A stretch of 64,000 nucleotides of DNA from Anaerolineae bacterium. GTDB taxonomy: Bacteria; Chloroflexota; Anaerolineae; Aggregatilineales; Phototrophicaceae. Below are positions 1 to 64,000 of this stretch, in pieces; positions within the stretch are counted from its first letter, which is position 1, and the number at the start of each line of letters is the position of its first letter. The DNA lies in assembly GCA_022820665.1 (NCBI GenBank), contig JAJEFB010000041.1:1-64000 (forward strand), given 5' to 3'. The notes beneath the pieces were generated by a model. The model was not told the DNA's origin and searched no databases. It worked only from the letters and a program-made list of their open reading frames with translations. Position numbers and translations under genes: made by a program.

Positions 1-216
1 AACTAGATTTTCGGGGGCAGGTGATAGATTTTACGATTATGCGGCCCCGTCTCCTCAACCTGGTCGCCCGCCCGCGGCCGGTGGCATGATATGACGCCCG
101 AAATATACGCTCTGTGCCCTCTGCGCCTCTGTGGTGAATCCCCCCGTATTGATCGTATCCACGCTTTTCACGACGCCTCAACCAGCCTGACCACTGAACA
201 ATTCGCCCCGAACCGA

Positions 217-222
217 TATAAT
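217..222 (+). promoter_or_regulatory. -10 box of the SDR gene
   Basis: A perfect TATAAT lies 38 bases before the ATG at 260. No good -35 box is seen at 17 bases (CTGAAC at 194-199 is weak). An alternative ATG at 221 overlaps this box, so translation most likely begins at 260, which has AAGGA-type ribosome binding sequence just upstream. The first 190 bases hold no gene; bases 111-140 carry the CTCTGTG-type intergenic repeat. Confidence 0.5.
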
Positions 223-259
223 GTCTCATGGAATTTCAAAAGATAAGGACGTGAGACAA

Positions 260-1042
260 ATGGATCTGGGATTAGAAAACAAAGTTGCGCTGGTAGCCGC
301 GTCAAGTAAAGGCTTGGGTTATGGCGTCGCCAAAGCCCTCGCCGCCAACGGCGCAAAAGTATCGCTCTGCAGCCGCACCGAAAGCGATGTCGCGGCCGCC
401 GCGCGGACCCTCGCCGACGACTACGGCGTCGAGACCCTCGCCAGCGCCTGCGACGTGCGTAAAATAGAGGACATCCAAGCCTGGGTGGACAAAACAGTCG
501 CGGCTTGGGGCGCGATCGACTGCCTGCTGGTGAATGCCGGCGGACCACCCGCCAAGACGCTGAAGGAAGTCACTGACGACGACTTTCAAGCGGCTTTCGA
601 GCTGACGCTCCTCAGCAGCTTTCGCATGATCCGCTTGACCATCCCGCACATGACGAATGGCGGATCGATCTTGACCGTCACTTCCGGTTCGGTCCGGGAG
701 CCGATTACGCGCCTGGGCTTGTCCACCATCATGCGCGCCGGCGTGGCCGGCATGATCAAGACCCTGGCGGACGAGTTAGCCCCCGACGGCATTCGCCTTA
801 ACAATCTCGTTCCAGGGCGGATCGATACCGACCGCGTCGCGCAGCTTGACGCCATAACTTCACAGAAGACGGGCATGAACTTGGCGGAGGTCCAGGCGCG
901 AGCCAAAGCGGGAATCCCGCTCGGACGTTACGGCACGATTGACGATTTCGGCGCGGCGGGCGCTTTTCTGCTGTCGCCGGCCGCCAGTTACATCACCGGC
1001 GCCACACTGCGGGTAGACGGCGGCGCTGCCCGCTCCATTTAG
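260..1042 (+). CDS. SDR family oxidoreductase with atypical active site
   Basis: A 260-residue short-chain dehydrogenase/reductase of the FabG-like group, expected to be a cytosolic NAD(P)-dependent oxidoreductase. The N-terminal Rossmann glycine motif reads ASSKGLGYG, the NAG motif is present near residue 92 and the catalytic-serine region (TSGS) near residue 140. The expected YxxxK is replaced by SxxxR (LSTIMR, about residues 155-159), as in a subgroup of SDRs, so catalysis may be altered. The C-terminal PGRIDTDR and DGG signatures are normal. The start at 260 is chosen because the upstream ATG at 221 sits in the -10 box. It stands alone before the carboxypeptidase gene. The substrate cannot be read from the sequence. 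Confidence 0.85.
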   Translation: MDLGLENKVALVAASSKGLGYGVAKALAANGAKVSLCSRTESDVAAAARTLADDYGVETLASACDVRKIEDIQAWVDKTVAAWGAIDCLLVNAGGPPAKTLKEVTDDDFQAAFELTLLSSFRMIRLTIPHMTNGGSILTVTSGSVREPITRLGLSTIMRAGVAGMIKTLADELAPDGIRLNNLVPGRIDTDRVAQLDAITSQKTGMNLAEVQARAKAGIPLGRYGTIDDFGAAGAFLLSPAASYITGATLRVDGGAARSI

Positions 1043-1171
1043 CCAGTCACGGTACTTCGGGCGACTGGCGGCCAGTGTCTACGCGACCTACGCGCCCTGC
1101 GCGCCCCGCACGGTCGCCCGCATTCCAGCCGCGGCGGTTTGCGGCTTGACCTATGAAAACGAGGAGATGCC

Positions 1172-2704
1172 ATGAAGGCTTATAAAGCGCTGGCGGCGCA
1201 TATCGCCGAATACAACGACCTGCTCAACATCCTGAATACGCTCAAATGGGATATGCGCGCCAAGATGCCGGCCGGGGGATCGCGCTCGCGCGGCGCCCAA
1301 TTGGAGACGCTGAGCAAACTCGCCAAAGACATATTCGTGAGCGAAAGGACCGCGCGGCTGCTGGATGCGGCAGAGGACGAAAGCGCAAGGGTTGAACTTG
1401 ATATTTATCAAGCCCGCGCCCTGGAACAGACGCGCCAGTATTACGAGATCCAAAAGCGCATCCCCGCCGAGTTGATCGGGCGCATCGCCGCGCTCAGTCC
1501 CGAATCGGAAACGGTCTGGGCACAAGCCAAAGATCAAAATGAATATGCAGCCTTCAAACCCTACTTGGGGCGTATGCTGGCATTCAATATCGAGTTGGCG
1601 GAGGCCATTGGCTATGACGAGCACCCCTTCGACGCCCTGGTCTTTCAATTCGAACCCGGCATGACAGCCGCAAGTTTGCAGGCGCTCTTCGGCGAACTCA
1701 AAGCCGGCGTCCTGCCACTCCTGGAAAAGATCGTCGCCAGCGATGCGCCCTTGCCGCTGGATCTTTGGGGGCAGGAATACGACATTGACAGTCAAGCGCG
1801 ACTCTGCCGCGAGTTTGCCGCGCTGATTGGCTTCGACTTCGGGCGCGGACGACTCGACATCGCCCCACACCCCTTTGAGGTGTCATTCACCCGGGACGAC
1901 GTGCGCATCACCACCCGTTATGACATCAACTACCTGCCCATGTCGCTTTTCGCCACCCTGCATGAAGCCGGTCACGGTCTCTACGAGCAGAACGTCTCGC
2001 CCAGCTTGACGCGGGGCGCTCTCACCACCGATTTCCTGGGGCAATATGCTGTCGGCGGCGCCAGCTACGGCGCGCACGAATTCTCCTCGCGCCTCTGGGA
2101 AAACCAGATCGGGCGCAGCCGCGCCTTCTGGAACCTGCACTTCGGGCGCTTGCGCGACTGCTTCCCCGAGCAAATGCAATCCGCCGATGCCGAGCTGGTC
2201 TATCGCGCGGTCAATCGCGTCCGTCCCAGTCTCATCCGCGTCGAAGCCGACGAAGTCAGCTACAATTTGCATATCATGCTGCGAACCGAAATCGAGATGG
2301 CGCTGCTCGACGGATCGATCAACGTTGATGAATTGCCCGAAGTCTGGAACGCCAAGATGGAGGAGTTCCTGGGCTTGACCCCGCCCGACGACCGGCGCGG
2401 CGTCTTGCAAGACGTGCATTGGTCGGCCGGTACCTTCGCCAACTTCCCCTGCTACACCATCGGCAATATCATGGCGGCGCAGGTCTTCGAAGCGGCGCGC
2501 GCGCATGTGCCCGATCTCGATCAGAAGCTGGCAATGGGAGACTACGGCAGCCTGCTAGACTGGCTGACCGAGGCGATCTACCAGCATGGCCGCGCTTACA
2601 CGGTGGACGAGCTGCTGCAAAACATCTCAAGTATGGACTTGCAGGTCGCGCCGCTGCTGACTTACCTCGAAAGGAAATATAGCGAGCTTTACGGCTTGAA
2701 TTAG
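1172..2704 (+). CDS. M32 family carboxypeptidase (thermostable carboxypeptidase 1 type)
   Basis: A 510-residue cytosolic metallocarboxypeptidase of family M32, the usual length for the family. The zinc motif HEAGH is at residues 264-268, in the context LHEAGHGLYEQ. Further family blocks are visible: the TTDFLGQYAVGGASYGAHEF stretch just after it, ESSRLWENQ-like sequence, and NLHIMLRTEIE near residue 370. It would release C-terminal amino acids from peptides. GAGGAG-like Shine-Dalgarno sequence precedes the ATG. The GH3 gene begins 19 bases after the stop with its own AAGGAG, so the two are probably cotranscribed, although the functions look unrelated beyond nutrient recycling. Confidence 0.93.
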   Translation: MKAYKALAAHIAEYNDLLNILNTLKWDMRAKMPAGGSRSRGAQLETLSKLAKDIFVSERTARLLDAAEDESARVELDIYQARALEQTRQYYEIQKRIPAELIGRIAALSPESETVWAQAKDQNEYAAFKPYLGRMLAFNIELAEAIGYDEHPFDALVFQFEPGMTAASLQALFGELKAGVLPLLEKIVASDAPLPLDLWGQEYDIDSQARLCREFAALIGFDFGRGRLDIAPHPFEVSFTRDDVRITTRYDINYLPMSLFATLHEAGHGLYEQNVSPSLTRGALTTDFLGQYAVGGASYGAHEFSSRLWENQIGRSRAFWNLHFGRLRDCFPEQMQSADAELVYRAVNRVRPSLIRVEADEVSYNLHIMLRTEIEMALLDGSINVDELPEVWNAKMEEFLGLTPPDDRRGVLQDVHWSAGTFANFPCYTIGNIMAAQVFEAARAHVPDLDQKLAMGDYGSLLDWLTEAIYQHGRAYTVDELLQNISSMDLQVAPLLTYLERKYSELYGLN

Positions 2705-2723
2705 CGGAACAAGGAGAACCCGC

Positions 2724-4475
2724 ATGACATCTCCAGAACCTTATTTGGACCCCAAGCGCTCGATCAACGAGCGCATCGAGGACCTGCTGGGGCGCATGAC
2801 CCTGGCTGAAAAAGCCGGCATGCTCTTCCATACCATGGTCATGATCAGCCCCGATGGCGATTTCAACATGGATCTGGGCGCTTTCGGCGGACCCTCCATC
2901 CGCGAACTGCTAGACAAACACATCACTCATTTTAATCTGGTCGGCTCCGCCAGCGCGGAGAAGATCGCCGCCTGGACCAATCAACTGCAAGAACGCGCGG
3001 CGGCTCGACGGCTGGGTATTCCCATCACCTTTTCCAGCGACCCGCGGCACAGCTTCGCCATGAATCCGGGCGCTCACATGTCGACGCCGGCATTCTCGCA
3101 ATGGCCCGAAGCGCCCGGTCTTGCCGCCATCGGCGACGAAGCCCTGGTCGAGCAATTCGCCGATATCGCGCGTCAAGAATATCTGGCGGTCGGCTTGCGC
3201 GCTGCCCTGCACCCCATGGCTGATCTTGCTACCGAACCGCGCTGGGCGCGGATCAACGGCACTTTTGGCGAAGACAATGAACTGGCGGCGCGGCTGACCG
3301 CGGCTTATATCCGCGGCTTCCAGGGCGCCGAACTGGGCTCGCAGAGCGTCGCTTGCATGACCAAGCACTTCCCCGGCGGCGGACCACAGAAAGACGGCGA
3401 AGATCCCCACTTCGCATACGGTCGCGAACAAGTCTACCCCGGCGACCATTTCGAATATCACTTGCTGCCATTTCAAGCGGCATTTGATGCCGGCACCGCC
3501 ATGATCATGCCTTACTACGGCATGCCCGTCGGCACCGAGCACGAAGCGGTCGGCTTTGCTTTTAACAAGGGCGTCATCACCGGCTTGCTGCGCGAGAAAT
3601 ACGGTTTTGACGGCGTGGTCTGCACCGACTGGGGTCCTTTGACCGACGCTCATGTGGCTGGAACGGTCTTCCCAGCCCGCGCCTGGGGCGTCGAAGACCT
3701 CAGCCTCGCAGAGCGCGCGCTGAAGGCGCTCGAAGCGGGCGTCGATCAATTCGGCGGCGAACATTGTCCGGAGGTGGTCATTGATCTGGTGAAAAGCGGA
3801 GAACTCAGCGAGGCGCGCATCGACGCCAGCGTCCGTCGCCTGCTGCGCGACAAATTCCGCCTCGGCGCCTTCGAACATCGCTTCGTCGACGAAGAGGCCG
3901 CCGCAAACATCGCCGGCAATCGAGCCTTCCGCGCCGCCGGCGAACTGGCGCAGCGCAAGTCCATCGCGCTGCTGAAGAACGACGATATATTGCCGCTGAG
4001 CGGCCGAGCGAAGATCTATATCGAAAATATCGACAAAGCCGTCGCCGCGTCTTATGGCGATGTAGTCGATTCTCCCAATGACGCCGATATCGCCATCCTG
4101 CGCTTGCAAGCGCCCTACCAGCCGCGAAACGACATTTTCTTGGAAGCCTTCTTCCACGCCGGCGATCTCGATTTCAAGCAGCCGGAACTGAGCCGTATCC
4201 TGACAATCGCTCGCTCGTTGCCGACCATCGTCGATATCTACCTCGATCGCCCCGCGGTGATTCCGGAAATCGCGGAGACTTGCGCCGCTTTGCTAGCCAA
4301 TTTTGGCGCCGACGATGCCGCCGTGCTGGATGTCATCTTCGGCCGCTTCAAGCCGACGGCCAAGCTGCCCTTCGAGTTGCCGTCGTCCATGGATGCCGTG
4401 CGCGCGCAAAAGCCGGATGTCCCGCGCGATTCAGAAAATCCGCTCTTTGATCAGGGATTCGGTCTGCGGTATTAG
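2724..4475 (+). CDS. Glycoside hydrolase family 3 protein
   Basis: A 583-residue GH3 enzyme hydrolysing beta-linked sugars from non-reducing ends. The TIM-barrel domain includes the substrate-binding TKHFPGGG block near residue 213 and the nucleophile in VVCTDWG (Asp302), the family's S/T-D-W motif. A C-terminal alpha/beta sandwich covers roughly residues 400-583 (LLKNDDILPL, GRFKPTAKLPFELP). No signal peptide is visible, so it is probably cytosolic and acts on imported oligosaccharides. Specificity (beta-glucosidase, xylosidase or other) is not decidable; the lack of the NagZ KH(F/I)PG-H-D pattern argues against an N-acetylglucosaminidase. AAGGAG lies before the ATG, 19 bases after the carboxypeptidase. 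Confidence 0.9.
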   Translation: MTSPEPYLDPKRSINERIEDLLGRMTLAEKAGMLFHTMVMISPDGDFNMDLGAFGGPSIRELLDKHITHFNLVGSASAEKIAAWTNQLQERAAARRLGIPITFSSDPRHSFAMNPGAHMSTPAFSQWPEAPGLAAIGDEALVEQFADIARQEYLAVGLRAALHPMADLATEPRWARINGTFGEDNELAARLTAAYIRGFQGAELGSQSVACMTKHFPGGGPQKDGEDPHFAYGREQVYPGDHFEYHLLPFQAAFDAGTAMIMPYYGMPVGTEHEAVGFAFNKGVITGLLREKYGFDGVVCTDWGPLTDAHVAGTVFPARAWGVEDLSLAERALKALEAGVDQFGGEHCPEVVIDLVKSGELSEARIDASVRRLLRDKFRLGAFEHRFVDEEAAANIAGNRAFRAAGELAQRKSIALLKNDDILPLSGRAKIYIENIDKAVAASYGDVVDSPNDADIAILRLQAPYQPRNDIFLEAFFHAGDLDFKQPELSRILTIARSLPTIVDIYLDRPAVIPEIAETCAALLANFGADDAAVLDVIFGRFKPTAKLPFELPSSMDAVRAQKPDVPRDSENPLFDQGFGLRY

Positions 4476-4857
4476 GAGGACGACGAGCGACTTGATAAGT
4501 CGCCCCTACATCGCATCGTAACGGCGTGCAAGGCTTGTCCGCTACTGAAAATATTACGCAAAGATAACTATAACAGTACCAAAACAATACAAAAAGGGCA
4601 GCGATCCTTGCTAAAGTCAACAAATTACTACGAAATCCGCCAAGTTTAGCTCCCCTTCCCTGATGCTGCGGGATACTTCCCCTGTGAGGCGGGGGACCGA
4701 GGGGGCGCTGGGCCGGGGGATGGGGTAGAAAAAGCGCGGTTGCATGACCCAGTACTGGACAAGCCTTGCAGGGGCGACCGAGCCGCAGTGTCCGCGCGCC
4801 GCGACGGGTCGCCCGCTCAAGATTGGTCGAAGTAGAAAATAAACAGGGACGCTTCTC
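4476..4857. repeat. Gene-free stretch with dispersed intergenic repeats
   Basis: No convincing gene. At 4487-4503 a perfect hairpin (GCGACTT, 3-base loop, AAGTCGC) is part of the GGGGCGAC family found elsewhere in the window; a second, wider copy has arms at 4772-4779 and 4807-4814. Bases 4526-4545 (AAGGCTTGTCCGCTACT) repeat the start of the element at 23127. Bases 4650-4730 hold a degenerate G/C-run element of the type seen near 17040, 25000, 33690 and 61510. Confidence 0.55.
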
Positions 4858-5991
4858 ATGAAAATAACCGACATCAAGGTCTATCTGGCAAAAGAATGGC
4901 GCAGTTTCTGCTTTGTCCTTATCGAGACCGATGAAGGCATCAGCGGCATCGGCGAATCTGGCATGACTGGGCGCGAACTGGCCGTTCAAGGCGCCATCGA
5001 ACATTTCAAGCCCCTGCTCATTGGGCAAGATCCCTTCCGCACCGAGCACATCTGGCAATTGCTCTTCCGCGGGGGTTTCTTCCCGGCGCAGCGCATTCTG
5101 ACCGCCGCCATCGCCGCCATCGACATCGCCCTCTGGGATATCAAAGGCAAGGCGCTGGGCGTGCCAGTTTACGATTTGCTGGGCGGTCGCGTCCGTGATC
5201 GCGTGCTCACCTACAATCACAACACCGGCGATACCGTCGAGGAACTGGTCGAGCGCTGCCAGCGATCGGTCGCCGATGGCTGGAAAGTGCTGCGCTGGGG
5301 ACTCGCCGAATTGCCGGGCGACATCCTGGAACCGCGACCGGCAGTGCTGCGAACTATTCAAGAATGCGAAGCGATACGCAGGACCGTCGGCGACGAAGTC
5401 GAGATCGCGCTCGACGTGCACACGCGCCTCAATCCCGCCGATGCCATCTGGCTCTGCCAGGAACTCGAACAATACCGCCCCTATTTCGTAGAAGATGCCC
5501 TGCGCGTGGAAAACGCGGGGTCCTACCGCAACCTGCGCGCGCGCAGTACCGTGCCACTGGCCGCGGGCGAGCAGTACAATTCCAAATGGGAATTCCGCCA
5601 GGTCATCGAAGAAGAACTGATCGACTATGCCCGGGTGGACCTTTGCATTTGCGGCGGCTTGACCGAAGCCAAGAAGATCGCCGCCGCCTGCGAAACCCAC
5701 TACATCGACCTGGCTGTGCACAATCCCATCGGATCCGTCGCCACCTCGGCCTTCCTGCATCTATGCCTGTCCGTGCCCAATTTTGCCGTGCAAGAACTGC
5801 CGCGGCGCCCGGGCGAAAGTCTGCCCGATCTGATTGTCAACCAGCCCGAATGGCAGGATGGTTATTTGCTGCCGCCGACCTCACCGGGCTTGGGCATCGA
5901 ATTCAATCGCGAGGCGCTGGGCAAATACCGCTTCGAAATGAGCGAGCTGAAGCACTTGCGACGGGCTGACGGCAGCGTGACGAACTGGTAA
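4858..5991 (+). CDS. Enolase-superfamily dehydratase, D-galactonate dehydratase type
   Basis: A 377-residue mandelate racemase/muconate lactonizing enzyme family protein. The Mg ligands are visible as Asp186 (LDVHTR), Glu212 (FVEDA) and Glu238 (AAGEQ). His188 is the likely general acid and His288 (VHNPIG) the general base. The spacing of these residues closely matches what I recall for E. coli galactonate dehydratase DgoD (183/209/235/185/285). It is predicted to dehydrate an aldonic acid to a 2-keto-3-deoxy sugar acid in the cytosol. The next gene, a lactonase, starts 29 bases after the stop, and a lactonase followed by a dehydratase is the classical non-phosphorylative route. The exact sugar acid is not proven. 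Confidence 0.85.
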   Translation: MKITDIKVYLAKEWRSFCFVLIETDEGISGIGESGMTGRELAVQGAIEHFKPLLIGQDPFRTEHIWQLLFRGGFFPAQRILTAAIAAIDIALWDIKGKALGVPVYDLLGGRVRDRVLTYNHNTGDTVEELVERCQRSVADGWKVLRWGLAELPGDILEPRPAVLRTIQECEAIRRTVGDEVEIALDVHTRLNPADAIWLCQELEQYRPYFVEDALRVENAGSYRNLRARSTVPLAAGEQYNSKWEFRQVIEEELIDYARVDLCICGGLTEAKKIAAACETHYIDLAVHNPIGSVATSAFLHLCLSVPNFAVQELPRRPGESLPDLIVNQPEWQDGYLLPPTSPGLGIEFNREALGKYRFEMSELKHLRRADGSVTNW

Positions 5992-6020
5992 ACTAATACG
6001 GCAAAGTGAAAGGACTTGAC

Positions 6021-6893
6021 ATGTCAATAGTAAAGCTCGCTTGGGAAATCCCGGCGCAATTGGGCGAAGGTCCGGTATGGGTCGAAGCGGAAAACGCGGT
6101 GTATTGGGTCGATATCTTCAGCAACCAGGTGCATCGCTACGCGCTTGCCGATGGCGCGAAAAAGACCTGGACTTTCGACTTCGAGGTGACCAGCCTGAAT
6201 CCGCGGCAAGGCGGCGGTTTTGTTGGTACGGTCAAAGACGGTTTCGTCGCCATCGATTTCGACAACTTGTCCGTCGATCCCATCCAACTGCCCGAAGCGG
6301 ACATGCCAAATAATCGCTTCAACGACGGCAAGGTCGACAACAGCGGGCGCTACTGGGCGGGCACGATGGATATCGATCAAACCGGAGAAACCGGCGCACT
6401 ATACCGCCTTGATCCCGACTTGAGCGTTCGCCAAGTCGATGACGATTATATCATCTGCAATGGGCCGACCTTCAACCTCGACAACACGATCATCTATCAC
6501 ACCGACAGCATCAAACGGATCATCTATGCCATGGATATCGGACCCGGGGGCGATCTGAGCAATAAACGAATCTTCGCGCAATTCACCCGAGACGACGAAG
6601 GCGTCCCCGACGGCATGACGGTGGATAGCGAGGACTGCATCTGGGTGGCGCAGTTTGGCGGCGCGCGCGTCACGCGTTACTCGCCGGCGGGCGAGATCCT
6701 GCGTGTCCTGCCCCTGCCGGCGCTCAATATCACCAGTTGCGCCTTCGCCGGGACCGAACTCGATACACTGTATATCACCTCTGCCAGAACCGCCATGAGC
6801 GAGTCCGACCTGGCGATGTATCCGCTGGCTGGCAGTTTCTTCGCCTTCAAACCGGGTGTCAAAGGCGTCGCGACGCCGCTCTTTGCTGGCTAA
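6021..6893 (+). CDS. SMP-30/gluconolactonase family protein
   Basis: A 290-residue six-bladed beta-propeller lactonase. Signature blocks are LGEGPVW near residue 14 (metal-binding Glu), NRFNDGKVD near residue 96, the GRYWAGTM strand and VPDGMTVDSE near residue 195. These correspond to the Glu/Asn/Asp divalent-metal site of SMP-30 proteins. It should open sugar lactones to aldonic acids in the cytosol, feeding the galactonate-dehydratase-type enzyme just upstream. A GTG at 6006 is possible, but AAAGGA at 6009-6014 places the ATG at 6021 at good spacing. There is no signal peptide. Confidence 0.88.
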   Translation: MSIVKLAWEIPAQLGEGPVWVEAENAVYWVDIFSNQVHRYALADGAKKTWTFDFEVTSLNPRQGGGFVGTVKDGFVAIDFDNLSVDPIQLPEADMPNNRFNDGKVDNSGRYWAGTMDIDQTGETGALYRLDPDLSVRQVDDDYIICNGPTFNLDNTIIYHTDSIKRIIYAMDIGPGGDLSNKRIFAQFTRDDEGVPDGMTVDSEDCIWVAQFGGARVTRYSPAGEILRVLPLPALNITSCAFAGTELDTLYITSARTAMSESDLAMYPLAGSFFAFKPGVKGVATPLFAG

Positions 6894-7057
6894 GGTCCAT
6901 CAGGTTTCACGGCGACGCATATCGCGCGAGGCCGACAAGACATCGCTTTGCGCTCTGCAGCCGGCGCTTAAACATCATGTGCCATACCCGCCAACGCAAG
7001 AGGCTTGACTGATTCGCCATCGTCCCTATTTACCGCTGCCTTGACAAAGATAACGCC

Positions 7058-10000
7058 ATGCTTTCCATGGAAGAGAACGTCCGACCGCCCTTTTCGCCGG
7101 ACGACGCTCGGGACACCCTAAAGGCTCACTACGGGATCAACGTCGCCTCCGTAGAAGAGTTGCCATCGGAGCTTGATCGCAACTTCCGCCTGGTCTCTGA
7201 CCAAGGCGAGCAATATGCGCTCAAGATCGCCCACCCCAGCGTATCGTCCCGGGCGCTCGACTTGCAAAACGCGACTCTTAAACATCTCGCAGGGGCCAAT
7301 CTCTTTCCCGAGATTATCCCCTGCAGCGATGGCAGCGACGTCATCGACGTCCGCGCCTGCGATGGAGGTCTTTATCAGGCGCGACTGCTGAACTACATCG
7401 ACGGAAGGCCGCTCAGCGAATTCCGACCCCATTCCCAGGCGCTCCTAGACGATATCGGCGCCAAGCTCGGCAAATTTTCCGCTGCGATGCAGTCCTTCGA
7501 TCACGACGAACGGCGGGGGAACTATCGCTGGAATATCGGCAATTTGCCACAGGTCGCGCGATACGCACAGGACCTTCCGGGGACCAGAAGAGTCATCCTC
7601 GACGCTTTCCTAAACTTGTACCGGGACGAGGCGATGCCGATACTCCCCGACTTGCGGAGCAGCTTCGTCTATAACGACGCCAACGATACCAACATCTTGG
7701 TCCGCGCCGCGGACTCCTCGGCGCATGTCGCCGGCTTCATAGACCTGGGCGACATGGTTTACAGCCCAACGATAACTGATCTGGCTGTCGCCCTGGCTTA
7801 CATCATGATGCACACGGGGCGTCCTCTGGAAAAAGCCTTGCCCGTCATCGCCGCCTATCATCGCGCCTCCCCGCTTAGCGAAACCGAGATCCGCGTACTC
7901 TTCCCGCTGATCGCCGCTCGCCTCTGCCTCAGCGTCTGTATCTCCTGGCATCAACAAAAGAACGAGCCGGAGAACCGCCACCTGAGCGCCAGCGAAAGCG
8001 GCGCTTGGGACCTGCTGGACAAATTGAGCGGCTTGCATCCACAATACGCTCATTATCTCTTCCGCGACGCCTGCGGTTTTTCCGCTTGTCCCCAGAGCGA
8101 AGGAGTTCAAGGCTGGTTGAGGGAACAGTCATTCGCGCCGATTCTCGGTTTCCCTCTAAACACAGATAATAGCGCGCTACTGGATTTTGGCATGAGCAGC
8201 CGGCTCTTGGCGCGTATTGCGGATCTCGCCGACCCGACCAGCTATGTCGAGCCTCTACGGCGGCGACTCGGCCACAAAATCGGCATCGGGCACTACAACG
8301 AAGCGCGTCCGATTTACCTGGCAGACATGTTCGCCGTCGATCACCATGAACGTCGGGCGATCCACTTGGGCGTCGATCTCTTCGCGCCGGCTGATACGCC
8401 CGTTTTCGCTCCTTTGGCGGGTACAATCTGTAGTCTGCGCGACCATCCAGCGGAGCAAGACTTCGGTCCTGCCTTGATTCTCAAACATCGACCTACAGCC
8501 GAGTTATGCTTTTACACGCTTTATGGTCATCTGTCGCCAGAGGTACTGGATCGATGCGAGCCTGGGCAAAAGGTACAAGCGGGGGAGCTGCTGGCGCATA
8601 TCGGCGACTATCCACGCAACGGCAACTGGATCCCGCATTTGCACTTTCAGATCATCATCGACCTGCTGAATGAAGACAATTTCCCCGGGGTCTGCTCCCC
8701 CAAGCTGCGCGGACTCTATACATCGCTTTCTCCCGATCCCAACTTGATTCTGCAACTGCCGTTTCAAACCTCCGCGCCCGAGAGACCCTCATCCGGCGAT
8801 CTTTTGAAACGCCGCAGCACTTTTCTGAATCCCGCGCTAAGCCTTTCCTACCAAGATCCATTGCGGATTGAACGCGCCTTCATGGGACACCTTTACGATC
8901 ACGAGGGACAGCGTTACCTGGATTGCGTCAACAACGTGCCGCATGTCGGGCATAATCATCGGCGCGTCGTGGCGGCAGCGCAGGATCAGACGGCGATTCT
9001 CAATACCAATACCCGCTATCTGCACGAGACTATCTTGACCTACGCCGAGGCGCTTGCCGCGACCTTGCCCGATCCGCTTTCGGTCTGTTTCTTTGTCAAT
9101 AGCGGCAGCGAAGCGAATGAACTGGCGCTGCGTCTGGCCAGCGCCTATACCGGCGGGAGCGACTTCATCGTCATTGACTACGCCTATCACGGCCATACCA
9201 CAGCGCTGATCGACATCAGTCCCTACAAATTCAATGGACCTGGCGGAAGCGGCAAACCCGATCATGTCGAGGTCGCGACCATGCCCGATGGCTATCGAGG
9301 CGCGGTCCGCGGCTACGATCCCGACGCCGGTGAATTCTATTCCCGCTCCCTGAGCGAAAAAGTCGCGGCGATCCAGGCCCGCGACGGTCAACTGGCCGCG
9401 TTTTTTGCCGAGGGCATCATGGCTTGTGGCGGTCAAATGCCGCTGCCGGCTGACTATCTCAAACGCGCTTATCGCATCGCGCGCGATGCCGGGGGACTTT
9501 GCGTCGCCGACGAGGTGCAAACCGGCTTCGGCCGCGTCGGCAGTCACTTCTGGTCCTTCCAATTGAGCGGCGTCATTCCCGATATCGTCACCATGGGCAA
9601 GCCAATCGCCAATGGATACCCGCTGGGTGCTGTCGTCACCACACCGGCCATCGCCGCCGCCTTCAACAACGGCATGGAATACTTCAACACCTTCGGCGGC
9701 AACCCGGTCGCCTGCGCGGTCGGCTTGGAAGTTCTGAACATCATCGCCGATGAGAACCTGCAGCGCAACGCCCTCAATACCGGCAACTACTGGATGGAAG
9801 GTCTGCATGACCTGCAAAGCGAAAACCCAATTATCGGCCAGGTACGCGGATCCGGGCTTTTCCTCGGCGTCGAGCTCGTTCGTGATAGAAATACGCTGGA
9901 GCCGGCGGATTGGGAAGCGACCTACATCGTCGAGCGCATGAAAGAACGCGGGATCTTGCTCAGCACCGAAGGACCGCGCCACAACGCGCTCAAGCTCAAG

Positions 10001-10090
10001 CCGCCGCTGGTCTTCCGCCGCGAGGATGTGGATCTGTTTGTAGATGTCTTTGAAGACATTCTTCGGGATAGCGTTCTGCAAACCTCGTAA
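7058..10090 (+). CDS. Trifunctional fusion: APH-type kinase, M23 domain, class III aminotransferase
   Basis: A 1010-residue protein with three domains. Residues about 1-330 form an aminoglycoside-phosphotransferase/hydroxylysine-kinase fold: the Brenner-type motif reads NDANDTN (Asp207, Asn212) and the metal-binding Asp is in FIDLGD near residue 228. Residues about 400-560 are an M23 LytM-like domain with His436/Asp440 (HLGVD) and HLH at 527-529, so the zinc ligands look intact. Residues about 590-1010 are a class III PLP aminotransferase fold with Lys848 in [12 protein letters not shown]. The aminotransferase part resembles phospho-lyases for ethanolamine-phosphate or 5-phosphohydroxylysine, so kinase plus lyase could act in sequence on an amino alcohol. 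No signal peptide is visible, which is odd for an M23 domain. Similar fusions are known in other bacteria, to my memory. Confidence 0.87.
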
Positions 10091-10133
10091 TCTTCAACAC
10101 ACAAACAACAGAATAAGAGCGCTCCGTTGCATA

Positions 10134-10194
10134 TATTGCGCTTATTGCGTTTATTGCGTTTGTGTGGTAGGTTAGTATGATAACGCAAAGGAGG
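10134..10194 (+). promoter_or_regulatory. Iteron operator, promoter and RBS of the toxin-antitoxin operon
   Basis: Three TATTGCG units start at 10134, 10143 and 10152, an exact 9-base period, and an inverted AACGCAA follows at 10182-10188. TATGAT at 10176-10181 is a good -10 and TTGCGT inside the third unit (10154-10159) is a possible -35, so a protein bound to the repeats would block transcription. A strong AAAGGAGG at 10187-10194 is seven bases before the ATG at 10202. The likely repressor is the HTH antitoxin itself. Confidence 0.55.
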
Positions 10195-10201
10195 CCCAAA
10201 C

Positions 10202-10648
10202 ATGATCTACAATTACGTTCCACCCAACGAGCAGGAACAGCAGACAGCCCGAGACGCATTACAGCGACTGACGCTCGCCTCGAATGGCGATGAAGCTATT
10301 CAATTTTTCATTACGGATTCACGACAGGAAGAGCTGATTGAGATTCCTGTGGCAGCGATTGCTGTTCTGAGTGACGTACTCAAGTTCATGTCCCAAGGAC
10401 ACGGCTTGACGCTCTTTCCGCGACTTGCAGAAGTTACAACGATGGAAGCGGCGGACATCCTCAACGTCTCGCGTCCTTATGTCATAAAGTTGTTGGAGGC
10501 GGGCGAGATGTCTTATCGCATGGTAGGCCGCCACCGGCGGATTCGGCTGAAGGACTTGATCGATTACAAAGACCGCATAGACCGAGAGCGTGAAGCCATA
10601 CTAGACCAGATGGTCGCTGAAGCCGAAGAACTAGGTCTGTATGACTGA
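10202..10648 (+). CDS. Excisionase/MerR-like HTH antitoxin
   Basis: A 148-residue protein with an HTH_17/excisionase-like DNA-binding domain at about residues 80-120: the MEAADILNVSRPYVIKLLE helix pair followed by the RHRRIRLKDL wing. The N-terminal 75 residues are unassigned and the C-terminal helix (DREREAILDQM) probably contacts the toxin. Such proteins pair with PIN-domain RNases as type II antitoxins. The stop overlaps the start of the PIN gene by eight bases, as expected for a coupled operon. It probably autoregulates through the TATTGCG repeats upstream. GC content is lower than in the flanking metabolic genes, hinting at transfer. Confidence 0.85.
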   Translation: MIYNYVPPNEQEQQTARDALQRLTLASNGDEAIQFFITDSRQEELIEIPVAAIAVLSDVLKFMSQGHGLTLFPRLAEVTTMEAADILNVSRPYVIKLLEAGEMSYRMVGRHRRIRLKDLIDYKDRIDREREAILDQMVAEAEELGLYD

Positions 10649-11221
10649 CTTTCGTCGCCGAGTCGCGCTTCTCGATTCCAACATCCTTGCTTCAATGGTC
10701 TTGACAGACGTATTTGTCCAACTCGCCGTAAACGACGTATTCCAGGCAAATGGACCGACGACATTCACCGAGAATGGATGGCTGCTGTTCTGAAATTCCG
10801 TCCTTCGCTGAAACCGCAACAATTGGAACGCCGACGCCGGCAAATGGACGCCAAAACGCGTGAGGCATTGGTCACAGGTTATGAAGTCCTCATCGCTGAA
10901 TTGACTCTTCCCGACGCAAACGATCGCCATGTCTTGGCGGCAGCGATTCACGGCCAATGCGATGTAATTGTCACCAAGAATCTGAAGGATTTCCCGGCTG
11001 CCGTATTAGCTCAGCATAGGATTGAAGCGCAACATCCCGATATCTTTCTCCTCGGTCATCTTGACCGTTCTCCGTTGCAAGTATGTGCCGCTATCCGTGA
11101 GGTCATTCGCCGCGCGCAAAACCCGCTTTACAGCATTGCGGACTTTTTGGCAAGACTGTCAAATGAAGACCTCCGCGAAACAGCCGCAGAACTCGCGCAA
11201 TATTCCTATCTTCTTGATTAA
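10641..11221 (+). pseudogene. PIN-domain toxin, disrupted by a one-base frameshift
   Basis: The first frame (from ATG 10641) encodes VALLDSNILASMVLTDVF with the first PIN aspartate, then leaves the family pattern and stops near 10779. The other frame takes over at 10751 with WTDDIHREWMAAVLKFRP and continues through DANDRHVLAAA (third acidic cluster) and VTKNLKDFP to 11221. Adding one A to the AAA at 10748-10750 restores FQAKWTDDIHREW, exactly the family pattern. As written, no single product contains all catalytic acids, so the RNase is probably inactive, while the antitoxin upstream is intact. The alternative is a sequencing or assembly error in the homopolymer. Without the frameshift the protein would be about 193 residues, typical for this PIN family. 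Confidence 0.8.
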
Positions 11222-11339
11222 CAACTGCAGATGGCCCAAACATCTCCATACAAGCCAAGTCTATGCCTGTAAGATTCACTGTTTCTGTCATATATTTGAC
11301 GCAACAAGATTATTCACATTTTTCAAGGATTTACGGACG

Positions 11340-12935
11340 ATGACCAAGCAAAACCACCCCGCCGGCGTCGACATCCGCGGCGAAATCAAACCCGAATACG
11401 GATCCATCCTCAGCCCCGATGCCATCGACTTCCTCGCCGGCTTAGCCCGGGCCTTCACCGCCCGCCGCGACGAATTGCTGGCGGCTCGCGAACAGCGCCA
11501 GGCGGCCATCGACGCCGGGCATTTGCCCGACTTCCTGCCGGATACAGCCGCCATCCGCGACGACCCGACTTGGCGCGTCGCGCCAGTGCCAGCCGACTTG
11601 CAGGACCGCCGTGTGGAAATCACCGGTCCTACCGACCGCAAAATGGTGATCAACGCGCTTAACTGCGGCGCTCGTGTATTCATGGCTGACTTTGAAGACG
11701 CCAATTCACCGACCTGGGACAATATGCTCGAGGGGCAAGTGAATCTGCGCGACGCCGTGGACCGCAGCATCACCTTCACCAACCCCGACGGGCGCTTCTA
11801 CCAACTCAATGACGAAACCGCCACGCTGCTTGTGCGACCGCGCGGCTGGCATCTCGACGAAAGCCAATTCCTGGTGGACGGCGCGCCCATCCCCGGCGGA
11901 CTGTTCGACTTCGGACTTTATTTCTTTCACAATGTCCGGCCCGCGCTGGAGCGCGGCACCGGTCCCTATTTCTACCTGCCCAAGCTGGAAAGTCACCTGG
12001 AAGCGCGCCTTTGGAACGATGTCTTCATCCACGCGCAAGACGCCCTCGGTATCCCGCGCGGCACGATCAAAGCGACCGTGCTGATCGAGACGATACTGGC
12101 GATTTTCGAAGCGGAAGAAATCCTCTATGAACTGCGGGAACACTCAGCCGGGCTTAACTGCGGACGCTGGGACTATATCTTCAGCTATATCAAAAAACTT
12201 CGCAATCACGCCAATTATCTCTTGCCCGACCGCGCACAGGTGACCATGACCGTACCTTTCATGCACAACTATACGCTGCATGTCATCAAGGTCTGCCATC
12301 GCCGCGGCGCCCATGCCATGGGTGGCATGGCGGCGCAGATCCCTATTCGGGACGACCCGGAGCGCAATCAAGCCGCACTCGACAAGGTGCGCGCCGATAA
12401 ACTGCGCGAGGCCAAAGACGGTCACGATGGCACTTGGGTCGCGCATCCCGGTTTAGTCCAGATCGCGACTGACGTATTCGACCAATACATGCCGGGCGCG
12501 AACCAAATCGATCGCCAGCGCGAAGATGTCCAGGTCTCCGCCGAAGATTTGCTCAGTCCCAGCGCCGGTGATATCACCGAAGACGGCGTGCGCCTCAACC
12601 TCAAAGTCGGCATACAGTATCTGGAAGCCTGGCTCGGCGGTAATGGCTGTGTACCCCTCTACTCGCTGATGGAAGACGCCGCCACTGCGGAAATCAGCCG
12701 CGCGCAGATCTGGCAATGGCTGCACCACAACGCGACGCTCGCCGACGGACGTCCGCTGACATTGGAGCTGTTCGGCCAATTGCTGGAAGAAGAAATGGAC
12801 GCCATTCGTGGCGAGGTCGGCGATGAACGTTTCAAAGGCGGTCACTTTCAACTGGCGATGCAACTCTTCGACGGGATGATCCGCGCCGATGATTTCGCCG
12901 AGTTTCTCACCCTGCCTGCATATCGGTATTTGTAG
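11340..12935 (+). CDS. aceB: Malate synthase A
   Basis: A 531-residue cytosolic enzyme condensing glyoxylate and acetyl-CoA to malate; the length matches E. coli AceB (533). Strong family blocks are visible: [16 protein letters not shown] near residue 113, [13 protein letters not shown] near residue 240, [14 protein letters not shown] near residue 274, TVPFMHNYT, and [10 protein letters not shown] near residue 365. An upstream in-frame extension exists, but the conserved protein starts at the ATG at 11340. No isocitrate lyase lies nearby. Glyoxylate could instead come from the GlcDE glycolate oxidase encoded near 62 kb. It stands alone, downstream of the toxin-antitoxin insertion. Confidence 0.95.
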
Positions 12936-13071
12936 CGCTTCCGGACATCAATCTATCGCTATCAAAAAATTAAGAGAGGCGGGGTCGACCGACCTGCGGT
13001 GTCTACGCGCAGCGCCGGGTTGCCCGGGGGTAACAGAAAAGCCACAGCCGCTCGGCATTGCTCCACCCTGT
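12936..13071. repeat. Intergenic repeat remnant between convergent genes
   Basis: Between malate synthase and the MFS gene. Bases 12991-13010 carry the GTGTCTACGCG unit also seen at 1074, 33698 and, reversed, near 46620. Bases 13050-13060 carry CACAGCCGCTCGGC, the end of the element described at 16930-17032, in inverted orientation. No gene. Confidence 0.4.
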
Positions 13072-14295
13072 TCAAACGCGCGCGGACTTGCCGGATCGCC
13101 ACACGATGTAGCCGAAGGCCAGCATCGAAATCAGCACCATCGTGACGACCATCAGCAACCCGCCGTCATACGTTCCGCTCTGGTCTCGCAAGCGTCCCAC
13201 CAACCAGGGTCCCAAGGCGGCGCCCAGGCCGAACATGCCGCCAACCAAGCCGTTGATCAAGCCCAAGCCCTGCCTGTGAAAGACATCGCTCGCCAATGCC
13301 GTCGTTTGGCTGCTGCGCGTTCCCTCGCCCAGAGCGTAAAAGATCGCGTAGAGAACAAGTAGCAAGGGCAAGTCGGCGGCGCGCAAGAGCAGCAATATCA
13401 TTACGGCGGCAATCAGCCCCGCCGCGCCAATCGCGAAAGCGACCATCCGACCAAAACGATCCGATACCCAGCCCAAGCCGATGAAGGAAAAAGTCGTCAG
13501 GAATCCTGCCAGACCCACCACATTCGCCGCTGTCTCCCGCATCACGCCGGAAGATTCCATATACGCGACTTGATGCACCGTTAAGCTGCGCACGGGACCC
13601 AAGGCAGTCAGCCCGACAATCAACAGCGCCCAGAAAGCCGGATTCCGCAGCAGGGATCCCCATACCGGAGCGGCTGAAGCGCGGACCTTATGGTCTACTT
13701 GGCGCGCTGGTGGACGCCTCAAGCCGATAACCATCAGCGGCAACAAAATGAACGCGCATATCAGCGACAGAAACAGGTAGGCGTTACGCCAGGCGAACTG
13801 CTCGATCAACAGATTCGCCAAAGGGACGAAAATCAGCGAACCCACGCCGGTGCCGGCAAAGGCGATGCCGATGGCGCGTCCGCGCCGCGCCGGACTGGTC
13901 CAACCAGCGATGACCGAAGCCACGGGACCCAAACCTGTGATCCCCAACCCAAACCCGCCGATGAGTCCATACCCTAGCAAGAGATCGTTCAGCGAATCGG
14001 CGCGACTGCTCAACCACAATCCGGCAGCCATCAGCACAACGCCCGCGCCGAAAACCAGCCGCGGACCATAGCGATCCAGCGCCATGCCAGCGAAGGGCGC
14101 CGTCAAGGCGAAAACGAACATGTTGAGGCTGAATACCGTTGCCGCCGCCTCGTTGCTCCAGCCTTCGGCAGTCACAAACTCGGCGAAGAAGACGGAGAAG
14201 GACAAGCGAATCCCGAAGATGATGCAGACCGAGAAGAAACAGACGATGACGACGCGCGCGGCGCTGTGGCGTGAATCGTCGGCGAGCCGGGTCAT
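13072..14295 (-). CDS. MFS transporter (monocarboxylate/oxalate-type)
   Basis: A 407-residue major facilitator protein with about 12 hydrophobic segments. The loop 2-3 signature is GMALDRYGPRLVFGAG near residue 75, the half-repeat WVSDRFGR lies near residue 272, and GFGLGITGLGP follows in TM4. This resembles the OFA/monocarboxylate group, which moves carboxylates by symport or antiport across the inner membrane. The start is the ATG at 14295; a TTG at 14298 is also in frame. It begins four bases after the stop of the DUF1828 gene on the same strand, but the two seem functionally unrelated. A sugar acid or keto acid is a plausible substrate given the neighbours. Confidence 0.82.
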   Translation of the reverse strand: MTRLADDSRHSAARVVIVCFFSVCIIFGIRLSFSVFFAEFVTAEGWSNEAAATVFSLNMFVFALTAPFAGMALDRYGPRLVFGAGVVLMAAGLWLSSRADSLNDLLLGYGLIGGFGLGITGLGPVASVIAGWTSPARRGRAIGIAFAGTGVGSLIFVPLANLLIEQFAWRNAYLFLSLICAFILLPLMVIGLRRPPARQVDHKVRASAAPVWGSLLRNPAFWALLIVGLTALGPVRSLTVHQVAYMESSGVMRETAANVVGLAGFLTTFSFIGLGWVSDRFGRMVAFAIGAAGLIAAVMILLLLRAADLPLLLVLYAIFYALGEGTRSSQTTALASDVFHRQGLGLINGLVGGMFGLGAALGPWLVGRLRDQSGTYDGGLLMVVTMVLISMLAFGYIVWRSGKSARV

Positions 14296-14298
14296 CAA

Positions 14299-15060
14299 TT
14301 AGGCGGCAAGTTCTTCACGCACAGACTCGCGCTCTGACCAGAGGACGGGGTTGATCTCGTGACTGCGAAGCGCATCCATCTCCCTCACCACGCTTATGCT
14401 CTGCGCATCATTCAAGATGGGATACAGACGAGCGTCGCTTGGCCTTTCATCACGGATATCTAGCCAACGAAAGGCAACTTGCTCCACTGCGCTGCGGTCA
14501 GGATTGTCAATGGCTAAGAGCATCCGCTCGGGCATCTTGCCGGATGGAGGGATGACATACTTGTAATCCACATTATAGCCCGTCCTTCCCTTGAAATTTT
14601 TTGAGTCGAAGCTTATTCCTGAATCGTTGAGCCATGTGACCAAATCAGCGTCAAACCGACTAACTCTAGACGGAGTTGCAAGATAGTAGAGATCGTCGAT
14701 TGCTATCATCGCTTGCAGCAGATTGTGCATGTTCAGCGCAAAGTTTTGAGCAGTGGTACGGGCCACGAGATCATTGCCTTTCCGCTTTACGCCGAATCCA
14801 TTCAGGTTCTGCTCAATCAATATGCTCCGACTTGAAGTGTTTACATTAAAGCCGCAAAATTCAAGGTCTTCAATCGTGTAGCCGTCATCGGACAGAATGA
14901 TTTCATCGCCAGCTACCGTTGCGAAGATTTGCATCATGTCATTGTGTCGATCCAGGAACGGGGTGGTGATTTCTACACAGTTTTCAATCTCGCGCAGTGT
15001 AGTGCTTTCGCTTATCCAATTGTGATATTTCTCTGTCAGTTTTATGATTTGCTCAATCAT
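14299..15060 (-). CDS. DUF1828/DUF1829 domain protein
   Basis: A 253-residue protein. The N-terminal half (about residues 10-110, with VEITTPFLDRHNDMMQIFA and LSDDGYTIEDLEFCG) fits DUF1828, and the C-terminal half (RTGYNVDYKYVIPPSGKMPER, FRWLDIRDERP) fits DUF1829. The function is unknown; such genes are common in mobile and defence-rich regions, to my memory. The ATG at 15060 overlaps the TGA of the upstream gene (15062-15060), so translation is coupled and the two proteins are probably partners. AT-rich codon use differs from the surrounding metabolic genes and suggests horizontal gain. Confidence 0.8.
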   Translation of the reverse strand: MIEQIIKLTEKYHNWISESTTLREIENCVEITTPFLDRHNDMMQIFATVAGDEIILSDDGYTIEDLEFCGFNVNTSSRSILIEQNLNGFGVKRKGNDLVARTTAQNFALNMHNLLQAMIAIDDLYYLATPSRVSRFDADLVTWLNDSGISFDSKNFKGRTGYNVDYKYVIPPSGKMPERMLLAIDNPDRSAVEQVAFRWLDIRDERPSDARLYPILNDAQSISVVREMDALRSHEINPVLWSERESVREELAA

Positions 15061-15515
15061 CAAATTAACCCTCCCTGTAACAATATTTTGGGCGGCAAAA
15101 CGATATTGCAGAAACGCATGAAATCGCCCAAGGTCGTCTGTATATCCTCAAGATTCGTGAACTTGTCCGACGGCGGCGCTATCGCCCACCTATCGTGAAA
15201 ACCCTCCTTATAAAGATGCAGATGGGGCGGCAAAAGCACTGTACCATCGTCGTTGCGATGCGGTCTGCCGCCTATATCCAGTCTCGCAAGTGGTATCTCT
15301 TTCCGCGCTCGCGTCTGCATTTTGACTCGAATCTCCTTGTCTCGGCCGCGAGATAGGTCCAATAGAAAACTCTCATGTCCGTCAACTGATTGAAGATGTA
15401 ATACTCTCTTCTGCCCATGCAATGGAAACAAAATGACTTTGTCGCTTAGCTGGCGCTTCTCCATCGCCAGAAGCGCGTTCGCTTCTTTTGAGTTAACTTG
15501 ATCATTTCCCAGCAA
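15060..15515 (-). CDS. Small partner of the DUF1828 gene (DUF6978-like), probably frameshifted at its start
   Basis: About 150 residues without a domain I can name securely; it resembles the small family, recalled as DUF6978, that sits beside DUF1828 genes. The open frame has no ATG: the first usable codon is TTG at 15515. In another frame an ATG at 15505 gives MIKLTQK, and lengthening the T run at 15486-15489 by one would join it to KEANALLAMEKRQL in the main frame, giving a natural N terminus. The gene is therefore probably broken by a one-base deletion or misread there. The body (LHLYKEGFHDRWAIAP, VLPPKILLQGG) reads as normal coding sequence. Its stop overlaps the DUF1828 start. Confidence 0.55.
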   Translation of the reverse strand: MLGNDQVNSKEANALLAMEKRQLSDKVILFPLHGQKRVLHLQSVDGHESFLLDLSRGRDKEIRVKMQTRARKEIPLARLDIGGRPHRNDDGTVLLPPHLHLYKEGFHDRWAIAPPSDKFTNLEDIQTTLGDFMRFCNIVLPPKILLQGGLI

Positions 15516-15650
15516 AGGTGCTTCTTTTAATTCGACAATTATCGTGCCGAGCCACAGACACTGTGATCCTGAATCCTATTATCTTCGAACAAAAGTAGTA
15601 CTGCTAGAGAGGAATGACAATGCTTTGCACGGCGATTCGGTGTCTATGAG

Positions 15651-16907
15651 TCAAATCAACACCGGCATCGTCGCATTCGCAGCCGGCATCACCCCGATCC
15701 GCGCATTGCCCGGCAATTTTTCCAGCGCGCGGTCAATCGCCGTCTGCAAATCCAGCCCCGGCTCCAGCAACAACTCCCGCAGAAAATCATCTTCCAATTC
15801 AGAGACAAGCGAAACGCGCAGCCGCGCCGCATCGCGCGAGACTTGAAATGCCTTATGCCGCCCCACGCGAAAGCCCTCGCGGGCAAACTTATCCAGGACG
15901 TCAGCGTGGCTGCGAATCCCCGACCGCATCACCCAGCTTTCGTAGTCCGCGCTGCCACTGCCCTGTGGGCAGGCTGCGCACAGAATGAGCGCCCCGCCCG
16001 ACCTCGTCACCGAGGCGGCATGCGCCAAGCCCTTCTGCGACTGATAAATGTTGATGTCCTTGGGATGACCGCCAGGCGACGCGATCATCAGGTCAAAGGG
16101 CGCTGCCACAGGCGCTTCAGCAATCCGGCGTACCTCCGGGATTCCCTGCCGCATGATCGCCTCGGGGTCCCCAGCAAGCGCTTTGATGATCCGCTTTTCC
16201 GGGCTGAGGATGGCGTTCACGACGAAATCGACGCCGATCATGCGACCGATCTCTTCCACGTCCTGCCGCGCCGGGTTCTCTTCATAAACGCCCAGCTTTG
16301 CCATGGGATGGCTCATCATAGCGTGGTTGTGATTGATCGTCTCGGCGCCGGCCAAGCCGATAGCCGCGCTTTTGACGCCGCCGGAGAAACCCTGAAATTG
16401 ATGCGCTTCGATATTGCCGATCGCGATGCGGTAATCAGCCCCCATATAGTCGCTGTTAATGAATACCGGCGTGCCGCGCGATGTCTCGCCAAGACGCCTC
16501 AGTTTCGCCTCGTCTGCCGCATCGTGGCAGACGACCCGATAGCTCTCCAGCACGTCATCCGGCAAGATCGTCCGGTACTCCTCCGGTCCCATTTGCGGAT
16601 GCATGCCCGTCGCGATGATAAACAGCAGATCTTCATCGCGAACGCCAGCATGACGCAACCCGCCCAGCACGGGCGGCAGCAAATGCTCATGCGGCACGGG
16701 ACGCGTCCGGTCATTGATGGCGATGGCGACTGTCTGCCCCGCCCGCGGCGGCTTCACATCGCCAAGCGGATTATACACAGCCGCCATAGCAGCAGCCGCA
16801 GGATCCGCCGCTGCCGGCTGTTTATTGGGCAAAACGAATTCGACCGCCAGTCCCTCCGGAATCCGCGCGGTCAAATGGGTCTCGCCATACGGAATTTTCA
16901 GTCGCAT
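15651..16907 (-). CDS. LarA-like nickel-dependent hydroxyacid racemase/epimerase
   Basis: A 418-residue protein of the LarA (DUF2088) family. Signatures visible are NDRTRP near residue 65, ATGMHPQMG near residue 97, EAHQFQGFSGGVKSAA near residue 170 (the lysine that holds the nickel-pincer cofactor in LarA lies in GGVK) and SPGGHPKDINIYQSQKGLA near residue 285. LarA racemises lactate; homologues epimerise other 2-hydroxyacids including sugar acids, using the pyridinium dithiocarboxylate cofactor made by LarB/C/E, which are not in this window. GGAGG precedes the ATG at 16907. It follows two altronate-dehydratase-type genes on the same strand, pointing to a sugar-acid substrate. Confidence 0.88.
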   Translation of the reverse strand: MRLKIPYGETHLTARIPEGLAVEFVLPNKQPAAADPAAAAMAAVYNPLGDVKPPRAGQTVAIAINDRTRPVPHEHLLPPVLGGLRHAGVRDEDLLFIIATGMHPQMGPEEYRTILPDDVLESYRVVCHDAADEAKLRRLGETSRGTPVFINSDYMGADYRIAIGNIEAHQFQGFSGGVKSAAIGLAGAETINHNHAMMSHPMAKLGVYEENPARQDVEEIGRMIGVDFVVNAILSPEKRIIKALAGDPEAIMRQGIPEVRRIAEAPVAAPFDLMIASPGGHPKDINIYQSQKGLAHAASVTRSGGALILCAACPQGSGSADYESWVMRSGIRSHADVLDKFAREGFRVGRHKAFQVSRDAARLRVSLVSELEDDFLRELLLEPGLDLQTAIDRALEKLPGNARIGVMPAANATMPVLI

Positions 16908-16929
16908 CGTGACCTCCGCTCCTCAATTC

Positions 16930-17032
16930 CGTTTATGTAATCTGCGGCGCTCATGCGACAAGCAGACTTACTATGTTGCGTGAGCGCGACATTCCTGTAA
17001 CCTTTTCGCCGGTTACGCGCCGAGCGGCTCTT
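16930..17032. repeat. Dispersed intergenic element with GCTCATGCGAC hairpin
   Basis: An imperfect hairpin is formed by GCGGCGCTCATGCGAC at about 16944-16959 and GTTGCGTGAGCGCGAC at about 16975-16990. The tail TTTTCGCCGGTTACGCGCCGAGCGGCT ends near 17030 (shown here only as landmarks). Copies recur at 33776-33864 and, inverted, at 33380-33453; fragments lie near 13055 and 23290. All copies are intergenic. Confidence 0.6.
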
Positions 17033-17110
17033 TACGTGTGAGCGAAGTCCCCCCCATTGCAATGGGTCACGTAGACATAGACCTCCGGGGAGATTTAGAA
17101 GGGGTTGGAT

Positions 17111-18289
17111 CTAAATACTCGGTCCCACGCGATGAATCGCAAAACTATTGTTATCGCGCAGCGCCTCGGACTTGGTCAAATAGCCGTTGCAGACCCGCTC
17201 CACCTCGTCGTAGACAATCTGTCCGGCTTCAGCCAAGGTAATCTCGTCATGGAAAACGCCGCTGACGTCGACATCGACCGTGTCGCGCATCAACTCAAAT
17301 GATTGCCGATTGGCAGTGACCTTGATGGTCGGCATGACGGGATGGTTGGAGGTATGCCCGCCGCCGGTGCAGAAGGTCAGCACCTGGCAGCCGGCCGCCG
17401 CCATGCTGCTGATGCTTTCCGCGCCCATGCCCGGTCCGTACATGACGTAATTGCCGGGATCAGTCCTGGTCGGCGCCTCGCCAATTTCCAGATATTCGAT
17501 GATGGGGCTATCGCCGATTTTCTTGACCGCGCCCATGGACTTTTCTTCGATAGTCGTCAGCCCGCCCGCCATGTTGTCGCCGGTGGGCTGTGAACCGCGG
17601 ATGTCCTCGCCGCTGGCCAGGGCGCGGCTTTCCATGTGCTGGACGCCGGCCACGATCGCTTCGGCAACCGCCGGACTGGCCGCCTTCTCCGTCAGCCAGT
17701 TTTCGCAGCCCATCCATTCAGTGCACTCCGCCATCAACATGCGACCGCCCTGCGCAATGAGAATCTCGCCCGCCAGCCCGTTAGCGGGATTGCTCCCCAA
17801 ACCGGATGTGGTATCCGAGGTGCCGCATTCCGTGCCGAAGAGGATTTTGCTCATCGGCGCCGCCTCCCGCCGATACAAGCTGATCTGCCGCGCGAAGTCC
17901 TGCGCATAGCGGGTCGCCTTTTCGATCGCGCTGATAAACCCGCCATCGCCGCGGATATTGACTGTGGCGATCAGCTTGCCCGTCGGCGCGATATCGTCAG
18001 CCAGATCTTCCGCCGTCATACCCTCTTCCCGGAAGTGATCGACGATGACAACCCCGCCGACGTTGGGATTCATCGCCGTACCGGCCAAAAAGCGCCGCGT
18101 GACGCGCAAATCCGGCGCCACCTGGCAGCGCCCATTGGCATGCACGATCGGCACCGCGCCGTAGATCGTATCGGCGACGCGCTCGCATACGCCGTTTGCG
18201 TAGACCGTCCCCGACAAGATCAACAGATGATTGCGAATCCCGACATCGCCGTTCGGGCGATGATAACCCATAAACTCAGCCATTAGCAT
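17111..18289 (-). CDS. UxaA family dehydratase, large (C-terminal altronate-dehydratase) part
   Basis: A 392-residue member of the altronate dehydratase/UxaA family, corresponding to the C-terminal catalytic part. Blocks visible are GYHRPNGDVGIRNHLLI at the N terminus, NPNVGGVVIV near residue 75, FGTECGTSDTTSGLGSNPA near residue 155 (cysteine for the metal cluster), GCQVLTFCTGGGHTSNHP near residue 310. It dehydrates an aldonic acid such as altronate or galactarate to a 2-keto-3-deoxy acid. The small SAF-domain subunit is encoded 60 bases upstream and the LarA-like gene downstream, forming a probable sugar-acid operon. Two ATGs (18289, 18283) follow the GGAGA; either may start. Confidence 0.88.
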   Translation of the reverse strand: MLMAEFMGYHRPNGDVGIRNHLLILSGTVYANGVCERVADTIYGAVPIVHANGRCQVAPDLRVTRRFLAGTAMNPNVGGVVIVDHFREEGMTAEDLADDIAPTGKLIATVNIRGDGGFISAIEKATRYAQDFARQISLYRREAAPMSKILFGTECGTSDTTSGLGSNPANGLAGEILIAQGGRMLMAECTEWMGCENWLTEKAASPAVAEAIVAGVQHMESRALASGEDIRGSQPTGDNMAGGLTTIEEKSMGAVKKIGDSPIIEYLEIGEAPTRTDPGNYVMYGPGMGAESISSMAAAGCQVLTFCTGGGHTSNHPVMPTIKVTANRQSFELMRDTVDVDVSGVFHDEITLAEAGQIVYDEVERVCNGYLTKSEALRDNNSFAIHRVGPSI

Positions 18290-18304
18290 TTTCTCCAGAA
18301 ACTT

Positions 18305-18348
18305 GAAATCCTCTGTGCGCTCTGTGCCTCTGTGGTGAATTCCCCCAT
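18305..18348. repeat. CTCTGTG-type intergenic repeat inside the uxaA operon
   Basis: The unit reads CTGTGCGCTCTGTGCCTCTG and is followed by TGGTGAATTCCCCC. Near copies are at 111-140 and 33752-33775, and inverted partial copies at about 24900-24918 and 33371-33382. Here it sits between two genes expected to be cotranscribed. Confidence 0.6.
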
Positions 18349-18349
18349 A

Positions 18350-18664
18350 TTATTCCGCGCTTACCGCCTCACGGTCCGCCAGGTCGCCGCGCCCGCGATT
18401 GCTCTCGACATTGTGCGTATGCACATGATCCCCCGCCCGAATATCACAACTGGCCGAGCCGATGCTCAAGCCGTATTTGAGAACGGTATCCCCCTCGGCG
18501 ATGTCCATCAGCGCGATCTTGTGCCCGTATGCGATGTCGTCATGCGCGACGATCTCGATATCCCGGCGCTCGCCGTTGCAGGTCACGTGATCGCCGGCTT
18601 GGATTGGGTCCAGCACAACGGTGCCGACATTGTCAGTTGCATAGACGACGAATACTTTTTTCAT
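18350..18664 (-). CDS. UxaA family dehydratase, small (SAF-domain) part
   Basis: A 104-residue protein matching the N-terminal SAF domain of altronate dehydratases: TDNVGTVVLDPIQAGDHV at about residues 10-27, DIAYGHKIALMDI at about residues 43-55, and the closing SIGSASCDIRAGDHVHTHNVE. It pairs with the large part encoded just downstream; many bacteria split the enzyme this way. Cytosolic. The ATG at 18664 follows GGAAAGG. It is separated from the upstream restriction-modification operon by only 18 bases, so it may be read through from there, which would be an unusual arrangement. Confidence 0.87.
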   Translation of the reverse strand: MKKVFVVYATDNVGTVVLDPIQAGDHVTCNGERRDIEIVAHDDIAYGHKIALMDIAEGDTVLKYGLSIGSASCDIRAGDHVHTHNVESNRGRGDLADREAVSAE

Positions 18665-18682
18665 GGTGGGACCTTTCCGGGT

Positions 18683-19543
18683 TTACGATTGAGGCTTTTT
18701 CCAACGATGGGGCCGGTCCTTCAAGGCGAAACTCAAGATGAAGAACTTGCCATTGAAGGGGTGCTGGATGATACGCTTTTTTCCCATTTTCCATTCTTCC
18801 CCGAGTGCTGTCTTTAGGTAGCGCCACGCGACTCGAAAATCATCTTTAGAACGATATGGAATAACGAGATTGATCGTATCGTCTTTTATCTCAGGATAGT
18901 ATGCTGGACTCAGGATGTTCACCTCATGCGCGACCTCGGCTCTAATGCTTAGCTTGAAATCCACCGTAGTATTGGCAATCTTGCGAAGTCGGTTAGAAAA
19001 GATTTCTTGTGACAACATCCGCGCTAGTGAATCAAGGGCAGCGGGAGTGAATCGCTGCTTCTCTTGATCGTCATAGTCGGCCAAGACTCGGCCAAGCGCC
19101 TTTCGAACCACCTGCTCGCAATTCACCGTCTCAAAGAAACTACCATGCACGAGGCAGACAAGGGTGCTACTGAAGCGCCTACCACGGATCAGATAGTATA
19201 CTTCGCGCACCGGAAGCCAGCGCCAGTCCTCGCCATTAGAACGCATTTGGCGAGCTATGGCTCTTGTTTTCTTGTGACCCAATGACTCAATAGACAAAGC
19301 TCCGGTCGGAATATGCGACCTGAAAGGCGGAACATAATAGGTCTTACTTTCCATAATGCTTATTATCTCGCCGCCGGTCGGATAGGCGTGTGGCTTGAGC
19401 CGAAGCGCCATCGTTGGGAATCCGGTTTTACTATAGAAAGATGAGACACTTGAGCCATAACCACTTTCCACCATTTTCGAATCTCTTAGCAGTGATGGAC
19501 GTATGTCTACGAGACTCGTGAAAAACTGATAGATGTTATACAT
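18683..19543 (-). CDS. Unknown protein in the restriction-modification operon
   Basis: 286 residues with no family I recognise. It is soluble, basic, rich in charged residues, with no signal peptide or membrane span and no clear PD-(D/E)xK or HNH motif. A strong GGAGG stands seven bases before the ATG at 19543. It lies 55 bases downstream of the DNA methyltransferase gene on the same strand, so it is probably cotranscribed and may be an accessory of the system (specificity, control or a second effector). Codon use is AT-rich like the methyltransferase neighbourhood and unlike the sugar genes, suggesting that the three genes were acquired together. Confidence 0.6.
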   Translation of the reverse strand: MYNIYQFFTSLVDIRPSLLRDSKMVESGYGSSVSSFYSKTGFPTMALRLKPHAYPTGGEIISIMESKTYYVPPFRSHIPTGALSIESLGHKKTRAIARQMRSNGEDWRWLPVREVYYLIRGRRFSSTLVCLVHGSFFETVNCEQVVRKALGRVLADYDDQEKQRFTPAALDSLARMLSQEIFSNRLRKIANTTVDFKLSIRAEVAHEVNILSPAYYPEIKDDTINLVIPYRSKDDFRVAWRYLKTALGEEWKMGKKRIIQHPFNGKFFILSFALKDRPHRWKKPQS

Positions 19544-19598
19544 ATTGATACCTCCGCAAAGTTGTCGCGGCCAACATGGCCACAGCTTCTGCGGAATA

Positions 19599-20408
19599 TC
19601 AATAGTTCCTGATAAACAGTTCCCTACCCTTTTCCGCTTTGCCCTGCATGTAATTGTTCATACCATATTGCAGCGTCCACTCGCTGATATTCGCGAAGCT
19701 GAACAGGTCGCGGATTCGCGGCGAATCATCATAAGTTATCAGCCACTTGTGCGGGCAGCAGCGCATATTCTCGGCAAAGCGTTCGTGGTCAAAACCGGTG
19801 TGCAGTTGCCCGTTGACGCCATACAGTCTCGACTGCGTCGCCTTCCAGTAAGGCGGATCGAGGAAGATGAAGACTTCTTCGCCCTTTGCGCCCAAGAGGG
19901 GCTCGTAATCACCGTGGCAGATGTCCACATCCCTAAGCAGCGGTTCAAGCCGCCATAACCGACCAATCGACGATTGCGTAAACCGTCGCTCAAAGGCGTA
20001 CTGCGAATATCCCCCGGAATCGACCACGCCGGAAAATGTGATGCGATTCAAGACAAAATAACGTACCGCCCGCTCCATCTCCGTACACATCGTTCCGTCC
20101 GTGTGCAGAAAGCGCCATAGCTCGCGACCATCTTCATAGCTGTCTTTGAACGACTGTACGCAATGAGCGAGTTCATCAATATTTGCTTGCGCCGCTCGCC
20201 AAAAATGAATCAAGTCATCATTCAAGTCATTGATGACATACCGCCGGATTCTGCGACCGAAGAGACGCCGAATTGCCAGAAAAACCGAACCGCCGCCGAT
20301 GAAGGGCTCGCGGTATTCCTCGATATGCGCTGGCACATGCTGGAGAATCTGCTTAATGGCGCGTGATTTGCCGCCGGGATAGCGCAGCGGGCTTTTGACC
20401 TGATTCAT
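19599..20408 (-). CDS. D12-class DNA adenine N6-methyltransferase
   Basis: A 269-residue Dam/D12 methyltransferase. The SAM-binding region starts with SPLRYPGGKSRA at residues 6-17 and contains PFIGGGS at 35-41; the catalytic DPPYW motif is at about residue 183. It adds a methyl group to adenine in a short DNA site. The ATG overlaps the stop of the upstream restriction-enzyme reading frame (ATGA), so nuclease and methylase were translationally coupled. The gene appears intact while the nuclease is frameshifted, so the cell may keep the modification without restriction. The recognition sequence is not predictable here. Confidence 0.9.
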   Translation of the reverse strand: MNQVKSPLRYPGGKSRAIKQILQHVPAHIEEYREPFIGGGSVFLAIRRLFGRRIRRYVINDLNDDLIHFWRAAQANIDELAHCVQSFKDSYEDGRELWRFLHTDGTMCTEMERAVRYFVLNRITFSGVVDSGGYSQYAFERRFTQSSIGRLWRLEPLLRDVDICHGDYEPLLGAKGEEVFIFLDPPYWKATQSRLYGVNGQLHTGFDHERFAENMRCCPHKWLITYDDSPRIRDLFSFANISEWTLQYGMNNYMQGKAEKGRELFIRNY

Positions 20409-21542
20409 CGCTTTTCCGCTATCTCTATGGTCACACCTCTATTGGCAATAGCCTCCTCATTTAGAAGTTTCAACCAAAGCCGTTGCTTGGAACGTAACTT
20501 GTTTTCGTTAGCAAAACTCTCAATAGAACGAATATCGTTAGTAGGAAATTCAATAGTTCCGACGATCTTGCCCGTCAGCTTGAGCCGCGTCGTAAACTCG
20601 ACAGCAACACCGTCCAAGTAGAGCTGATCGATATTGCTAAATAGAATGTTTCTGAACAGCCCCTCCTGAATGTCATCGAGACTAGGTAGTTTACCATTTC
20701 TAGACGTCTTCGACTCCTGAATTACTACCTTGCCACGCTGCCAAAACACCCCGTCAGCTGTTTAGAAAGTACTTGCCGCCGATGAGGTTATCTAGTTCAA
20801 AATACGCTTTTTGCTTGTTGTCTAGGTATTCGAGATCGTGGATCGTCACTGCCTCACTTCTTGCAGAAGATGATGACTTACGAGATGAATGCGAACGAAA
20901 TGCGCCCAAATCAAATTTTCCGTCGACAATGTATCTATCTAGTGCCGCCAAATGGTTTCTTACAGGATGGAGCTCTACGCCGTAGCGGTTTGCAATGTCT
21001 TGATTGCATTGTACTGCTTGACGGAATACAGACTCAAAATGGCGCGCAAAGTGAGAAACATTCCAATGGAGAGCAGACTTTTTATAATTCTTGATGTCAA
21101 GGATTCTATCCGCAACCCACTTGGAGTTGAATCGGAAGTCAGTGATTTTGTCGCCGGAATCTCCCTTCGGAACAGCCGATTCATACCACGCTAATACAAT
21201 ATAGATGTTCATAAGATTCATTCTAGATAGGGTCATGAAGTTGATGCGATCGTTGTTTTGCGTTCCTTTGCCTTCGTCCTTGATTATGGGAATTACAGTA
21301 ACAATTTTCGGCAGGTCGTAAGTCTTATACATCCGTGCTGAGGGCCAAGTGCGGCTAGGCTTAGGAGTACCCCACCATGAAAAACCAAGAGATGTGTTGT
21401 CAGCAAATTGAAGGATTCCCGACTCAGGACCGCTATTTATGTCAAAGCTATCATACTCAACTATCTCAAGATCTTCTGTCAATACTTTTGTACAGTAGCT
21501 CAAGTCTCTAATGACTCCGTAGAATTCAAGATACTTCTTCAT
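20405..21542 (-). pseudogene. Type II restriction endonuclease (PD-(D/E)xK), one-base frameshift
   Basis: Two adjoining frames make one gene. The first, from ATG 21542, runs 262 residues to a TGA at 20756-20754. The second covers about 20761-20405 and begins TADGVFWQRGKVVIQESKTS, a textbook nuclease core with Asp, twelve residues, then Glu-Ser-Lys. Shortening the T run at 20761-20763 by one joins them as GGKYFLTADGVFW, giving about 378 residues. The break lies just before the catalytic aspartate, so the protein as written has no active site. The AAGGGA ribosome binding site and the ATGA overlap with the methyltransferase are intact. Either a recent inactivating or phase-variable indel, or a homopolymer sequencing error. 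Confidence 0.78.
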
Positions 21543-21560
21543 CTCATTCCCTTCTAGACT

Positions 21561-22970
21561 TTACCCAAACTGCGGCAGATACGCCGCAAACTCCTCCAGC
21601 AAATCATCGAGGATAGCGCGCCCGCTGTCAATATCGGTCACCATCGGATCGAGCAACAGCGCTTGCAGCGCCAAGTCGCGGTCTCCGCGATATGCCGCTT
21701 CAACAGTCAGCTCGCTCAGCGCCAGTTCCCGCCGGCACAACTCGGCAATGCCATCCGGCAGCGGCGGCATGCGTTCAGCGCGAAACCCATCTCCGTCAAT
21801 CATGCCCGGCGTCTCAACAATGGCGGCCGCCGGCAGATTCGGTATACTGCCCCGATTTGGCAGATTGAGTTGCTGATGCCGATGCGCCCGGTCATAATGC
21901 GCAGCCTCGATCATTTCGGGAATGCCCTCGTCCAACATGCCATGGCGGCTGAGGTCGCGCAGGTCATCGACATCAACGCGCCCGGCCACGATATCGCGCG
22001 CCAGCTCCCGCCGATGCGCCCGGCGCGCGCGGTTGCCATCCCAGTTCTGCAATTTAAGCTGGTACTTTTCCCAGGGCTTGTGCAGCAGGTCGCTGACCCA
22101 GGGCAGATACTCGCACATATGACTGTCGCCCGCGGTCGGCATCAAACCGTAGATCGCGAAGATCTCGCGGCTGAGCGGTTCAAAGTCTTTCCGATAATCC
22201 TTCAGCCAGCGTTCGCGCAATTCGGGGTAGAGATCTTCGCCCGTATGCTTGTCGCTTATCTCGTAGACCCAGGAAAAATGATTGATGCCCGCCGCCTTGA
22301 TTTCGAGATGTCGTACTGCTTCCCGGGCCACGGCAAGGAAGGCTCCTATATTGGAGGCGTCGGTATGGACGTGAAATCCCTCCGGCGTCTGAATATCCCA
22401 GCGATCCGCCAACACCGTCGCCGCCATGGCATAGCCCCATAGCAACTGATGGCACAAACCCACGACCTTGATTTTGCTATAGCGATGCACAGCCGTCGTC
22501 AAGCGAATCAGCGGATTGACCAGATTGAGATACCAGGCTTCAGGACAGAGCGCTTCCATATCCCGCGCGATCGCCATGATCAGCGGCAGGTTGCGCGCCG
22601 TGTGCGCGAAAGAACCGGGTCCGCCATTTTCGGCATAAGGCTGCCGGACGCCATGTCGCAGCGGGATGCGCCAGTCCAGCTCCCAAACGTCCTCGCGCTG
22701 CCCCACCTGGATCGAGACCAGCACGAAATCAGCATCGGGCAGCAAGTCGCGGCGCTCGGTCGAACTGCTGATGCGGATGTCGGCTTCCCAAGCCTGGTTC
22801 ATCTTCTCAGCCAACTGATGAATGACCCGCAAACCCTCAGCGTTGATATCGCAGAGCGCGAGCGCCGCGCCGCGCATGGCTGGATGCTGTATGATGGTGG
22901 AAAGCGCGCCCAGCCCAAATATCGCGCTGCCCGCGCCGATGACAACGATTTTAGGTGGCTTGTCCCGCAT
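21561..22970 (-). CDS. Glycoside hydrolase family 4 protein
   Basis: A 469-residue GH4 enzyme, an NAD- and Mn-dependent glycosidase that works by oxidation and elimination. The N-terminal dinucleotide motif is KIVVIGAGSAIFG (residues 7-19), followed by the CDIN acid. The metal and substrate blocks are NLVNPL near residue 150, GLCHQ near residue 172 (Cys and His ligands) and AGINHFSW near residue 230. The usual NPM is NPL here. Family members act on alpha-galactosides, alpha-glucosides or glucuronides. The start is the ATG at 22970, placing the Rossmann motif at the usual distance; an earlier in-frame start adds 18 unlikely residues. It lies 18 bases from the restriction operon, same strand. 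Confidence 0.87.
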   Translation of the reverse strand: MRDKPPKIVVIGAGSAIFGLGALSTIIQHPAMRGAALALCDINAEGLRVIHQLAEKMNQAWEADIRISSSTERRDLLPDADFVLVSIQVGQREDVWELDWRIPLRHGVRQPYAENGGPGSFAHTARNLPLIMAIARDMEALCPEAWYLNLVNPLIRLTTAVHRYSKIKVVGLCHQLLWGYAMAATVLADRWDIQTPEGFHVHTDASNIGAFLAVAREAVRHLEIKAAGINHFSWVYEISDKHTGEDLYPELRERWLKDYRKDFEPLSREIFAIYGLMPTAGDSHMCEYLPWVSDLLHKPWEKYQLKLQNWDGNRARRAHRRELARDIVAGRVDVDDLRDLSRHGMLDEGIPEMIEAAHYDRAHRHQQLNLPNRGSIPNLPAAAIVETPGMIDGDGFRAERMPPLPDGIAELCRRELALSELTVEAAYRGDRDLALQALLLDPMVTDIDSGRAILDDLLEEFAAYLPQFG

Positions 22971-23126
22971 AAGCCTTGCCGCGCCTGACTTATTGAGCGG
23001 CTTCCGCAGCCCTCTAGCCTCCAACGCGAAATGAACCGCGCTCGCCGCTATACCGTCTTTCCGAAGTGTAACACTTTCCCTTTTAACTAACCTGCCAAAC
23101 TTCCATCTACAATCATATCGAAATCT

Positions 23127-23252
23127 GTAAGGCTTGTCCGCTACTCAGTTTATGGTGAAGCAAATAGACGCAAATACACGCCCGACAGCAAGAAAATGAC
23201 ACCATTTTGCGCACCAAACTACAACATAAAGACAAGCTATGTAGGGGCGACC
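23127..23252. repeat. Dispersed intergenic element, copy A
   Basis: About 125 bases resembling 33480-33599. The best-conserved block is a 23-base identical stretch at 23185-23207 and 33533-33555 centred on AGCAAGAAAATGACACC. Both copies open with a GCTTGTCC unit (also at 4528) and end in AAGCTATGTAGGGGCGACC. There is no coding potential and no transposase. The whole 22971-23405 gap holds no gene; the GGCGACC hairpin arm continues to about 23313. Confidence 0.6.
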
Positions 23253-23405
23253 GCCAGCACAGAAGCAGGGAGATTTTGTTGGTGGCAGAGCCGCCGAGCG
23301 GCGCAGGGTCGCCTGTACCGATTCCTTAGTTTTTATAACTGTTGCACTACGGTACAGCTTGGGAGTCGCGTGAAGCGCCGGCGCTTCGGCGCCATACGCG
23401 ACCCG

Positions 23406-23434
23406 TGAAAACGACGCCGCCTAGCTGGTATAAT
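23406..23434 (+). promoter_or_regulatory. Promoter of the aldehyde dehydrogenase gene
   Basis: TATAAT at 23429-23434 with an upstream TGG (extended -10) and a weak -35 TGAAAA at 23406-23411, 17 bases away. The AAGGAAA ribosome binding site and the ATG at 23473 follow about 35 bases later. Confidence 0.5.
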
Positions 23435-23472
23435 CCATGTCATAAGGCGAACCATTGACGGAAGGAAAAACC

Positions 23473-24891
23473 ATGCCCAAGAAGAATTTGATCGGTGGAG
23501 AGTGGCGCGGCAGCGACGATGTCATGGAAGTGCGCTTTCCCTATGACGGCAGCCTGGTAGACGCGGTATCAATGGCCAGCGCGGCGGACATGAACGATGC
23601 GATGGACGCGGCTTTAGAAGGCTTCGCGCTCACGCGGGCGCTGCCCAGCCACAAGCGCTCGGAGATCTTGCAGAATATGGCGCGCTTGCTGGGCGAGCGC
23701 TTCGAAGAAGTCGTCGAAGCCATGATCATGGAAGGCGGCAAGAATCGCAAGACAGCCGTCGGCGAGACGGCTCGCGCCATGGAGACCCTTAAAGTATCAA
23801 GCGAAGAAGCGCGGCGCATCGGCGGCGAGGTCTTCAGCATCGACTGGACGGCCGCCGGTGAAAATCGTCAGGGCTTCACGCGGCGGGCGCCGATCGGCAC
23901 GGTGCTCGGCATCACGCCTTTTAACTACCCGGTCAATCTGGCTTGTCACAAGATTGGTCCCGCCATCGCTGCCGGCAACCCGATCATTCTGAAACCGGCG
24001 GAAAAGACGCCGCTCTCGTCGCTGATCCTGGCGGAAATCGTATTGGAAGCGGGCTATCCGCCGCGGGCTTTCAGCGTGTTGAATGCCTGGGGACCTGATA
24101 CCGAGATGATGGTGACCGATCCGCGCGTTGCCATGATCAGCTTCACCGGCGGCGGCAGCGTCGGCTGGATGCTGAAAAGCAAAGCCGGGCAGAAAAACGT
24201 GGCGCTGGAACTAGGCGGCAACGCCGGCGTGATCGTGCATAATGACGCCGATCTGGCTGACGCGGCGGGTCAAGCGGCGGCGGGCGGCTTCGCCAATGCC
24301 GGGCAAAATTGCATATCGGTACAGCGCTTGTTGATCCAGCGCGATGTCTTCGAGGAATTCACCGATCTCTTTGTCGATGAGGTCAAGGCGCTGAAACTGG
24401 GGGATCCGCGCGACGCCGATGTCGACGTTGGTCCCATGATCAGCCCGCGCGACGCCGAACGCGCCGAAGCCTGGGTCAACGAAGCCAAGAAAGCGGGGGC
24501 CTCAGTCTTGCATGGCGACGCCAGGGAGGGCGCGATGTTCCCGCCGACGGTGCTGACTGAGACGGCGCCCGATATGCGGGTGAACTGTGAAGAGGTCTTC
24601 GCGCCGGTGGTGACTGTCAGCCCCTACGAGGCTTGGGATGAGGCAGTGGCCACCATCAACGACAGTCCCTATGGCTTGCAAGCGGGGGTCTTCACCCAGG
24701 ATGTCAAGCGGATCATGGATGCCTGGGAACGCGTTGACGTGGGCGGTTTGCACATCAACAGCGTCTCGACCTTCCGCGTCGATCACATGCCCTATGGCGG
24801 CATCAAGGCATCAGGGTCTGGACGCGAAGGCATCAAGTACGCCATTGAGGACATGACCGAATTGCGGTTGATGACCCTGAATTTAGGTTGA
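23473..24891 (+). CDS. NAD(P)-dependent aldehyde dehydrogenase
   Basis: A 472-residue aldehyde dehydrogenase superfamily enzyme of usual length. The cofactor region is PFNYPVNLACHKIGPA near residue 150, the general base is in LELGGNAG (Glu246) and the catalytic cysteine in GQNCISVQ (Cys280); the C-terminal MPYGGIKASGSGREG block is present. Conservation resembles the lactaldehyde and glyceraldehyde-3-phosphate (GapN-like) groups. It oxidises an aldehyde to the acid in the cytosol; in this setting a sugar-derived aldehyde such as lactaldehyde is likely, which would suit the fucose-isomerase-like gene downstream. AAGGAAA precedes the ATG at 23473; an in-frame codon six residues earlier is less likely. 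Confidence 0.88.
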   Translation: MPKKNLIGGEWRGSDDVMEVRFPYDGSLVDAVSMASAADMNDAMDAALEGFALTRALPSHKRSEILQNMARLLGERFEEVVEAMIMEGGKNRKTAVGETARAMETLKVSSEEARRIGGEVFSIDWTAAGENRQGFTRRAPIGTVLGITPFNYPVNLACHKIGPAIAAGNPIILKPAEKTPLSSLILAEIVLEAGYPPRAFSVLNAWGPDTEMMVTDPRVAMISFTGGGSVGWMLKSKAGQKNVALELGGNAGVIVHNDADLADAAGQAAAGGFANAGQNCISVQRLLIQRDVFEEFTDLFVDEVKALKLGDPRDADVDVGPMISPRDAERAEAWVNEAKKAGASVLHGDAREGAMFPPTVLTETAPDMRVNCEEVFAPVVTVSPYEAWDEAVATINDSPYGLQAGVFTQDVKRIMDAWERVDVGGLHINSVSTFRVDHMPYGGIKASGSGREGIKYAIEDMTELRLMTLNLG

Positions 24892-25412
24892 TTCAGCACA
24901 GTGTAGATTCACCACAGAGGCGCAGAAGTAGAACCAACTAAGTAATGCGAAATTCGCGCCAGCTAACCCCATCCCCCGGCCCCTTCCACTTCGGACGCAT
25001 CCGAAGTAGAAGGGGAGTTTCGCACAGCGCGAGCAAGTCTCCCCCATTGAAATTGGGGAGATTTAGAGGGGGTTAAATTTGCATGACTTACTTGCATTTA
25101 CTGAGGGCACAGAGAGATTTTTTCACCACAAAGACACGAAGGTCACGAAGAAGCACAGAAGGAGAACCAAGAAAGTAATGCGAAAAGTTGATGAAATATA
25201 GAAAACTACAAAATAATTGAAAGCCATAGGGGCGACCAACCCGGTCGCCCGAAACCGCGCCCTTGCATACACGGGCGACATGATTATAGGTGGAGTTTGG
25301 CGAGATTATTGAACAAGTGGATTATGCATGAATTACAGGAGATTCCTCCAAAGTCTGTCTGGTACAATCGCGATAGATATAGGCATGTTATTGTGGTAAT
25401 GGAAAAACTGTC
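24892..25412. repeat. 520-base gap filled with short intergenic repeats
   Basis: No gene. In order: an inverted CTCTGTG-type unit (24905-24918); a short TTCGGA-CGCA-TCCGAA hairpin near 24992-25007; a CTCCCCCATT/AATTGGGGAG hairpin near 25050-25070; an ACAAAGACACGAAGGTCACGA unit near 25128; and a perfect GGGCGACC/GGTCGCCC hairpin (25230-25237 and 25243-25250). The extended -10 TGGTACAAT at 25360-25368 probably serves the gene at 25413. Confidence 0.55.
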
Positions 25413-26756
25413 ATGAATCCTTCCGACATTCGCATCGGCTTTGTGCCGATCGCGCGCCCCACATTCGACCTGGATCTGGCGCGGGGAGTGACCGCGCAAC
25501 TGTACGAGGCTGTTCGATGCGCGGGTTACCAACTCGTTGGATCGCAGGAACTGGTCATGGAGGGCCGGGCTATCGACGCGCGCGTCGACGAACTGAAGAC
25601 GGCTGATATCGACCTGATCTTGATGGCGCAGGCTTCCTTTGCCGACAGCACAATGATAACCCAATTGGCGCGGGCGATTCCCGCGCCGCTGCTGATGTGG
25701 GCTTTTCCCGAAGATCAGATCGGCGGCAGGCTGCGCGTCAATTCTTTCTGCGGCGTCAATCTGGCGGCGCATGGCTTGCGGCGCGCCGGCTTGGGTTACG
25801 ACGCCGTTTACGCGCCGCCGCAAGACCCGGGCGCGCTAGCGAAACTGAAGGATTTCGCCATCGCGGCCGCCGTCAAGTCGCGTTTGGCGGGGACGCGCAT
25901 TGGCCGTCTGGGAGCGCATCCCGACGGGTTCGATACTTGCCTGGTCAATCACGAGGGACTGCGCGCGCAGCTTGGCGTGGAGGTTGCGCAATATGAACTG
26001 GAAGCTCTTTTCGAGCGCGTCAGAGGAGTTGACCCGACGAAGGTGAGGGCTGTCGCCGATGCCATGTCCGGCATACTCGCCGGTTTGGGCGATGTCGACG
26101 CAGGAGCCGCAAACGGCACGCTCGGCGCCTATCTGTCGATGGAGGCGCTTGCCCGCGAGGAGGACTTGTCGGGCTTGGCAGTGCGCTGCTGGCCCGAGTT
26201 CTTCACGGACTTGGGATGCGCCGCTTGCGGGGCGATGTCCCTGCTCAGCGACGCGATGACGCCCTGCAGTTGCGAAGCCGATGTCAACGGGACCATCACG
26301 CAATTGATTTTGGGCTGGATCAGCGGCGAGCCGGCTTTCGGCAGCGATATTGTCGCGTTTGATGTCGACGCAAACGAAGCGACGCTCTGGCACTGTGGTT
26401 TGGCGCCGCTGTCGATGGCGGATCCCGAGGCGCAGCCCGAGGCGACGATCCACTCCAACCGGCGCTTGCCGCTGCTGATGCAATTTCCGCTGAAACCGGG
26501 CCGCGTGACCATCGCCCGCTTGAGCGAGGCGACCGGCGAGTTCCGCCTGGTGATTGGCGGCGGCGAGATGCTCAAGGCGCCGCCGGCTTTCACGGGAACG
26601 AGTGGTATAATACGCTTCGACTCGGGGGCGGCTGCGGTGATGGAGTCGCTTTTGGGCGAGGGCTTGGAGCACCACGTTTCCCTCACCTACGGCGATCATC
26701 AGGATGTCCTGGAGGCGCTGGCGCGGCAGTTGGGTTTGCCCGTTTTGCGCCTGTGA
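25413..26756 (+). CDS. L-fucose/L-arabinose isomerase-like protein
   Basis: A 447-residue protein related to the L-fucose isomerase superfamily: the N-terminal IGFVPIARPTFDLDLA resembles the sugar isomerase Rossmann-like start, and AVRCWPEFFTDLGCAACGAMSLLSD (in parts, about residues 255-280) with the acidic Glu and the later metal-site region fits the family. These enzymes interconvert aldoses and ketoses with Mn in the cytosol; some relatives isomerise sulfoquinovose or act on other hexoses. The sugar here is unknown. It is followed after 74 bases by the first of the sugar-binding proteins, so it may be the first catabolic step for the imported sugar. Confidence 0.75.
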   Translation: MNPSDIRIGFVPIARPTFDLDLARGVTAQLYEAVRCAGYQLVGSQELVMEGRAIDARVDELKTADIDLILMAQASFADSTMITQLARAIPAPLLMWAFPEDQIGGRLRVNSFCGVNLAAHGLRRAGLGYDAVYAPPQDPGALAKLKDFAIAAAVKSRLAGTRIGRLGAHPDGFDTCLVNHEGLRAQLGVEVAQYELEALFERVRGVDPTKVRAVADAMSGILAGLGDVDAGAANGTLGAYLSMEALAREEDLSGLAVRCWPEFFTDLGCAACGAMSLLSDAMTPCSCEADVNGTITQLILGWISGEPAFGSDIVAFDVDANEATLWHCGLAPLSMADPEAQPEATIHSNRRLPLLMQFPLKPGRVTIARLSEATGEFRLVIGGGEMLKAPPAFTGTSGIIRFDSGAAAVMESLLGEGLEHHVSLTYGDHQDVLEALARQLGLPVLRL

Positions 26757-26830
26757 AGCGCAGGCGATATTTGCGGGGCGGCCGCGGAAGCCGCAGCTTT
26801 GTGTAAATCTGTAGTATAGGAGAAGAGAAG

Positions 26831-28123
26831 ATGAAATATATTACCACCCTATTCCTGCTCATCGCGCTGATTCTGCCGCTGGGAGCGACGGCGCTGGCGC
26901 AAGACGCTGTCGAGATCAGTTTCATGTGTTTCCAGAACGGCAATGAATGCGAGGTCTATGACGATCTGTTGAGCCGCTTCACAGAGGATAATCCCGGCAT
27001 AGTCGTTAGCGTCGATACTGTTCCTTACAGCACGGTGCGCGATCAGTTGCGCGTCCAGGTTGAAGCGGGTCAAGCGCCCGATATGGCGCGCATCACGGAT
27101 TTGGCTGGCATGGCGGGCACTTACCTGGATTTGCGTCCGTACTTGTCCGACGCATCCGTCATCGAGGACAATTTCCCGGCGCCGATATTGGCTTCTTTGC
27201 GCCCAGAGGATGACGACAGCGGTTTGTATGGCTATCCCATGGAAGCCGGGATCACAGGACCCTACGTCAACAAGACGCTTTTCGATCAGGCTGGCGTAGA
27301 CATGCCGAGTGATGTCATGGACGAGCCGACCTGGGACGACTGGTTGGCGGCGCTGATCGAGGTTGCGGAAGCGACAGGCGTGCAATACGCGATGTCGATT
27401 GACAATAAGGGGCACCGTTTTGCCGGTCCGGCCATGAGCCTGGGCGCTGATTTCTTCGATGAGGAAGGGAACTTCGACTTGGCGGACGACGAAGGCTTCC
27501 GCGCCTTTGCCATGATCCTCAAGGACTTAATGGACGCGGGCAAGACGCCAGCCGAAACCTGGCTGGGAACCAGCCAATATAGCGGCGCGGAGGATTACTT
27601 CATTAATGTCGAGACGGTGATGTACTTCAGCGGCAACTGGCAAATCGGCCGCTTCGCCGCCGATATCGGCGATGCCTTCGATTGGGTTGTTGTTCCGAAT
27701 CCTTATGGTCCGGGCGGCAGCACCGGCGTTGCCGGCGGCGCGGCGCTGGTTGGATATGCGCAGACGGAGCATCCGGAAGAAGTGGCGAAGGTTCTGGAAT
27801 ACCTGGCTCTGCCCGAGATCTACAGCGAATTCTCGGCGCGCACGCTGCTAATCCCGGGTCATAGCGGCGTTGCCGCCATGGGTGTGGACTTTGATACCGA
27901 TAGCGAAGCCGTAGCCGCCGCGCTCAACAACTACGCCCTGGAAGTACCGAAGTTCCAGGATCAGGCGGTGGCACTGGCTTATCATCCGCTGGCATTCGCT
28001 TATTTCGATGCCTCGAATACGCGGCTGGCGCAGTACTTCGCCGGCGAGTTGACGCTGGATGAGGCGATGTCGCGCTTGCAGGAGCAGCTTGACGAAGCGG
28101 CCGCCAATATGGCAGCCGGCTAA
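26831..28123 (+). CDS. Sugar ABC transporter solute-binding protein, copy 1
   Basis: A 430-residue MalE-like extracellular binding protein. It has a signal peptide ending ALA-QD at about residue 23 with no lipobox cysteine. The family pattern includes FTEDNPGIVV, TVRDQLRVQVEAGQAPDM and RITDLAG. Cys33 and Cys40 form a close pair (MCFQNGNEC), probably a disulfide. It would deliver a sugar to the fused permease downstream. It is very similar to copy 2, with a central stretch and the last 43 residues nearly identical. AGGAGAAGAG precedes the ATG. No ATPase gene lies nearby. Confidence 0.9.
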   Translation: MKYITTLFLLIALILPLGATALAQDAVEISFMCFQNGNECEVYDDLLSRFTEDNPGIVVSVDTVPYSTVRDQLRVQVEAGQAPDMARITDLAGMAGTYLDLRPYLSDASVIEDNFPAPILASLRPEDDDSGLYGYPMEAGITGPYVNKTLFDQAGVDMPSDVMDEPTWDDWLAALIEVAEATGVQYAMSIDNKGHRFAGPAMSLGADFFDEEGNFDLADDEGFRAFAMILKDLMDAGKTPAETWLGTSQYSGAEDYFINVETVMYFSGNWQIGRFAADIGDAFDWVVVPNPYGPGGSTGVAGGAALVGYAQTEHPEEVAKVLEYLALPEIYSEFSARTLLIPGHSGVAAMGVDFDTDSEAVAAALNNYALEVPKFQDQAVALAYHPLAFAYFDASNTRLAQYFAGELTLDEAMSRLQEQLDEAAANMAAG

Positions 28124-28142
28124 GTCCGTGCTTTGCTTTGCC

Positions 28143-28177
28143 CGCCAGCCGGTCAGTTTTCGCTAGGCCGGCTGGCG
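28143..28177 (+). promoter_or_regulatory. Intercistronic hairpin between the two binding-protein copies
   Basis: A perfect 10-base stem: CGCCAGCCGG (28143-28152) and CCGGCTGGCG (28168-28177) with a 15-base loop. No T run follows, so it is more likely an mRNA-stabilising or attenuating hairpin than an intrinsic terminator. Confidence 0.6.
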
Positions 28178-28230
28178 ATGCGGTCATCGTGACCGCGACT
28201 TTTCGTTCGTCTCTATAGAAGAGGAGAAAG

Positions 28231-29520
28231 ATGATGAAACGTTTCACGGCTCTCATATTGCTCGTCCTGTTGTCGCTGGGCGCGACGGCGCTGGCGCAGG
28301 ACATGGTAGAGCTCGACTTCATGTGCTATCAAGACGGCAGTGAATGCTCGGTGCTAGAGGATTTGCTAGACCACTTCAGCGAAGAGAATCCGGGCATCAG
28401 CGTGGCGGTTAATGTCGTGCCTTATACCACTGTGCGCGATCAATTGCGCGTCCAGGTTGAGGCGGGGCAAGCGCCGGATATGGCGCGCATCACCGACTTC
28501 GCTGGCATGGCTGGTTTCTATCTGGACGTCCGTCCGCTGATGGAAGATCCGTCGCTGTTTGAGGACAACTTCAACCCGGCCATAGTCGGCGCTTTCCGCA
28601 GTGGTCCGGATGACAATGGCCTCTATGGCTTTGCCGATCAATTGAGCGTGACGGGTCCTTATGTGAACGCCACGCTGTTTGAGCAAGCCGGTGTTGATCT
28701 GCCGAGTGATGTCATGGACGAGCCGACCTGGGAGGACTGGTTGGCGGCGCTGGACGAGGTTGCGAGCGCGACTGGCGTACAGTATTCGATGGCGATCGAC
28801 AACAAGGGTCACCGCTTTGCCGGTCCCGCGATGAGCCTGGGCGCTGATTTCTTTGACGAAGAGGGCAACTTTGACCTGGAAGATGACGAGGGCTTCCGCG
28901 CTTTTGCCGTGATCCTCAAAGATTTGATGGATGCGGGCAAGACGCCAGCCGAGACCTGGCTAGGCACCAGCCAATACACGGGCGCGCAGGATTACTTCAT
29001 CAATGTCGAGACGGTGATGTACTTCAGCGGCAGTTGGCAGATCGGGCGCTTCGCGGCTGATATCGGCGATGCCTTCGATTGGGTTGTCGCGCCGAATCCC
29101 TACGGGCCGGGCGGCAGCACGGGCGTCGCCGGCGGCGCAGCCATTGTCGGTTATGCGCAGACGGAGCACCCGGAAGCGGTTGCCGCGGTGATGGAATACT
29201 TGTTGCAGCCGGAGGTTTATGGCGAGTATGTCGCGCGGGCGTTGTTCATCCCGGCGCATCAAGCGGTGATCGAGGCGGGCGTGGATTTCCAGACTGACAG
29301 CCCGGCGGTGGCGGCGGCGCTGACTGGCTACGCCAACGAAGTGCCAAAATTCCATCCGCAGGCAGTGGCGCTGAATCCGCATCCGCTGGCATTCGCTTAC
29401 TACGACGCCTCCAATACGCGGCTGGCGCAGTACTTCGCCGGCGAATTGACGCTGGATGAGGCCATGTCGCGCTTGCAGGAGCAGCTTGACGAAGCGGCGG
29501 CCAATATGGCGGCTGGCTAA
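28231..29520 (+). CDS. Sugar ABC transporter solute-binding protein, copy 2
   Basis: A 429-residue paralogue of copy 1 in tandem. The signal peptide ends ALA-QD at about residue 22, again without a lipobox. The N-terminal cysteine pair is kept as Cys32 and Cys39 (MCYQDGSEC). The region around GPAMSLGADFFDEEGNFDL and the C-terminal tail LTLDEAMSRLQEQLDEAAA match copy 1 almost exactly, while the N-terminal lobe has diverged. Two binding proteins feeding one permease could widen the range of sugars. The stop is followed by a terminator at 29538. Confidence 0.9.
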   Translation: MMKRFTALILLVLLSLGATALAQDMVELDFMCYQDGSECSVLEDLLDHFSEENPGISVAVNVVPYTTVRDQLRVQVEAGQAPDMARITDFAGMAGFYLDVRPLMEDPSLFEDNFNPAIVGAFRSGPDDNGLYGFADQLSVTGPYVNATLFEQAGVDLPSDVMDEPTWEDWLAALDEVASATGVQYSMAIDNKGHRFAGPAMSLGADFFDEEGNFDLEDDEGFRAFAVILKDLMDAGKTPAETWLGTSQYTGAQDYFINVETVMYFSGSWQIGRFAADIGDAFDWVVAPNPYGPGGSTGVAGGAAIVGYAQTEHPEAVAAVMEYLLQPEVYGEYVARALFIPAHQAVIEAGVDFQTDSPAVAAALTGYANEVPKFHPQAVALNPHPLAFAYYDASNTRLAQYFAGELTLDEAMSRLQEQLDEAAANMAAG

Positions 29521-29537
29521 GAGGACAGTGGTTTTTT

Positions 29538-29572
29538 ATGAGGCTGGGACAAATTTCCAGCCTCATTTCTTA
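29538..29572 (+). terminator. Hairpin terminator after binding protein copy 2
   Basis: ATGAGGCTGG (29538-29547), a 9-base loop, CCAGCCTCAT (29557-29566), then TTCTTAT. The perfect 10-base stem with a short T-rich tail fits a weak intrinsic terminator. It separates abundant binding-protein transcripts from the permease gene at 29651. Confidence 0.65.
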
Positions 29573-29650
29573 TCTGCAAGGCAACCCGGCTTGGCGATGC
29601 GGCTCCGGTGGTTCAGGCGCTGAAATTGTCATTATCGCCGATTACTGCTT

Positions 29651-31831
29651 ATGGGCTTTCAACTGAATTTGAAGAGAAGCCGTCCAGCGCGAAGCCCGAT
29701 GGCGATGTTTGTTGAAGCCATCGTCAGCCTCTCCGACGGCTTTTTCTCGCGCGTACAAAGACTTACCGGCGTGACCGGCATGGCTTATGTTTTCGTCGCG
29801 CCCAATATGATTGTGTTTTCCGTCTTTGTGCTCTTCCCGATGGTTTTCAACTTTTTCTACACCTTCACCGGCAGCGACAAACTCTTCCTCGATCAGCGTC
29901 CTTATGTCGGCGCCGCCAACCTGGAACGCCTCTTCGACTGCGGAGATTTTCTGCGTCCCGCCACCTGCGACGAAGATCTCTTCGCGGCGGCGGTGCTGAA
30001 CACAGCCGGCTTTATGGTGACACAGGTTGCCGTCATGATCGGCGTCTCATTGATGACGGCGGTGGTGCTCAACGGGCGGATACGGGCGCGCGGCTTCTTC
30101 CGCAGCGTCTTCTTTTATCCGGTGCTGCTGTCGCCGATTGTTGTGGCGATGATCTGGCGCTGGATGCTGCAAGAGAACGGCTTGTTCAATGCGGTCGTAG
30201 TCGGGATGGGCGGGGAGAAACTGCGCTTCCTCACCGACCGCAATTGGGCGCGCTTCTGGGTGGTGATGGTTAGCGTCTGGTCTTTGATGGGCTTTTATAC
30301 GCTGATTCTGCTGGCCGGTTTGCAGGCGATTCCGGCGGATCTTTACGAAGCCGCCGCCATCGATGGGGCGAGCAGTTGGCATGCTTTCCGCTCGATCACC
30401 TTGCCCCTTCTTGCGCCCACGATGCTGGTGGTCATCGTCCTTTCCACGATACGGGCGGTGCAGATATTTGATGTCGTTTTCGCCTTTACTGGCGGCGGAC
30501 CCGGCTCGGCGACCTTGTACATTGTACATTTCATCTACAACAACGGATTCGCCAGTCCCTTCCGCGAATACGGCTTGGCGGCGGCGACCTCGCTGGTGAT
30601 GGCGGCGGTGCTGATCGTGTTGACGATCATTCAGATCCGCATTCAGGGCACAGGCTTGGAAGAAGAGCGGGAAAGCAAAAGCAAGCGCCCGGCAATCCTC
30701 CAGTTGAGCCACGCCCTGGGCGGGTTTTGGCATGGTCTGGGAGGGCTGCTTGCCCCGCTGGTCAGACAGTTGCAAATCGTTGTCGATGCTCTTGGGGGCT
30801 TTTTCGGCTGGATCTTCGCCACGGCCGGGCGACGCGCTTTTTTCACCTACAGTTATCTGTTGCTGGGCGTCGTCGTCATGTTTGGTCCGGTGCTGTGGCT
30901 GGTGATGTCGTCCTTCAAAAGCTCGGGCGATATCCAGCGCTTCCCGCCGCGCTTCTTGCCATATCATCAAGAATTTGCCGTGGTGGAAGGCCACGATAAG
31001 CCCTTGCCGCTGTACGACGTCCAGTTGGAAGACGGCTCCAGCGCGCAACTGGTGCAAATCCGCCGCGTTGGTCTGGAAGCGCAGATGATCGACCCGGCGG
31101 CGCCGGAGGCCGGTGTGATCAAAGTGAAGTTGAATGAGCGCGAACCCATTGAGAGCGTGCGCTTCAGCCTGGACAACTACAGCCGAGGCGTCGAGAGCTT
31201 TAATTTCTGGCGCTATCTGGCTAACAGCGTCACCGTCACAGCCTCGGCGACGATCTTGACCCTGTTCGTCAACAGCATGGCGGCTTTCGCGCTGAGCAAA
31301 TACCGTTTTCGCGGGCGGAGCCTCATCTTCATGCTGATTATCAGCACGCTGATGGTACCGCTATCCGTGATCCTGGTACCGGCTTTCCTGTTGATCACCG
31401 CGCTGGGTTGGAACAACCAGTTGATCGGCATCATCATCCCAACCATCGGGACGCCGACGGGGGTATTCCTGCTGCGCCAATACATGTTGACGATACCGGA
31501 GGAATTACTCGATTCGGCGCGGATCGATGGCGCAAGCGAATGGCGCATCTATTGGCAGGTGATTCTGCCGCTGGCGGCGCCGGCGCTGGCGGTGCTGGCG
31601 ATCTTCTCGACCATCTGGCGCTGGAACGATTTCCTCTGGCCCAAGATCGTGATGACCAGCAATGAGATGTTCACGCTGCAGGTTGGGCTGGAGACATTTC
31701 AGGGGGATTTGACGATACAGTGGGATTTGATCTTGGCGATGACAGTGCTGACGGCGCTGCCGATCACGTTTGTATTCGGTTTCTTGCAGAAGTACATCAC
31801 GACAGGCATTGCGACGACCGGTATGAAATAG
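29651..31831 (+). CDS. Fused MalF-MalG-type sugar ABC permease
   Basis: A 726-residue membrane protein joining two permease subunits that are normally separate. Residues about 40-340 are MalF-like, with the EAA loop EAAAIDGASSWHAFRSITLP near residue 233. Residues about 390-726 are MalG-like, with the second EAA loop DSARIDGASEWRIYWQVILP near residue 618. The linker (about 340-390) is amphipathic. The MalG half carries an extra soluble insertion of about 90 residues after its first membrane span (residues about 425-515: FPPRFLPYHQEF to YSRGVESFNF). It forms the inner-membrane channel for the neighbouring binding proteins. The ATPase must be supplied from elsewhere. Confidence 0.88.
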   Translation: MGFQLNLKRSRPARSPMAMFVEAIVSLSDGFFSRVQRLTGVTGMAYVFVAPNMIVFSVFVLFPMVFNFFYTFTGSDKLFLDQRPYVGAANLERLFDCGDFLRPATCDEDLFAAAVLNTAGFMVTQVAVMIGVSLMTAVVLNGRIRARGFFRSVFFYPVLLSPIVVAMIWRWMLQENGLFNAVVVGMGGEKLRFLTDRNWARFWVVMVSVWSLMGFYTLILLAGLQAIPADLYEAAAIDGASSWHAFRSITLPLLAPTMLVVIVLSTIRAVQIFDVVFAFTGGGPGSATLYIVHFIYNNGFASPFREYGLAAATSLVMAAVLIVLTIIQIRIQGTGLEEERESKSKRPAILQLSHALGGFWHGLGGLLAPLVRQLQIVVDALGGFFGWIFATAGRRAFFTYSYLLLGVVVMFGPVLWLVMSSFKSSGDIQRFPPRFLPYHQEFAVVEGHDKPLPLYDVQLEDGSSAQLVQIRRVGLEAQMIDPAAPEAGVIKVKLNEREPIESVRFSLDNYSRGVESFNFWRYLANSVTVTASATILTLFVNSMAAFALSKYRFRGRSLIFMLIISTLMVPLSVILVPAFLLITALGWNNQLIGIIIPTIGTPTGVFLLRQYMLTIPEELLDSARIDGASEWRIYWQVILPLAAPALAVLAIFSTIWRWNDFLWPKIVMTSNEMFTLQVGLETFQGDLTIQWDLILAMTVLTALPITFVFGFLQKYITTGIATTGMK

Positions 31832-32021
31832 GGATCTCGCTCCTGATAGCGAGGCTCGCATAAGGCGCAACCTTGCCAAAACAGTTATCATCGACTTATG
31901 ATGGTCGGCGGGATGGGCTGGAATGGCCCGCGCCGCGTCTATGATGAGCGGGGGTCTAGTAAAAAGCCCCGTTCCGAAACCATGTCTTATTCGCATAGCT
32001 ATGATTGCAAAGCGCAGTTCC

Positions 32022-33290
32022 ATGATCAGACGATTCGCCAAGTATCTAGTTTCCGTGACGATGGCGCTATTTATCGCGGCGGGCGTCACAGCGCAAGAAG
32101 TCGTTGAGCTTTCTTTCGCGTGGACGGAGGACGGCGTCGACAGCGCCGTGATGCGCGATTTGCTGGACCGCTTTGAAGCCGAAAATGTGGATATCCGAAT
32201 CCGTCTGGACGTGCGGGCGGAGTCCGCAATACAAGAACGCATTGCGTCGGGTCAAGCGCCGGACATGGCGCGCCTGAGCGATGTCGCGGCTGCCCGCGGC
32301 GCCTATCTCGACCTGCGCGCGCTATTGGATGATCCAGCAATGCTCGAGGACAACTTCCATCCCGCTATCTTCGACGCTTTGCGAGGCGGATCGGATGATG
32401 AGGGGCTATATGGTTTCGCGGATCAGTTGAGCGTGACCGCGCCCTATATCAACATTAGCGCCTTTGAGGGCGCCGGAGTCGCGTTGCCCAGCGATGTGAT
32501 GGAGGAGCCAAGCCTGGACGATTGGCTGGTTGCGCTGGACGAGGTGGCGGGGGCGACCGGCATCCCCTATTTGTTATCGGTTGATAACCGCGATCACCGC
32601 TTGCTTGGGCCCGCGATGCGGATGGGGGCGGTTTTCCTGGACGATGACGGCAACCTGAACCTGCCCGATGATGAAGGATTGCGATCCTTCCTGGAGCTTC
32701 TCAAAGGGTTGCTGGATGAGGGCAGCGTTCCCGAAGATACCTTGCTCGGCGCCGGCAGGTCGGAAGGCTATTTCGCGCGCGGCGACGCGCTGATGTACAT
32801 CTGCGCCAGCGGAAAAGCCGAGAGCGTAGCGCAGCAGATCGGCGATGGCTTTGACTGGGTGATCGCGCCGAATCCACATGGCGCCGCCGGCAACACAGGA
32901 TTCGCCTCGCTCAGCGCCGTGGTGGCTTTCGCGAGTACTGAGCACCCGCAGGCGGCCGCGCGGGTTATCGAGTACATGCTGCAGCCGGAGGTATACGCCG
33001 AGTATGCGGCGCGGACGCTGACGGTTCCGGCGCATTTGAGCGTGATTGAAGCGGGTGTGGCATACGATATTGATGATGAGACTGTTGACGCGGCGCTGAA
33101 GGCTTTCGCGCGCGGCGTGCCGGATTTGCAGGATCAGGCGATCCTGTTCGACATTCATCCTCTGGCGTCGGCCTATTATGAAGCGTCGAATGCGAGTTTG
33201 CAGGCTTATTTCGCCGGAGATTTGACGCTGGACGGGGCGATGGGGGCGCTGCGCGCCAGCCTGGACGAAGCTGAGGATATGAGCGGCTAG
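32022..33290 (+). CDS. Sugar ABC transporter solute-binding protein, copy 3 (diverged)
   Basis: A 422-residue paralogue of the two binding proteins before the permease. It keeps the ASGQAPDMARLSD and GLYGFADQLSVTAPYIN blocks and a C-terminal LTLDGAMGALRASLDEAED tail but is clearly more diverged, and it lacks the N-terminal cysteine pair (FAWTEDGVDS instead). The signal peptide ends TAQE; no lipobox. ATGs at 32001 and 32022 are both possible; none has a strong ribosome binding site, and the in-frame extension to 31923 is unlikely. It probably serves the same fused permease with another ligand. Confidence 0.82.
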   Translation: MIRRFAKYLVSVTMALFIAAGVTAQEVVELSFAWTEDGVDSAVMRDLLDRFEAENVDIRIRLDVRAESAIQERIASGQAPDMARLSDVAAARGAYLDLRALLDDPAMLEDNFHPAIFDALRGGSDDEGLYGFADQLSVTAPYINISAFEGAGVALPSDVMEEPSLDDWLVALDEVAGATGIPYLLSVDNRDHRLLGPAMRMGAVFLDDDGNLNLPDDEGLRSFLELLKGLLDEGSVPEDTLLGAGRSEGYFARGDALMYICASGKAESVAQQIGDGFDWVIAPNPHGAAGNTGFASLSAVVAFASTEHPQAAARVIEYMLQPEVYAEYAARTLTVPAHLSVIEAGVAYDIDDETVDAALKAFARGVPDLQDQAILFDIHPLASAYYEASNASLQAYFAGDLTLDGAMGALRASLDEAEDMSG

Positions 33291-33379
33291 TTGGCATTGC
33301 TGTCACGATCTGTTTAACAAAGCAGTGGCAAAAATTGTGGATATGGCAGGAATGCGAGTTCAATACAGGTGGATTCACC

Positions 33380-33453
33380 ACAGCCGCTCGGCGCGTAACC
33401 GGCGAATCGTCCACATGAATGTCGCGCTTACAGAAAATAATAAACCCGTAACC
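33380..33453. repeat. Inverted copy of the 16930 element
   Basis: Read on the minus strand it gives GTAAGCGCGACATTC, then CGCCGGTTACGCGCCGAGCGG, matching 16981-17030 closely. It begins the 720-base gene-free stretch 33291-34014. Confidence 0.55.
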
Positions 33454-33479
33454 TATCTGCGTCGCAACACCTTAGACAT

Positions 33480-33612
33480 GTAACGCTTGTCCCTACTTAA
33501 TCGTGAAGAAAATAGACGTGAATACCTGTCCCACAGCAAGAAAATGACACCATTTGATGATCCAAACACAACATACACACAAGCTATGTAGGGGCGACCT
33601 ATCAGGTCTCCC
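33480..33612. repeat. Dispersed intergenic element, copy B, plus GGGCGACC hairpin
   Basis: Matches copy A at 23127-23252, including the 23-base identical block (33533-33555). It ends in a hairpin of GGGCGACCT and AGGTCTCCC with one mismatch. A G/C-run unit (33678-33745, with the GTGTCTACGCGAC unit) and a CTCTGTG-type unit (33752-33775) follow. Confidence 0.55.
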
Positions 33613-33775
33613 GAAACAGTCCCCTCTATGCCTTCAGTAATACCAAGTTAGTCATGCAAAAAAACATCGCACGCCTAGCTCCCCTCCCGAAGGTCAGTGT
33701 CTACGCGACCCATTGCAATGGGAAGGGGGCCGGGGGTGGGGCTGAAAAATCTCTGTGCCCTCTGCGCCTCTTTTT

Positions 33776-33864
33776 TAATAAACCGCGTCGCTCATGCGAC
33801 GAGAAGGTTTATTATTTTGCGTGAGCGTGGCAGACCTTTTCGCTGCCGCCGAGCGGCTGTGGTA
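33776..33864. repeat. Second direct copy of the 16930 element
   Basis: GTCGCTCATGCGAC at about 33787-33800 pairs with TTGCGTGAGC at about 33818-33827 and is followed by TTTTCGCTGCCGCCGAGCGG. It has the same order of parts as 16930-17032. Confidence 0.55.
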
Positions 33865-34014
33865 AATCAAAAACCCAGCAATACCGCGCCATCCAGCCCT
33901 TCGGCAACTTCAAAATCCCCGAAAACTGGGGAAAGCGCGAGGCGCTCCCGGGGAACTTGCGGGTACGCCAAGGGGGATGCCTATACGAGGAGCTTCTGAT
34001 GCCGAAACCCCAGC

Positions 34015-35400
34015 CTACCGATACGCCGGCAGGTAATCCCCGTGCGCCTGGATCAACTCATCCACCATCGACCAGATCTGATCCAACCTCAACTCCGCGC
34101 CCGTATGAGGATCGAGCATGGCAGCATGGTAAATATGTTCGCGCGCCCCGGTCAGCGCCGCCTCGACGGTCAATGATTGCACGTTGATATTGGTACCCAT
34201 CAGCGCCGCCAACTGCGGCGGAATCACGCCGACGCGCGTCGGCTGTACGCCGTTGGCGTCGACCAGACAAGGCACCTCGACGCAGCAGCCACCCGGCAGA
34301 TTGTCGATGATATTGTCGTTGGGCACATTGCCGTATATCGTGCGGGCGGCGCCGGTCTCCATGCTGTGGATGATCAGCGAGCCATATTCAACGCTGCGCT
34401 CAACCTGGTTCAGCTCCGTGATGCTGCGCACCGTCCAGCCCTTGTGCATGGGATGTACATCGCGCAGCGCGTGCAGGATCTCTTCCTCACTGGGGATGCG
34501 CCCCTCTTCTTCCGCCTTTTCCAGCAATTGCCAACTGATGATGCCGGCTTTGCAGCGCTCGATGTATTCGTCCAGCGGGATGTTGAAGGCGTCGATCAAT
34601 GCCGCATCGCCATCCTTGATGAACCAGGGCACGTATTCGCTGAAGTGCTCGCTGGATTCGGTCACGAAGTAACCGAGCCGCCGCAGCATCTCATAGCGGA
34701 CGCGGTTGGTTGGCGGCACGCGTCCCTCGTCATAGACCTTGTGCAAGAGCGGATACAGATCCTCGCCGGTGCGGCGATCCTCGAACTTGAGGTAGAAAGC
34801 CATATGATTGATGCCGGCCGCCAGATAATTGATGTCCTCGTAGTCAACGCCGATATCCCGCGCCAGCTCATGCGCGGTGCCGGGCACGCTATGGCAAAGC
34901 CCGACCGTGCGTATATCCGTAGCCCGGCTCAATGCCCATTGGTTCATGCACATGGGATTGGCGTAATTGATCAAGAGCGCCTCCGGGCAAAGTTCCTCCA
35001 TATCGCGCGTGATGTCAATCAAGACGGGAATTGTGCGCAGCCCGCGCATGATGCCCCCGATGCCCAAGGTATCCCCGATTGTCTGGCGCAAGCCGTATTT
35101 TTTGGGGATCTCGAAGTCGATGACCGTCGCCGGTTCGTAGCCGCCGACTTGAATCATGCAGACGACATAGTCGGCGCCGGTCAAGGCGGCGCGGCGGTCC
35201 GTGGTGATTTCGACGGTCGGATCGTTGCCCAGCGTCTTGATGATATGCTGCGCCACCTGCTCCGACTGTTTCAGGCGTCCCGGATCAATGTCCATCAAAC
35301 AGATGCTGGCATCTGCCAGTTCCGGATAGCTCCAGATATCGCCCATCAAGGTCTTGGCAAATACGGTGCTGCCGGCGCCGATGAAACTCACTTTTGTCAT
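34015..35400 (-). CDS. Glycoside hydrolase family 4, alpha-galactosidase (MelA) type
   Basis: A 461-residue GH4 enzyme using NAD and Mn. Signatures are KVSFIGAGSTVFAK at residues 3-16, MDID near 37, LINYANPMCMNQWA near residue 148 (NPM), GLCHSVPG near residue 172 (Cys/His metal ligands), AAGINHMAFYL near residue 200 and PGGCCVEVPCLVD near residue 365. The last block and overall length fit alpha-galactosidases such as MelA better than the other GH4 protein in this window. Cytosolic, acting on imported alpha-galactosides. The ATG at 35400 has AAGGACC upstream. It is divergent from the SLC13-type carrier gene. Confidence 0.9.
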   Translation of the reverse strand: MTKVSFIGAGSTVFAKTLMGDIWSYPELADASICLMDIDPGRLKQSEQVAQHIIKTLGNDPTVEITTDRRAALTGADYVVCMIQVGGYEPATVIDFEIPKKYGLRQTIGDTLGIGGIMRGLRTIPVLIDITRDMEELCPEALLINYANPMCMNQWALSRATDIRTVGLCHSVPGTAHELARDIGVDYEDINYLAAGINHMAFYLKFEDRRTGEDLYPLLHKVYDEGRVPPTNRVRYEMLRRLGYFVTESSEHFSEYVPWFIKDGDAALIDAFNIPLDEYIERCKAGIISWQLLEKAEEEGRIPSEEEILHALRDVHPMHKGWTVRSITELNQVERSVEYGSLIIHSMETGAARTIYGNVPNDNIIDNLPGGCCVEVPCLVDANGVQPTRVGVIPPQLAALMGTNINVQSLTVEAALTGAREHIYHAAMLDPHTGAELRLDQIWSMVDELIQAHGDYLPAYR

Positions 35401-35490
35401 AGAGGGTCCTTTCGAATATCCCACAGTTATATCGGCATGGTCTGACGATTTCAAGTTTGCATTGCCCGCAAGCCCTGCCCAACTCCCACA

Positions 35491-35519
35491 ATGAAAATTG
35501 AAGCTCGCGGCGCTATACT
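35491..35519 (+). promoter_or_regulatory. Promoter of the SLC13-type carrier gene
   Basis: -35 ATGAAA at 35491-35496 and -10 TATACT at 35514-35519 with a 17-base spacer. This places the transcript start after the upstream in-frame ATG at 35491, so translation should begin at 35539. Confidence 0.45.
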
Positions 35520-35538
35520 AAGCTTGAATGCAAGGATT

Positions 35539-37338
35539 ATGAGCGCCATGCTTACATATCCCGAACTCACCGTCATCGGCATAATTGTCATCTTGCTCGC
35601 TCTGATCGCCTTCACGCGCCTGCGCATCGACCTCATCGCCTTGCTCGTCCTGCTCATGGTCGCGCTGACCCAGCTCGTGCCGCCCGGCGACGCCCTTTCC
35701 GGCTTCAGCAGCGCGGTGGTCATCACCATTATCGGTTTGCTCGTGATCACCCGTAGTTTAGAGCAGACGGGCGTCATGCAATGGGTGGCGCGGCAGCTGT
35801 GTGCCTATGGGCGCGGCTCCGAGGCAAAGCTGATTGCCCTGGTCATGTCGGCGGGGGCGGCTGTTTCCTTGCTTATGAACAACGTGGCGGCGGCGGCGGT
35901 CCTGCTGCCGGCTGTCTTGCAAGTATCGCGCGATGGCGGCGTCGCCGCCTCCAAGCTGATGATCCCGCTGGCATTCGGCGTAACGGTCGGCGGAATGGCG
36001 ACTTATTTCACAACTGCCAATATCTTGATGAGCGAACTGCTGATTGCGCAAGGCATCGCTGGCTTGGGGATGTTGGATTTCATGCCAGTGGGCGGCATGA
36101 TTGTGGCGGCGGGTTTGCTTTACATGCTATTGTTCGGCCGACGCTTGCTGCCCGATCGCGCTTCGCTGACGCAATCTTTCCATCAAGTCGACCTGCGCGA
36201 TACTTATGAATTGGCGGATCGGATGTGGCTGGCGCGCGTCATGCCCGGTTCCCGCCTCGCTCACCAAACCGTGCAGGATAGCGATATCAATGCTGCGCTG
36301 GGTTTGACGGTAGCGGCTGTCTGGCGCGGGCGAGAGACGATCACCATTCCCAAATCGACTCAAGTGATTTACCCCGACGATGAACTGTTGATTGTCGGGC
36401 GCGAAGAGCGACTCCAGCAACTGTTGGCTTGGGGCATTGAATTGATCGAGGGCGGCGCGCGCGCGGTAGCCGGCGAGTTGCCGATAGAGCCGATTGAAAT
36501 CATGATCGCGCCGCGTTCCAATGCCATCGGCAAGACACTTTCGGAAATGAAACTCAACCGCGACGCCGGCTTGCTGGCGATGGCGCTCTGGCGCGACGGG
36601 CGCAGTTATCACACCGATGTGCGCAAGATGCCGCTGCAAGTCGGCGATGCGATTCTGGTCGTCGGCCAATCCCCGGACATTCAAAACCTGTCGAACAACA
36701 GCAATTTCATCTTGCCGGCCGGCGAATACTCGGCGCAAACCGTTGAAAGCCGAAAAGCGCCCTACGCCGTGGGCATCACCGCCATAGTCTTGGCGCTCTC
36801 CTTCTTGAATATCGTGCCCTTGCCCATTGCCATGCTGGCGGGGGCGGCAGCCATGGTACTCACGCGCTGCCTGAGGATGGAGCAATTCTACGCGGCCGTG
36901 GACTGGCGGACGATCTTTTTGGTAGCTGGCATGCTGCCACTCAGTCTCGCCATCACCGAGACTGGCTTGGCTGACCGCGTCGGCGCATTCCTGGAATTGA
37001 GCCTTATGAACGCCAGCCCGCTTTCGCTCTTTGCGGTCATCGTACTGCTAACGATGTTGGTAGTACAAGTCATCGGCGGGCAAGTAACGCCGCTGCTGGT
37101 TGGTCCAATCGCCATCAAAGCCGCGCTGCAAATGGGCATCGACCCGCGCGCGATGGCGTTGGCGGTGGCGATGGCTTGCTCGTTGGCTTTCCTGACGCCG
37201 ATTTCACATCCGGTGAATATCCTGATGATGGGTCCCGGCGGTTACAAATTCAGCGACTTTTCCAAGGTCGGCATCGGCATGACGATCGTGACGCTGCTGG
37301 CGATGATGCTGGGCCTGACCCTGATTTGGGGGGTTTAG
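35539..37338 (+). CDS. SLC13/DASS family carrier with two TrkA-C (RCK_C) domains
   Basis: A 599-residue inner-membrane protein. About five membrane spans at the N terminus include MNNVAAAAVLLPAVL near residue 115, a family hallmark. Two cytosolic RCK_C domains follow: the first at roughly residues 215-300 (LGLTVAAVWRGRETITIP, DDELLIVG), the second at roughly residues 310-385 (IGKTLSEMKLNRDAG, VGDAILVVGQ). More spans then close the carrier with ISHPVNILMMGPGGY. Related proteins import sulfate, citrate or dicarboxylates with sodium, or act as permeases of unknown substrate. The start at 35539 is preferred from the promoter position. Its stop overlaps the convergent DUF4276 gene by four bases. 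Confidence 0.85.
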   Translation: MSAMLTYPELTVIGIIVILLALIAFTRLRIDLIALLVLLMVALTQLVPPGDALSGFSSAVVITIIGLLVITRSLEQTGVMQWVARQLCAYGRGSEAKLIALVMSAGAAVSLLMNNVAAAAVLLPAVLQVSRDGGVAASKLMIPLAFGVTVGGMATYFTTANILMSELLIAQGIAGLGMLDFMPVGGMIVAAGLLYMLLFGRRLLPDRASLTQSFHQVDLRDTYELADRMWLARVMPGSRLAHQTVQDSDINAALGLTVAAVWRGRETITIPKSTQVIYPDDELLIVGREERLQQLLAWGIELIEGGARAVAGELPIEPIEIMIAPRSNAIGKTLSEMKLNRDAGLLAMALWRDGRSYHTDVRKMPLQVGDAILVVGQSPDIQNLSNNSNFILPAGEYSAQTVESRKAPYAVGITAIVLALSFLNIVPLPIAMLAGAAAMVLTRCLRMEQFYAAVDWRTIFLVAGMLPLSLAITETGLADRVGAFLELSLMNASPLSLFAVIVLLTMLVVQVIGGQVTPLLVGPIAIKAALQMGIDPRAMALAVAMACSLAFLTPISHPVNILMMGPGGYKFSDFSKVGIGMTIVTLLAMMLGLTLIWGV

Positions 37339-38021
37339 GCTGGCAGCGGCTGCAGGTTTTCCAGTCTAGCAAGCCAGGCGTCGAAGAGCGGGCATTCCTG
37401 GCGGATTACATCCACACCTATCCCACTTGCCGCAAGAGCACCTAACGTAGGCTTTTCATACCGCGTATCAGGAGGAAACAAGCGTATCACACGCTTGCTA
37501 GGAGCCGTGTGAGGTCCATCGTTGATATGTTCAGGAGTTTGAAATTCATTTCTTATCTTTGTAAAGAGAGCTACAAGCGACGGTTTCTCAATGGCAAGCG
37601 CGAATCCCTTAGGGTCACTAAAAAGGAGGCCTTCAAATTCATGCATCTGTACATAAGGCACAAATCTTCGGATAGAGTTTTCACCAACATCGTTTTTCAA
37701 AGCCGCATTTAGGTGAGAGCAAATCGTGTTAAATTTGTCTCTCGGGTTCGTATAATTGACTGCTCTCGATCTACCCGGGAAATCGCTTTTTAGTCCGTAA
37801 AAGTCAAACAGGGTCGTACAGTGACATTGTCTATCACCTAGCAGCCTTTTCTTCACATCTGCACACAACCGTTCGTAGCTTACATCGCCTCCCTTCTTCC
37901 CGGGCTGTCCAACTACTGAAGGACGTAAATCAACGCCGCGCGAAATGAGACGAGGAACTAGGAGTTCATTGACAAACTTTTCCTCTGTAGGTCCCTCGCA
38001 GATGACATGTACTCTAAGCAT
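37335..38021 (-). CDS. DUF4276 (Toprim-like) protein, defence partner
   Basis: A 228-residue DUF4276 protein. The N-terminal HVICEGPTEEKFV (residues 5-17) is the EGxTE Toprim-type acidic motif, TTLFDFYGLKSDFPG near residue 70 is the second block, and YVQMHEFEGLLFSDP near residue 122 the third. Toprim-like proteins of this kind are predicted nucleases. The ATG at 38021 directly abuts the stop of the AAA ATPase, so both belong to one operon. The pairing of an OLD-like ATPase with DUF4276 recalls the AbiL abortive-infection system, from memory. Lower GC than the flanks suggests acquisition. Confidence 0.83.
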   Translation of the reverse strand: MLRVHVICEGPTEEKFVNELLVPRLISRGVDLRPSVVGQPGKKGGDVSYERLCADVKKRLLGDRQCHCTTLFDFYGLKSDFPGRSRAVNYTNPRDKFNTICSHLNAALKNDVGENSIRRFVPYVQMHEFEGLLFSDPKGFALAIEKPSLVALFTKIRNEFQTPEHINDGPHTAPSKRVIRLFPPDTRYEKPTLGALAASGIGVDVIRQECPLFDAWLARLENLQPLPA

Positions 38022-39131
38022 CTAGCGCGGCCTCCCGCCCAATATGTTTTTCTCCCACAGTTCGCCTATCGTGTAGTCCTCCAACCAATCAGCAAAGTCT
38101 TTCTCGCTGTGTCGCAGGAAAACTGTCGCCCCTTCATCTCTCTCAACCACCAGCAGATCATCAATGGAAAACTCATTCAAGAAAGGAACTGATTGCGTCG
38201 CCACGATTACTTGCATCCTCGCAGATGCCGATCGAATCAGAGCGCCCAGCAAATTAATCGCGTAGGGATGTAATCCCAATTCCGGCTCATCGATAATAAT
38301 TGTTGCAGGTGGATCGGGCTGAAGCAGAGCAGTGACCAAGCAGATAAAGCGTATAGAACCGTCGGACATCTGGCTTGGAAGAAATGAGTAGTCGTCGTTG
38401 ACCTTTTTCCACAAAAGCTGAATATCGTAAATATCTGTATTCCCTGTCCTCGCCACTGGGCGCAACTCAAAATCGTCGAAAAAAGGAATAGCCAGTCTGA
38501 CAATGCGTCGAATCAGCATGTAAGTTCTAGTGTGATCCCGACGGAGCATGTAGAGGTACGGTGCGAGGTTTGCGGCGTCCCGCCTCAGGTATTCATTGTC
38601 CTGAAGCTCAGCAATCCTTTTCACTTGGGCACTGTCGCTGGTATCGTGAAAGTGGAATATCTTCCAACTGGAGATGGAGGCATAACAGTAGTTTGCTCTG
38701 AGGTATTGGCCCGGTTGAATTTCAGCTTTCAGATTGGACTCAAAGTGACCGGACCCTATAGAAATCCCATCTCGGTCGTATCCTCCTGCGTACAAGAGAC
38801 TTTCAGTTTCGAAATAGAATCTCCCTTCCATATTGGGGGTCAATACAAACTCATATGCGTTTTCCCCGAAGTCAATTCGTGCCCGTAGACTTGAAGTTTC
38901 CTTGATTCCATAGCTTAGAATCCGGTCACTTCCCCCGCGACTGCTTACCCAGTTTTGGAGCCGACCCTCTACCAATTCGCGCAACAAATGGAAGAATGAC
39001 ACAAAATTGCTCTTGCCTGCGCCGTTAGGCCCAATGAGTATGTTCAGATTACCGAGTTCCAGACGTTCCAATTTGCGGATTGACATGAATCCTTCAACCG
39101 TAAGGTGTTTAATGGGATGCTTGCTTACCAC
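38022..39131 (-). CDS. AAA (OLD/RecF-like) ATPase of a defence pair, N terminus possibly frameshifted
   Basis: About 369 residues. The Walker A is ILIGPNGAGKSN near residue 31, the signature-like SDGSIRFICLVTALLQP lies near residue 248 and Walker B is TIIIDEPELGLHP near residue 270, with ATQSVPFLNEF after it. This is the AAA_21 type that partners Toprim nucleases. The only start in frame at the right place is a GTG at 39131. However, an ATG at 39160 with GAGG six bases upstream opens MKVEVSGEAPW and stops at once; one extra C in the CC at 39128-39129 would join it to SKHPIKHLTVEGF. A one-base deletion or misread is therefore likely. Confidence 0.82.
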   Translation of the reverse strand: MVSKHPIKHLTVEGFMSIRKLERLELGNLNILIGPNGAGKSNFVSFFHLLRELVEGRLQNWVSSRGGSDRILSYGIKETSSLRARIDFGENAYEFVLTPNMEGRFYFETESLLYAGGYDRDGISIGSGHFESNLKAEIQPGQYLRANYCYASISSWKIFHFHDTSDSAQVKRIAELQDNEYLRRDAANLAPYLYMLRRDHTRTYMLIRRIVRLAIPFFDDFELRPVARTGNTDIYDIQLLWKKVNDDYSFLPSQMSDGSIRFICLVTALLQPDPPATIIIDEPELGLHPYAINLLGALIRSASARMQVIVATQSVPFLNEFSIDDLLVVERDEGATVFLRHSEKDFADWLEDYTIGELWEKNILGGRPR

Positions 39132-39322
39132 GGCGCTTCGCCTGACACTTCCACCTTCATACTGAGCCTCAATCTTACCATATCGCTTTCAGATTCCCGC
39201 TACGCGCCAGTCCTTTTGGCAAATCCATCACTACTGCGTTGCTTTGAATTGCTTTCTTATGTTACGCTTAATATTGCAACACCATACATCCTGCCTTACA
39301 TATGAAATTTGGAGCCAGATAT

Positions 39323-40369
39323 ATGGCTGTCAATTCATCTGCAGCAGAACCCCAACAAGCGCGCAGCAGCAATGTATTACAAGGTTTTCTTATGCGTATC
39401 ATCGTATTGACGATCGTCATTGCCGCTTTTATGCGCTTTGGCAATGTCAACATCGGGGCGATTGGCCAGGGATTAGGCTATGCCCTGGCGGGCGTCACGG
39501 TTTTTCTCACTTTCCGCGTTCTTGGTTTTGTCGACCTGACCGTAGACGGGGCTTTTCCCATTGGCGGAGCCGTCTGCGCCGTGCTGATATTCGGCGGGGT
39601 CCGCGCGGAAATCGCAATCCTGGCGGCATTTGTCGCCGGTTCCTTGACGGGCTTGGCGACGGCGCTGATAGATATCGTCTTCAAAATTGAAGGATTGCTG
39701 GCGAGTATCATCGTCATCACTGGCGCTTATACGGTGACCTTGCATATCATGGGCGGCAAGAGCAATGTGCCCCTCTTGGGCAAAGAAACCTTGATCAGTC
39801 GCCATTCCAAAGACTTCCGCAATTGGCTGGTCGAGCAGTTTGGCGACCAGATGCGCCGACAGTCGACAAACCTCTTGGAGATTATGATATTCGGCTTAAT
39901 TGTGATTGCGGTGTTGCTGGTCTTGTATTGGTTCTTGCGTACGGAAATCGGACTGGCGATCCGCGCGACCGGGAAAAACGACCAGATGGTGCGGGCGACC
40001 GGCTTGAATCATCACATGATGATCATTATTGGACTCATGGTCGCCAACGGGCTCGCGGCAATGGCGGGATCCATGGTGGTGCAGCAGTTCGGCTTCGCCG
40101 ATGTCAGCCTGGGATTCGGCTTGATCATACGCGGCTTGGCGGCGGTGATTATCGGAGAAGTCCTTTTGCGGCCGCGAACAATCGGTCAATTGTTGATCGC
40201 GGCGGCGGCTGGCATGTTAGTCTTCGATATCTCCCGAGCCTGGATATTCAGCGCGCTGGACTTGCCAACGACGGATATTCAACTTGTCAGCGCGCTGGTG
40301 GTCTTGGCGGCGCTGGGCGCGCCAAGACTCTACGACCAGTGGCGGTCTTATCAACAGCGCCGCAACTGA
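39323..40369 (+). CDS. ABC transporter permease, TrpY-like (COG4120 type)
   Basis: A 348-residue membrane protein with about nine hydrophobic spans, of the branched-chain/ribose permease class. Family blocks are GLGYALAGVTVFLTFRVLGF near residue 50, DLTVDGAFPIGGA near residue 72, RATGKNDQMVRATGL near residue 220 and RGLAAVIIGEVLL near residue 272. With the ATPase 11 bases downstream it forms a TrpXYZ-like importer; known relatives import tryptophan or other small molecules, so the ligand is open. The start at 39323 has GGAG at 39310-39313; an ATG at 39302 is in frame but has no such site. Seven binding proteins downstream may share it. Confidence 0.87.
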   Translation: MAVNSSAAEPQQARSSNVLQGFLMRIIVLTIVIAAFMRFGNVNIGAIGQGLGYALAGVTVFLTFRVLGFVDLTVDGAFPIGGAVCAVLIFGGVRAEIAILAAFVAGSLTGLATALIDIVFKIEGLLASIIVITGAYTVTLHIMGGKSNVPLLGKETLISRHSKDFRNWLVEQFGDQMRRQSTNLLEIMIFGLIVIAVLLVLYWFLRTEIGLAIRATGKNDQMVRATGLNHHMMIIIGLMVANGLAAMAGSMVVQQFGFADVSLGFGLIIRGLAAVIIGEVLLRPRTIGQLLIAAAAGMLVFDISRAWIFSALDLPTTDIQLVSALVVLAALGAPRLYDQWRSYQQRRN

Positions 40370-40380
40370 AAGGCGGAATT

Positions 40381-41175
40381 ATGTTACAACTCGACAACGT
40401 TTCTGTAACCTTCAACGCCGGTACTCCCAACGAAGTAAAGGCGCTGCAAAATCTGTCGCTATTCGTTGAAGACGGCGAATTCGTTACTGTGATCGGTTCC
40501 AACGGCGCTGGCAAGAGTACCTTGTTCAACGTGATCTCGGGCGCTGTACAGGCGGATAGCGGGCGGATAGAACTGGACGGTGAAGACATCACCTTCTCGC
40601 CCGAATACCAGCGATCCCACGACATCGGTCGCGTTTTCCAGGATCCGCGTCTGGGCACCTGCCCGGGCTTAACGATCCGCGAAAACCTTTCCTTGGCAGC
40701 TATTCACGGACGGAGCGCCGGTTTCCGCCGTGACGTCAAGAAGGCGGAAGAAGCTTCGTTTTTTGAGCAATTGGAACGCCAACGACTTGGTTTGGAACAC
40801 CGACTGGATGCTGATGTCGCCTTGCTCAGCGGCGGCCAGCGGCAGGCAATCACACTGGTCATGGCGACGTTGACAAAACCAAAGCTGCTGCTGCTCGATG
40901 AACATACTGCCGCGTTAGATCCCAATGCGGCCGAGCAGGTGATCTCACTAACGCAAGAGTTGGCGGAAGCGAATGACCTTTCAGTTGTCATGATCACGCA
41001 CAGTATGCAGCAAGCATGCGATTTGGGGGATCGCGTCATCATGATGAATCAGGGCAAGATCGAATTCGAAATATCCGGTCAGGAGCGGGCGAATTTGACG
41101 CCTGCGGACCTAATCGAACGTTTCCATTCCTTGGGTAGCGGCGCGGAACTGTCTGACCGGCAATTGCTCGCTTAA
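40381..41175 (+). CDS. ABC transporter ATP-binding protein, TrpZ-like (COG1101 type)
   Basis: A 264-residue ABC ATPase: Walker A GSNGAGKST near residues 39-47, Q-loop VFQDPRLGTCP near 89, signature LLSGGQRQ near residue 148, Walker B LLLLDEHTAALDP near residue 170 and H-loop MITHSM near 204. It energises the permease encoded just upstream. The upstream extension of this frame overlaps the permease and is spurious; the ATG at 40381 gives the correct N terminus (MLQLDNVSVTF). It is followed after 121 bases by the first binding-protein gene. Confidence 0.92.
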   Translation: MLQLDNVSVTFNAGTPNEVKALQNLSLFVEDGEFVTVIGSNGAGKSTLFNVISGAVQADSGRIELDGEDITFSPEYQRSHDIGRVFQDPRLGTCPGLTIRENLSLAAIHGRSAGFRRDVKKAEEASFFEQLERQRLGLEHRLDADVALLSGGQRQAITLVMATLTKPKLLLLDEHTAALDPNAAEQVISLTQELAEANDLSVVMITHSMQQACDLGDRVIMMNQGKIEFEISGQERANLTPADLIERFHSLGSGAELSDRQLLA

Positions 41176-41296
41176 ACTGGAGCTTATCAGACCGCGCCCA
41201 GCGCAATAATGCGACTTGCCGCTGGAGAAGCTAAAAGTCAAAACGCGTCCGTTTAGGAATGGCGCTTGTTGAACTCTGATGGGGAGGAGCTGTTAG

Positions 41297-42487
41297 ATGA
41301 AGAGTGCTGTACTCTTAGTCATCATGGCGTCGTTGCTGTTCGCGCCAGCCTCAATAGCACAGGACGATGACAAGCCCACGGTCGCTTTTTTGAAATGGGG
41401 AGATTCGAGCAACGTAGCCCTGGCGGAAAAAGCCATCCTGGATATGTTGCAGACCTATGGCTTTATCAACGAAGAAGAGCGCGCGCTGTTGAATGAAGAG
41501 CGCTCAATAGAGGGCGAGAACATCAATATCATTTACGGCGACGCCTTGTTTGACCGAATGGAAGCCAATGCCATCATAGACGAGGCGCTCGACAGGGACG
41601 CCGATGTCTTAGTCACGTTCACCACACAGATGACGCAAATAACCTATTATGCCATCCGTGATTTTATTGATCCGCCCAAGCTGATATTCACAGTGACATC
41701 GGGACCCTACATTACCGGGGTAGCCGAATCGTCGTGCATCAAACCGGATTTTGTCATTGGCACAGTGCCGGTGACGAATTACGAAGACATTGTGCCCTTG
41801 CTATTGCGGCAAGATCCGGACATGAAAGTGGCTGGCGCGATTTATTCGCCCATGCAGACAGCCAGCGAAGTTGGCGTGGCGCGGATCACAGAAATTGGCG
41901 AGTCCCTGGGTTTGACCGTCGAAGCGGAGTCGATTACTGCAACGCCGGACTTGTATCAGGCGGTCGAAAACCTGGCGAACCGGGGCGCGGAGGCGATAAT
42001 CATCCCCATCTTCACCTTTCAAGGCTTTAGCCTGCTCTTGTCGCTTTCCTATGACTACGGCTTGCCGGTGGTCTTTTCCGCGCCACAGAACGCTTACCGC
42101 GGCGGGACGATCGGCGGCGGTTTCTTCGGCCTTTACAAACAAGGCGCAATAGCGGGAAATATGTTGATATCGCATCTGAACGGGGATATTGATATCGCCA
42201 ACACAGCCATCTACGAAAGCGATGATTTTGCCTTCGCCGTCAATCTTGACGCCGCCAGCCTGCAGGATGTCGAGATTTCGCAAGCGCTGCTGGAAGAAGC
42301 GGCATATATCGTTGAGAACGGGCAGACTGCCCAAGGCATTTCAGCCCAATACCCGGAAGTCGAAATTACGCTGCCAGAAATGCCCTTGGAGCAGCGCCGC
42401 GCCGCCGACCTGCAATTCCTCGCCGGGCTTGAATGCAGTCCAGAGATGATTGCGGAACAGCGGGCGGCGCTCGATGCCGGTCCCTGA
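41297..42487 (+). CDS. ABC_sub_bind family solute-binding protein, paralogue 1
   Basis: A 396-residue TrpX-like (COG2984) binding protein. The signal peptide ends SIA-QD near residue 21, without a lipobox. After it come DKPTVAFLKWGD, the VGVARITEIGESLGLTVE half-domain near residue 190 and a KQGAIAGNMLISHLNGDIDI strand near residue 280. It has Cys147 (SSCIKP) and Cys380 (LECSPE) and no other cysteine after the signal peptide. The C-terminal tail, about 35 residues (LEQRRAADLQFLAGLECSPE and onward), is longer than I recall for TrpX and is repeated in the paralogues. GGGGAGGAG precedes the ATG. It is closest to the permease and ATPase, so it is the natural cognate partner. Confidence 0.88.
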   Translation: MKSAVLLVIMASLLFAPASIAQDDDKPTVAFLKWGDSSNVALAEKAILDMLQTYGFINEEERALLNEERSIEGENINIIYGDALFDRMEANAIIDEALDRDADVLVTFTTQMTQITYYAIRDFIDPPKLIFTVTSGPYITGVAESSCIKPDFVIGTVPVTNYEDIVPLLLRQDPDMKVAGAIYSPMQTASEVGVARITEIGESLGLTVEAESITATPDLYQAVENLANRGAEAIIIPIFTFQGFSLLLSLSYDYGLPVVFSAPQNAYRGGTIGGGFFGLYKQGAIAGNMLISHLNGDIDIANTAIYESDDFAFAVNLDAASLQDVEISQALLEEAAYIVENGQTAQGISAQYPEVEITLPEMPLEQRRAADLQFLAGLECSPEMIAEQRAALDAGP

Positions 42488-42587
42488 GCCCTTCAGATGT
42501 AACATGATTTACTCAAGCGTCATGTATCTAAGCGCCGTGCGCAGATTTTGGCTCATTCCACGGCGAAGCTAAATCTGGAGGAACCAC

Positions 42588-43784
42588 ATGTTCAAACGAA
42601 TCGCGCTCATTTGCGCGCTGCTGACGCTTGCGCCAGCAGCGCTGGCGCAAGATGATGGCAAGCCTACAATCGCTATCCTGCGTTACGGCGGCACAACCCT
42701 TACCGCTTTGGCTGAAAAAGGCATTCTGGATATGTTTGAAGCCTATGGCATGGTGAATGCGGAGGAGCGCGCCGTATTGGATAAGGCAGAAAATCTTGAA
42801 GGCGAGCATATTAATGTCATTTATAGCGACGCGGATTTCGATATTCCGACGGCGAACATCATGGTGGAGGATGCGTTGGATCGGGGCGCCGATACGCTCT
42901 TGACGCTTTCAACACCCGTGTCGCAGATCGCCGCCAACATCACGCGCCAAATGGACGACCCGCCGGCTATTATTTTCGCTATCGTCACCGCTCCCTATTT
43001 CGCTGGCATTGCCGACGCCCCCTGCGTCAAAGATAGCCACATAGCCGGTACGCAGACCGACGTGCCCTACGATGAGTTTGTGCCTCTTCTAAAGGCGCAG
43101 GATCCAGAGATGAAGGTGATCGGCGCAATCGTGAATCTGGCTGAACCCAATAGCGTGTTCGGCACAGAACGAATCATCAGTCTTGCCGAGGAGCTTGGCA
43201 TGCAGGTCAAAGTGGCTCCGGTTGTCGCAGTTGCGGATTTGTCACTGGCAACCGCCAGCCTTATTAGCAAAGGTGTTGAGGCGATCGCCCTGCCCGCTGG
43301 CTATACTACATCTATCGGTTTGTCCGCAATTGTAGATATTGCCGCCGAACACGGCGGGATACCGGTCTTTTCCATCGTAGCGGAACATGTCTATCGCGGC
43401 GCGACTGTAGGCGCCGACTTTTACAGCCTGTATCGCGAAGGCGTCATTGCCGCCCGTATGTTGATTAGCCACCTCAACGGCGACATCGACATCTCGCGTC
43501 TGAGCGTCAACCTAAAGCCCGGCTTTACAGTCGCGATCAATCTCGATGCGGCGGCGGAGGCAGGCGTAGAGATCTCCGACGAACTGCTGGCAATGGCGGA
43601 CTGGACGATTAAAGATGGGACAAGCACCGAAGGCGTAACGCCCGACTTGCCCGAAATCGGCATTGAACTGCCGGAAATGACGCTGGAAGAGCGCCGCGCC
43701 GCCGACCTGGAATTCCTCGCCGGGCTGGAATGCAGTCCGGAAATGATTGCGGAGCAGCGGGCAGCGCTTGATGCCGGTCCCTGA
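42588..43784 (+). CDS. ABC_sub_bind family solute-binding protein, paralogue 2
   Basis: 398 residues, tandem paralogue of the gene before it. The signal peptide ends ALA-QD near residue 21. Conserved blocks are KPTIAILRYGGT, LDRGADTLLTLSTPVSQIA near residue 100, DAPCVKDSHIAGTQ near residue 144, YREGVIAARMLISHLNGDID and the tail EERRAADLEFLAGLECSPEM. The last 25 residues are identical to paralogue 1, while the ligand-binding middle differs, suggesting a common tail function and different ligands. GGAGG lies before the ATG. Confidence 0.88.
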   Translation: MFKRIALICALLTLAPAALAQDDGKPTIAILRYGGTTLTALAEKGILDMFEAYGMVNAEERAVLDKAENLEGEHINVIYSDADFDIPTANIMVEDALDRGADTLLTLSTPVSQIAANITRQMDDPPAIIFAIVTAPYFAGIADAPCVKDSHIAGTQTDVPYDEFVPLLKAQDPEMKVIGAIVNLAEPNSVFGTERIISLAEELGMQVKVAPVVAVADLSLATASLISKGVEAIALPAGYTTSIGLSAIVDIAAEHGGIPVFSIVAEHVYRGATVGADFYSLYREGVIAARMLISHLNGDIDISRLSVNLKPGFTVAINLDAAAEAGVEISDELLAMADWTIKDGTSTEGVTPDLPEIGIELPEMTLEERRAADLEFLAGLECSPEMIAEQRAALDAGP

Positions 43785-43880
43785 AGCAACAGCGCCGAGT
43801 CCTAATAGACTAGCGCAGGATGAATCGCGTCAAGCAATACGGGCTTGCCGCGGCAAACTTAAACCAAAAGGAGAAACCCT

Positions 43881-45080
43881 ATGATTAGAAAAATACTTTT
43901 CGGTGCTTTGTTGTGGCTGACGCTTGCCGCGCCGGCTCTGGCGCAAGAGGATGACAAGCCGCTGATCGCCTTTCTGCGTTACGCTGGAACGGCGCCGGTC
44001 GCGGCGGCTACGGATGGCATCCTCGATTCGCTGGAAGCTTATGGATATCTAACTGCCGCAGAACGCGCCGCTCTGAACGAGTCCTTTGATCTTAAGGGCG
44101 CGAATCTCGATCTTATGTACCGGGATGCCGGCTTCGACTTGCCATCGGTCAATCTGATGGTCGAGGAAGCGCTGGATAAAGGAGCGGACGCCCTGGTTAC
44201 CATCACGACGCAGGTGGCGCAAATCGCTGTGAATGCGACCCGCGACCTGGAAGATCCGCCCGTGATTCTCTTTAGCCTAGTTACCACGCCCTTCGCCACC
44301 GGGATTGCGGATGCCCCCTGCATCAAACCAGATCATGTTGCGGGCACGCAGCCGCTGCTGTCATACGAAGAGTATGTGCCGCTCGTTTTGCTTCAGGATC
44401 CGGACATCAAGGTTATCGGTACAATCGTATCGCCGGATCAACCGACGAGCATTGTCGGCGCGGATAGAATCAAGGAAATCGGCGAATCGCTTGGTTTGAC
44501 GGTCGAGGTCGCTACCGCCATCAACTTGGCAGACTTGAATATAGCGGCGGAAAGTCTGCTAAGCAAAGGCGTAGAAGCCATCGTTCTTTCCATCACTCCC
44601 CTAACCCTGCAGGGGACGCCGGTCCTGGTGCAATTGACGGCGGAACATGGCATACCGCTGTACGCGCCTATCATACAGCAAGTTTATCGCGGCGTGACAG
44701 TTGGCGCCGGTTTCCACAGCTTTTATGAAGAGGGAGTGATCGCGGCTCGCATCCTGCACACTCATCTCAACGGCGACATAGATATCGCGGATATCGGCAT
44801 TAATCAGTCACGCAGTTTCGGGATAGCGATTAATCTGGATACGGCGGCGGCGCAAGGCATCGAAATCTCGGAAGATCTGCTGGCGATGACGAACTTCGTG
44901 ATAAAAGATGGCGAAAGATCCGCGGGCATGGCGGCAGACGTCGATGAGACAAGGATGCAGCCAGGCGACATGTCCATGGAAGAGCGCCGCGCGGCCGACC
45001 TGGAATTCCTCGCCGGTCTTGAATGTACGCCGGAGATGATCGCCGAGCAGCAAGCTGCGCTGGATGCCGCAGAAAACTAA
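43881..45080 (+). CDS. ABC_sub_bind family solute-binding protein, paralogue 3
   Basis: 399 residues. The signal peptide ends ALA-QE near residue 22; no lipobox. Same blocks as its neighbours: KPLIAFLRYAGT, DKGADALVTITTQVAQIAVN, DAPCIKPDHVAGTQPL near residue 145, YEEGVIAARILHTHLNGDID and the tail EERRAADLEFLAGLECTPEM. AAAGGAGAAA precedes the ATG. It is the last copy before the minus-strand block that splits the array; a bidirectional hairpin follows its stop. Confidence 0.88.
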   Translation: MIRKILFGALLWLTLAAPALAQEDDKPLIAFLRYAGTAPVAAATDGILDSLEAYGYLTAAERAALNESFDLKGANLDLMYRDAGFDLPSVNLMVEEALDKGADALVTITTQVAQIAVNATRDLEDPPVILFSLVTTPFATGIADAPCIKPDHVAGTQPLLSYEEYVPLVLLQDPDIKVIGTIVSPDQPTSIVGADRIKEIGESLGLTVEVATAINLADLNIAAESLLSKGVEAIVLSITPLTLQGTPVLVQLTAEHGIPLYAPIIQQVYRGVTVGAGFHSFYEEGVIAARILHTHLNGDIDIADIGINQSRSFGIAINLDTAAAQGIEISEDLLAMTNFVIKDGERSAGMAADVDETRMQPGDMSMEERRAADLEFLAGLECTPEMIAEQQAALDAAEN

Positions 45081-45104
45081 GATGACGAAGACTAAGACGT
45101 AAAC

Positions 45105-45129
45105 ACAGGGGACTGCTCAAGCCCCCTGT
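45105..45129. terminator. Hairpin between convergent genes
   Basis: ACAGGGG (45105-45111) and CCCCTGT (45123-45129) form a seven-base stem in the 60 bases between paralogue 3 and the convergent sulfatase-fold gene. T-rich tail is poor, so termination efficiency is uncertain. Confidence 0.4.
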
Positions 45130-45140
45130 ATACGTTTCGG

Positions 45141-46508
45141 CTACAGCCTGCGCCTGGGGGCGGCGTATGCTTCAGGCGTAGCCATTTCGTCCATCCAAGC
45201 CACGAACTTGGCATGCATCATCTCGCAGATATCGCGTCTCTCGCTGGCGAGATTGTGTCGGTGTTCGGGATCATTGGCGGCGTCGTACAGCTCGATGCGC
45301 TCTCCCTCCAGGCTATAGAGAAAATCCCACTGGCCGTCGCGAATCGTACTTGGCGAAACTTCAATGACGGCGCGTTCATTATCGTCGACGATCTTGGTTG
45401 TATTGCCCGCTGTATCCGCCAGCGACTGTGATGTTACGACGATGTCGTGAAGGCGATCGACCTCGCCCCGAGCCAGCGGCAAGAGGGACTTCGCCTGTAC
45501 GCGATCGGGCGGATCAATCCCGGCCAGTTCAAGCATGGTCGGCATGATATCGGGAATGCTGACCAGCCCGGACAGGCGTTGATGATCGTAACCCGGGATC
45601 TTGACGAAGAGCGGCACGTGGGTGATTTCATTGTGCTTGGGACTCCGATAGGAGATGGCGCCCAGCTTGAAGCGCGCCATCGCTTCCATCACCGGAATCG
45701 TATTATCCGGCCAGCGGAAACGGCTCTTGCCAAAGATGCCGAACTCGCCGAAATAAAAGCCGTGGTCGGAGACAAAAAGAATCGCCGTATCCTCATATAT
45801 TCCCAGCGACTTTAGTCGGTCAAGCAGCAAGCCGAACCAGCGGTCCACCATGGTGATTTCGCCCATGTAGGTCGCTTTGGCAATCTCGAGATCCCGTTCG
45901 CTATAACCGGCATCCTGCCAATCCCAATAGGCTGGATAAACCTGCTCGCCCTGGTAATCGGGCAAATAGGGTTTCACATAATGCGCCGGCGGATCCCAAG
46001 GTTCGTGCGGATCCCAAGCGTCGATATACAAGAAGAACTGTTCATCGTAATGACGCTCGATCCAGTCCATCGCCGTTTTAAAAGTCTGCGGCGCAAAGCG
46101 ATCGTCTTCCTCGGTCCATTGGCTGGTGACATCGGGCCTGCCGGATGCCTCGCGCTGGCCCCGTATCCAGATGAAGTCGTCAAAGCCGCGGTCGTAACCG
46201 TAACCGTTGCGAATGAGAAAGGGTGTATCGCCCACGCCCATCGTGGTATAACCCGCCTTCGTCATCAGGTCGGCCAAGGTGATTTCGTCTTGCGGCAATG
46301 GTCCCCAACTCAGGTAGGTCAGCGTAAATCGACCGGTAGCGATATCGGCGCGCGTCGGCACGGTCGGGAAGGACGCGGCATGACAATCCTCAAATACGAT
46401 GGCGTCTTCGGCGAAACGGGTCAGATTGGGCGCGATGACTTGTGAATTGCCGTAGGTCGGCAGGTAATCGGCTCGCAGCGTGTCGGTCACGACGCAGATG
46501 ATGTTCAC
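45141..46508 (-). CDS. Sulfatase-fold (alkaline phosphatase superfamily) hydrolase with Thr at the nucleophile site
   Basis: A 455-residue protein of the sulfatase family: metal ligands in VVTDTLRADYL (Asp9 region), the active-site motif at residues 49-53, FVSDHGFYFGEFG near residue 245 and a late KSRFRW-like block. The canonical C/S-x-P-x-R that becomes formylglycine reads TVPTR, so Thr49 stands where Cys or Ser should be. A classical formylglycine sulfatase is therefore unlikely; Thr is the nucleophile in the related phosphodiesterases (NPP type), so phosphate-ester cleavage is possible. No signal peptide, hence cytosolic. It is last in a minus-strand sugar-importer operon. Confidence 0.82.
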   Translation of the reverse strand: MNIICVVTDTLRADYLPTYGNSQVIAPNLTRFAEDAIVFEDCHAASFPTVPTRADIATGRFTLTYLSWGPLPQDEITLADLMTKAGYTTMGVGDTPFLIRNGYGYDRGFDDFIWIRGQREASGRPDVTSQWTEEDDRFAPQTFKTAMDWIERHYDEQFFLYIDAWDPHEPWDPPAHYVKPYLPDYQGEQVYPAYWDWQDAGYSERDLEIAKATYMGEITMVDRWFGLLLDRLKSLGIYEDTAILFVSDHGFYFGEFGIFGKSRFRWPDNTIPVMEAMARFKLGAISYRSPKHNEITHVPLFVKIPGYDHQRLSGLVSIPDIMPTMLELAGIDPPDRVQAKSLLPLARGEVDRLHDIVVTSQSLADTAGNTTKIVDDNERAVIEVSPSTIRDGQWDFLYSLEGERIELYDAANDPEHRHNLASERRDICEMMHAKFVAWMDEMATPEAYAAPRRRL

Positions 46509-46551
46509 TCTTTCCTTCTCCTCTCGCTAGCGGCGGAATACAGTGATTCTC

Positions 46552-46572
46552 GGGCGACCTGATAGGTCGCCC
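46552..46572. repeat. GGGCGACC hairpin repeat
   Basis: GGGCGACCT (46552-46560), GAT loop, AGGTCGCCC (46564-46572): a perfect nine-base stem, the best copy of the family seen at 4487, 4772, 23243, 25230 and 33592. The following 46573-46749 carries an inverted GTCTACGCGACC unit and no gene. Confidence 0.65.
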
Positions 46573-46749
46573 CTACAACTTTCACGATGAACCTTGTAGG
46601 GGTCAGAGCGCGCGGGTCGCGTAGACATTGACCGCCGACACAGCCATACGTTATTAGCTGACCCGTCGCTATCGTACCGTATTACCTCAAACATGTCCTC
46701 TCCTCAGCGTGTTACGGGAGGAAGGGGTTGGGGATGGAGGGTATCCCGT

Positions 46750-47754
46750 CTAGCCCTTCACCGCGCCGGACGCCAGCCCGCGGATCAAATACTTCTGGAA
46801 GAAGATGATGACAACCAGAATGGGCAGCGTCGTGGACACCGAGGCGGCCGCCGCGAGTGTCACATGCCCGGGATCTTCTCCTCCGGTGAACTGCGCGATG
46901 CCAATGGGAAGCGTCCAGTTGATCTGTGTCAATATACGCGCCAGCAGAAAATCGTTGTAGGCTAAGAGCAGGGTGAACAAGCCGGTCGTGATGATGCCGG
47001 GCCACATGATCGGCACGATCACAGAGATGAAGGAGCGCAATCGACCGGCGCCGTCAATCATCGCCGCCTCTTCAATTTCGCGCGGAATTTCCATGAAGAA
47101 GCTGCGCAGCATCCAGATCGTGAAAGGCTGGTTCACCGCCACCAGACAGAATATCAACAAGATATGCGTATCGTATAAGCCGGATAGCTGGCCCAGGTAA
47201 TAGAAAGGCAGCACCAGCGCCAGGCTCGGCAGTGACCGGAACGCCAGCGCGATTACCAGGATATAGACCGAGACGACATGCCGAAAACGCGCAAGCCCAT
47301 AGCCGGCCAGCGCGCCGATGCTCAGCGAGACGCACAGGGTGCCCAGCGTCACAATTACGCTGTTGATGAGATAATCATAGAATTCTGCCGTGTTGACGAC
47401 CCGCGGCAAGCCGATGGCGACGATAACGCCGGCAAAGATGCAGCCAATGTAAACCAGCGAATTGGGCGCCGGTATGCGCGGAGCCGAGAAACCGATCACG
47501 ATCAGCGCGAAGATGATCAGGATCAGCGCCAAGCCGTAGGGGGCAAAGTCCTCCGGCGACGCGTTCAGCCAGAGGTCAGCATAGTTCTCGCCCGTAGGAC
47601 TAAAAACAAAGCGTGGCGTGCGGGCGTTGGCGTCCTTCGGCAGCTTGACCGAGTTCATGATCGTCCAGCCGAAAGGCAGCACGTTGTAAATCGTGAACAG
47701 CGCCAGCACGATGTAGATGATGATTCTCGCCATAGGGCTTTTTGTTTGTGTCAT
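46750..47754 (-). CDS. Sugar ABC transporter permease, MalG type
   Basis: A 334-residue permease with the EAA loop EEAAMIDGAGRLRSFISVIVP near residue 225 (split here for length) and a C-terminal QKYLIRGLASGAVKG. Between the first span and the core it carries two extra hydrophobic segments (about residues 72-90 and 100-120) not usual in MalG. The ATG overlaps the stop of the MalF-type gene by one base, giving translational coupling. The partner binding protein is at 49749-51032. No ATPase is encoded in the operon. Confidence 0.9.
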   Translation of the reverse strand: MTQTKSPMARIIIYIVLALFTIYNVLPFGWTIMNSVKLPKDANARTPRFVFSPTGENYADLWLNASPEDFAPYGLALILIIFALIVIGFSAPRIPAPNSLVYIGCIFAGVIVAIGLPRVVNTAEFYDYLINSVIVTLGTLCVSLSIGALAGYGLARFRHVVSVYILVIALAFRSLPSLALVLPFYYLGQLSGLYDTHILLIFCLVAVNQPFTIWMLRSFFMEIPREIEEAAMIDGAGRLRSFISVIVPIMWPGIITTGLFTLLLAYNDFLLARILTQINWTLPIGIAQFTGGEDPGHVTLAAAASVSTTLPILVVIIFFQKYLIRGLASGAVKG

Positions 47755-48620
47755 CAGCTTTCCTCCACCTGGTCGCGATAGGTAATGACGAGAAATGGAA
47801 TCAAGACGACGAAAATGCCCAGCACCGTCAGCACGCTCATGGCATTGGCTTTGCCCAGCCGACCGAAACTCATTGCAACTTGAAAATTGTAGTACATGAT
47901 CGTCTCGGCATCATAAATCGGGTTCTGCTGCGTTAGCACAAAGACGCTGTCAAATACACGATAGGAGTCCATGATCGAGATCAAAGCGATGAAAACAAAT
48001 AGCGAGCGCAGATGCGGGATGGCGATGTGCCAGAGTTGCCGCAGCCAGGACGCGCCGTCAACGCGCGCCGCTTCCAGCGACTCTTGCGGCAAGGTCTGCA
48101 AACCGGCGAATAGCACGATCATAGCGAAGGGCGTCGCAGTCCAGATGCTGTGGAAGACAATCAAAATCGGCACCGTCGTGCTGTTCATGAACATGCGATA
48201 GTCAAATAACTGCTGCATCCAGTACCAATAAGGACCGCCACGATCAAACATATCGCGGAAGATCAACGTGCCAACCACCGGCGTCATGACAAAGGGCACC
48301 AGGGCGGCGGCGATGAAGAGGCCGCGAAAGCGCGTGACCTGATCGAGCAGCAAGGCGAACAGCAAGCCGAGAACAATGCGCAGCGGCACAGCGGCGATGA
48401 TGAAGAGTATCGTGAACTCTAAGGAATCCCAAAACTCGGGATCGGCAAGGACTTCTTCGTAGTTCCTTAAGCCGACCCAAAGCGGTTCATCGAGGTTGCG
48501 GAAGGTGATGAAATGCAGTCCCAGCACGATTGATGCCAGCAGCGGGAGGGTCATCAGCGCCAACATGATGAATACGCTGGGACCCACAAAAAAAGTAAAG
48601 GTTCCTTTGTTCATAAGCAA
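47754..48620 (-). CDS. Sugar ABC transporter permease, MalF type
   Basis: A 288-residue permease with six hydrophobic spans and the EAA loop LEAARVDGASWLRQLWHIAIP (about residues 180-200; given in parts). N-terminal GPSVFIMLALMTLPLLASIV is the first span. It pairs with the MalG-type protein to form the channel; no large P2 loop is present, as usual outside enterics. An AGGGAGA ribosome binding site precedes the ATG at 48620. Its upstream neighbour is an alpha/beta hydrolase gene placed between binding protein and permease. Confidence 0.9.
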   Translation of the reverse strand: MLMNKGTFTFFVGPSVFIMLALMTLPLLASIVLGLHFITFRNLDEPLWVGLRNYEEVLADPEFWDSLEFTILFIIAAVPLRIVLGLLFALLLDQVTRFRGLFIAAALVPFVMTPVVGTLIFRDMFDRGGPYWYWMQQLFDYRMFMNSTTVPILIVFHSIWTATPFAMIVLFAGLQTLPQESLEAARVDGASWLRQLWHIAIPHLRSLFVFIALISIMDSYRVFDSVFVLTQQNPIYDAETIMYYNFQVAMSFGRLGKANAMSVLTVLGIFVVLIPFLVITYRDQVEES

Positions 48621-48667
48621 TCTCCCTCTATTTGTCGGCGCGCCGCCAATGGGAGGGTATCGGGCGC

Positions 48668-49582
48668 CTATTGTATTTCCGCGATCATGTCTAGAACGAC
48701 GTCAATGACGGCTTGCGGCTGCTCGCGGAAGAGGGCGTGCCCGGCCGCAACCGACACAACCCGGCTCCGCGAGGAGAGCCGCGCTTGCGGGTATTGCATA
48801 GCGCGCCACATTTCAGCGAGGCTGCGTTGATACGCGTCATCGCCGCGCCCGTCCGCCGTCGCGACCATCACTGCCAGAGGCAGGTCGCCAAGCGTGCCTC
48901 TGGACTGGACTTGCGCGCCGCTGGCGATGATGTATTGGTTCTGCCAGTAATAGGTCCACCAGTAATTGGGATTGTTCAAGAGCAGCTTCTTGTAGCGCGC
49001 GCCATAACGCGCGGCTGTCTCTGGACTGATCCAGCCGGCAATGTCGCTTTCGCGCAGCTTCCTCTTCGACGCCCGTTCCGCGAAACGGCGAATGCCTTCA
49101 AGTTTGTCTTGCCATTCATATGGGTAACGATCAGGATAAGTCCGTGTCGCCCACAAGTCATAGCCCGGCGGAATCGCGTCCATCAAGATCAAGCCGGCGA
49201 CGCGCTCCGGATGATCGGCGGCGAAGATCTGCGCAACCGGTCCGCCGCCCGACCAAGCCAGCAAGATGACCGGATCGTCTTCGTCGCGGGCATCCAGCAG
49301 GGCGGCGAACTCGTCAGCCTCCTTCTCCGCAGTCCGATAGGTATCGCTTGGGTCGCTCCAGGCAATTCCCGCGCGGTCATAGGCGCACACACGGGTATGT
49401 TCCGCCAGCATGTCCTGAAAAGGCTGCCAGCCGAGGGTTGTGCCTAGCCAGCCGTTCTCGAGCCAGACGGTCGGGCTGCCCTTCCCCATTTCCACGACAT
49501 GAACGCCGCGACCATCGACATCGATGATCTCGCCCAGTGGTTCGCCCAAGTCGAGTGAAGCTACCGGAAACACCGTAGCCAT
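48668..49582 (-). CDS. Alpha/beta hydrolase
   Basis: A 304-residue alpha/beta-hydrolase fold protein: oxyanion region ENGWLGTTLGWQPF near residue 42, AYDRAGIAWS near residue 70, nucleophile elbow LAWSGGGPVAQ near residue 110 (A-W-S-G-G, so the first glycine of GxSxG is Trp-flanked Ala), and RVAGLILMDAIPPG. A late VAAGHALFREQPQAV has the catalytic His. It may hydrolyse an ester or lactone. It lies inside the sugar importer operon between binding protein and MalF gene, so deacylation of an imported sugar is a reasonable guess. There is no signal peptide. Confidence 0.83.
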   Translation of the reverse strand: MATVFPVASLDLGEPLGEIIDVDGRGVHVVEMGKGSPTVWLENGWLGTTLGWQPFQDMLAEHTRVCAYDRAGIAWSDPSDTYRTAEKEADEFAALLDARDEDDPVILLAWSGGGPVAQIFAADHPERVAGLILMDAIPPGYDLWATRTYPDRYPYEWQDKLEGIRRFAERASKRKLRESDIAGWISPETAARYGARYKKLLLNNPNYWWTYYWQNQYIIASGAQVQSRGTLGDLPLAVMVATADGRGDDAYQRSLAEMWRAMQYPQARLSSRSRVVSVAAGHALFREQPQAVIDVVLDMIAEIQ

Positions 49583-49748
49583 GCCCTCGCCAAGCTCCAG
49601 GACTATTCCGAGGGGCCTGAGTTTGACAACTGCGGTAGCGACCAGCGTTTAGCTTTGCAGGTCACAGACGGGGCCGATGCGGCAACATCGTTAGACAATT
49701 GACCCCTCCTCCCGCAGCGAGAGAAGGGGCCCTCAAACGTGGGAGAGG

Positions 49749-51032
49749 CTAACCCTCGATGAATCCCTGAGCAGTCGCTTCGGCAGTGTAGGCTTCGGCG
49801 GCGGCGTCAAGCAATTCCGCCGCGGACATGTCGCCAGTGACAATCTGCGGCAGCCACTGATCCCAAACCGGGTTCAATACCGCGCCGATTGCCGGCACCG
49901 GGGTGCCCTCGACGCCGCCGGCGATTGTGGCGAAGACGGCCGGCAGGTAGCGCGCGTCAGCATTCGCAGCCACAGCCTGGCGCGTGATCACGCCATAGTT
50001 GGCGCCACGCAGCATCGTCTCCTCATCCATCGCTTCCAGGATGATCTGGAAGACCAAATCAGGATCGTCGTCAATATTGGCTGGTATGCCCAAGCCGGCG
50101 CCGGTGCCGCCGGTAGCGCCATAGAGACCGTCAGCCGTTGCCCTGGGGGCGGGCGCGAATTCGATGCCGCCGACAAAGTCGGAAAAGTCGGGATCATCCA
50201 TAGCGGCGGCGCGGCTGGCCCAGGTGAAAGCCATCGCCAGTTCGCCGGTGGCGATGCCGATTTGGCTGTCGTCAATGCTGTAGGTCAAGCCTTCCTCGCC
50301 CATGCAGGCGTCCACGATCTCGACCAGTTTCTCCAGCGCCCTCACTCCTTCGTCACTATTAAAAGCCGGGGTCATATCATCGTTGAGCGGCGCCCCGCCA
50401 AAAGCCAGCAACATATCGCCAAATTCGATGCGCCAAGCCCAGCCAGCGTGCAGTTGTGTCGTGAAGGGGATGACGATGCTGTCTTCGGCTTGCAAGACGC
50501 CACAAGCGGCGATCACATCGTCCCAGGTTTCCGGTACGGCGATGCCATGCTTCTCGAGCAAATCGGGGCGATAGAACATGTGACGCGTGTTCTGCTCCAT
50601 TGGCAAGCCGTAAATATTGCCATCCACCGTCATGTCGTCGATGCCCAGGATGTCCGAGATCTGGTATTCATCCTCGTATTTGGCGATCAGGTCGTTGAGC
50701 GGCATCATCCAGCCTTCGGCCACGTATGATTCGATGTCGCCCTGGGTCACCATGATGATGTCATAGGGCGACGTGCCGCCCGCGCCCAAAGCCAGGCGCA
50801 GTTGGTCATGCGCCGAACCGGAATCGAGCAACTGCGTATTGACGTCGATGTTGTCGACCTGGTTGCAAGCTTCGAGTTCGCTGGCGTAGAAGTCGATAAT
50901 AGGATAGGTCCAGCCAATCATGTTGACCGTCGCCGAGGACTCGGGCGGCTCGATCATGCAGCTGCCCATATCTTGCGCCGCTACCGGCAGCGCGAGCGCG
51001 AGCAAAGCCAAGATAAGAATTAGACGTTTCAT
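49749..51032 (-). CDS. Sugar ABC transporter solute-binding protein (MalE-like)
   Basis: A 427-residue extracellular binding protein. The signal peptide ends VAA-QD near residue 19, no lipobox. Family blocks include SYDIIMVTQGDIESYV-type sequence near residue 88, GNIYGLPMEQNTRHMFYRPDL-like sequence near residue 135 (shown in part) and PETWDDVIAAC. Four cysteines remain in the mature protein (CMIEPP, EACNQ, AACGV, DACMG), allowing two disulfides. It leads the minus-strand operon of hydrolase, MalF, MalG and sulfatase-fold genes. AAGGAGAA precedes the ATG. It is unrelated in sequence detail to the 27-33 kb binding proteins. Confidence 0.9.
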   Translation of the reverse strand: MKRLILILALLALALPVAAQDMGSCMIEPPESSATVNMIGWTYPIIDFYASELEACNQVDNIDVNTQLLDSGSAHDQLRLALGAGGTSPYDIIMVTQGDIESYVAEGWMMPLNDLIAKYEDEYQISDILGIDDMTVDGNIYGLPMEQNTRHMFYRPDLLEKHGIAVPETWDDVIAACGVLQAEDSIVIPFTTQLHAGWAWRIEFGDMLLAFGGAPLNDDMTPAFNSDEGVRALEKLVEIVDACMGEEGLTYSIDDSQIGIATGELAMAFTWASRAAAMDDPDFSDFVGGIEFAPAPRATADGLYGATGGTGAGLGIPANIDDDPDLVFQIILEAMDEETMLRGANYGVITRQAVAANADARYLPAVFATIAGGVEGTPVPAIGAVLNPVWDQWLPQIVTGDMSAAELLDAAAEAYTAEATAQGFIEG

Positions 51033-51830
51033 GGAAATTCTCCTTATAGAATTAGACCTTAAGATATCTGGCTACAGATGGCGATCCCCCAAGCGGGCTG
51101 CGCTATCTTTAGCCAATACCGAGACGGACGAGCCCTGCGTGAGCCGCGTCTGGAACTGAGAGTTTAACACAAGATTAACGACATTAGCTATGGCGACAGA
51201 GACTACAGCCAGGGCAATCGCATCAAAATATTTCTTAGCCTCGAGTACAGCGTAGGTCGCGTCGCCACTCGCCAAGCCGTCGGCACACAGTTTCTTATTT
51301 GCTAGCGAAGTTATCATGTAGTCAAAATGGAGCCAGTCCCAGCGATAATTTGTTTTTAGTTTGTTTTTTGTCCAATTTTGTCCATTTCGGACAATGAAAT
51401 ATATTTTTCGGACAATAGACGTGGTTTTGCGGCCGAAATGGACAAAAGGCGGGCGGCTGACGGTATGAATTTAGTTTGCCGGCGCGTTCGCCGCCATAAA
51501 GTCGGCTTCTGCCCCTGACATGCCTCTGAACCGTCCCTAGCTGTCTCCCTAAATCCCATAACTGTATAGATACCGTATAGATACAGTCTGTTTTTTCGAG
51601 GGATATTTTTTGAGTCCGGCCGTGAAGTGGGACATCGGCGGATTGCATCGGTTGGGGAGCGAGATTGAGAGCTTGCGATAATTGATCCATAGGAAGAGCA
51701 TATCATCATTTTGAGCAGAAGTGAAGAACAAATGTTCGCAGTTTTCGAGATTGCCGAAGTCAACTTGCCGCTTACAGGTTGGGATTGTCATTAGGCAGCG
51801 CCAATTGTCAGTTGGCGCGCCTACTGGTCG
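51033..51830. other. 800-base gene-poor stretch with strong inverted repeat
   Basis: AT-richer than the flanks. Short open frames exist on the minus strand (51072-51317, about 81 codons with one hydrophobic stretch; 51322-51690; 51549-51791) but they lack ribosome binding sites and overlap each other, so I do not call genes. It contains a perfect 15-base inverted repeat at 51376-51390 and 51433-51447, and repeated TTTGTCC and CGGACAAT words inside it. Confidence 0.5.
51376..51447. repeat. Perfect 15-base inverted repeat, TTTTGTCCATTTCGG
   Basis: Arms at 51376-51390 and 51433-51447 with a 42-base spacer. The spacer holds further TTCGGACAAT words. It could be a paired operator, a structured RNA or an end fragment of a small mobile element. 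No transposase is nearby. Confidence 0.6.
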
Positions 51831-53270
51831 CTATTCTCTGTCTACCTCCCAAATGCGGCTGTCCCGCGCTTCCAAGAAGCCCTGATTGGTCGCGCGCAGG
51901 CGCCAAATCTCCACTCTACGGAGAGTCGTGGACTCGTGGAATGAGTATGGGCGCAGGTATGATGCCGATCGATAATCCATGTACGCGCTGGCGACCGCCT
52001 GCCTGTCGTTGACAAAAACCTCGACCAAGTACTTGTCGATATAAATGCGCAGGACAAAGTCTTCGCCTTCGTCAAGTTCACTGACGGAGAAGGGCGCCTC
52101 GGTGCTGCCGACGCGCAGCCTGCCGTACTCGGGCAAGAAGACGATCGGCAAGCCAGGGCGATTGTCGTCGCAGAAAAGCTGCAAGCCAAAGCGCTTGCGT
52201 TGGATCTGCGCGGGATCGACCGTGATCTGAATCTCGAAAGAATCGCCGTCGAGCTGGAGCAGAGGATCCGCCCCCAGCGCCGCTTCCTCCGTATCGGTCG
52301 GCGCCACCAGCACGTCATTGATGACAATCGGATCAAATCGCAAGGAGGCCAATTCGCTGAGCGGTTTCATGCGCAAGCCCCCGTCCGGAGCCAGGCTCAA
52401 TTCCCGCGGCAGCGATTGGATCGTTCGCTCGGCGATATCGGCGTGCATGGAGCGCAGCCAAGCCCACATGACGCGGCGGCTGTCGGCGGCGAGCAGCGAT
52501 TCCGGCGCGAAGTAATCGCGATCCAGCGCGGCATACAGCGATTGTTCCGGTCGACGCCAGTTCATGCGCTCGTGGCGTTCCGGGACGAATTGTTCGTTTT
52601 GCGCGTCCCAGTCGCCCAGGTAATAGCGGCAGCCGTAAGGATGGCTGATGCAGAGCAGCATCCATTTGTCGCCCAGCGGGAAGAAATTGGGGCAGGAGAT
52701 ATCCTCGCCGATGGCTGTACCCGGCAGGTCCTGGCTCAAGAAGTCGCCGATATAAGTCCAGTTGCGCAGGTCGTCCGAGCGCAACAGCGGCGGATTGTGA
52801 CCGCCCGATATCGCATAATAAGTATCGCCGATCAAGAAACAGTCGGGATCCCAATGGCGCATTTCCGGGATTTGACCGTCGGCGGTCAAGGGTTCCACCG
52901 CAAAGGGTTTATGCCATGCCGAAAGTTCCCGGTCTTTGGCGAGGGCGATGTGATTTCTGCCGGAAGCCTGACCGTGGTAGATGGCGGCGGGTTTGCCCTC
53001 TTTGCTGAGAAAACCCGTGCCGCTGAACATGCCGTGCCCGGTGAAGGAAGGCTGCAGCTTGGTCGTCTGCCAGGTCCAATGCAGCATGTCGGGGCTGGTC
53101 ACATGCACAAAGGAGTAAGAAGCTTCACCCCGCCATTCATGCCGCAATATGTAGTGCAAGTGGTAGGTGCCGTCGAGGTAGAAAGCGGCATTGGGATCGC
53201 CTGGCGAACTGTCTTCGCCCGGGTGCATCAGATGGAAGTTTAGCGCTTGCGCATCCGTAACGGTTGACAT
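51831..53270 (-). CDS. Glycoside hydrolase family 32 protein (fructan-active type) with variant motifs
   Basis: A 479-residue GH32 protein: five-bladed propeller followed by a C-terminal beta sandwich from about residue 330 (IDKYLVEVFVNDRQAVAS is the typical sandwich block). The nucleophile motif is SPGDPNAAF (Asp25) instead of NDPNG. The stabiliser motif is HWDPD (Asp141) instead of RDP. The EC acid/base motif reads EDISCP (Glu189 or Asp190 before Cys193) instead of EC. Such variation suggests either a divergent subfamily or altered specificity. Expected substrates are fructosides such as sucrose or levan oligomers. No signal peptide. The gene is monocistronic, upstream of the binding-protein operon on the same strand. 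Confidence 0.83.
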   Translation of the reverse strand: MSTVTDAQALNFHLMHPGEDSSPGDPNAAFYLDGTYHLHYILRHEWRGEASYSFVHVTSPDMLHWTWQTTKLQPSFTGHGMFSGTGFLSKEGKPAAIYHGQASGRNHIALAKDRELSAWHKPFAVEPLTADGQIPEMRHWDPDCFLIGDTYYAISGGHNPPLLRSDDLRNWTYIGDFLSQDLPGTAIGEDISCPNFFPLGDKWMLLCISHPYGCRYYLGDWDAQNEQFVPERHERMNWRRPEQSLYAALDRDYFAPESLLAADSRRVMWAWLRSMHADIAERTIQSLPRELSLAPDGGLRMKPLSELASLRFDPIVINDVLVAPTDTEEAALGADPLLQLDGDSFEIQITVDPAQIQRKRFGLQLFCDDNRPGLPIVFLPEYGRLRVGSTEAPFSVSELDEGEDFVLRIYIDKYLVEVFVNDRQAVASAYMDYRSASYLRPYSFHESTTLRRVEIWRLRATNQGFLEARDSRIWEVDRE

Positions 53271-53712
53271 GGTTGTGATCTCCTCTATGCCCTCAAGCTA
53301 GATTTGCTCGCGCCTCAAGCCCGCCAGACGCGCTACGAAAAAAACCTTCACTTTCTGATTTTAACGCGATTCATCCTCAAGACGATGTTCTGTGAGAAGC
53401 AAACCGAAACTCGTCGCGCGACATTGATGGGCGGCTCACTCGCGGTTATTGCGACTCCAAAGATCCCACGATCGACTCTCACGTTCTCGGCGGGGCTGAA
53501 ACTGCAAGGACTGCGAGCGGAAGCCGTAGTTCTAATTGTTTTCAGCCTAGCGACAACAAGCCGAAGCAGTCACAAGGATTACCAACATTTAGTATTTAAC
53601 ATTCGATAATATCTTCAATTCTATATTTGAACACTTTCATAAGACTTAGTGATATGCTTAAATACATATGTTTCAATCTTTGACAAACTCTCACCCTCAC
53701 GGAGGAATAAAG
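53271..53712. other. Divergent intergenic region before paralogue 4
   Basis: No gene that I can support and no clear repeat. It separates the divergent GH32 gene and binding-protein paralogue 4 and so should hold both promoters; the last 120 bases are AT-rich. CACGGAGG before 53713 is the ribosome binding site. Confidence 0.4.
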
Positions 53713-54897
53713 ATGTTTCGGAAATTGATACTTGCGCTTGCCCTGATCCTGTTGACCGTTCCGCTGGGCTTGCTGGCCGATAGCGAGAAACCGACCATCG
53801 CCTTCTTGCGTTACCGACATTCCAGCGGAAGCAATGTTACCGTGAATGGAATCTGGGATATGTTTCAGGCTTATGGTTTGATAAGCAGAGAAGAACGCGA
53901 TGCGGTGAATGTTGAGGAAGACATTGAAGGCGAGCATATCAACGTCTTCTTCAGCAATGCCGGCGGTGATGTGCCAACCGCCAATATCATGGTCGAAGAA
54001 GCGCTGGACCGCGGCGCGGATGTCATGCTCACTGTATCGACGCCGGTATCGATCATTGCCGCAAACGCCATTCGAGAAATGGACAACCCGCCGCTCATGT
54101 TCTTCAGCCTGGTATCGACGCCCTATACCGGCGGGATTGCCAGTTCGCCCTGTATCAAACCAGACTATATCGCAGGAACTCATGTTCGCCAGCCTTACGA
54201 GTTGATTGTTCCTCTCGTGCAGGTACAAGATCCTGATATCACTAAAATCGGCACGTTCGTCAACCGGGCGGAGACCAATAGCGTCGACGGTTCAGCCCAA
54301 ATCGTCGCGGTAGCTGAGGACTTGGGGTTGAGCGTCGAAGTTGCCGCGATTGTCGAAGAGGCCGACATTCCAATTGCTACGCAATCGCTCCTCGACAAAG
54401 ACGTTCAAGCGATTGTCTACGCGGGCGCTTATCTCGAGTCCTTTGGCGTATCTTCAATGGCTACGGTCACGCGAGATTACGGCGTACCTACATATGGTCC
54501 CCCCATGAACATGGCTGTTGACCGTGGCGGGACAGTAGGAGCTGGCTTCAAGGACTACTATCGCGAAGGCATTATTGTCGCGCGGATGCTGATCGGTCAT
54601 CTCAACGGCACACTTGACATTAGTACGATTGGTATCAATTCCACGCCAAGTCTCGGCGTCGCGTTGAATCTGGACGCAGCGGAAGAAGCCGGCATCGAGA
54701 TTTCCGAAGAATTGCTGACGCTGGCGGAATACATCATCGAAGACGGAAAACCAACCGATATCTCGGTGTCGCCCAGTCTTCCAGAGATGACGCTGGAAGA
54801 GCGTATGGCGGAAGACGCGGCTTTCCTGGCGGCACTTGAGTGCACGCCGGAGCGAATCGCCGCGGAACAAGCCGAATTGGATGCCGCGGGGGAGTAG
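53713..54897 (+). CDS. ABC_sub_bind family solute-binding protein, paralogue 4
   Basis: 394 residues, resuming the array after the minus-strand block. The signal peptide is MFRKLILALALILLTVPLG with cleavage near LLA-D; no lipobox. Blocks: KPTIAFLRYRHS, LDRGADVMLTVSTPVSIIA, SSPCIKPDYIAGTH, YREGIIVARMLIGHLNGTLD, tail LEERMAEDAAFLAALECTPE. The start at 53713 is chosen because GGAGG stands nine bases upstream; an in-frame ATG at 53668 has no such site. It is most similar to paralogue 5 (same signal peptide and tail). Confidence 0.88.
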   Translation: MFRKLILALALILLTVPLGLLADSEKPTIAFLRYRHSSGSNVTVNGIWDMFQAYGLISREERDAVNVEEDIEGEHINVFFSNAGGDVPTANIMVEEALDRGADVMLTVSTPVSIIAANAIREMDNPPLMFFSLVSTPYTGGIASSPCIKPDYIAGTHVRQPYELIVPLVQVQDPDITKIGTFVNRAETNSVDGSAQIVAVAEDLGLSVEVAAIVEEADIPIATQSLLDKDVQAIVYAGAYLESFGVSSMATVTRDYGVPTYGPPMNMAVDRGGTVGAGFKDYYREGIIVARMLIGHLNGTLDISTIGINSTPSLGVALNLDAAEEAGIEISEELLTLAEYIIEDGKPTDISVSPSLPEMTLEERMAEDAAFLAALECTPERIAAEQAELDAAGE

Positions 54898-54928
54898 GCG
54901 ACTCATTCCGTCGAGTCATTCCGAATTT

Positions 54929-54972
54929 ATGAAGAGAGCGGACGCTGTGGTCCGCTCTCTTCATAGATTTTC
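54929..54972 (+). terminator. Intrinsic terminator after paralogue 4
   Basis: A perfect 15-base stem: ATGAAGAGAGCGGAC (54929-54943) and GTCCGCTCTCTTCAT (54950-54964) with a six-base loop, followed by AGATTTTCTT. Confidence 0.8.
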
Positions 54973-55071
54973 TTCACATGCCCGATAGATTAATGCCAAG
55001 CCCGCCGCAAGAACGAATCATTTACTTGAATTTTTTTGAAATTCCTAATAACCGCGCATAAATGAATATGC

Positions 55072-55077
55072 TATAAT
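55072..55077 (+). promoter_or_regulatory. -10 box of paralogue 5
   Basis: TATAAT lies 36 bases before the ATG at 55114, in an AT-rich stretch after the terminator. The -35 is not clear. It supports separate transcription of this copy. Confidence 0.5.
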
Positions 55078-55113
55078 CTTCGACAAGTTCCCATGCATCA
55101 AGGAGATATCAAG

Positions 55114-56295
55114 ATGTTTCGCAAATGGATACTTGCGTTTACCCTGTTACTGTTTACGGTTCCACTGGGCTTGCTGGCCGATAATGATAAACCTACCATC
55201 GCCTTCCTGCGATATCGGTCCACCGGCACGGAGGATATCACCAAACCCGGCATATGGGATGTCTTGCAGGCTCACGAGCTGATTTCGCAATCCGAGCGGG
55301 AATTGCTAGATGAGAATCTGGATCTGAACGGCGAGCACATCAACGTCTTTTGGCTGGACGCGGCGAGCGACGTCACTAACGTGAATGCGATGGTGGAGAA
55401 GACGCTGGATCGCGGCGCCGACATTCTTTTGACTTTTTCAACGCCGGTCACACAGATCACCGCAAACATCACCAAAGAGATGGACGACCCGCCGGTTTTG
55501 CTCTTCGCCATCGTCAGCGCTCCCTATTCCGCCGGCATCGCCGATTCCCCTTGCATCAAGATGCCGCATGTCACCGGCACGCACATGTCGATTCCTTACG
55601 AGCAATTTGTGGCGCTGTCCAAGGTCCAACAGCCCGATATTCAGAGCATTGGCACCATAGTCGATCCGGCGCAAACGCAAAGCGTTTATGGCGTGAGTCG
55701 GATCACTGAATTCGCAGAAGCGCTCGGCTTGACCGTTGAAGTCGCCTCGATTGCATCCGCGGCTGACCTGCCCCAGGCGACAGCCAGTTTGGCCGACAAG
55801 GGCGTTGAAATGGTGATGATCGGCGCAGGTTATACCGAGTCGAGGGGTATACCGGCGGTCCTTGGCGTAGCGAAAGACTACGGTATTCCGGTCTTCGGCG
55901 TGTCCCCTCGCTTCATTTATCATGGCGCGGTGGTCGGCGCGGGCTTCGATGACTTCTACGGCGAAGGCGTGACTGTGGGGCGGATGATCGCCGCTCATAT
56001 TGACGGCACGCTGGATATCAGCACAACCGCTATCAGCTCCAGAGTGGACATCGGCGTGGCCGTCAATCTCGATACTGCCGAGGAATTCGGGATTACAGTT
56101 GCCGATTCCATATTGGATTCAGCCGTCATGGTGATTGAGGGCGGAGAGCTCAATGTACTCAGCGAGCCGCCCAGCTTGCCGGAGATGACGCTGGAAGAGC
56201 GCAAGGCGGATGACGCCGCATTCCTGGCAGAGCTCGAGTGCACGCCGGAGCGTATCGCCGAAGAAGAAGCGACGCTGGGAACGGCTCGGGACTAG
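55114..56295 (+). CDS. ABC_sub_bind family solute-binding protein, paralogue 5
   Basis: 393 residues. The signal peptide begins MFRKWILAFTLLLFTVPLG and closely matches paralogue 4. Blocks: KPTIAFLRYRST, LDRGADILLTFSTPVTQIT, DSPCIKMPHVTGTH, YGEGVTVGRMIAAHIDGTLD and the tail LEERKADDAAFLAELECTPE. AAGGAGAT precedes the ATG at 55114; the in-frame ATG at 55093 lacks a site. The final residues (EEEATLGTARD) are the most diverged tail of the set. Confidence 0.88.
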   Translation: MFRKWILAFTLLLFTVPLGLLADNDKPTIAFLRYRSTGTEDITKPGIWDVLQAHELISQSERELLDENLDLNGEHINVFWLDAASDVTNVNAMVEKTLDRGADILLTFSTPVTQITANITKEMDDPPVLLFAIVSAPYSAGIADSPCIKMPHVTGTHMSIPYEQFVALSKVQQPDIQSIGTIVDPAQTQSVYGVSRITEFAEALGLTVEVASIASAADLPQATASLADKGVEMVMIGAGYTESRGIPAVLGVAKDYGIPVFGVSPRFIYHGAVVGAGFDDFYGEGVTVGRMIAAHIDGTLDISTTAISSRVDIGVAVNLDTAEEFGITVADSILDSAVMVIEGGELNVLSEPPSLPEMTLEERKADDAAFLAELECTPERIAEEEATLGTARD

Positions 56296-56328
56296 CCGTC
56301 GCAGTCGCTAACCTCAGGAAGCAACAAA

Positions 56329-56358
56329 GGGCGGTTGACAGCAACCGCCCTGTTACTT
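56329..56358 (+). terminator. Intrinsic terminator after paralogue 5
   Basis: GGGCGGTTG (56329-56337), four-base loop, CAACCGCCC (56342-56350), then TGTTACTT. Confidence 0.75.
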
Positions 56359-56425
56359 TGTGACTGAGCATTTAACAGGACGACCCGATAATGTCCCAGG
56401 AATATATATTGTTAGGAGAATGCCG

Positions 56426-57751
56426 ATGACGGTCAAGAGCCTGCTGCTCATCACTGTTTTATCATGGCTGATTGCGCCTTGGTCAGCGGCGGGGGCGGGC
56501 GGCAAGCCAACCATTGCGATGTTGCGTTTGGGCGATTTCGCTTCGGTCGTTGTAACAGAAAACGCCATCCTGGATGCGCTGCAAGCGCGTGGTTTCATCA
56601 ATGCGGAAGAACGCGCCCTGACGGCTCAGCGTCAGGACCTGCAAGGCGAAAACCTCAACATCATCTGGGGGAATGCCGGCTTTGATTTGTCTCTTGTGCC
56701 CATCATGATTGACAATGCCATTGATCAAGACGCGGATGTCCTGCTCACGACAACAACAATGGTCACCCAAGCCGCTGTGGATACCACACTGGATATGGAT
56801 GACCCGCCAGCCGTCCTGTTTACGAGCGTCGCCACCCCCTATTATGCCGGGATCGCCGACGCGCCCTGCATCAAACCCGATCATGTTACCGGCTTCCAGG
56901 TGCCGGTTCCTTATGAAGAGATTGTCCCAATGCTGCTGTCGCACAACCCTGATCTGAAGACCATCGGCGCCATATTCCAGTCGACCAGTTTGCCCGGCGC
57001 CTTCGGCGCCAAAAGCATAGAGCAAATCGCTGAAGCCCTGGGGCTGGCTGTCGAAACCAGCGCGATTGCCGCGCTGCCGGATCTGCGCGCCGCGACGCAA
57101 GGGCTCATCAACAAAGGCGTAGAAGCCATTCTGCTGCCAGCGGACAATAACATGAGCTTGGGATTGCCCATCATCGCAGGCATTGCCTTGGAAAATAACA
57201 TTCCGGTGTACTATTCCGTTTCCGGCGGCGTTGCTTTGGGCGCGACCTTCGGCATCGGCGGTTACCGCCATTATCAAGAAGGCGTCGACGCGGGCCGTGT
57301 GCTGGCGGCATACTTGAACGGCGATATTGATTTCGCGACTACCGGCATCAGCTCCATCGACGGTCTCGCGGTTGGCATGAATGTGGATTTGGCTCGCGCC
57401 GGGAACATCGAGATTTCCGACGAGTTGCTGGCTATGGCGGACCTGGCGGTCGCGGGCAATATGCTTCAGCTATCGCCGCGACTGCTCGAAGACTACTTCA
57501 GCGGCTTGGATCCGGCCGCAGTGCCCGGCATCATGCAAACAGCGGCTGCGGCTCTCCCCGATGTCGAATTTGTGGACGGCAAACTGCAGCTGCCGGTGGA
57601 CATGCTTGATTGGATAGTGGAAGCAGCGACGGTTTTCTTGGCCTCGAGTGGCGGCGGCAGCCCGGACGATACCGCATTCCTCGAAAGCCTGCATTGCAGT
57701 CCGGCGATGATCGCCGAGCAGCAGGCCGCGCTGGACGCCGCCAGCGAATAG
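56426..57751 (+). CDS. ABC_sub_bind family solute-binding protein, paralogue 6 (long tail)
   Basis: 441 residues, about 45 longer than its paralogues. The extra length lies between the binding domain and the conserved end: LQLSPRLLEDYFSGLDPAAV to DWIVEAATVFLAS (about residues 340-405), where others have a short linker. The core keeps KPTIAMLRLGDF, DAPCIKPDHVTGF and NKGVEAILLPADNN, and the end keeps LESLHCSPAMIAEQQAALDA. The start at 56426 has AGGAGA at proper distance; the ATG at 56420 would be too close to it. No lipobox is seen. Confidence 0.86.
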   Translation: MTVKSLLLITVLSWLIAPWSAAGAGGKPTIAMLRLGDFASVVVTENAILDALQARGFINAEERALTAQRQDLQGENLNIIWGNAGFDLSLVPIMIDNAIDQDADVLLTTTTMVTQAAVDTTLDMDDPPAVLFTSVATPYYAGIADAPCIKPDHVTGFQVPVPYEEIVPMLLSHNPDLKTIGAIFQSTSLPGAFGAKSIEQIAEALGLAVETSAIAALPDLRAATQGLINKGVEAILLPADNNMSLGLPIIAGIALENNIPVYYSVSGGVALGATFGIGGYRHYQEGVDAGRVLAAYLNGDIDFATTGISSIDGLAVGMNVDLARAGNIEISDELLAMADLAVAGNMLQLSPRLLEDYFSGLDPAAVPGIMQTAAAALPDVEFVDGKLQLPVDMLDWIVEAATVFLASSGGGSPDDTAFLESLHCSPAMIAEQQAALDAASE

Positions 57752-57776
57752 CGTCACAGCAAGCGCATAACCGTGA

Positions 57777-57816
57777 ATCGAGGGCGGTCGCTGCCGATCC
57801 GCCCTCGATTTGTTTC
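57777..57816 (+). terminator. Intrinsic terminator after paralogue 6
   Basis: ATCGAGGGCGG (57777-57787) and CCGCCCTCGAT (57799-57809), a perfect 11-base stem, followed by TTGTTTC. Confidence 0.78.
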
Positions 57817-57909
57817 CCGGCTGGTCAACAATTTGAGTCATCAACCAGCATTGTGTAAAATGGAATCGGCTATACTGTTGGAATACATATTGCTAACGCG
57901 AGGTTACAA

Positions 57910-59112
57910 ATGGTTCAAAGATTCCTGCTCCTAATTGCGGTATTGGCATTCAGTGTAAGTCCGGCGCTCAGGGCGCAAGATGATGAAAAGCCCACGATCG
58001 CCATTCTGTCTTTGGGGTATCATTCCAACGTCAACCTGTCGGTCAAGGGCACGCTCGATATGCTGCAAGCCTATGGCTATATTGATCAAGAGGAGCGCGC
58101 TGTATTAGACCAGCGGCAAGACCTCGAGGGCGAAGGCATCAATATCATCTGGGGCGATGCCGCTTACGACATCGGCTTCGCGAATCTCATGGTGCGCGAC
58201 GCCTTGGATAGAGACCCTGATGCCTTGATAACAATTACCACGCCAGTGGCGCAAATTGCCGCCAACGCCACCCTGGATATGGAAGACCCGCCAGTTGTGA
58301 TCTTCAACGTTGTGTCCAATCCTTATGCCGCCGGCATCGCCGACGCGCCCTGCATCAAACCCGCGCACATCTCCGGTTCTCAGTTTCTGGCGCCTTATGA
58401 TCGCATTGTCCCCCTGATGCTTCTGCAAAACCCCGATATGCAAGTGGTAGGCACGATCTTCACCTCCAATGAACCCAGTGGCATCTTTGGCGCGAGTCAA
58501 ATCTCGGCCATTGGGGAGTCGCTGGGATTGCAGGTCGAAAGCGCCTCCATCGTATCGACGGCGGATTTGACCATTGCGGCAGAAGGACTGGTCAGCAAAG
58601 GCATAGAAGCCTTCATTCTCCCCACAGAAGCCACCGTAGCCGCTGGCTTGCCAACCATCATACAAGTGGCGAACGAACATGGCCTTCCGGTCATGTATAC
58701 CGCAGGGAATGCCGTCTATCGCGGCGCGACGATCGGCGCTGGCGTCTACAGCTACTTCAAGGAAGGCGTCATTGCAGCGCGGATGCTGATCGCGCATTGG
58801 GAGGGCGCAATCGACATTGCTACCGCCGGCATCAATTTGCAAAACGACCTGAGCGTGGGCATCAATCTGGATGTGGCGGCCGCTCAGGAAACTGAGATTT
58901 CGCAAGAATTGTTGGCGGCGGCGGACTTCGTGATAGAAGATGGGCAGAGCAGCGAAGGCGTGACCCCCGGGCTACCCGAGGTGAATCCTTACCTGGAAGA
59001 AATGACGCTGGAAGAGCGTCGGGCTATGGACGCGGAATTCCTGGCGGAACGGCATTGCAGTCCGGAGCGTATCGCCGAGGAACAAGCCGCGCTGGACGCG
59101 GCGAGTGAATAA
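57910..59112 (+). CDS. ABC_sub_bind family solute-binding protein, paralogue 7
   Basis: 400 residues. The signal peptide ends LRA-QD near residue 22. Blocks: KPTIAILSLGYHS, LDRDPDALITITTPVAQIA, DAPCIKPAHISGSQ, FKEGVIAARMLIAHWEGAID and the tail LEERRAMDAEFLAERHCSPE. The cysteine pair is kept. The ATG at 57910 follows GAGGTTACAA. It is the last member of the array and is followed by its own terminator. Confidence 0.88.
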   Translation: MVQRFLLLIAVLAFSVSPALRAQDDEKPTIAILSLGYHSNVNLSVKGTLDMLQAYGYIDQEERAVLDQRQDLEGEGINIIWGDAAYDIGFANLMVRDALDRDPDALITITTPVAQIAANATLDMEDPPVVIFNVVSNPYAAGIADAPCIKPAHISGSQFLAPYDRIVPLMLLQNPDMQVVGTIFTSNEPSGIFGASQISAIGESLGLQVESASIVSTADLTIAAEGLVSKGIEAFILPTEATVAAGLPTIIQVANEHGLPVMYTAGNAVYRGATIGAGVYSYFKEGVIAARMLIAHWEGAIDIATAGINLQNDLSVGINLDVAAAQETEISQELLAAADFVIEDGQSSEGVTPGLPEVNPYLEEMTLEERRAMDAEFLAERHCSPERIAEEQAALDAASE

Positions 59113-59132
59113 GTATCACCAGTTCCAATTCG

Positions 59133-59168
59133 GAGGGCGATTGATGGGAATCGCCCTCTATTTGTTTC
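59133..59168 (+). terminator. Intrinsic terminator after paralogue 7
   Basis: GAGGGCGATT (59133-59142), six-base loop, AATCGCCCTC (59149-59158), then TATTTGTTT. Confidence 0.78.
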
Positions 59169-59219
59169 CGCGCGATGGTGCTAGATTTGAGCGAATGACA
59201 AAGCGTGGGGGGATACAAG

Positions 59220-60275
59220 ATGCAAGTCGCGCGCCTACATGGACCGAAGGACATCCGCCTTGGCTCAGAACCCGCGCCGCCCGCGCCCGGCAATGGCGAG
59301 GCGCTGCTCAAAATCCGGAGCGTCGGCGTCTGCGGCAGCGACCTGCACATGTACGAGGCCGGGCGCATCGGCTACACGGACATCACGGAACCCTTCATCC
59401 TCGGTCACGAATTCATGGGCGAGATCATTGCGCTTGGTCCCGACGCCCTGAACGGCGAGCATCAGCCGCTGCAAGTTGGGCAGCGCGTGGCCGTGGAGCC
59501 GGCTGTGCCCTGTTGGCGCTGCGAATTGTGCGAGCATGGCCATCCCAATCTTTGCCCAAACCATTATTTCTACGGCCTCTTCCCCGATGACGGCGCGCTG
59601 CGCGAGCGGATGATCGTCAGCGCCAGGAATTGCTTCCCCATGCCCGATTCGCTCAGCGACGATGCCGGTCCCCTGCTGGAAACCCTGGGCGTTGCCATCC
59701 ATGCTATCGACTTGAGCAAGATTCGCATCGGGCATAGCGTGGCCGTGATTGGCGTCGGACCCGTCGGCTTGCTCATCATGCGGCTGGCGCTGCTGGCTGG
59801 CGCCGCGCGCGTCATCGCCTTTGACAAGCTGGACTGGCGCCTGCAAAAAGCCTGTGACTGGGGCGCGACGGGAGCCTTCAATGTCGACCGGCAGGATCCA
59901 GTAGCCGCAATCATGGACGTGACGGACGGCCGCGGCGTCGATGTGGCAATCGAAGCGGCTTGGGCGGATCACAGCGTACAGCAAGCGGCCGATATGGCGC
60001 GCTATGGCGGGCGGCTGGTGCTGGTCGGCATACCGCCGGACGATCAATTGCGGTTGAAACACTCTGTGGCGCGGCGCAAGGGCTTGACTATCATCATGTC
60101 GCGGCGCATGAAGCATACCTATCCGCGCGCGATTGAGCTAGCGACTTCGGGCAAGGTCAAGTTGGACGAGCTGGTGTCGCATCGCTTCGATCTGGCGGAG
60201 ACGGCGGGGGCTTACGCCAGCAACGCGGCTTATGAGGATGGCGTCAATAAGGTGGTGCTGCGGGTTGGGTGTTAG
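59220..60275 (+). CDS. Zinc-dependent alcohol dehydrogenase (sorbitol/threonine dehydrogenase type)
   Basis: A 351-residue MDR-family dehydrogenase. The catalytic zinc site starts with VGVCGSDLHMYE near residue 38 and GHEFMGEI near residue 64; the structural zinc lobe is CWRCELCEHGHPNLC near residues 96-110 with four cysteines. The nucleotide site is VIGVGPVGLLIMRLA near residue 177. It oxidises a secondary alcohol such as a polyol, or L-threonine, with NAD in the cytosol. The start is the ATG at 59220; the in-frame codon at 59205 is less likely. It ends with a four-base overlap with the convergent Uma2 gene. Confidence 0.9.
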   Translation: MQVARLHGPKDIRLGSEPAPPAPGNGEALLKIRSVGVCGSDLHMYEAGRIGYTDITEPFILGHEFMGEIIALGPDALNGEHQPLQVGQRVAVEPAVPCWRCELCEHGHPNLCPNHYFYGLFPDDGALRERMIVSARNCFPMPDSLSDDAGPLLETLGVAIHAIDLSKIRIGHSVAVIGVGPVGLLIMRLALLAGAARVIAFDKLDWRLQKACDWGATGAFNVDRQDPVAAIMDVTDGRGVDVAIEAAWADHSVQQAADMARYGGRLVLVGIPPDDQLRLKHSVARRKGLTIIMSRRMKHTYPRAIELATSGKVKLDELVSHRFDLAETAGAYASNAAYEDGVNKVVLRVGC

Positions 60276-60853
60276 CTAGTTGCCGGGGCGGGGAAGATCT
60301 CGCGCACGGGGATTTCCAAGCCAGGCAGGACATCGCGGCCGGAGAGGGTGTCGTCGCCCTCTAGCGTGGTGGCGCCAGACTGACTGTGGACATCCACAGT
60401 GCGCGTTGACGGATAGACAATCCAAACCAGCGCCGTGCCTGCCGCTAGCAGCTGCCGAATTTTGTGGTGAATATCCGCCGCATCGTTGCTGGGCGAGATG
60501 ACTTCCACGGCAAGATCCGGCGCCATATCCAACAATTGGTCAGGAAGCGCGGCAGGAACTCTTGCGCCACGAATAAATGCGATATCCAAACCGCGGACGG
60601 TATCTCTTCCGTCGGGATTGCGTTCCAAGACGAAGCCCGTTTCTGACGCGGTGACGACGCCAAGCCTGTTGTCGACGACATAGTTCCCAATCTTGAGGCT
60701 TAAGAGAAATGTTATCTGCCCGTGCAGTCCGGTTGGTTTTGGCATCTTGACGATTTCCCCTTCCACGAGCTCGACAATGCGGTCGCCGTATTCCGGGCTG
60801 CCGACGATCTTGAGGAATCCCTCCGCGCTGATGACCTGCCGTTCCATGACCAT
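60272..60853 (-). CDS. Uma2 family (DUF820) endonuclease-fold protein
   Basis: A 193-residue Uma2/DUF820 protein of the PD-(D/E)xK fold: YGDRIVELVEGEIVKMP near residue 18, HGQITFLLSLKIGNYV near residue 42, the core DIAFIRG and PDLAVEVISPSN near residue 115 (Asp and Glu of the fold), and VWIVYPSTRTVDV. The function is unknown; these genes are numerous in Cyanobacteria and Chloroflexota, to my memory. Starts at 60853 or 60847 are both possible. It stands alone between metabolic genes. Confidence 0.87.
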   Translation of the reverse strand: MVMERQVISAEGFLKIVGSPEYGDRIVELVEGEIVKMPKPTGLHGQITFLLSLKIGNYVVDNRLGVVTASETGFVLERNPDGRDTVRGLDIAFIRGARVPAALPDQLLDMAPDLAVEVISPSNDAADIHHKIRQLLAAGTALVWIVYPSTRTVDVHSQSGATTLEGDDTLSGRDVLPGLEIPVREIFPAPATS

Positions 60854-61051
60854 GGCGATTTCCGCCTTTCGTCCTTGTCTTGGGTAAGTCCATTTTAACA
60901 AACTGCCCTGCGGAAACAAACTGCTTGAAGAATCCGGAAGGAGTTAGAAAAGGCAATTCACAGAATACTCACAACAGCCTAAATGCACAGAATTCGTAAT
61001 TTCATCGGAAGTCATTTATGATTGGAGTGAGCGCAATCGGGGAGGCAAGAG

Positions 61052-61507
61052 ATGCACATTGAAGGCAGTTACGAATTTGAATTTGAGCGCGAACTGGTCT
61101 GGGAAGTCTTGATGGACATCGACGTCCTCGGCAGCATCATTCCGGGCTCGAAGGGCTTGGAAGAGATCGGCGAGAACAAGTATCAGAGCAAATTGTCCGT
61201 TCGCGTGGGACCGGTCAATGGCAAGTTCGAATCCAGTTTTGAATTGGCGGATGTCAATGCGCCGGAAAGTTACCGCCTGATCGTCGAGGGCAAGGGACCC
61301 GCGGGTCATGTCACCGGCGAGGGAGAAATCCGCTTGGCGCAAGCGAACGGAACGACCGTGATGCACTATGCCGGCGACGCCCGTATCGGCGGAAAGATCG
61401 CCGCTGTGGGGCAGCGCCTGCTGGATGTGGCCGCCAAACAAATCACCAAGCAAGCGCTGAAGAAATTATCCAGGCAGATCGAGGCGCGGCTGGAGACGGC
61501 GGGATGA
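61052..61507 (+). CDS. CoxG-like SRPBCC domain protein
   Basis: A 151-residue SRPBCC-fold protein of the carbon monoxide dehydrogenase subunit G type. Family blocks: VWEVLMDIDVLGSIIPGSKGLE at residues 16-36 (partial), GKFESSFELADVNAPESYRL near residue 58, and HYAGDARIGGKIAAVGQRLL near residue 110. No CO dehydrogenase genes are nearby; such homologues often sit beside FAD-linked oxidases as here. It may bind a hydrophobic ligand or recruit an enzyme to the membrane. GGGGAGG is found before the ATG. GlcD starts 69 bases downstream. Confidence 0.85.
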   Translation: MHIEGSYEFEFERELVWEVLMDIDVLGSIIPGSKGLEEIGENKYQSKLSVRVGPVNGKFESSFELADVNAPESYRLIVEGKGPAGHVTGEGEIRLAQANGTTVMHYAGDARIGGKIAAVGQRLLDVAAKQITKQALKKLSRQIEARLETAG

Positions 61508-61576
61508 GCGGTCAACCCCCCATCCCCTAGCCCCTTCCCCCACAAGGAGGGAAGGGGAATTGGTCTGTATTGACAA

Positions 61577-63028
61577 ATGAACCGATCCTTTTTTGAAGCC
61601 CTACGAAGCATTTACCCGGACGATCGTCTGCTGACGCGCGATGTCGAGTTATTGCCCTATGAATCCGATGCGCTGACAGCCTTTCAAACCAAGCCGGGGG
61701 CGGTGGCGCTGCCGATCGACGAAGAAGAAATCATCGATACCGTGCGCCTCTGCCACCGGATGAAAGTGCCTTTCGTGGCGCGCGGCAGCGGCACCAGCTT
61801 GTCCGGCGGATCGCTGCCGATCGCGGATGGCTTGATGATCGGCTTGAACCGCTTGAATCGCATCAAGAAGATTGATCCCGAACAGCGCATTGCGGTGGTG
61901 GAGCCGGGCGTGATCAACTTGCATATCACCGAGGCGGTGCGCCAGTACGGCTTGTATTACGCGCCGGATCCATCGAGTCAGTCCATCTGCACCATAGGCG
62001 GCAATATCGCCTTCAACAGCGGTGGCGCTCACTGCCTGAAATATGGCATGACCAGCAATCACGTCTTGGGCATGAAGGTAGTGCTGGCGGACGGCGTCGT
62101 CACCCAATTCGGCAGCGAAAGCATTGAAGGCGTCGGCATAGGACCGGATCTCGTGGGACTGTTCGTAGGCTCCGAGGGATTGTTCGGCATCGCGCTGGAA
62201 ATCACCTTGCGCTTGATGCCGACGCCGCAGTTGTACCGCACTGTGATGGCCGCCTACGATAACCTGGGCCGCGCGGGCGACGCCGTGTCGATGGTGGTGG
62301 CGTCCGGGCTGCTGCCGGGTGCCATGGAAATCATGGACCGGCTAGCGATCAAGGCGGCCGAAGCATCGGTGGGGGCGGGCTATCCGCTCGACGCCGAAGC
62401 GCTGTTGATAGTCGAGTTGGAAGGCGAAGCGCTGCAAGTCGAAGCCGAATTTGCGGAATTGCGGGGGGTGATTGAAGAATCCGGCGCTTTCGAAATTCGC
62501 GAAGCGAAGGACGAAGACGAACGCGCGCGCATCTGGCAGGGGCGCAAGAGCGCCTTTTCCGCCGTGGGACGCCTCAGTCCCGACTACATCGTTCAGGATG
62601 GCGTTGTGCCGCGCAGCCGCCTGGGCGAAGCGCTGGTCAAGATCGGCGAACTCAAGGCGCAGTATCAGCTTGATGTCGCCAACGTCTTTCATGCCGGCGA
62701 TGGCAATTTGCATCCCTTGATCTTGTACAATGGCCGCGAACCGGGCGCGCTGGAAAAAGCCGAAGCCCTGGCTGGGGAGATTTTGGCCATGTGCGTCGAT
62801 CTGGGCGGTTCCATTACCGGCGAGCACGGCGTCGGCATGGAAAAACGCGAATATCTGCCGACCATGTTCAGCCCGGTGGAAATGGAAATCATGCGGGACT
62901 TGCGCCGCGCGATCGACCCCGAAGAGATCGCCAACCGCGGCAAGATGTTCCCGAGTGGCGAGGCCCCCGCCCTGCAAATGCGCGGGATGCACCCCTTAGA
63001 GCGGCAAGGGGTGATTTCGCGCGAATGA
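61577..63028 (+). CDS. glcD: Glycolate oxidase subunit GlcD (FAD-linked oxidase)
   Basis: A 483-residue FAD-binding PCMH-domain oxidase. The FAD site reads [16 protein letters not shown] near residue 68 and the second block [20 protein letters not shown] near residue 130. The C-terminal substrate domain ends with [11 protein letters not shown] near residue 375 and [15 protein letters not shown] near residue 415, both hallmark histidine blocks. It oxidises glycolate or D-lactate at the membrane. The stop overlaps the GlcE start (ATGA), so both are coupled. No GlcF is seen before the window ends. Product glyoxylate could be used by malate synthase. Confidence 0.92.
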
Positions 63029-64000
63029 CGGGGGACGTCTTGGATTCTGTCGCGGAACTACAAGCATTTGTCAAGGGGCACCGGCGAATACACGTCGTCG
63101 GCAAGCGCAGCAAGACGGCTCTGCACCAAGTTGAGGCCGACGTCGCCTTGGCGGATCTATCCGGCATGACTGGCATCACCGAATATCAGCCGCAAGAGTA
63201 TACGCTGACCGTCCTCGCCGGCACTGGACTCAGCGAGATTCAGGCGGCATTACACGAAGAGGGGCAATACCTGCCTTTTGATCCGCTCCTTCCGGATCAC
63301 GGGAGCATCGGCGGCGCCGTCGCCTGCAATCTGTCCGGCTCTCGGCGTCATCGCTACGGCGGCATACGCGACTTTATTCTGGGCGCGAGCGTGGTCGACG
63401 GTTTGGGACGGACTTTTCGCGTCGGCGGCAAGGTGGTCAAGAACGCGGCCGGCTTCGATCTGAGCAAGTTCCTGGTCGGCAGCCTAGGCCAATACGCGAT
63501 CATGACCGAGTTGACCTTCAAAGTCTTTCCCGACGCGCCAGTCTTTCAAGGTCTGCGCTTGCAATACGAATCGCTGGATGATGCCCTGAACGCGGTCTTT
63601 CGCTGCAATCGCAGTACGCAGGAACTGGACCTCTTGGACTTCGCGCCCTGGGAGCGGGGTTGGTCCTTGATGGCGGGCTTGGCGGGCTTTCAAGATACCC
63701 TGCCGCAGCGTGCAAAACAGTTCGTCGCTATGATGCGCGAAGAAACAGCGCTCCTCGACGCCACAGAAGTTGAGGGCGACGGGTCGCTGCGCGATCCGCT
63801 GGCAGGTCTGACAGGCGACTTCCTCGTCAAAGTAGTGATTTCACCGCGGCAAATAGCGGGTTTTGACGCTCGGGTTCGCGACATAGGGCGGCGATACAGC
63901 GCCGGCGGGAACAGCGCCTGGCTGGCAACTGATGACATCGGCGCGCTCAAGAAGATACTGGAAGCGGAGCAACTGCCAGGCTTGGTCTTGCGCGGCTCGG
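63025..64000 (+). CDS. glcE: Glycolate oxidase FAD-binding subunit GlcE (partial, runs off the end)
   Basis: At least 325 residues; the 3' end lies beyond the window. The ATG at 63025 overlaps the GlcD stop. The FAD-binding block is [16 protein letters not shown] near residue 62, followed by [19 protein letters not shown] near residue 85, then [16 protein letters not shown] and [19 protein letters not shown]. This is the usual GlcE pattern, a shorter and weaker paralogue of GlcD. It should form the membrane complex with GlcD and an iron-sulfur GlcF expected downstream. Confidence 0.9.

Follow-up and report, generated by a model that had tools for sequence, protein, structure and literature searches.

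How does a single ABC importer serve many binding proteins? This question is raised by a locus within the window (the whole 64,000-nucleotide stretch of Anaerolineae DNA that was analyzed), wherein one permease gene and one ATPase gene stand at the head of an array of genes for PF04392 binding proteins (Table 1).

Array layout and genomic setting

The preliminary description of this DNA had reported a seven-copy array. Seven PF04392 open reading frames are indeed present on the plus strand, but the array is not continuous, and blocks of three and four copies are separated by an 8.1-kb minus-strand cassette whose ORFs and Pfam matches identify it as a set of sugar-utilization genes. The array proteins are PF04392 members and not TrpX equivalogs. 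All seven copies score between 71 and 101 bits against a curated PF04392 cut-off of 25.9 bits, and the 390-bit cut-off of the TrpX equivalog NF041285 (NCBIfam) was missed, with 62.5 bits for copy 1 and 112.2 bits for copy 7. Five further PF04392 genes, each encoding the cysteine pair and tail described below, are located on three other contigs of the same genome.

Table 1. Positions of the importer genes and related features in the window
Feature	Coordinates	Strand	Evidence and details
Single BPD_transp_2 permease (TrpY-like), array head	39302..40369	+	Pfam PF02653 E 2.1e-23
ABC ATPase (TrpZ-like), after the permease and ahead of copy 1	40381..41175	+	PF00005 E 1.6e-30
Binding protein copy 1	41297..42487	+	PF04392 3.6e-21; Cys 147 + 380; codons 41735-41737, 42434-42436
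Binding protein copy 2	42588..43784	+	PF04392 5.9e-22; Cys 146 + 382; codons 43023-43025, 43731-43733
Binding protein copy 3	43881..45080	+	PF04392 9.9e-27; Cys 147 + 382; codons 44319-44321, 45024-45026
Cassette between copies 3 and 4 (sulfatase, two sugar ABC permeases, alpha/beta hydrolase, sugar-binding protein, GH32); outside the system	45141..53270	-	ORFs + Pfam
Binding protein copy 4	53668..54897	+	PF04392 1.2e-19; Cys 162 + 392; codons 54151-54153, 54841-54843; likely start ATG 53713
Binding protein copy 5	55093..56295	+	PF04392 9.2e-29; Cys 154 + 383; codons 55552-55554, 56239-56241
Binding protein copy 6, long insert ahead of tail	56360..57751	+	PF04392 2.7e-20; Cys 170 + 446; codons 56867-56869, 57695-57697; likely start ATG 56420 or 56426; AF2 pLDDT 92.5
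Binding protein copy 7	57910..59112	+	PF04392 1.6e-23; Cys 148 + 383; codons 58351-58353, 59056-59058; AF2 pLDDT 93.8, pTM 0.90
Copy 7 C-terminal extension, mature residues 321-377 (linker, helix 344-356, Cys 360, helix 362-376)	58939..59109	+	AF2/DSSP; solved TrpX structures cover only model residues 3-319 or 3-330

The contigs of the matching genomes are MAGs titled Anaerolineae or Chloroflexi/Chloroflexota, and several of their isolate codes (RHO, COS, CAR, and APA) fit sponge hosts of a reef-sponge MAG study (PMC8163846). Judging from these codes, the genus probably consists of sponge symbionts. Rfam yielded no riboswitch or T-box match within the window, a promoter and terminator scan of positions 39200-45300 remained at chance level, and no relatives of the binding proteins were found on viral contigs. 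In a search of the non-subscription literature, we found nothing on PF04392 arrays in Chloroflexota.

Of the 19 genus genomes, 17 carry a single homologue of the permease at the array head, whereas the rest of the order yielded none at E<=1e-20. It was not detected in genomes G013 and G016, though binding proteins are present there, and in G003, G007, and G014 it is located apart from the sampled arrays. The gene order in sampled genus arrays is permease, ATPase, and then as many as 11 binding-protein genes. The gene content is that of a shared translocator, with one permease in those 17 genomes and 2 to 22 PF04392 receptor genes across all 19. The upper end of this range is genome G018 (loci L045, L046, and L070-L072), wherein 11 of the 22 copies are consecutive after one permease and ATPase. 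From these gene counts, we infer that the receptors share the one permease, and other importers might serve copies that reside far from it.

A second set with several receptors per transporter is evident at positions 26831-33290 of the window, where genes for sugar-binding proteins (26831-28123, 28231-29520, and 31923-33290) flank a fused gene with two permease domains (29651-31831, 726 aa).

The cysteine pair and the C-terminal tail

The preliminary description had noted one cysteine in a PC(I/V)K or SCIK context, another in a C(S/T)P motif, and no other in the mature protein, and this holds for all seven copies. Each mature part carries exactly two cysteines, one in (P/S)C(I/V)K at about residues 146-170, the other in C(S/T)P located 17-18 residues before the end; a single additional cysteine in copy 2 is in its signal peptide. 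Exactly two cysteines are likewise present in all 127 mature copies encoded on genus contigs. The merged set comprises 182 different PF04392 copies from the genus with complete 3′ ends; both cysteines occupy aligned positions in 181 of them, and none has a third in its mature part. The lone exception (L053:3257-4549) carries Trp (TGG) in place of the Cys (TGC) of a near relative, a one-base difference, and retains its tail cysteine. Hereafter, we use the mature numbering of copy 7, wherein the two residues are C125 and C360. An even number of cysteines in other secreted proteins was considered as additional support. Although the count is 0, 2, or 4 in most sugar-binding proteins, a window member with a single cysteine and several incorrectly chosen ORFs led us to drop this argument.

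The earlier claim of a tail of about 35 residues that exceeds the usual TrpX length stands as to the excess, but the extension past the solved TrpX structures spans about 57 residues, comprising a variable linker and about 34 conserved positions. Moreover, the LEERR part of the motif is absent from copy 6, which retains only D..FL...C(S/T)P..IAEQQAALD after its long insert. The tail is not common to TrpX proteins, and therefore the objection that the preliminary description had raised against itself, a tail shared by all of them, did not arise. A profile search for the motif outside the protein family, also proposed there, found it restricted to the genus apart from a few genomes of the same taxonomic family: matches were obtained in 33/34 genus genomes, in 3/64 other genomes of the family (two of the three weak), and in 6/298 genomes of the class, every one inside the family. 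The strong match outside the genus (G239) is likewise a PF04392 protein with the cysteine pair. A general secretion or anchoring tag was rejected because the profile matches only the 12 PF04392 proteins in the genome that carries the array; one extra match, at E 0.3, is noise.

AlphaFold2 modeling of copy 7, with 52 related sequences, gave a body with the cluster-B two-lobed fold, which superimposes on 3LKV, 3LFT, and 6HNI with Z values of 35-37 and rmsd values of 1.7-1.9 over 295-296 aligned residues. The tail pLDDT is 85-97 in this model and 92-98 in that of copy 6 (pTM 0.90), where it lies beyond a low-confidence linker. In both models, the residue immediately before the tail cysteine forms an isolated beta bridge between the two helices, and this predicted feature suggests that the tail is docked on the body.

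That a disulfide pins the tail to the binding domain, as had been proposed, gains good indirect support from the near-total co-conservation of the two cysteines, the lack of any other cysteine, the presence of genes for extracytoplasmic oxidation (VKOR and four Thioredoxin_4, or DsbA-like, genes in the same genome), and covariation between residue 126 and the last helix. The bond itself we infer, as a C125-C360 disulfide that would lock the tail onto the body. The covariation concerns four copies that end one or two residues past the tail cysteine and thus lack the last helix (helix 2). Residue 126, adjacent to C125, is I, V, or L in 178/178 full copies and E, E, E, and Q in the 4/4 truncated ones. 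The truncated copies fall in two clades, one (L035) nested among full-length relatives, and the co-change therefore represents two lineages only. Because residue 126 changes together with helix 2, this helix probably packs on it, an arrangement that, judged from sequence, would probably place C360 near C125. Gap-free mutual information gave no reliable tail-body contact signal. A gapped version had placed the tail at residues 115/116/126; this was rejected because the signal was driven by the truncated copies and disappeared without gaps. In the nested copy (L035:2457-2520), helix 2 was lost via a frameshift or stop, and an out-of-frame remnant, LAERQAALERQ, follows the stop.

Binding pockets and comparison with known systems

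Seven pocket columns, which correspond to the amino-acid-contacting positions of TrpX proteins with solved structures (PMC9382623, PMC6816091), were transferred to the genus copies by alignment. Of the clamp T119/A138/T140/D163/N244 (3LFT numbering; T or S at position 140), D163 is found in 0/182 copies, N244 in 2/182, and A138 in 13/182, and at most two of the five residues are kept in 181/182. With the TrpX amino-acid clamp lost, the ligands are therefore probably other than aromatic amino acids. The complete clamp is likewise missing from most other Chloroflexota PF04392 proteins examined, and its loss is therefore not unique to the genus.

The pocket columns have an entropy of 2.60 versus 1.83 for the body, a value equaled or exceeded in 743/100000 random draws. 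In the pocket, orthologues are 94% identical and paralogues 31% (body, 85% and 44%), and the copy-1 pocket string is identical in 28/28 orthologues. This pattern supports receptors with fixed, differing ligands, and each copy seems fitted to another nutrient. The copies could alternatively be redundant tandem duplicates that bind the same ligand and merely raise dosage, as their tandem arrangement might suggest. However, the low identity between paralogues relative to orthologues, in body and pocket alike, and the constancy of the copy-1 pocket make this very improbable. Of the proposal of one docking partner and many ligands, the pocket pattern thus supports the many ligands, and the single permease in most genomes fits the one partner.

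The importer type is already known. The fold over model residues 3-319 is shared with TrpX, CD0873, and VC_1101 (PF04392; PDB 3LFT, 6HNI, and 3LKV), and, as in trpXYZ of S. suis (PMC9382623), the binding proteins are encoded together with a permease and an ATPase. In contrast, these known members lack the C-terminal tail and retain the amino-acid clamp that the genus copies do not, and CD0873 is a lipoprotein, whereas the genus copies have no lipobox. Other Chloroflexota PF04392 proteins belong to the same Pfam family but have a lipobox cysteine, neither cysteine pair nor tail, and usually one to four copies. Several paralogous binding proteins also serve one ABC importer in Pseudomonas aeruginosa, namely DppA1-A5 with DppBCDF (PMC4206461), although these belong to a different protein family, and here there are up to 22 receptors per genome with a common module whose disulfide is putative. 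This form of the importer, with its cysteine pair and tail, is new and specific to the genus.

Possible roles of the tail

The explanation that we favor, and judge reasonably probable, is one TrpXYZ/PF04392-type ABC importer in this Anaerolineae genus, whose receptor set would be encoded by the array. The binding proteins would be secreted, unlipidated, via signal peptidase I and would adopt the two-lobed class-I (cluster B) receptor fold, and the C-terminal extension would fold back onto the body, where the C125-C360 disulfide would fix it. Duplication and divergence would have produced a separate pocket per orthologue, and hence a different small molecule for each, whereas all receptors would have the invariant disulfide-tail module and one permease/ATPase pair in common.

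The absence of a lipid anchor raises an alternative role for the tail. The signal peptides of all seven copies finish in signal-peptidase-I-like AxA/AQ sequences whose cleavage site has no cysteine and thus no lipobox. PF04392 proteins elsewhere in the class show the reverse, with a lipobox and neither cysteine pair nor tail, so that the module and lipobox absence go together in this lineage. The tail might accordingly substitute for a lost lipid anchor and hold the receptor at the cell surface. However, sugar-binding proteins of the genus and order are likewise without a lipobox and carry no comparable tail; unanchored receptors are therefore normal here, and the anchor idea, thus weakened, is improbable. 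Lgt and LspA, found in all genus genomes searched, also speak against it, and we rejected a genus-wide loss of lipoprotein processing on the same grounds. Equally unlikely is that the two cysteines, invariant as they are, do not pair with each other and instead form intermolecular disulfides or bind a metal or cofactor. The invariant columns include no conserved His or Cys companions besides the two, and the co-change of residue 126 with the tail helix points to contact within one chain. The copy without C125 that retains its tail cysteine neither proves nor excludes this alternative.

A stronger contender, to which we give somewhat less than an even chance, is that the tail and disulfide serve purely as a structural brace, belting domain 1 and so stabilizing a secreted, unanchored receptor, with conservation arising inside the molecule and no partner reading the tail. 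The C125 loop is conserved like the tail (entropy 1.20 versus 1.05 for helix 2), the loss of helix 2 accompanies the loss of the hydrophobic residue adjoining C125, as fits packing inside one molecule, and four copies persist without this helix. Nevertheless, when column entropies were placed at 100 degrees per residue, the conserved stripes 363/366/367/370 and 365/368/372 of helix 2 fell on roughly opposite sides, which is more conservation than packing through a single face would call for. A part for the tail in docking to a shared partner is a guess, and the more specific form of this idea, a docking tag in which the disulfide-locked module presents a constant face read by the single permease, is doubtful. 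Among orthologues, tail identity is 81% versus 85% for the body; among paralogues, it is well above body identity (69% versus 44%), which fits a brace and a docking face alike. The tail could be conserved because it packs on the C125 loop, which is conserved to the same degree, and not because of a partner. If the docking tag were true, as many as about 20 receptors, their pockets free to evolve, would plug into one importer.

Whichever role the tail has, about 180 natural variants are available wherein the pocket and the constant module evolve in opposite ways, and receptor-translocator docking and ligand specificity are therefore separable for study. The ligands may be sponge-derived metabolites imported by this uncultured, probably symbiotic genus.

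Three minor observations were made along the way. Sugar-binding proteins across the order (L199-L228) apparently carry signal peptidase I sites and not lipoboxes. Lgt, at G000:C48:4059-5033 and in all searched genus genomes, appears as two overlapping match pieces in one frame of about 360-390 aa, which suggests an insert. Finally, a 1010-aa ORF at positions 7058-10090 of the window is, by eye, an apparent fusion of kinase-like, M23-type peptidase-like, and class-III aminotransferase parts.
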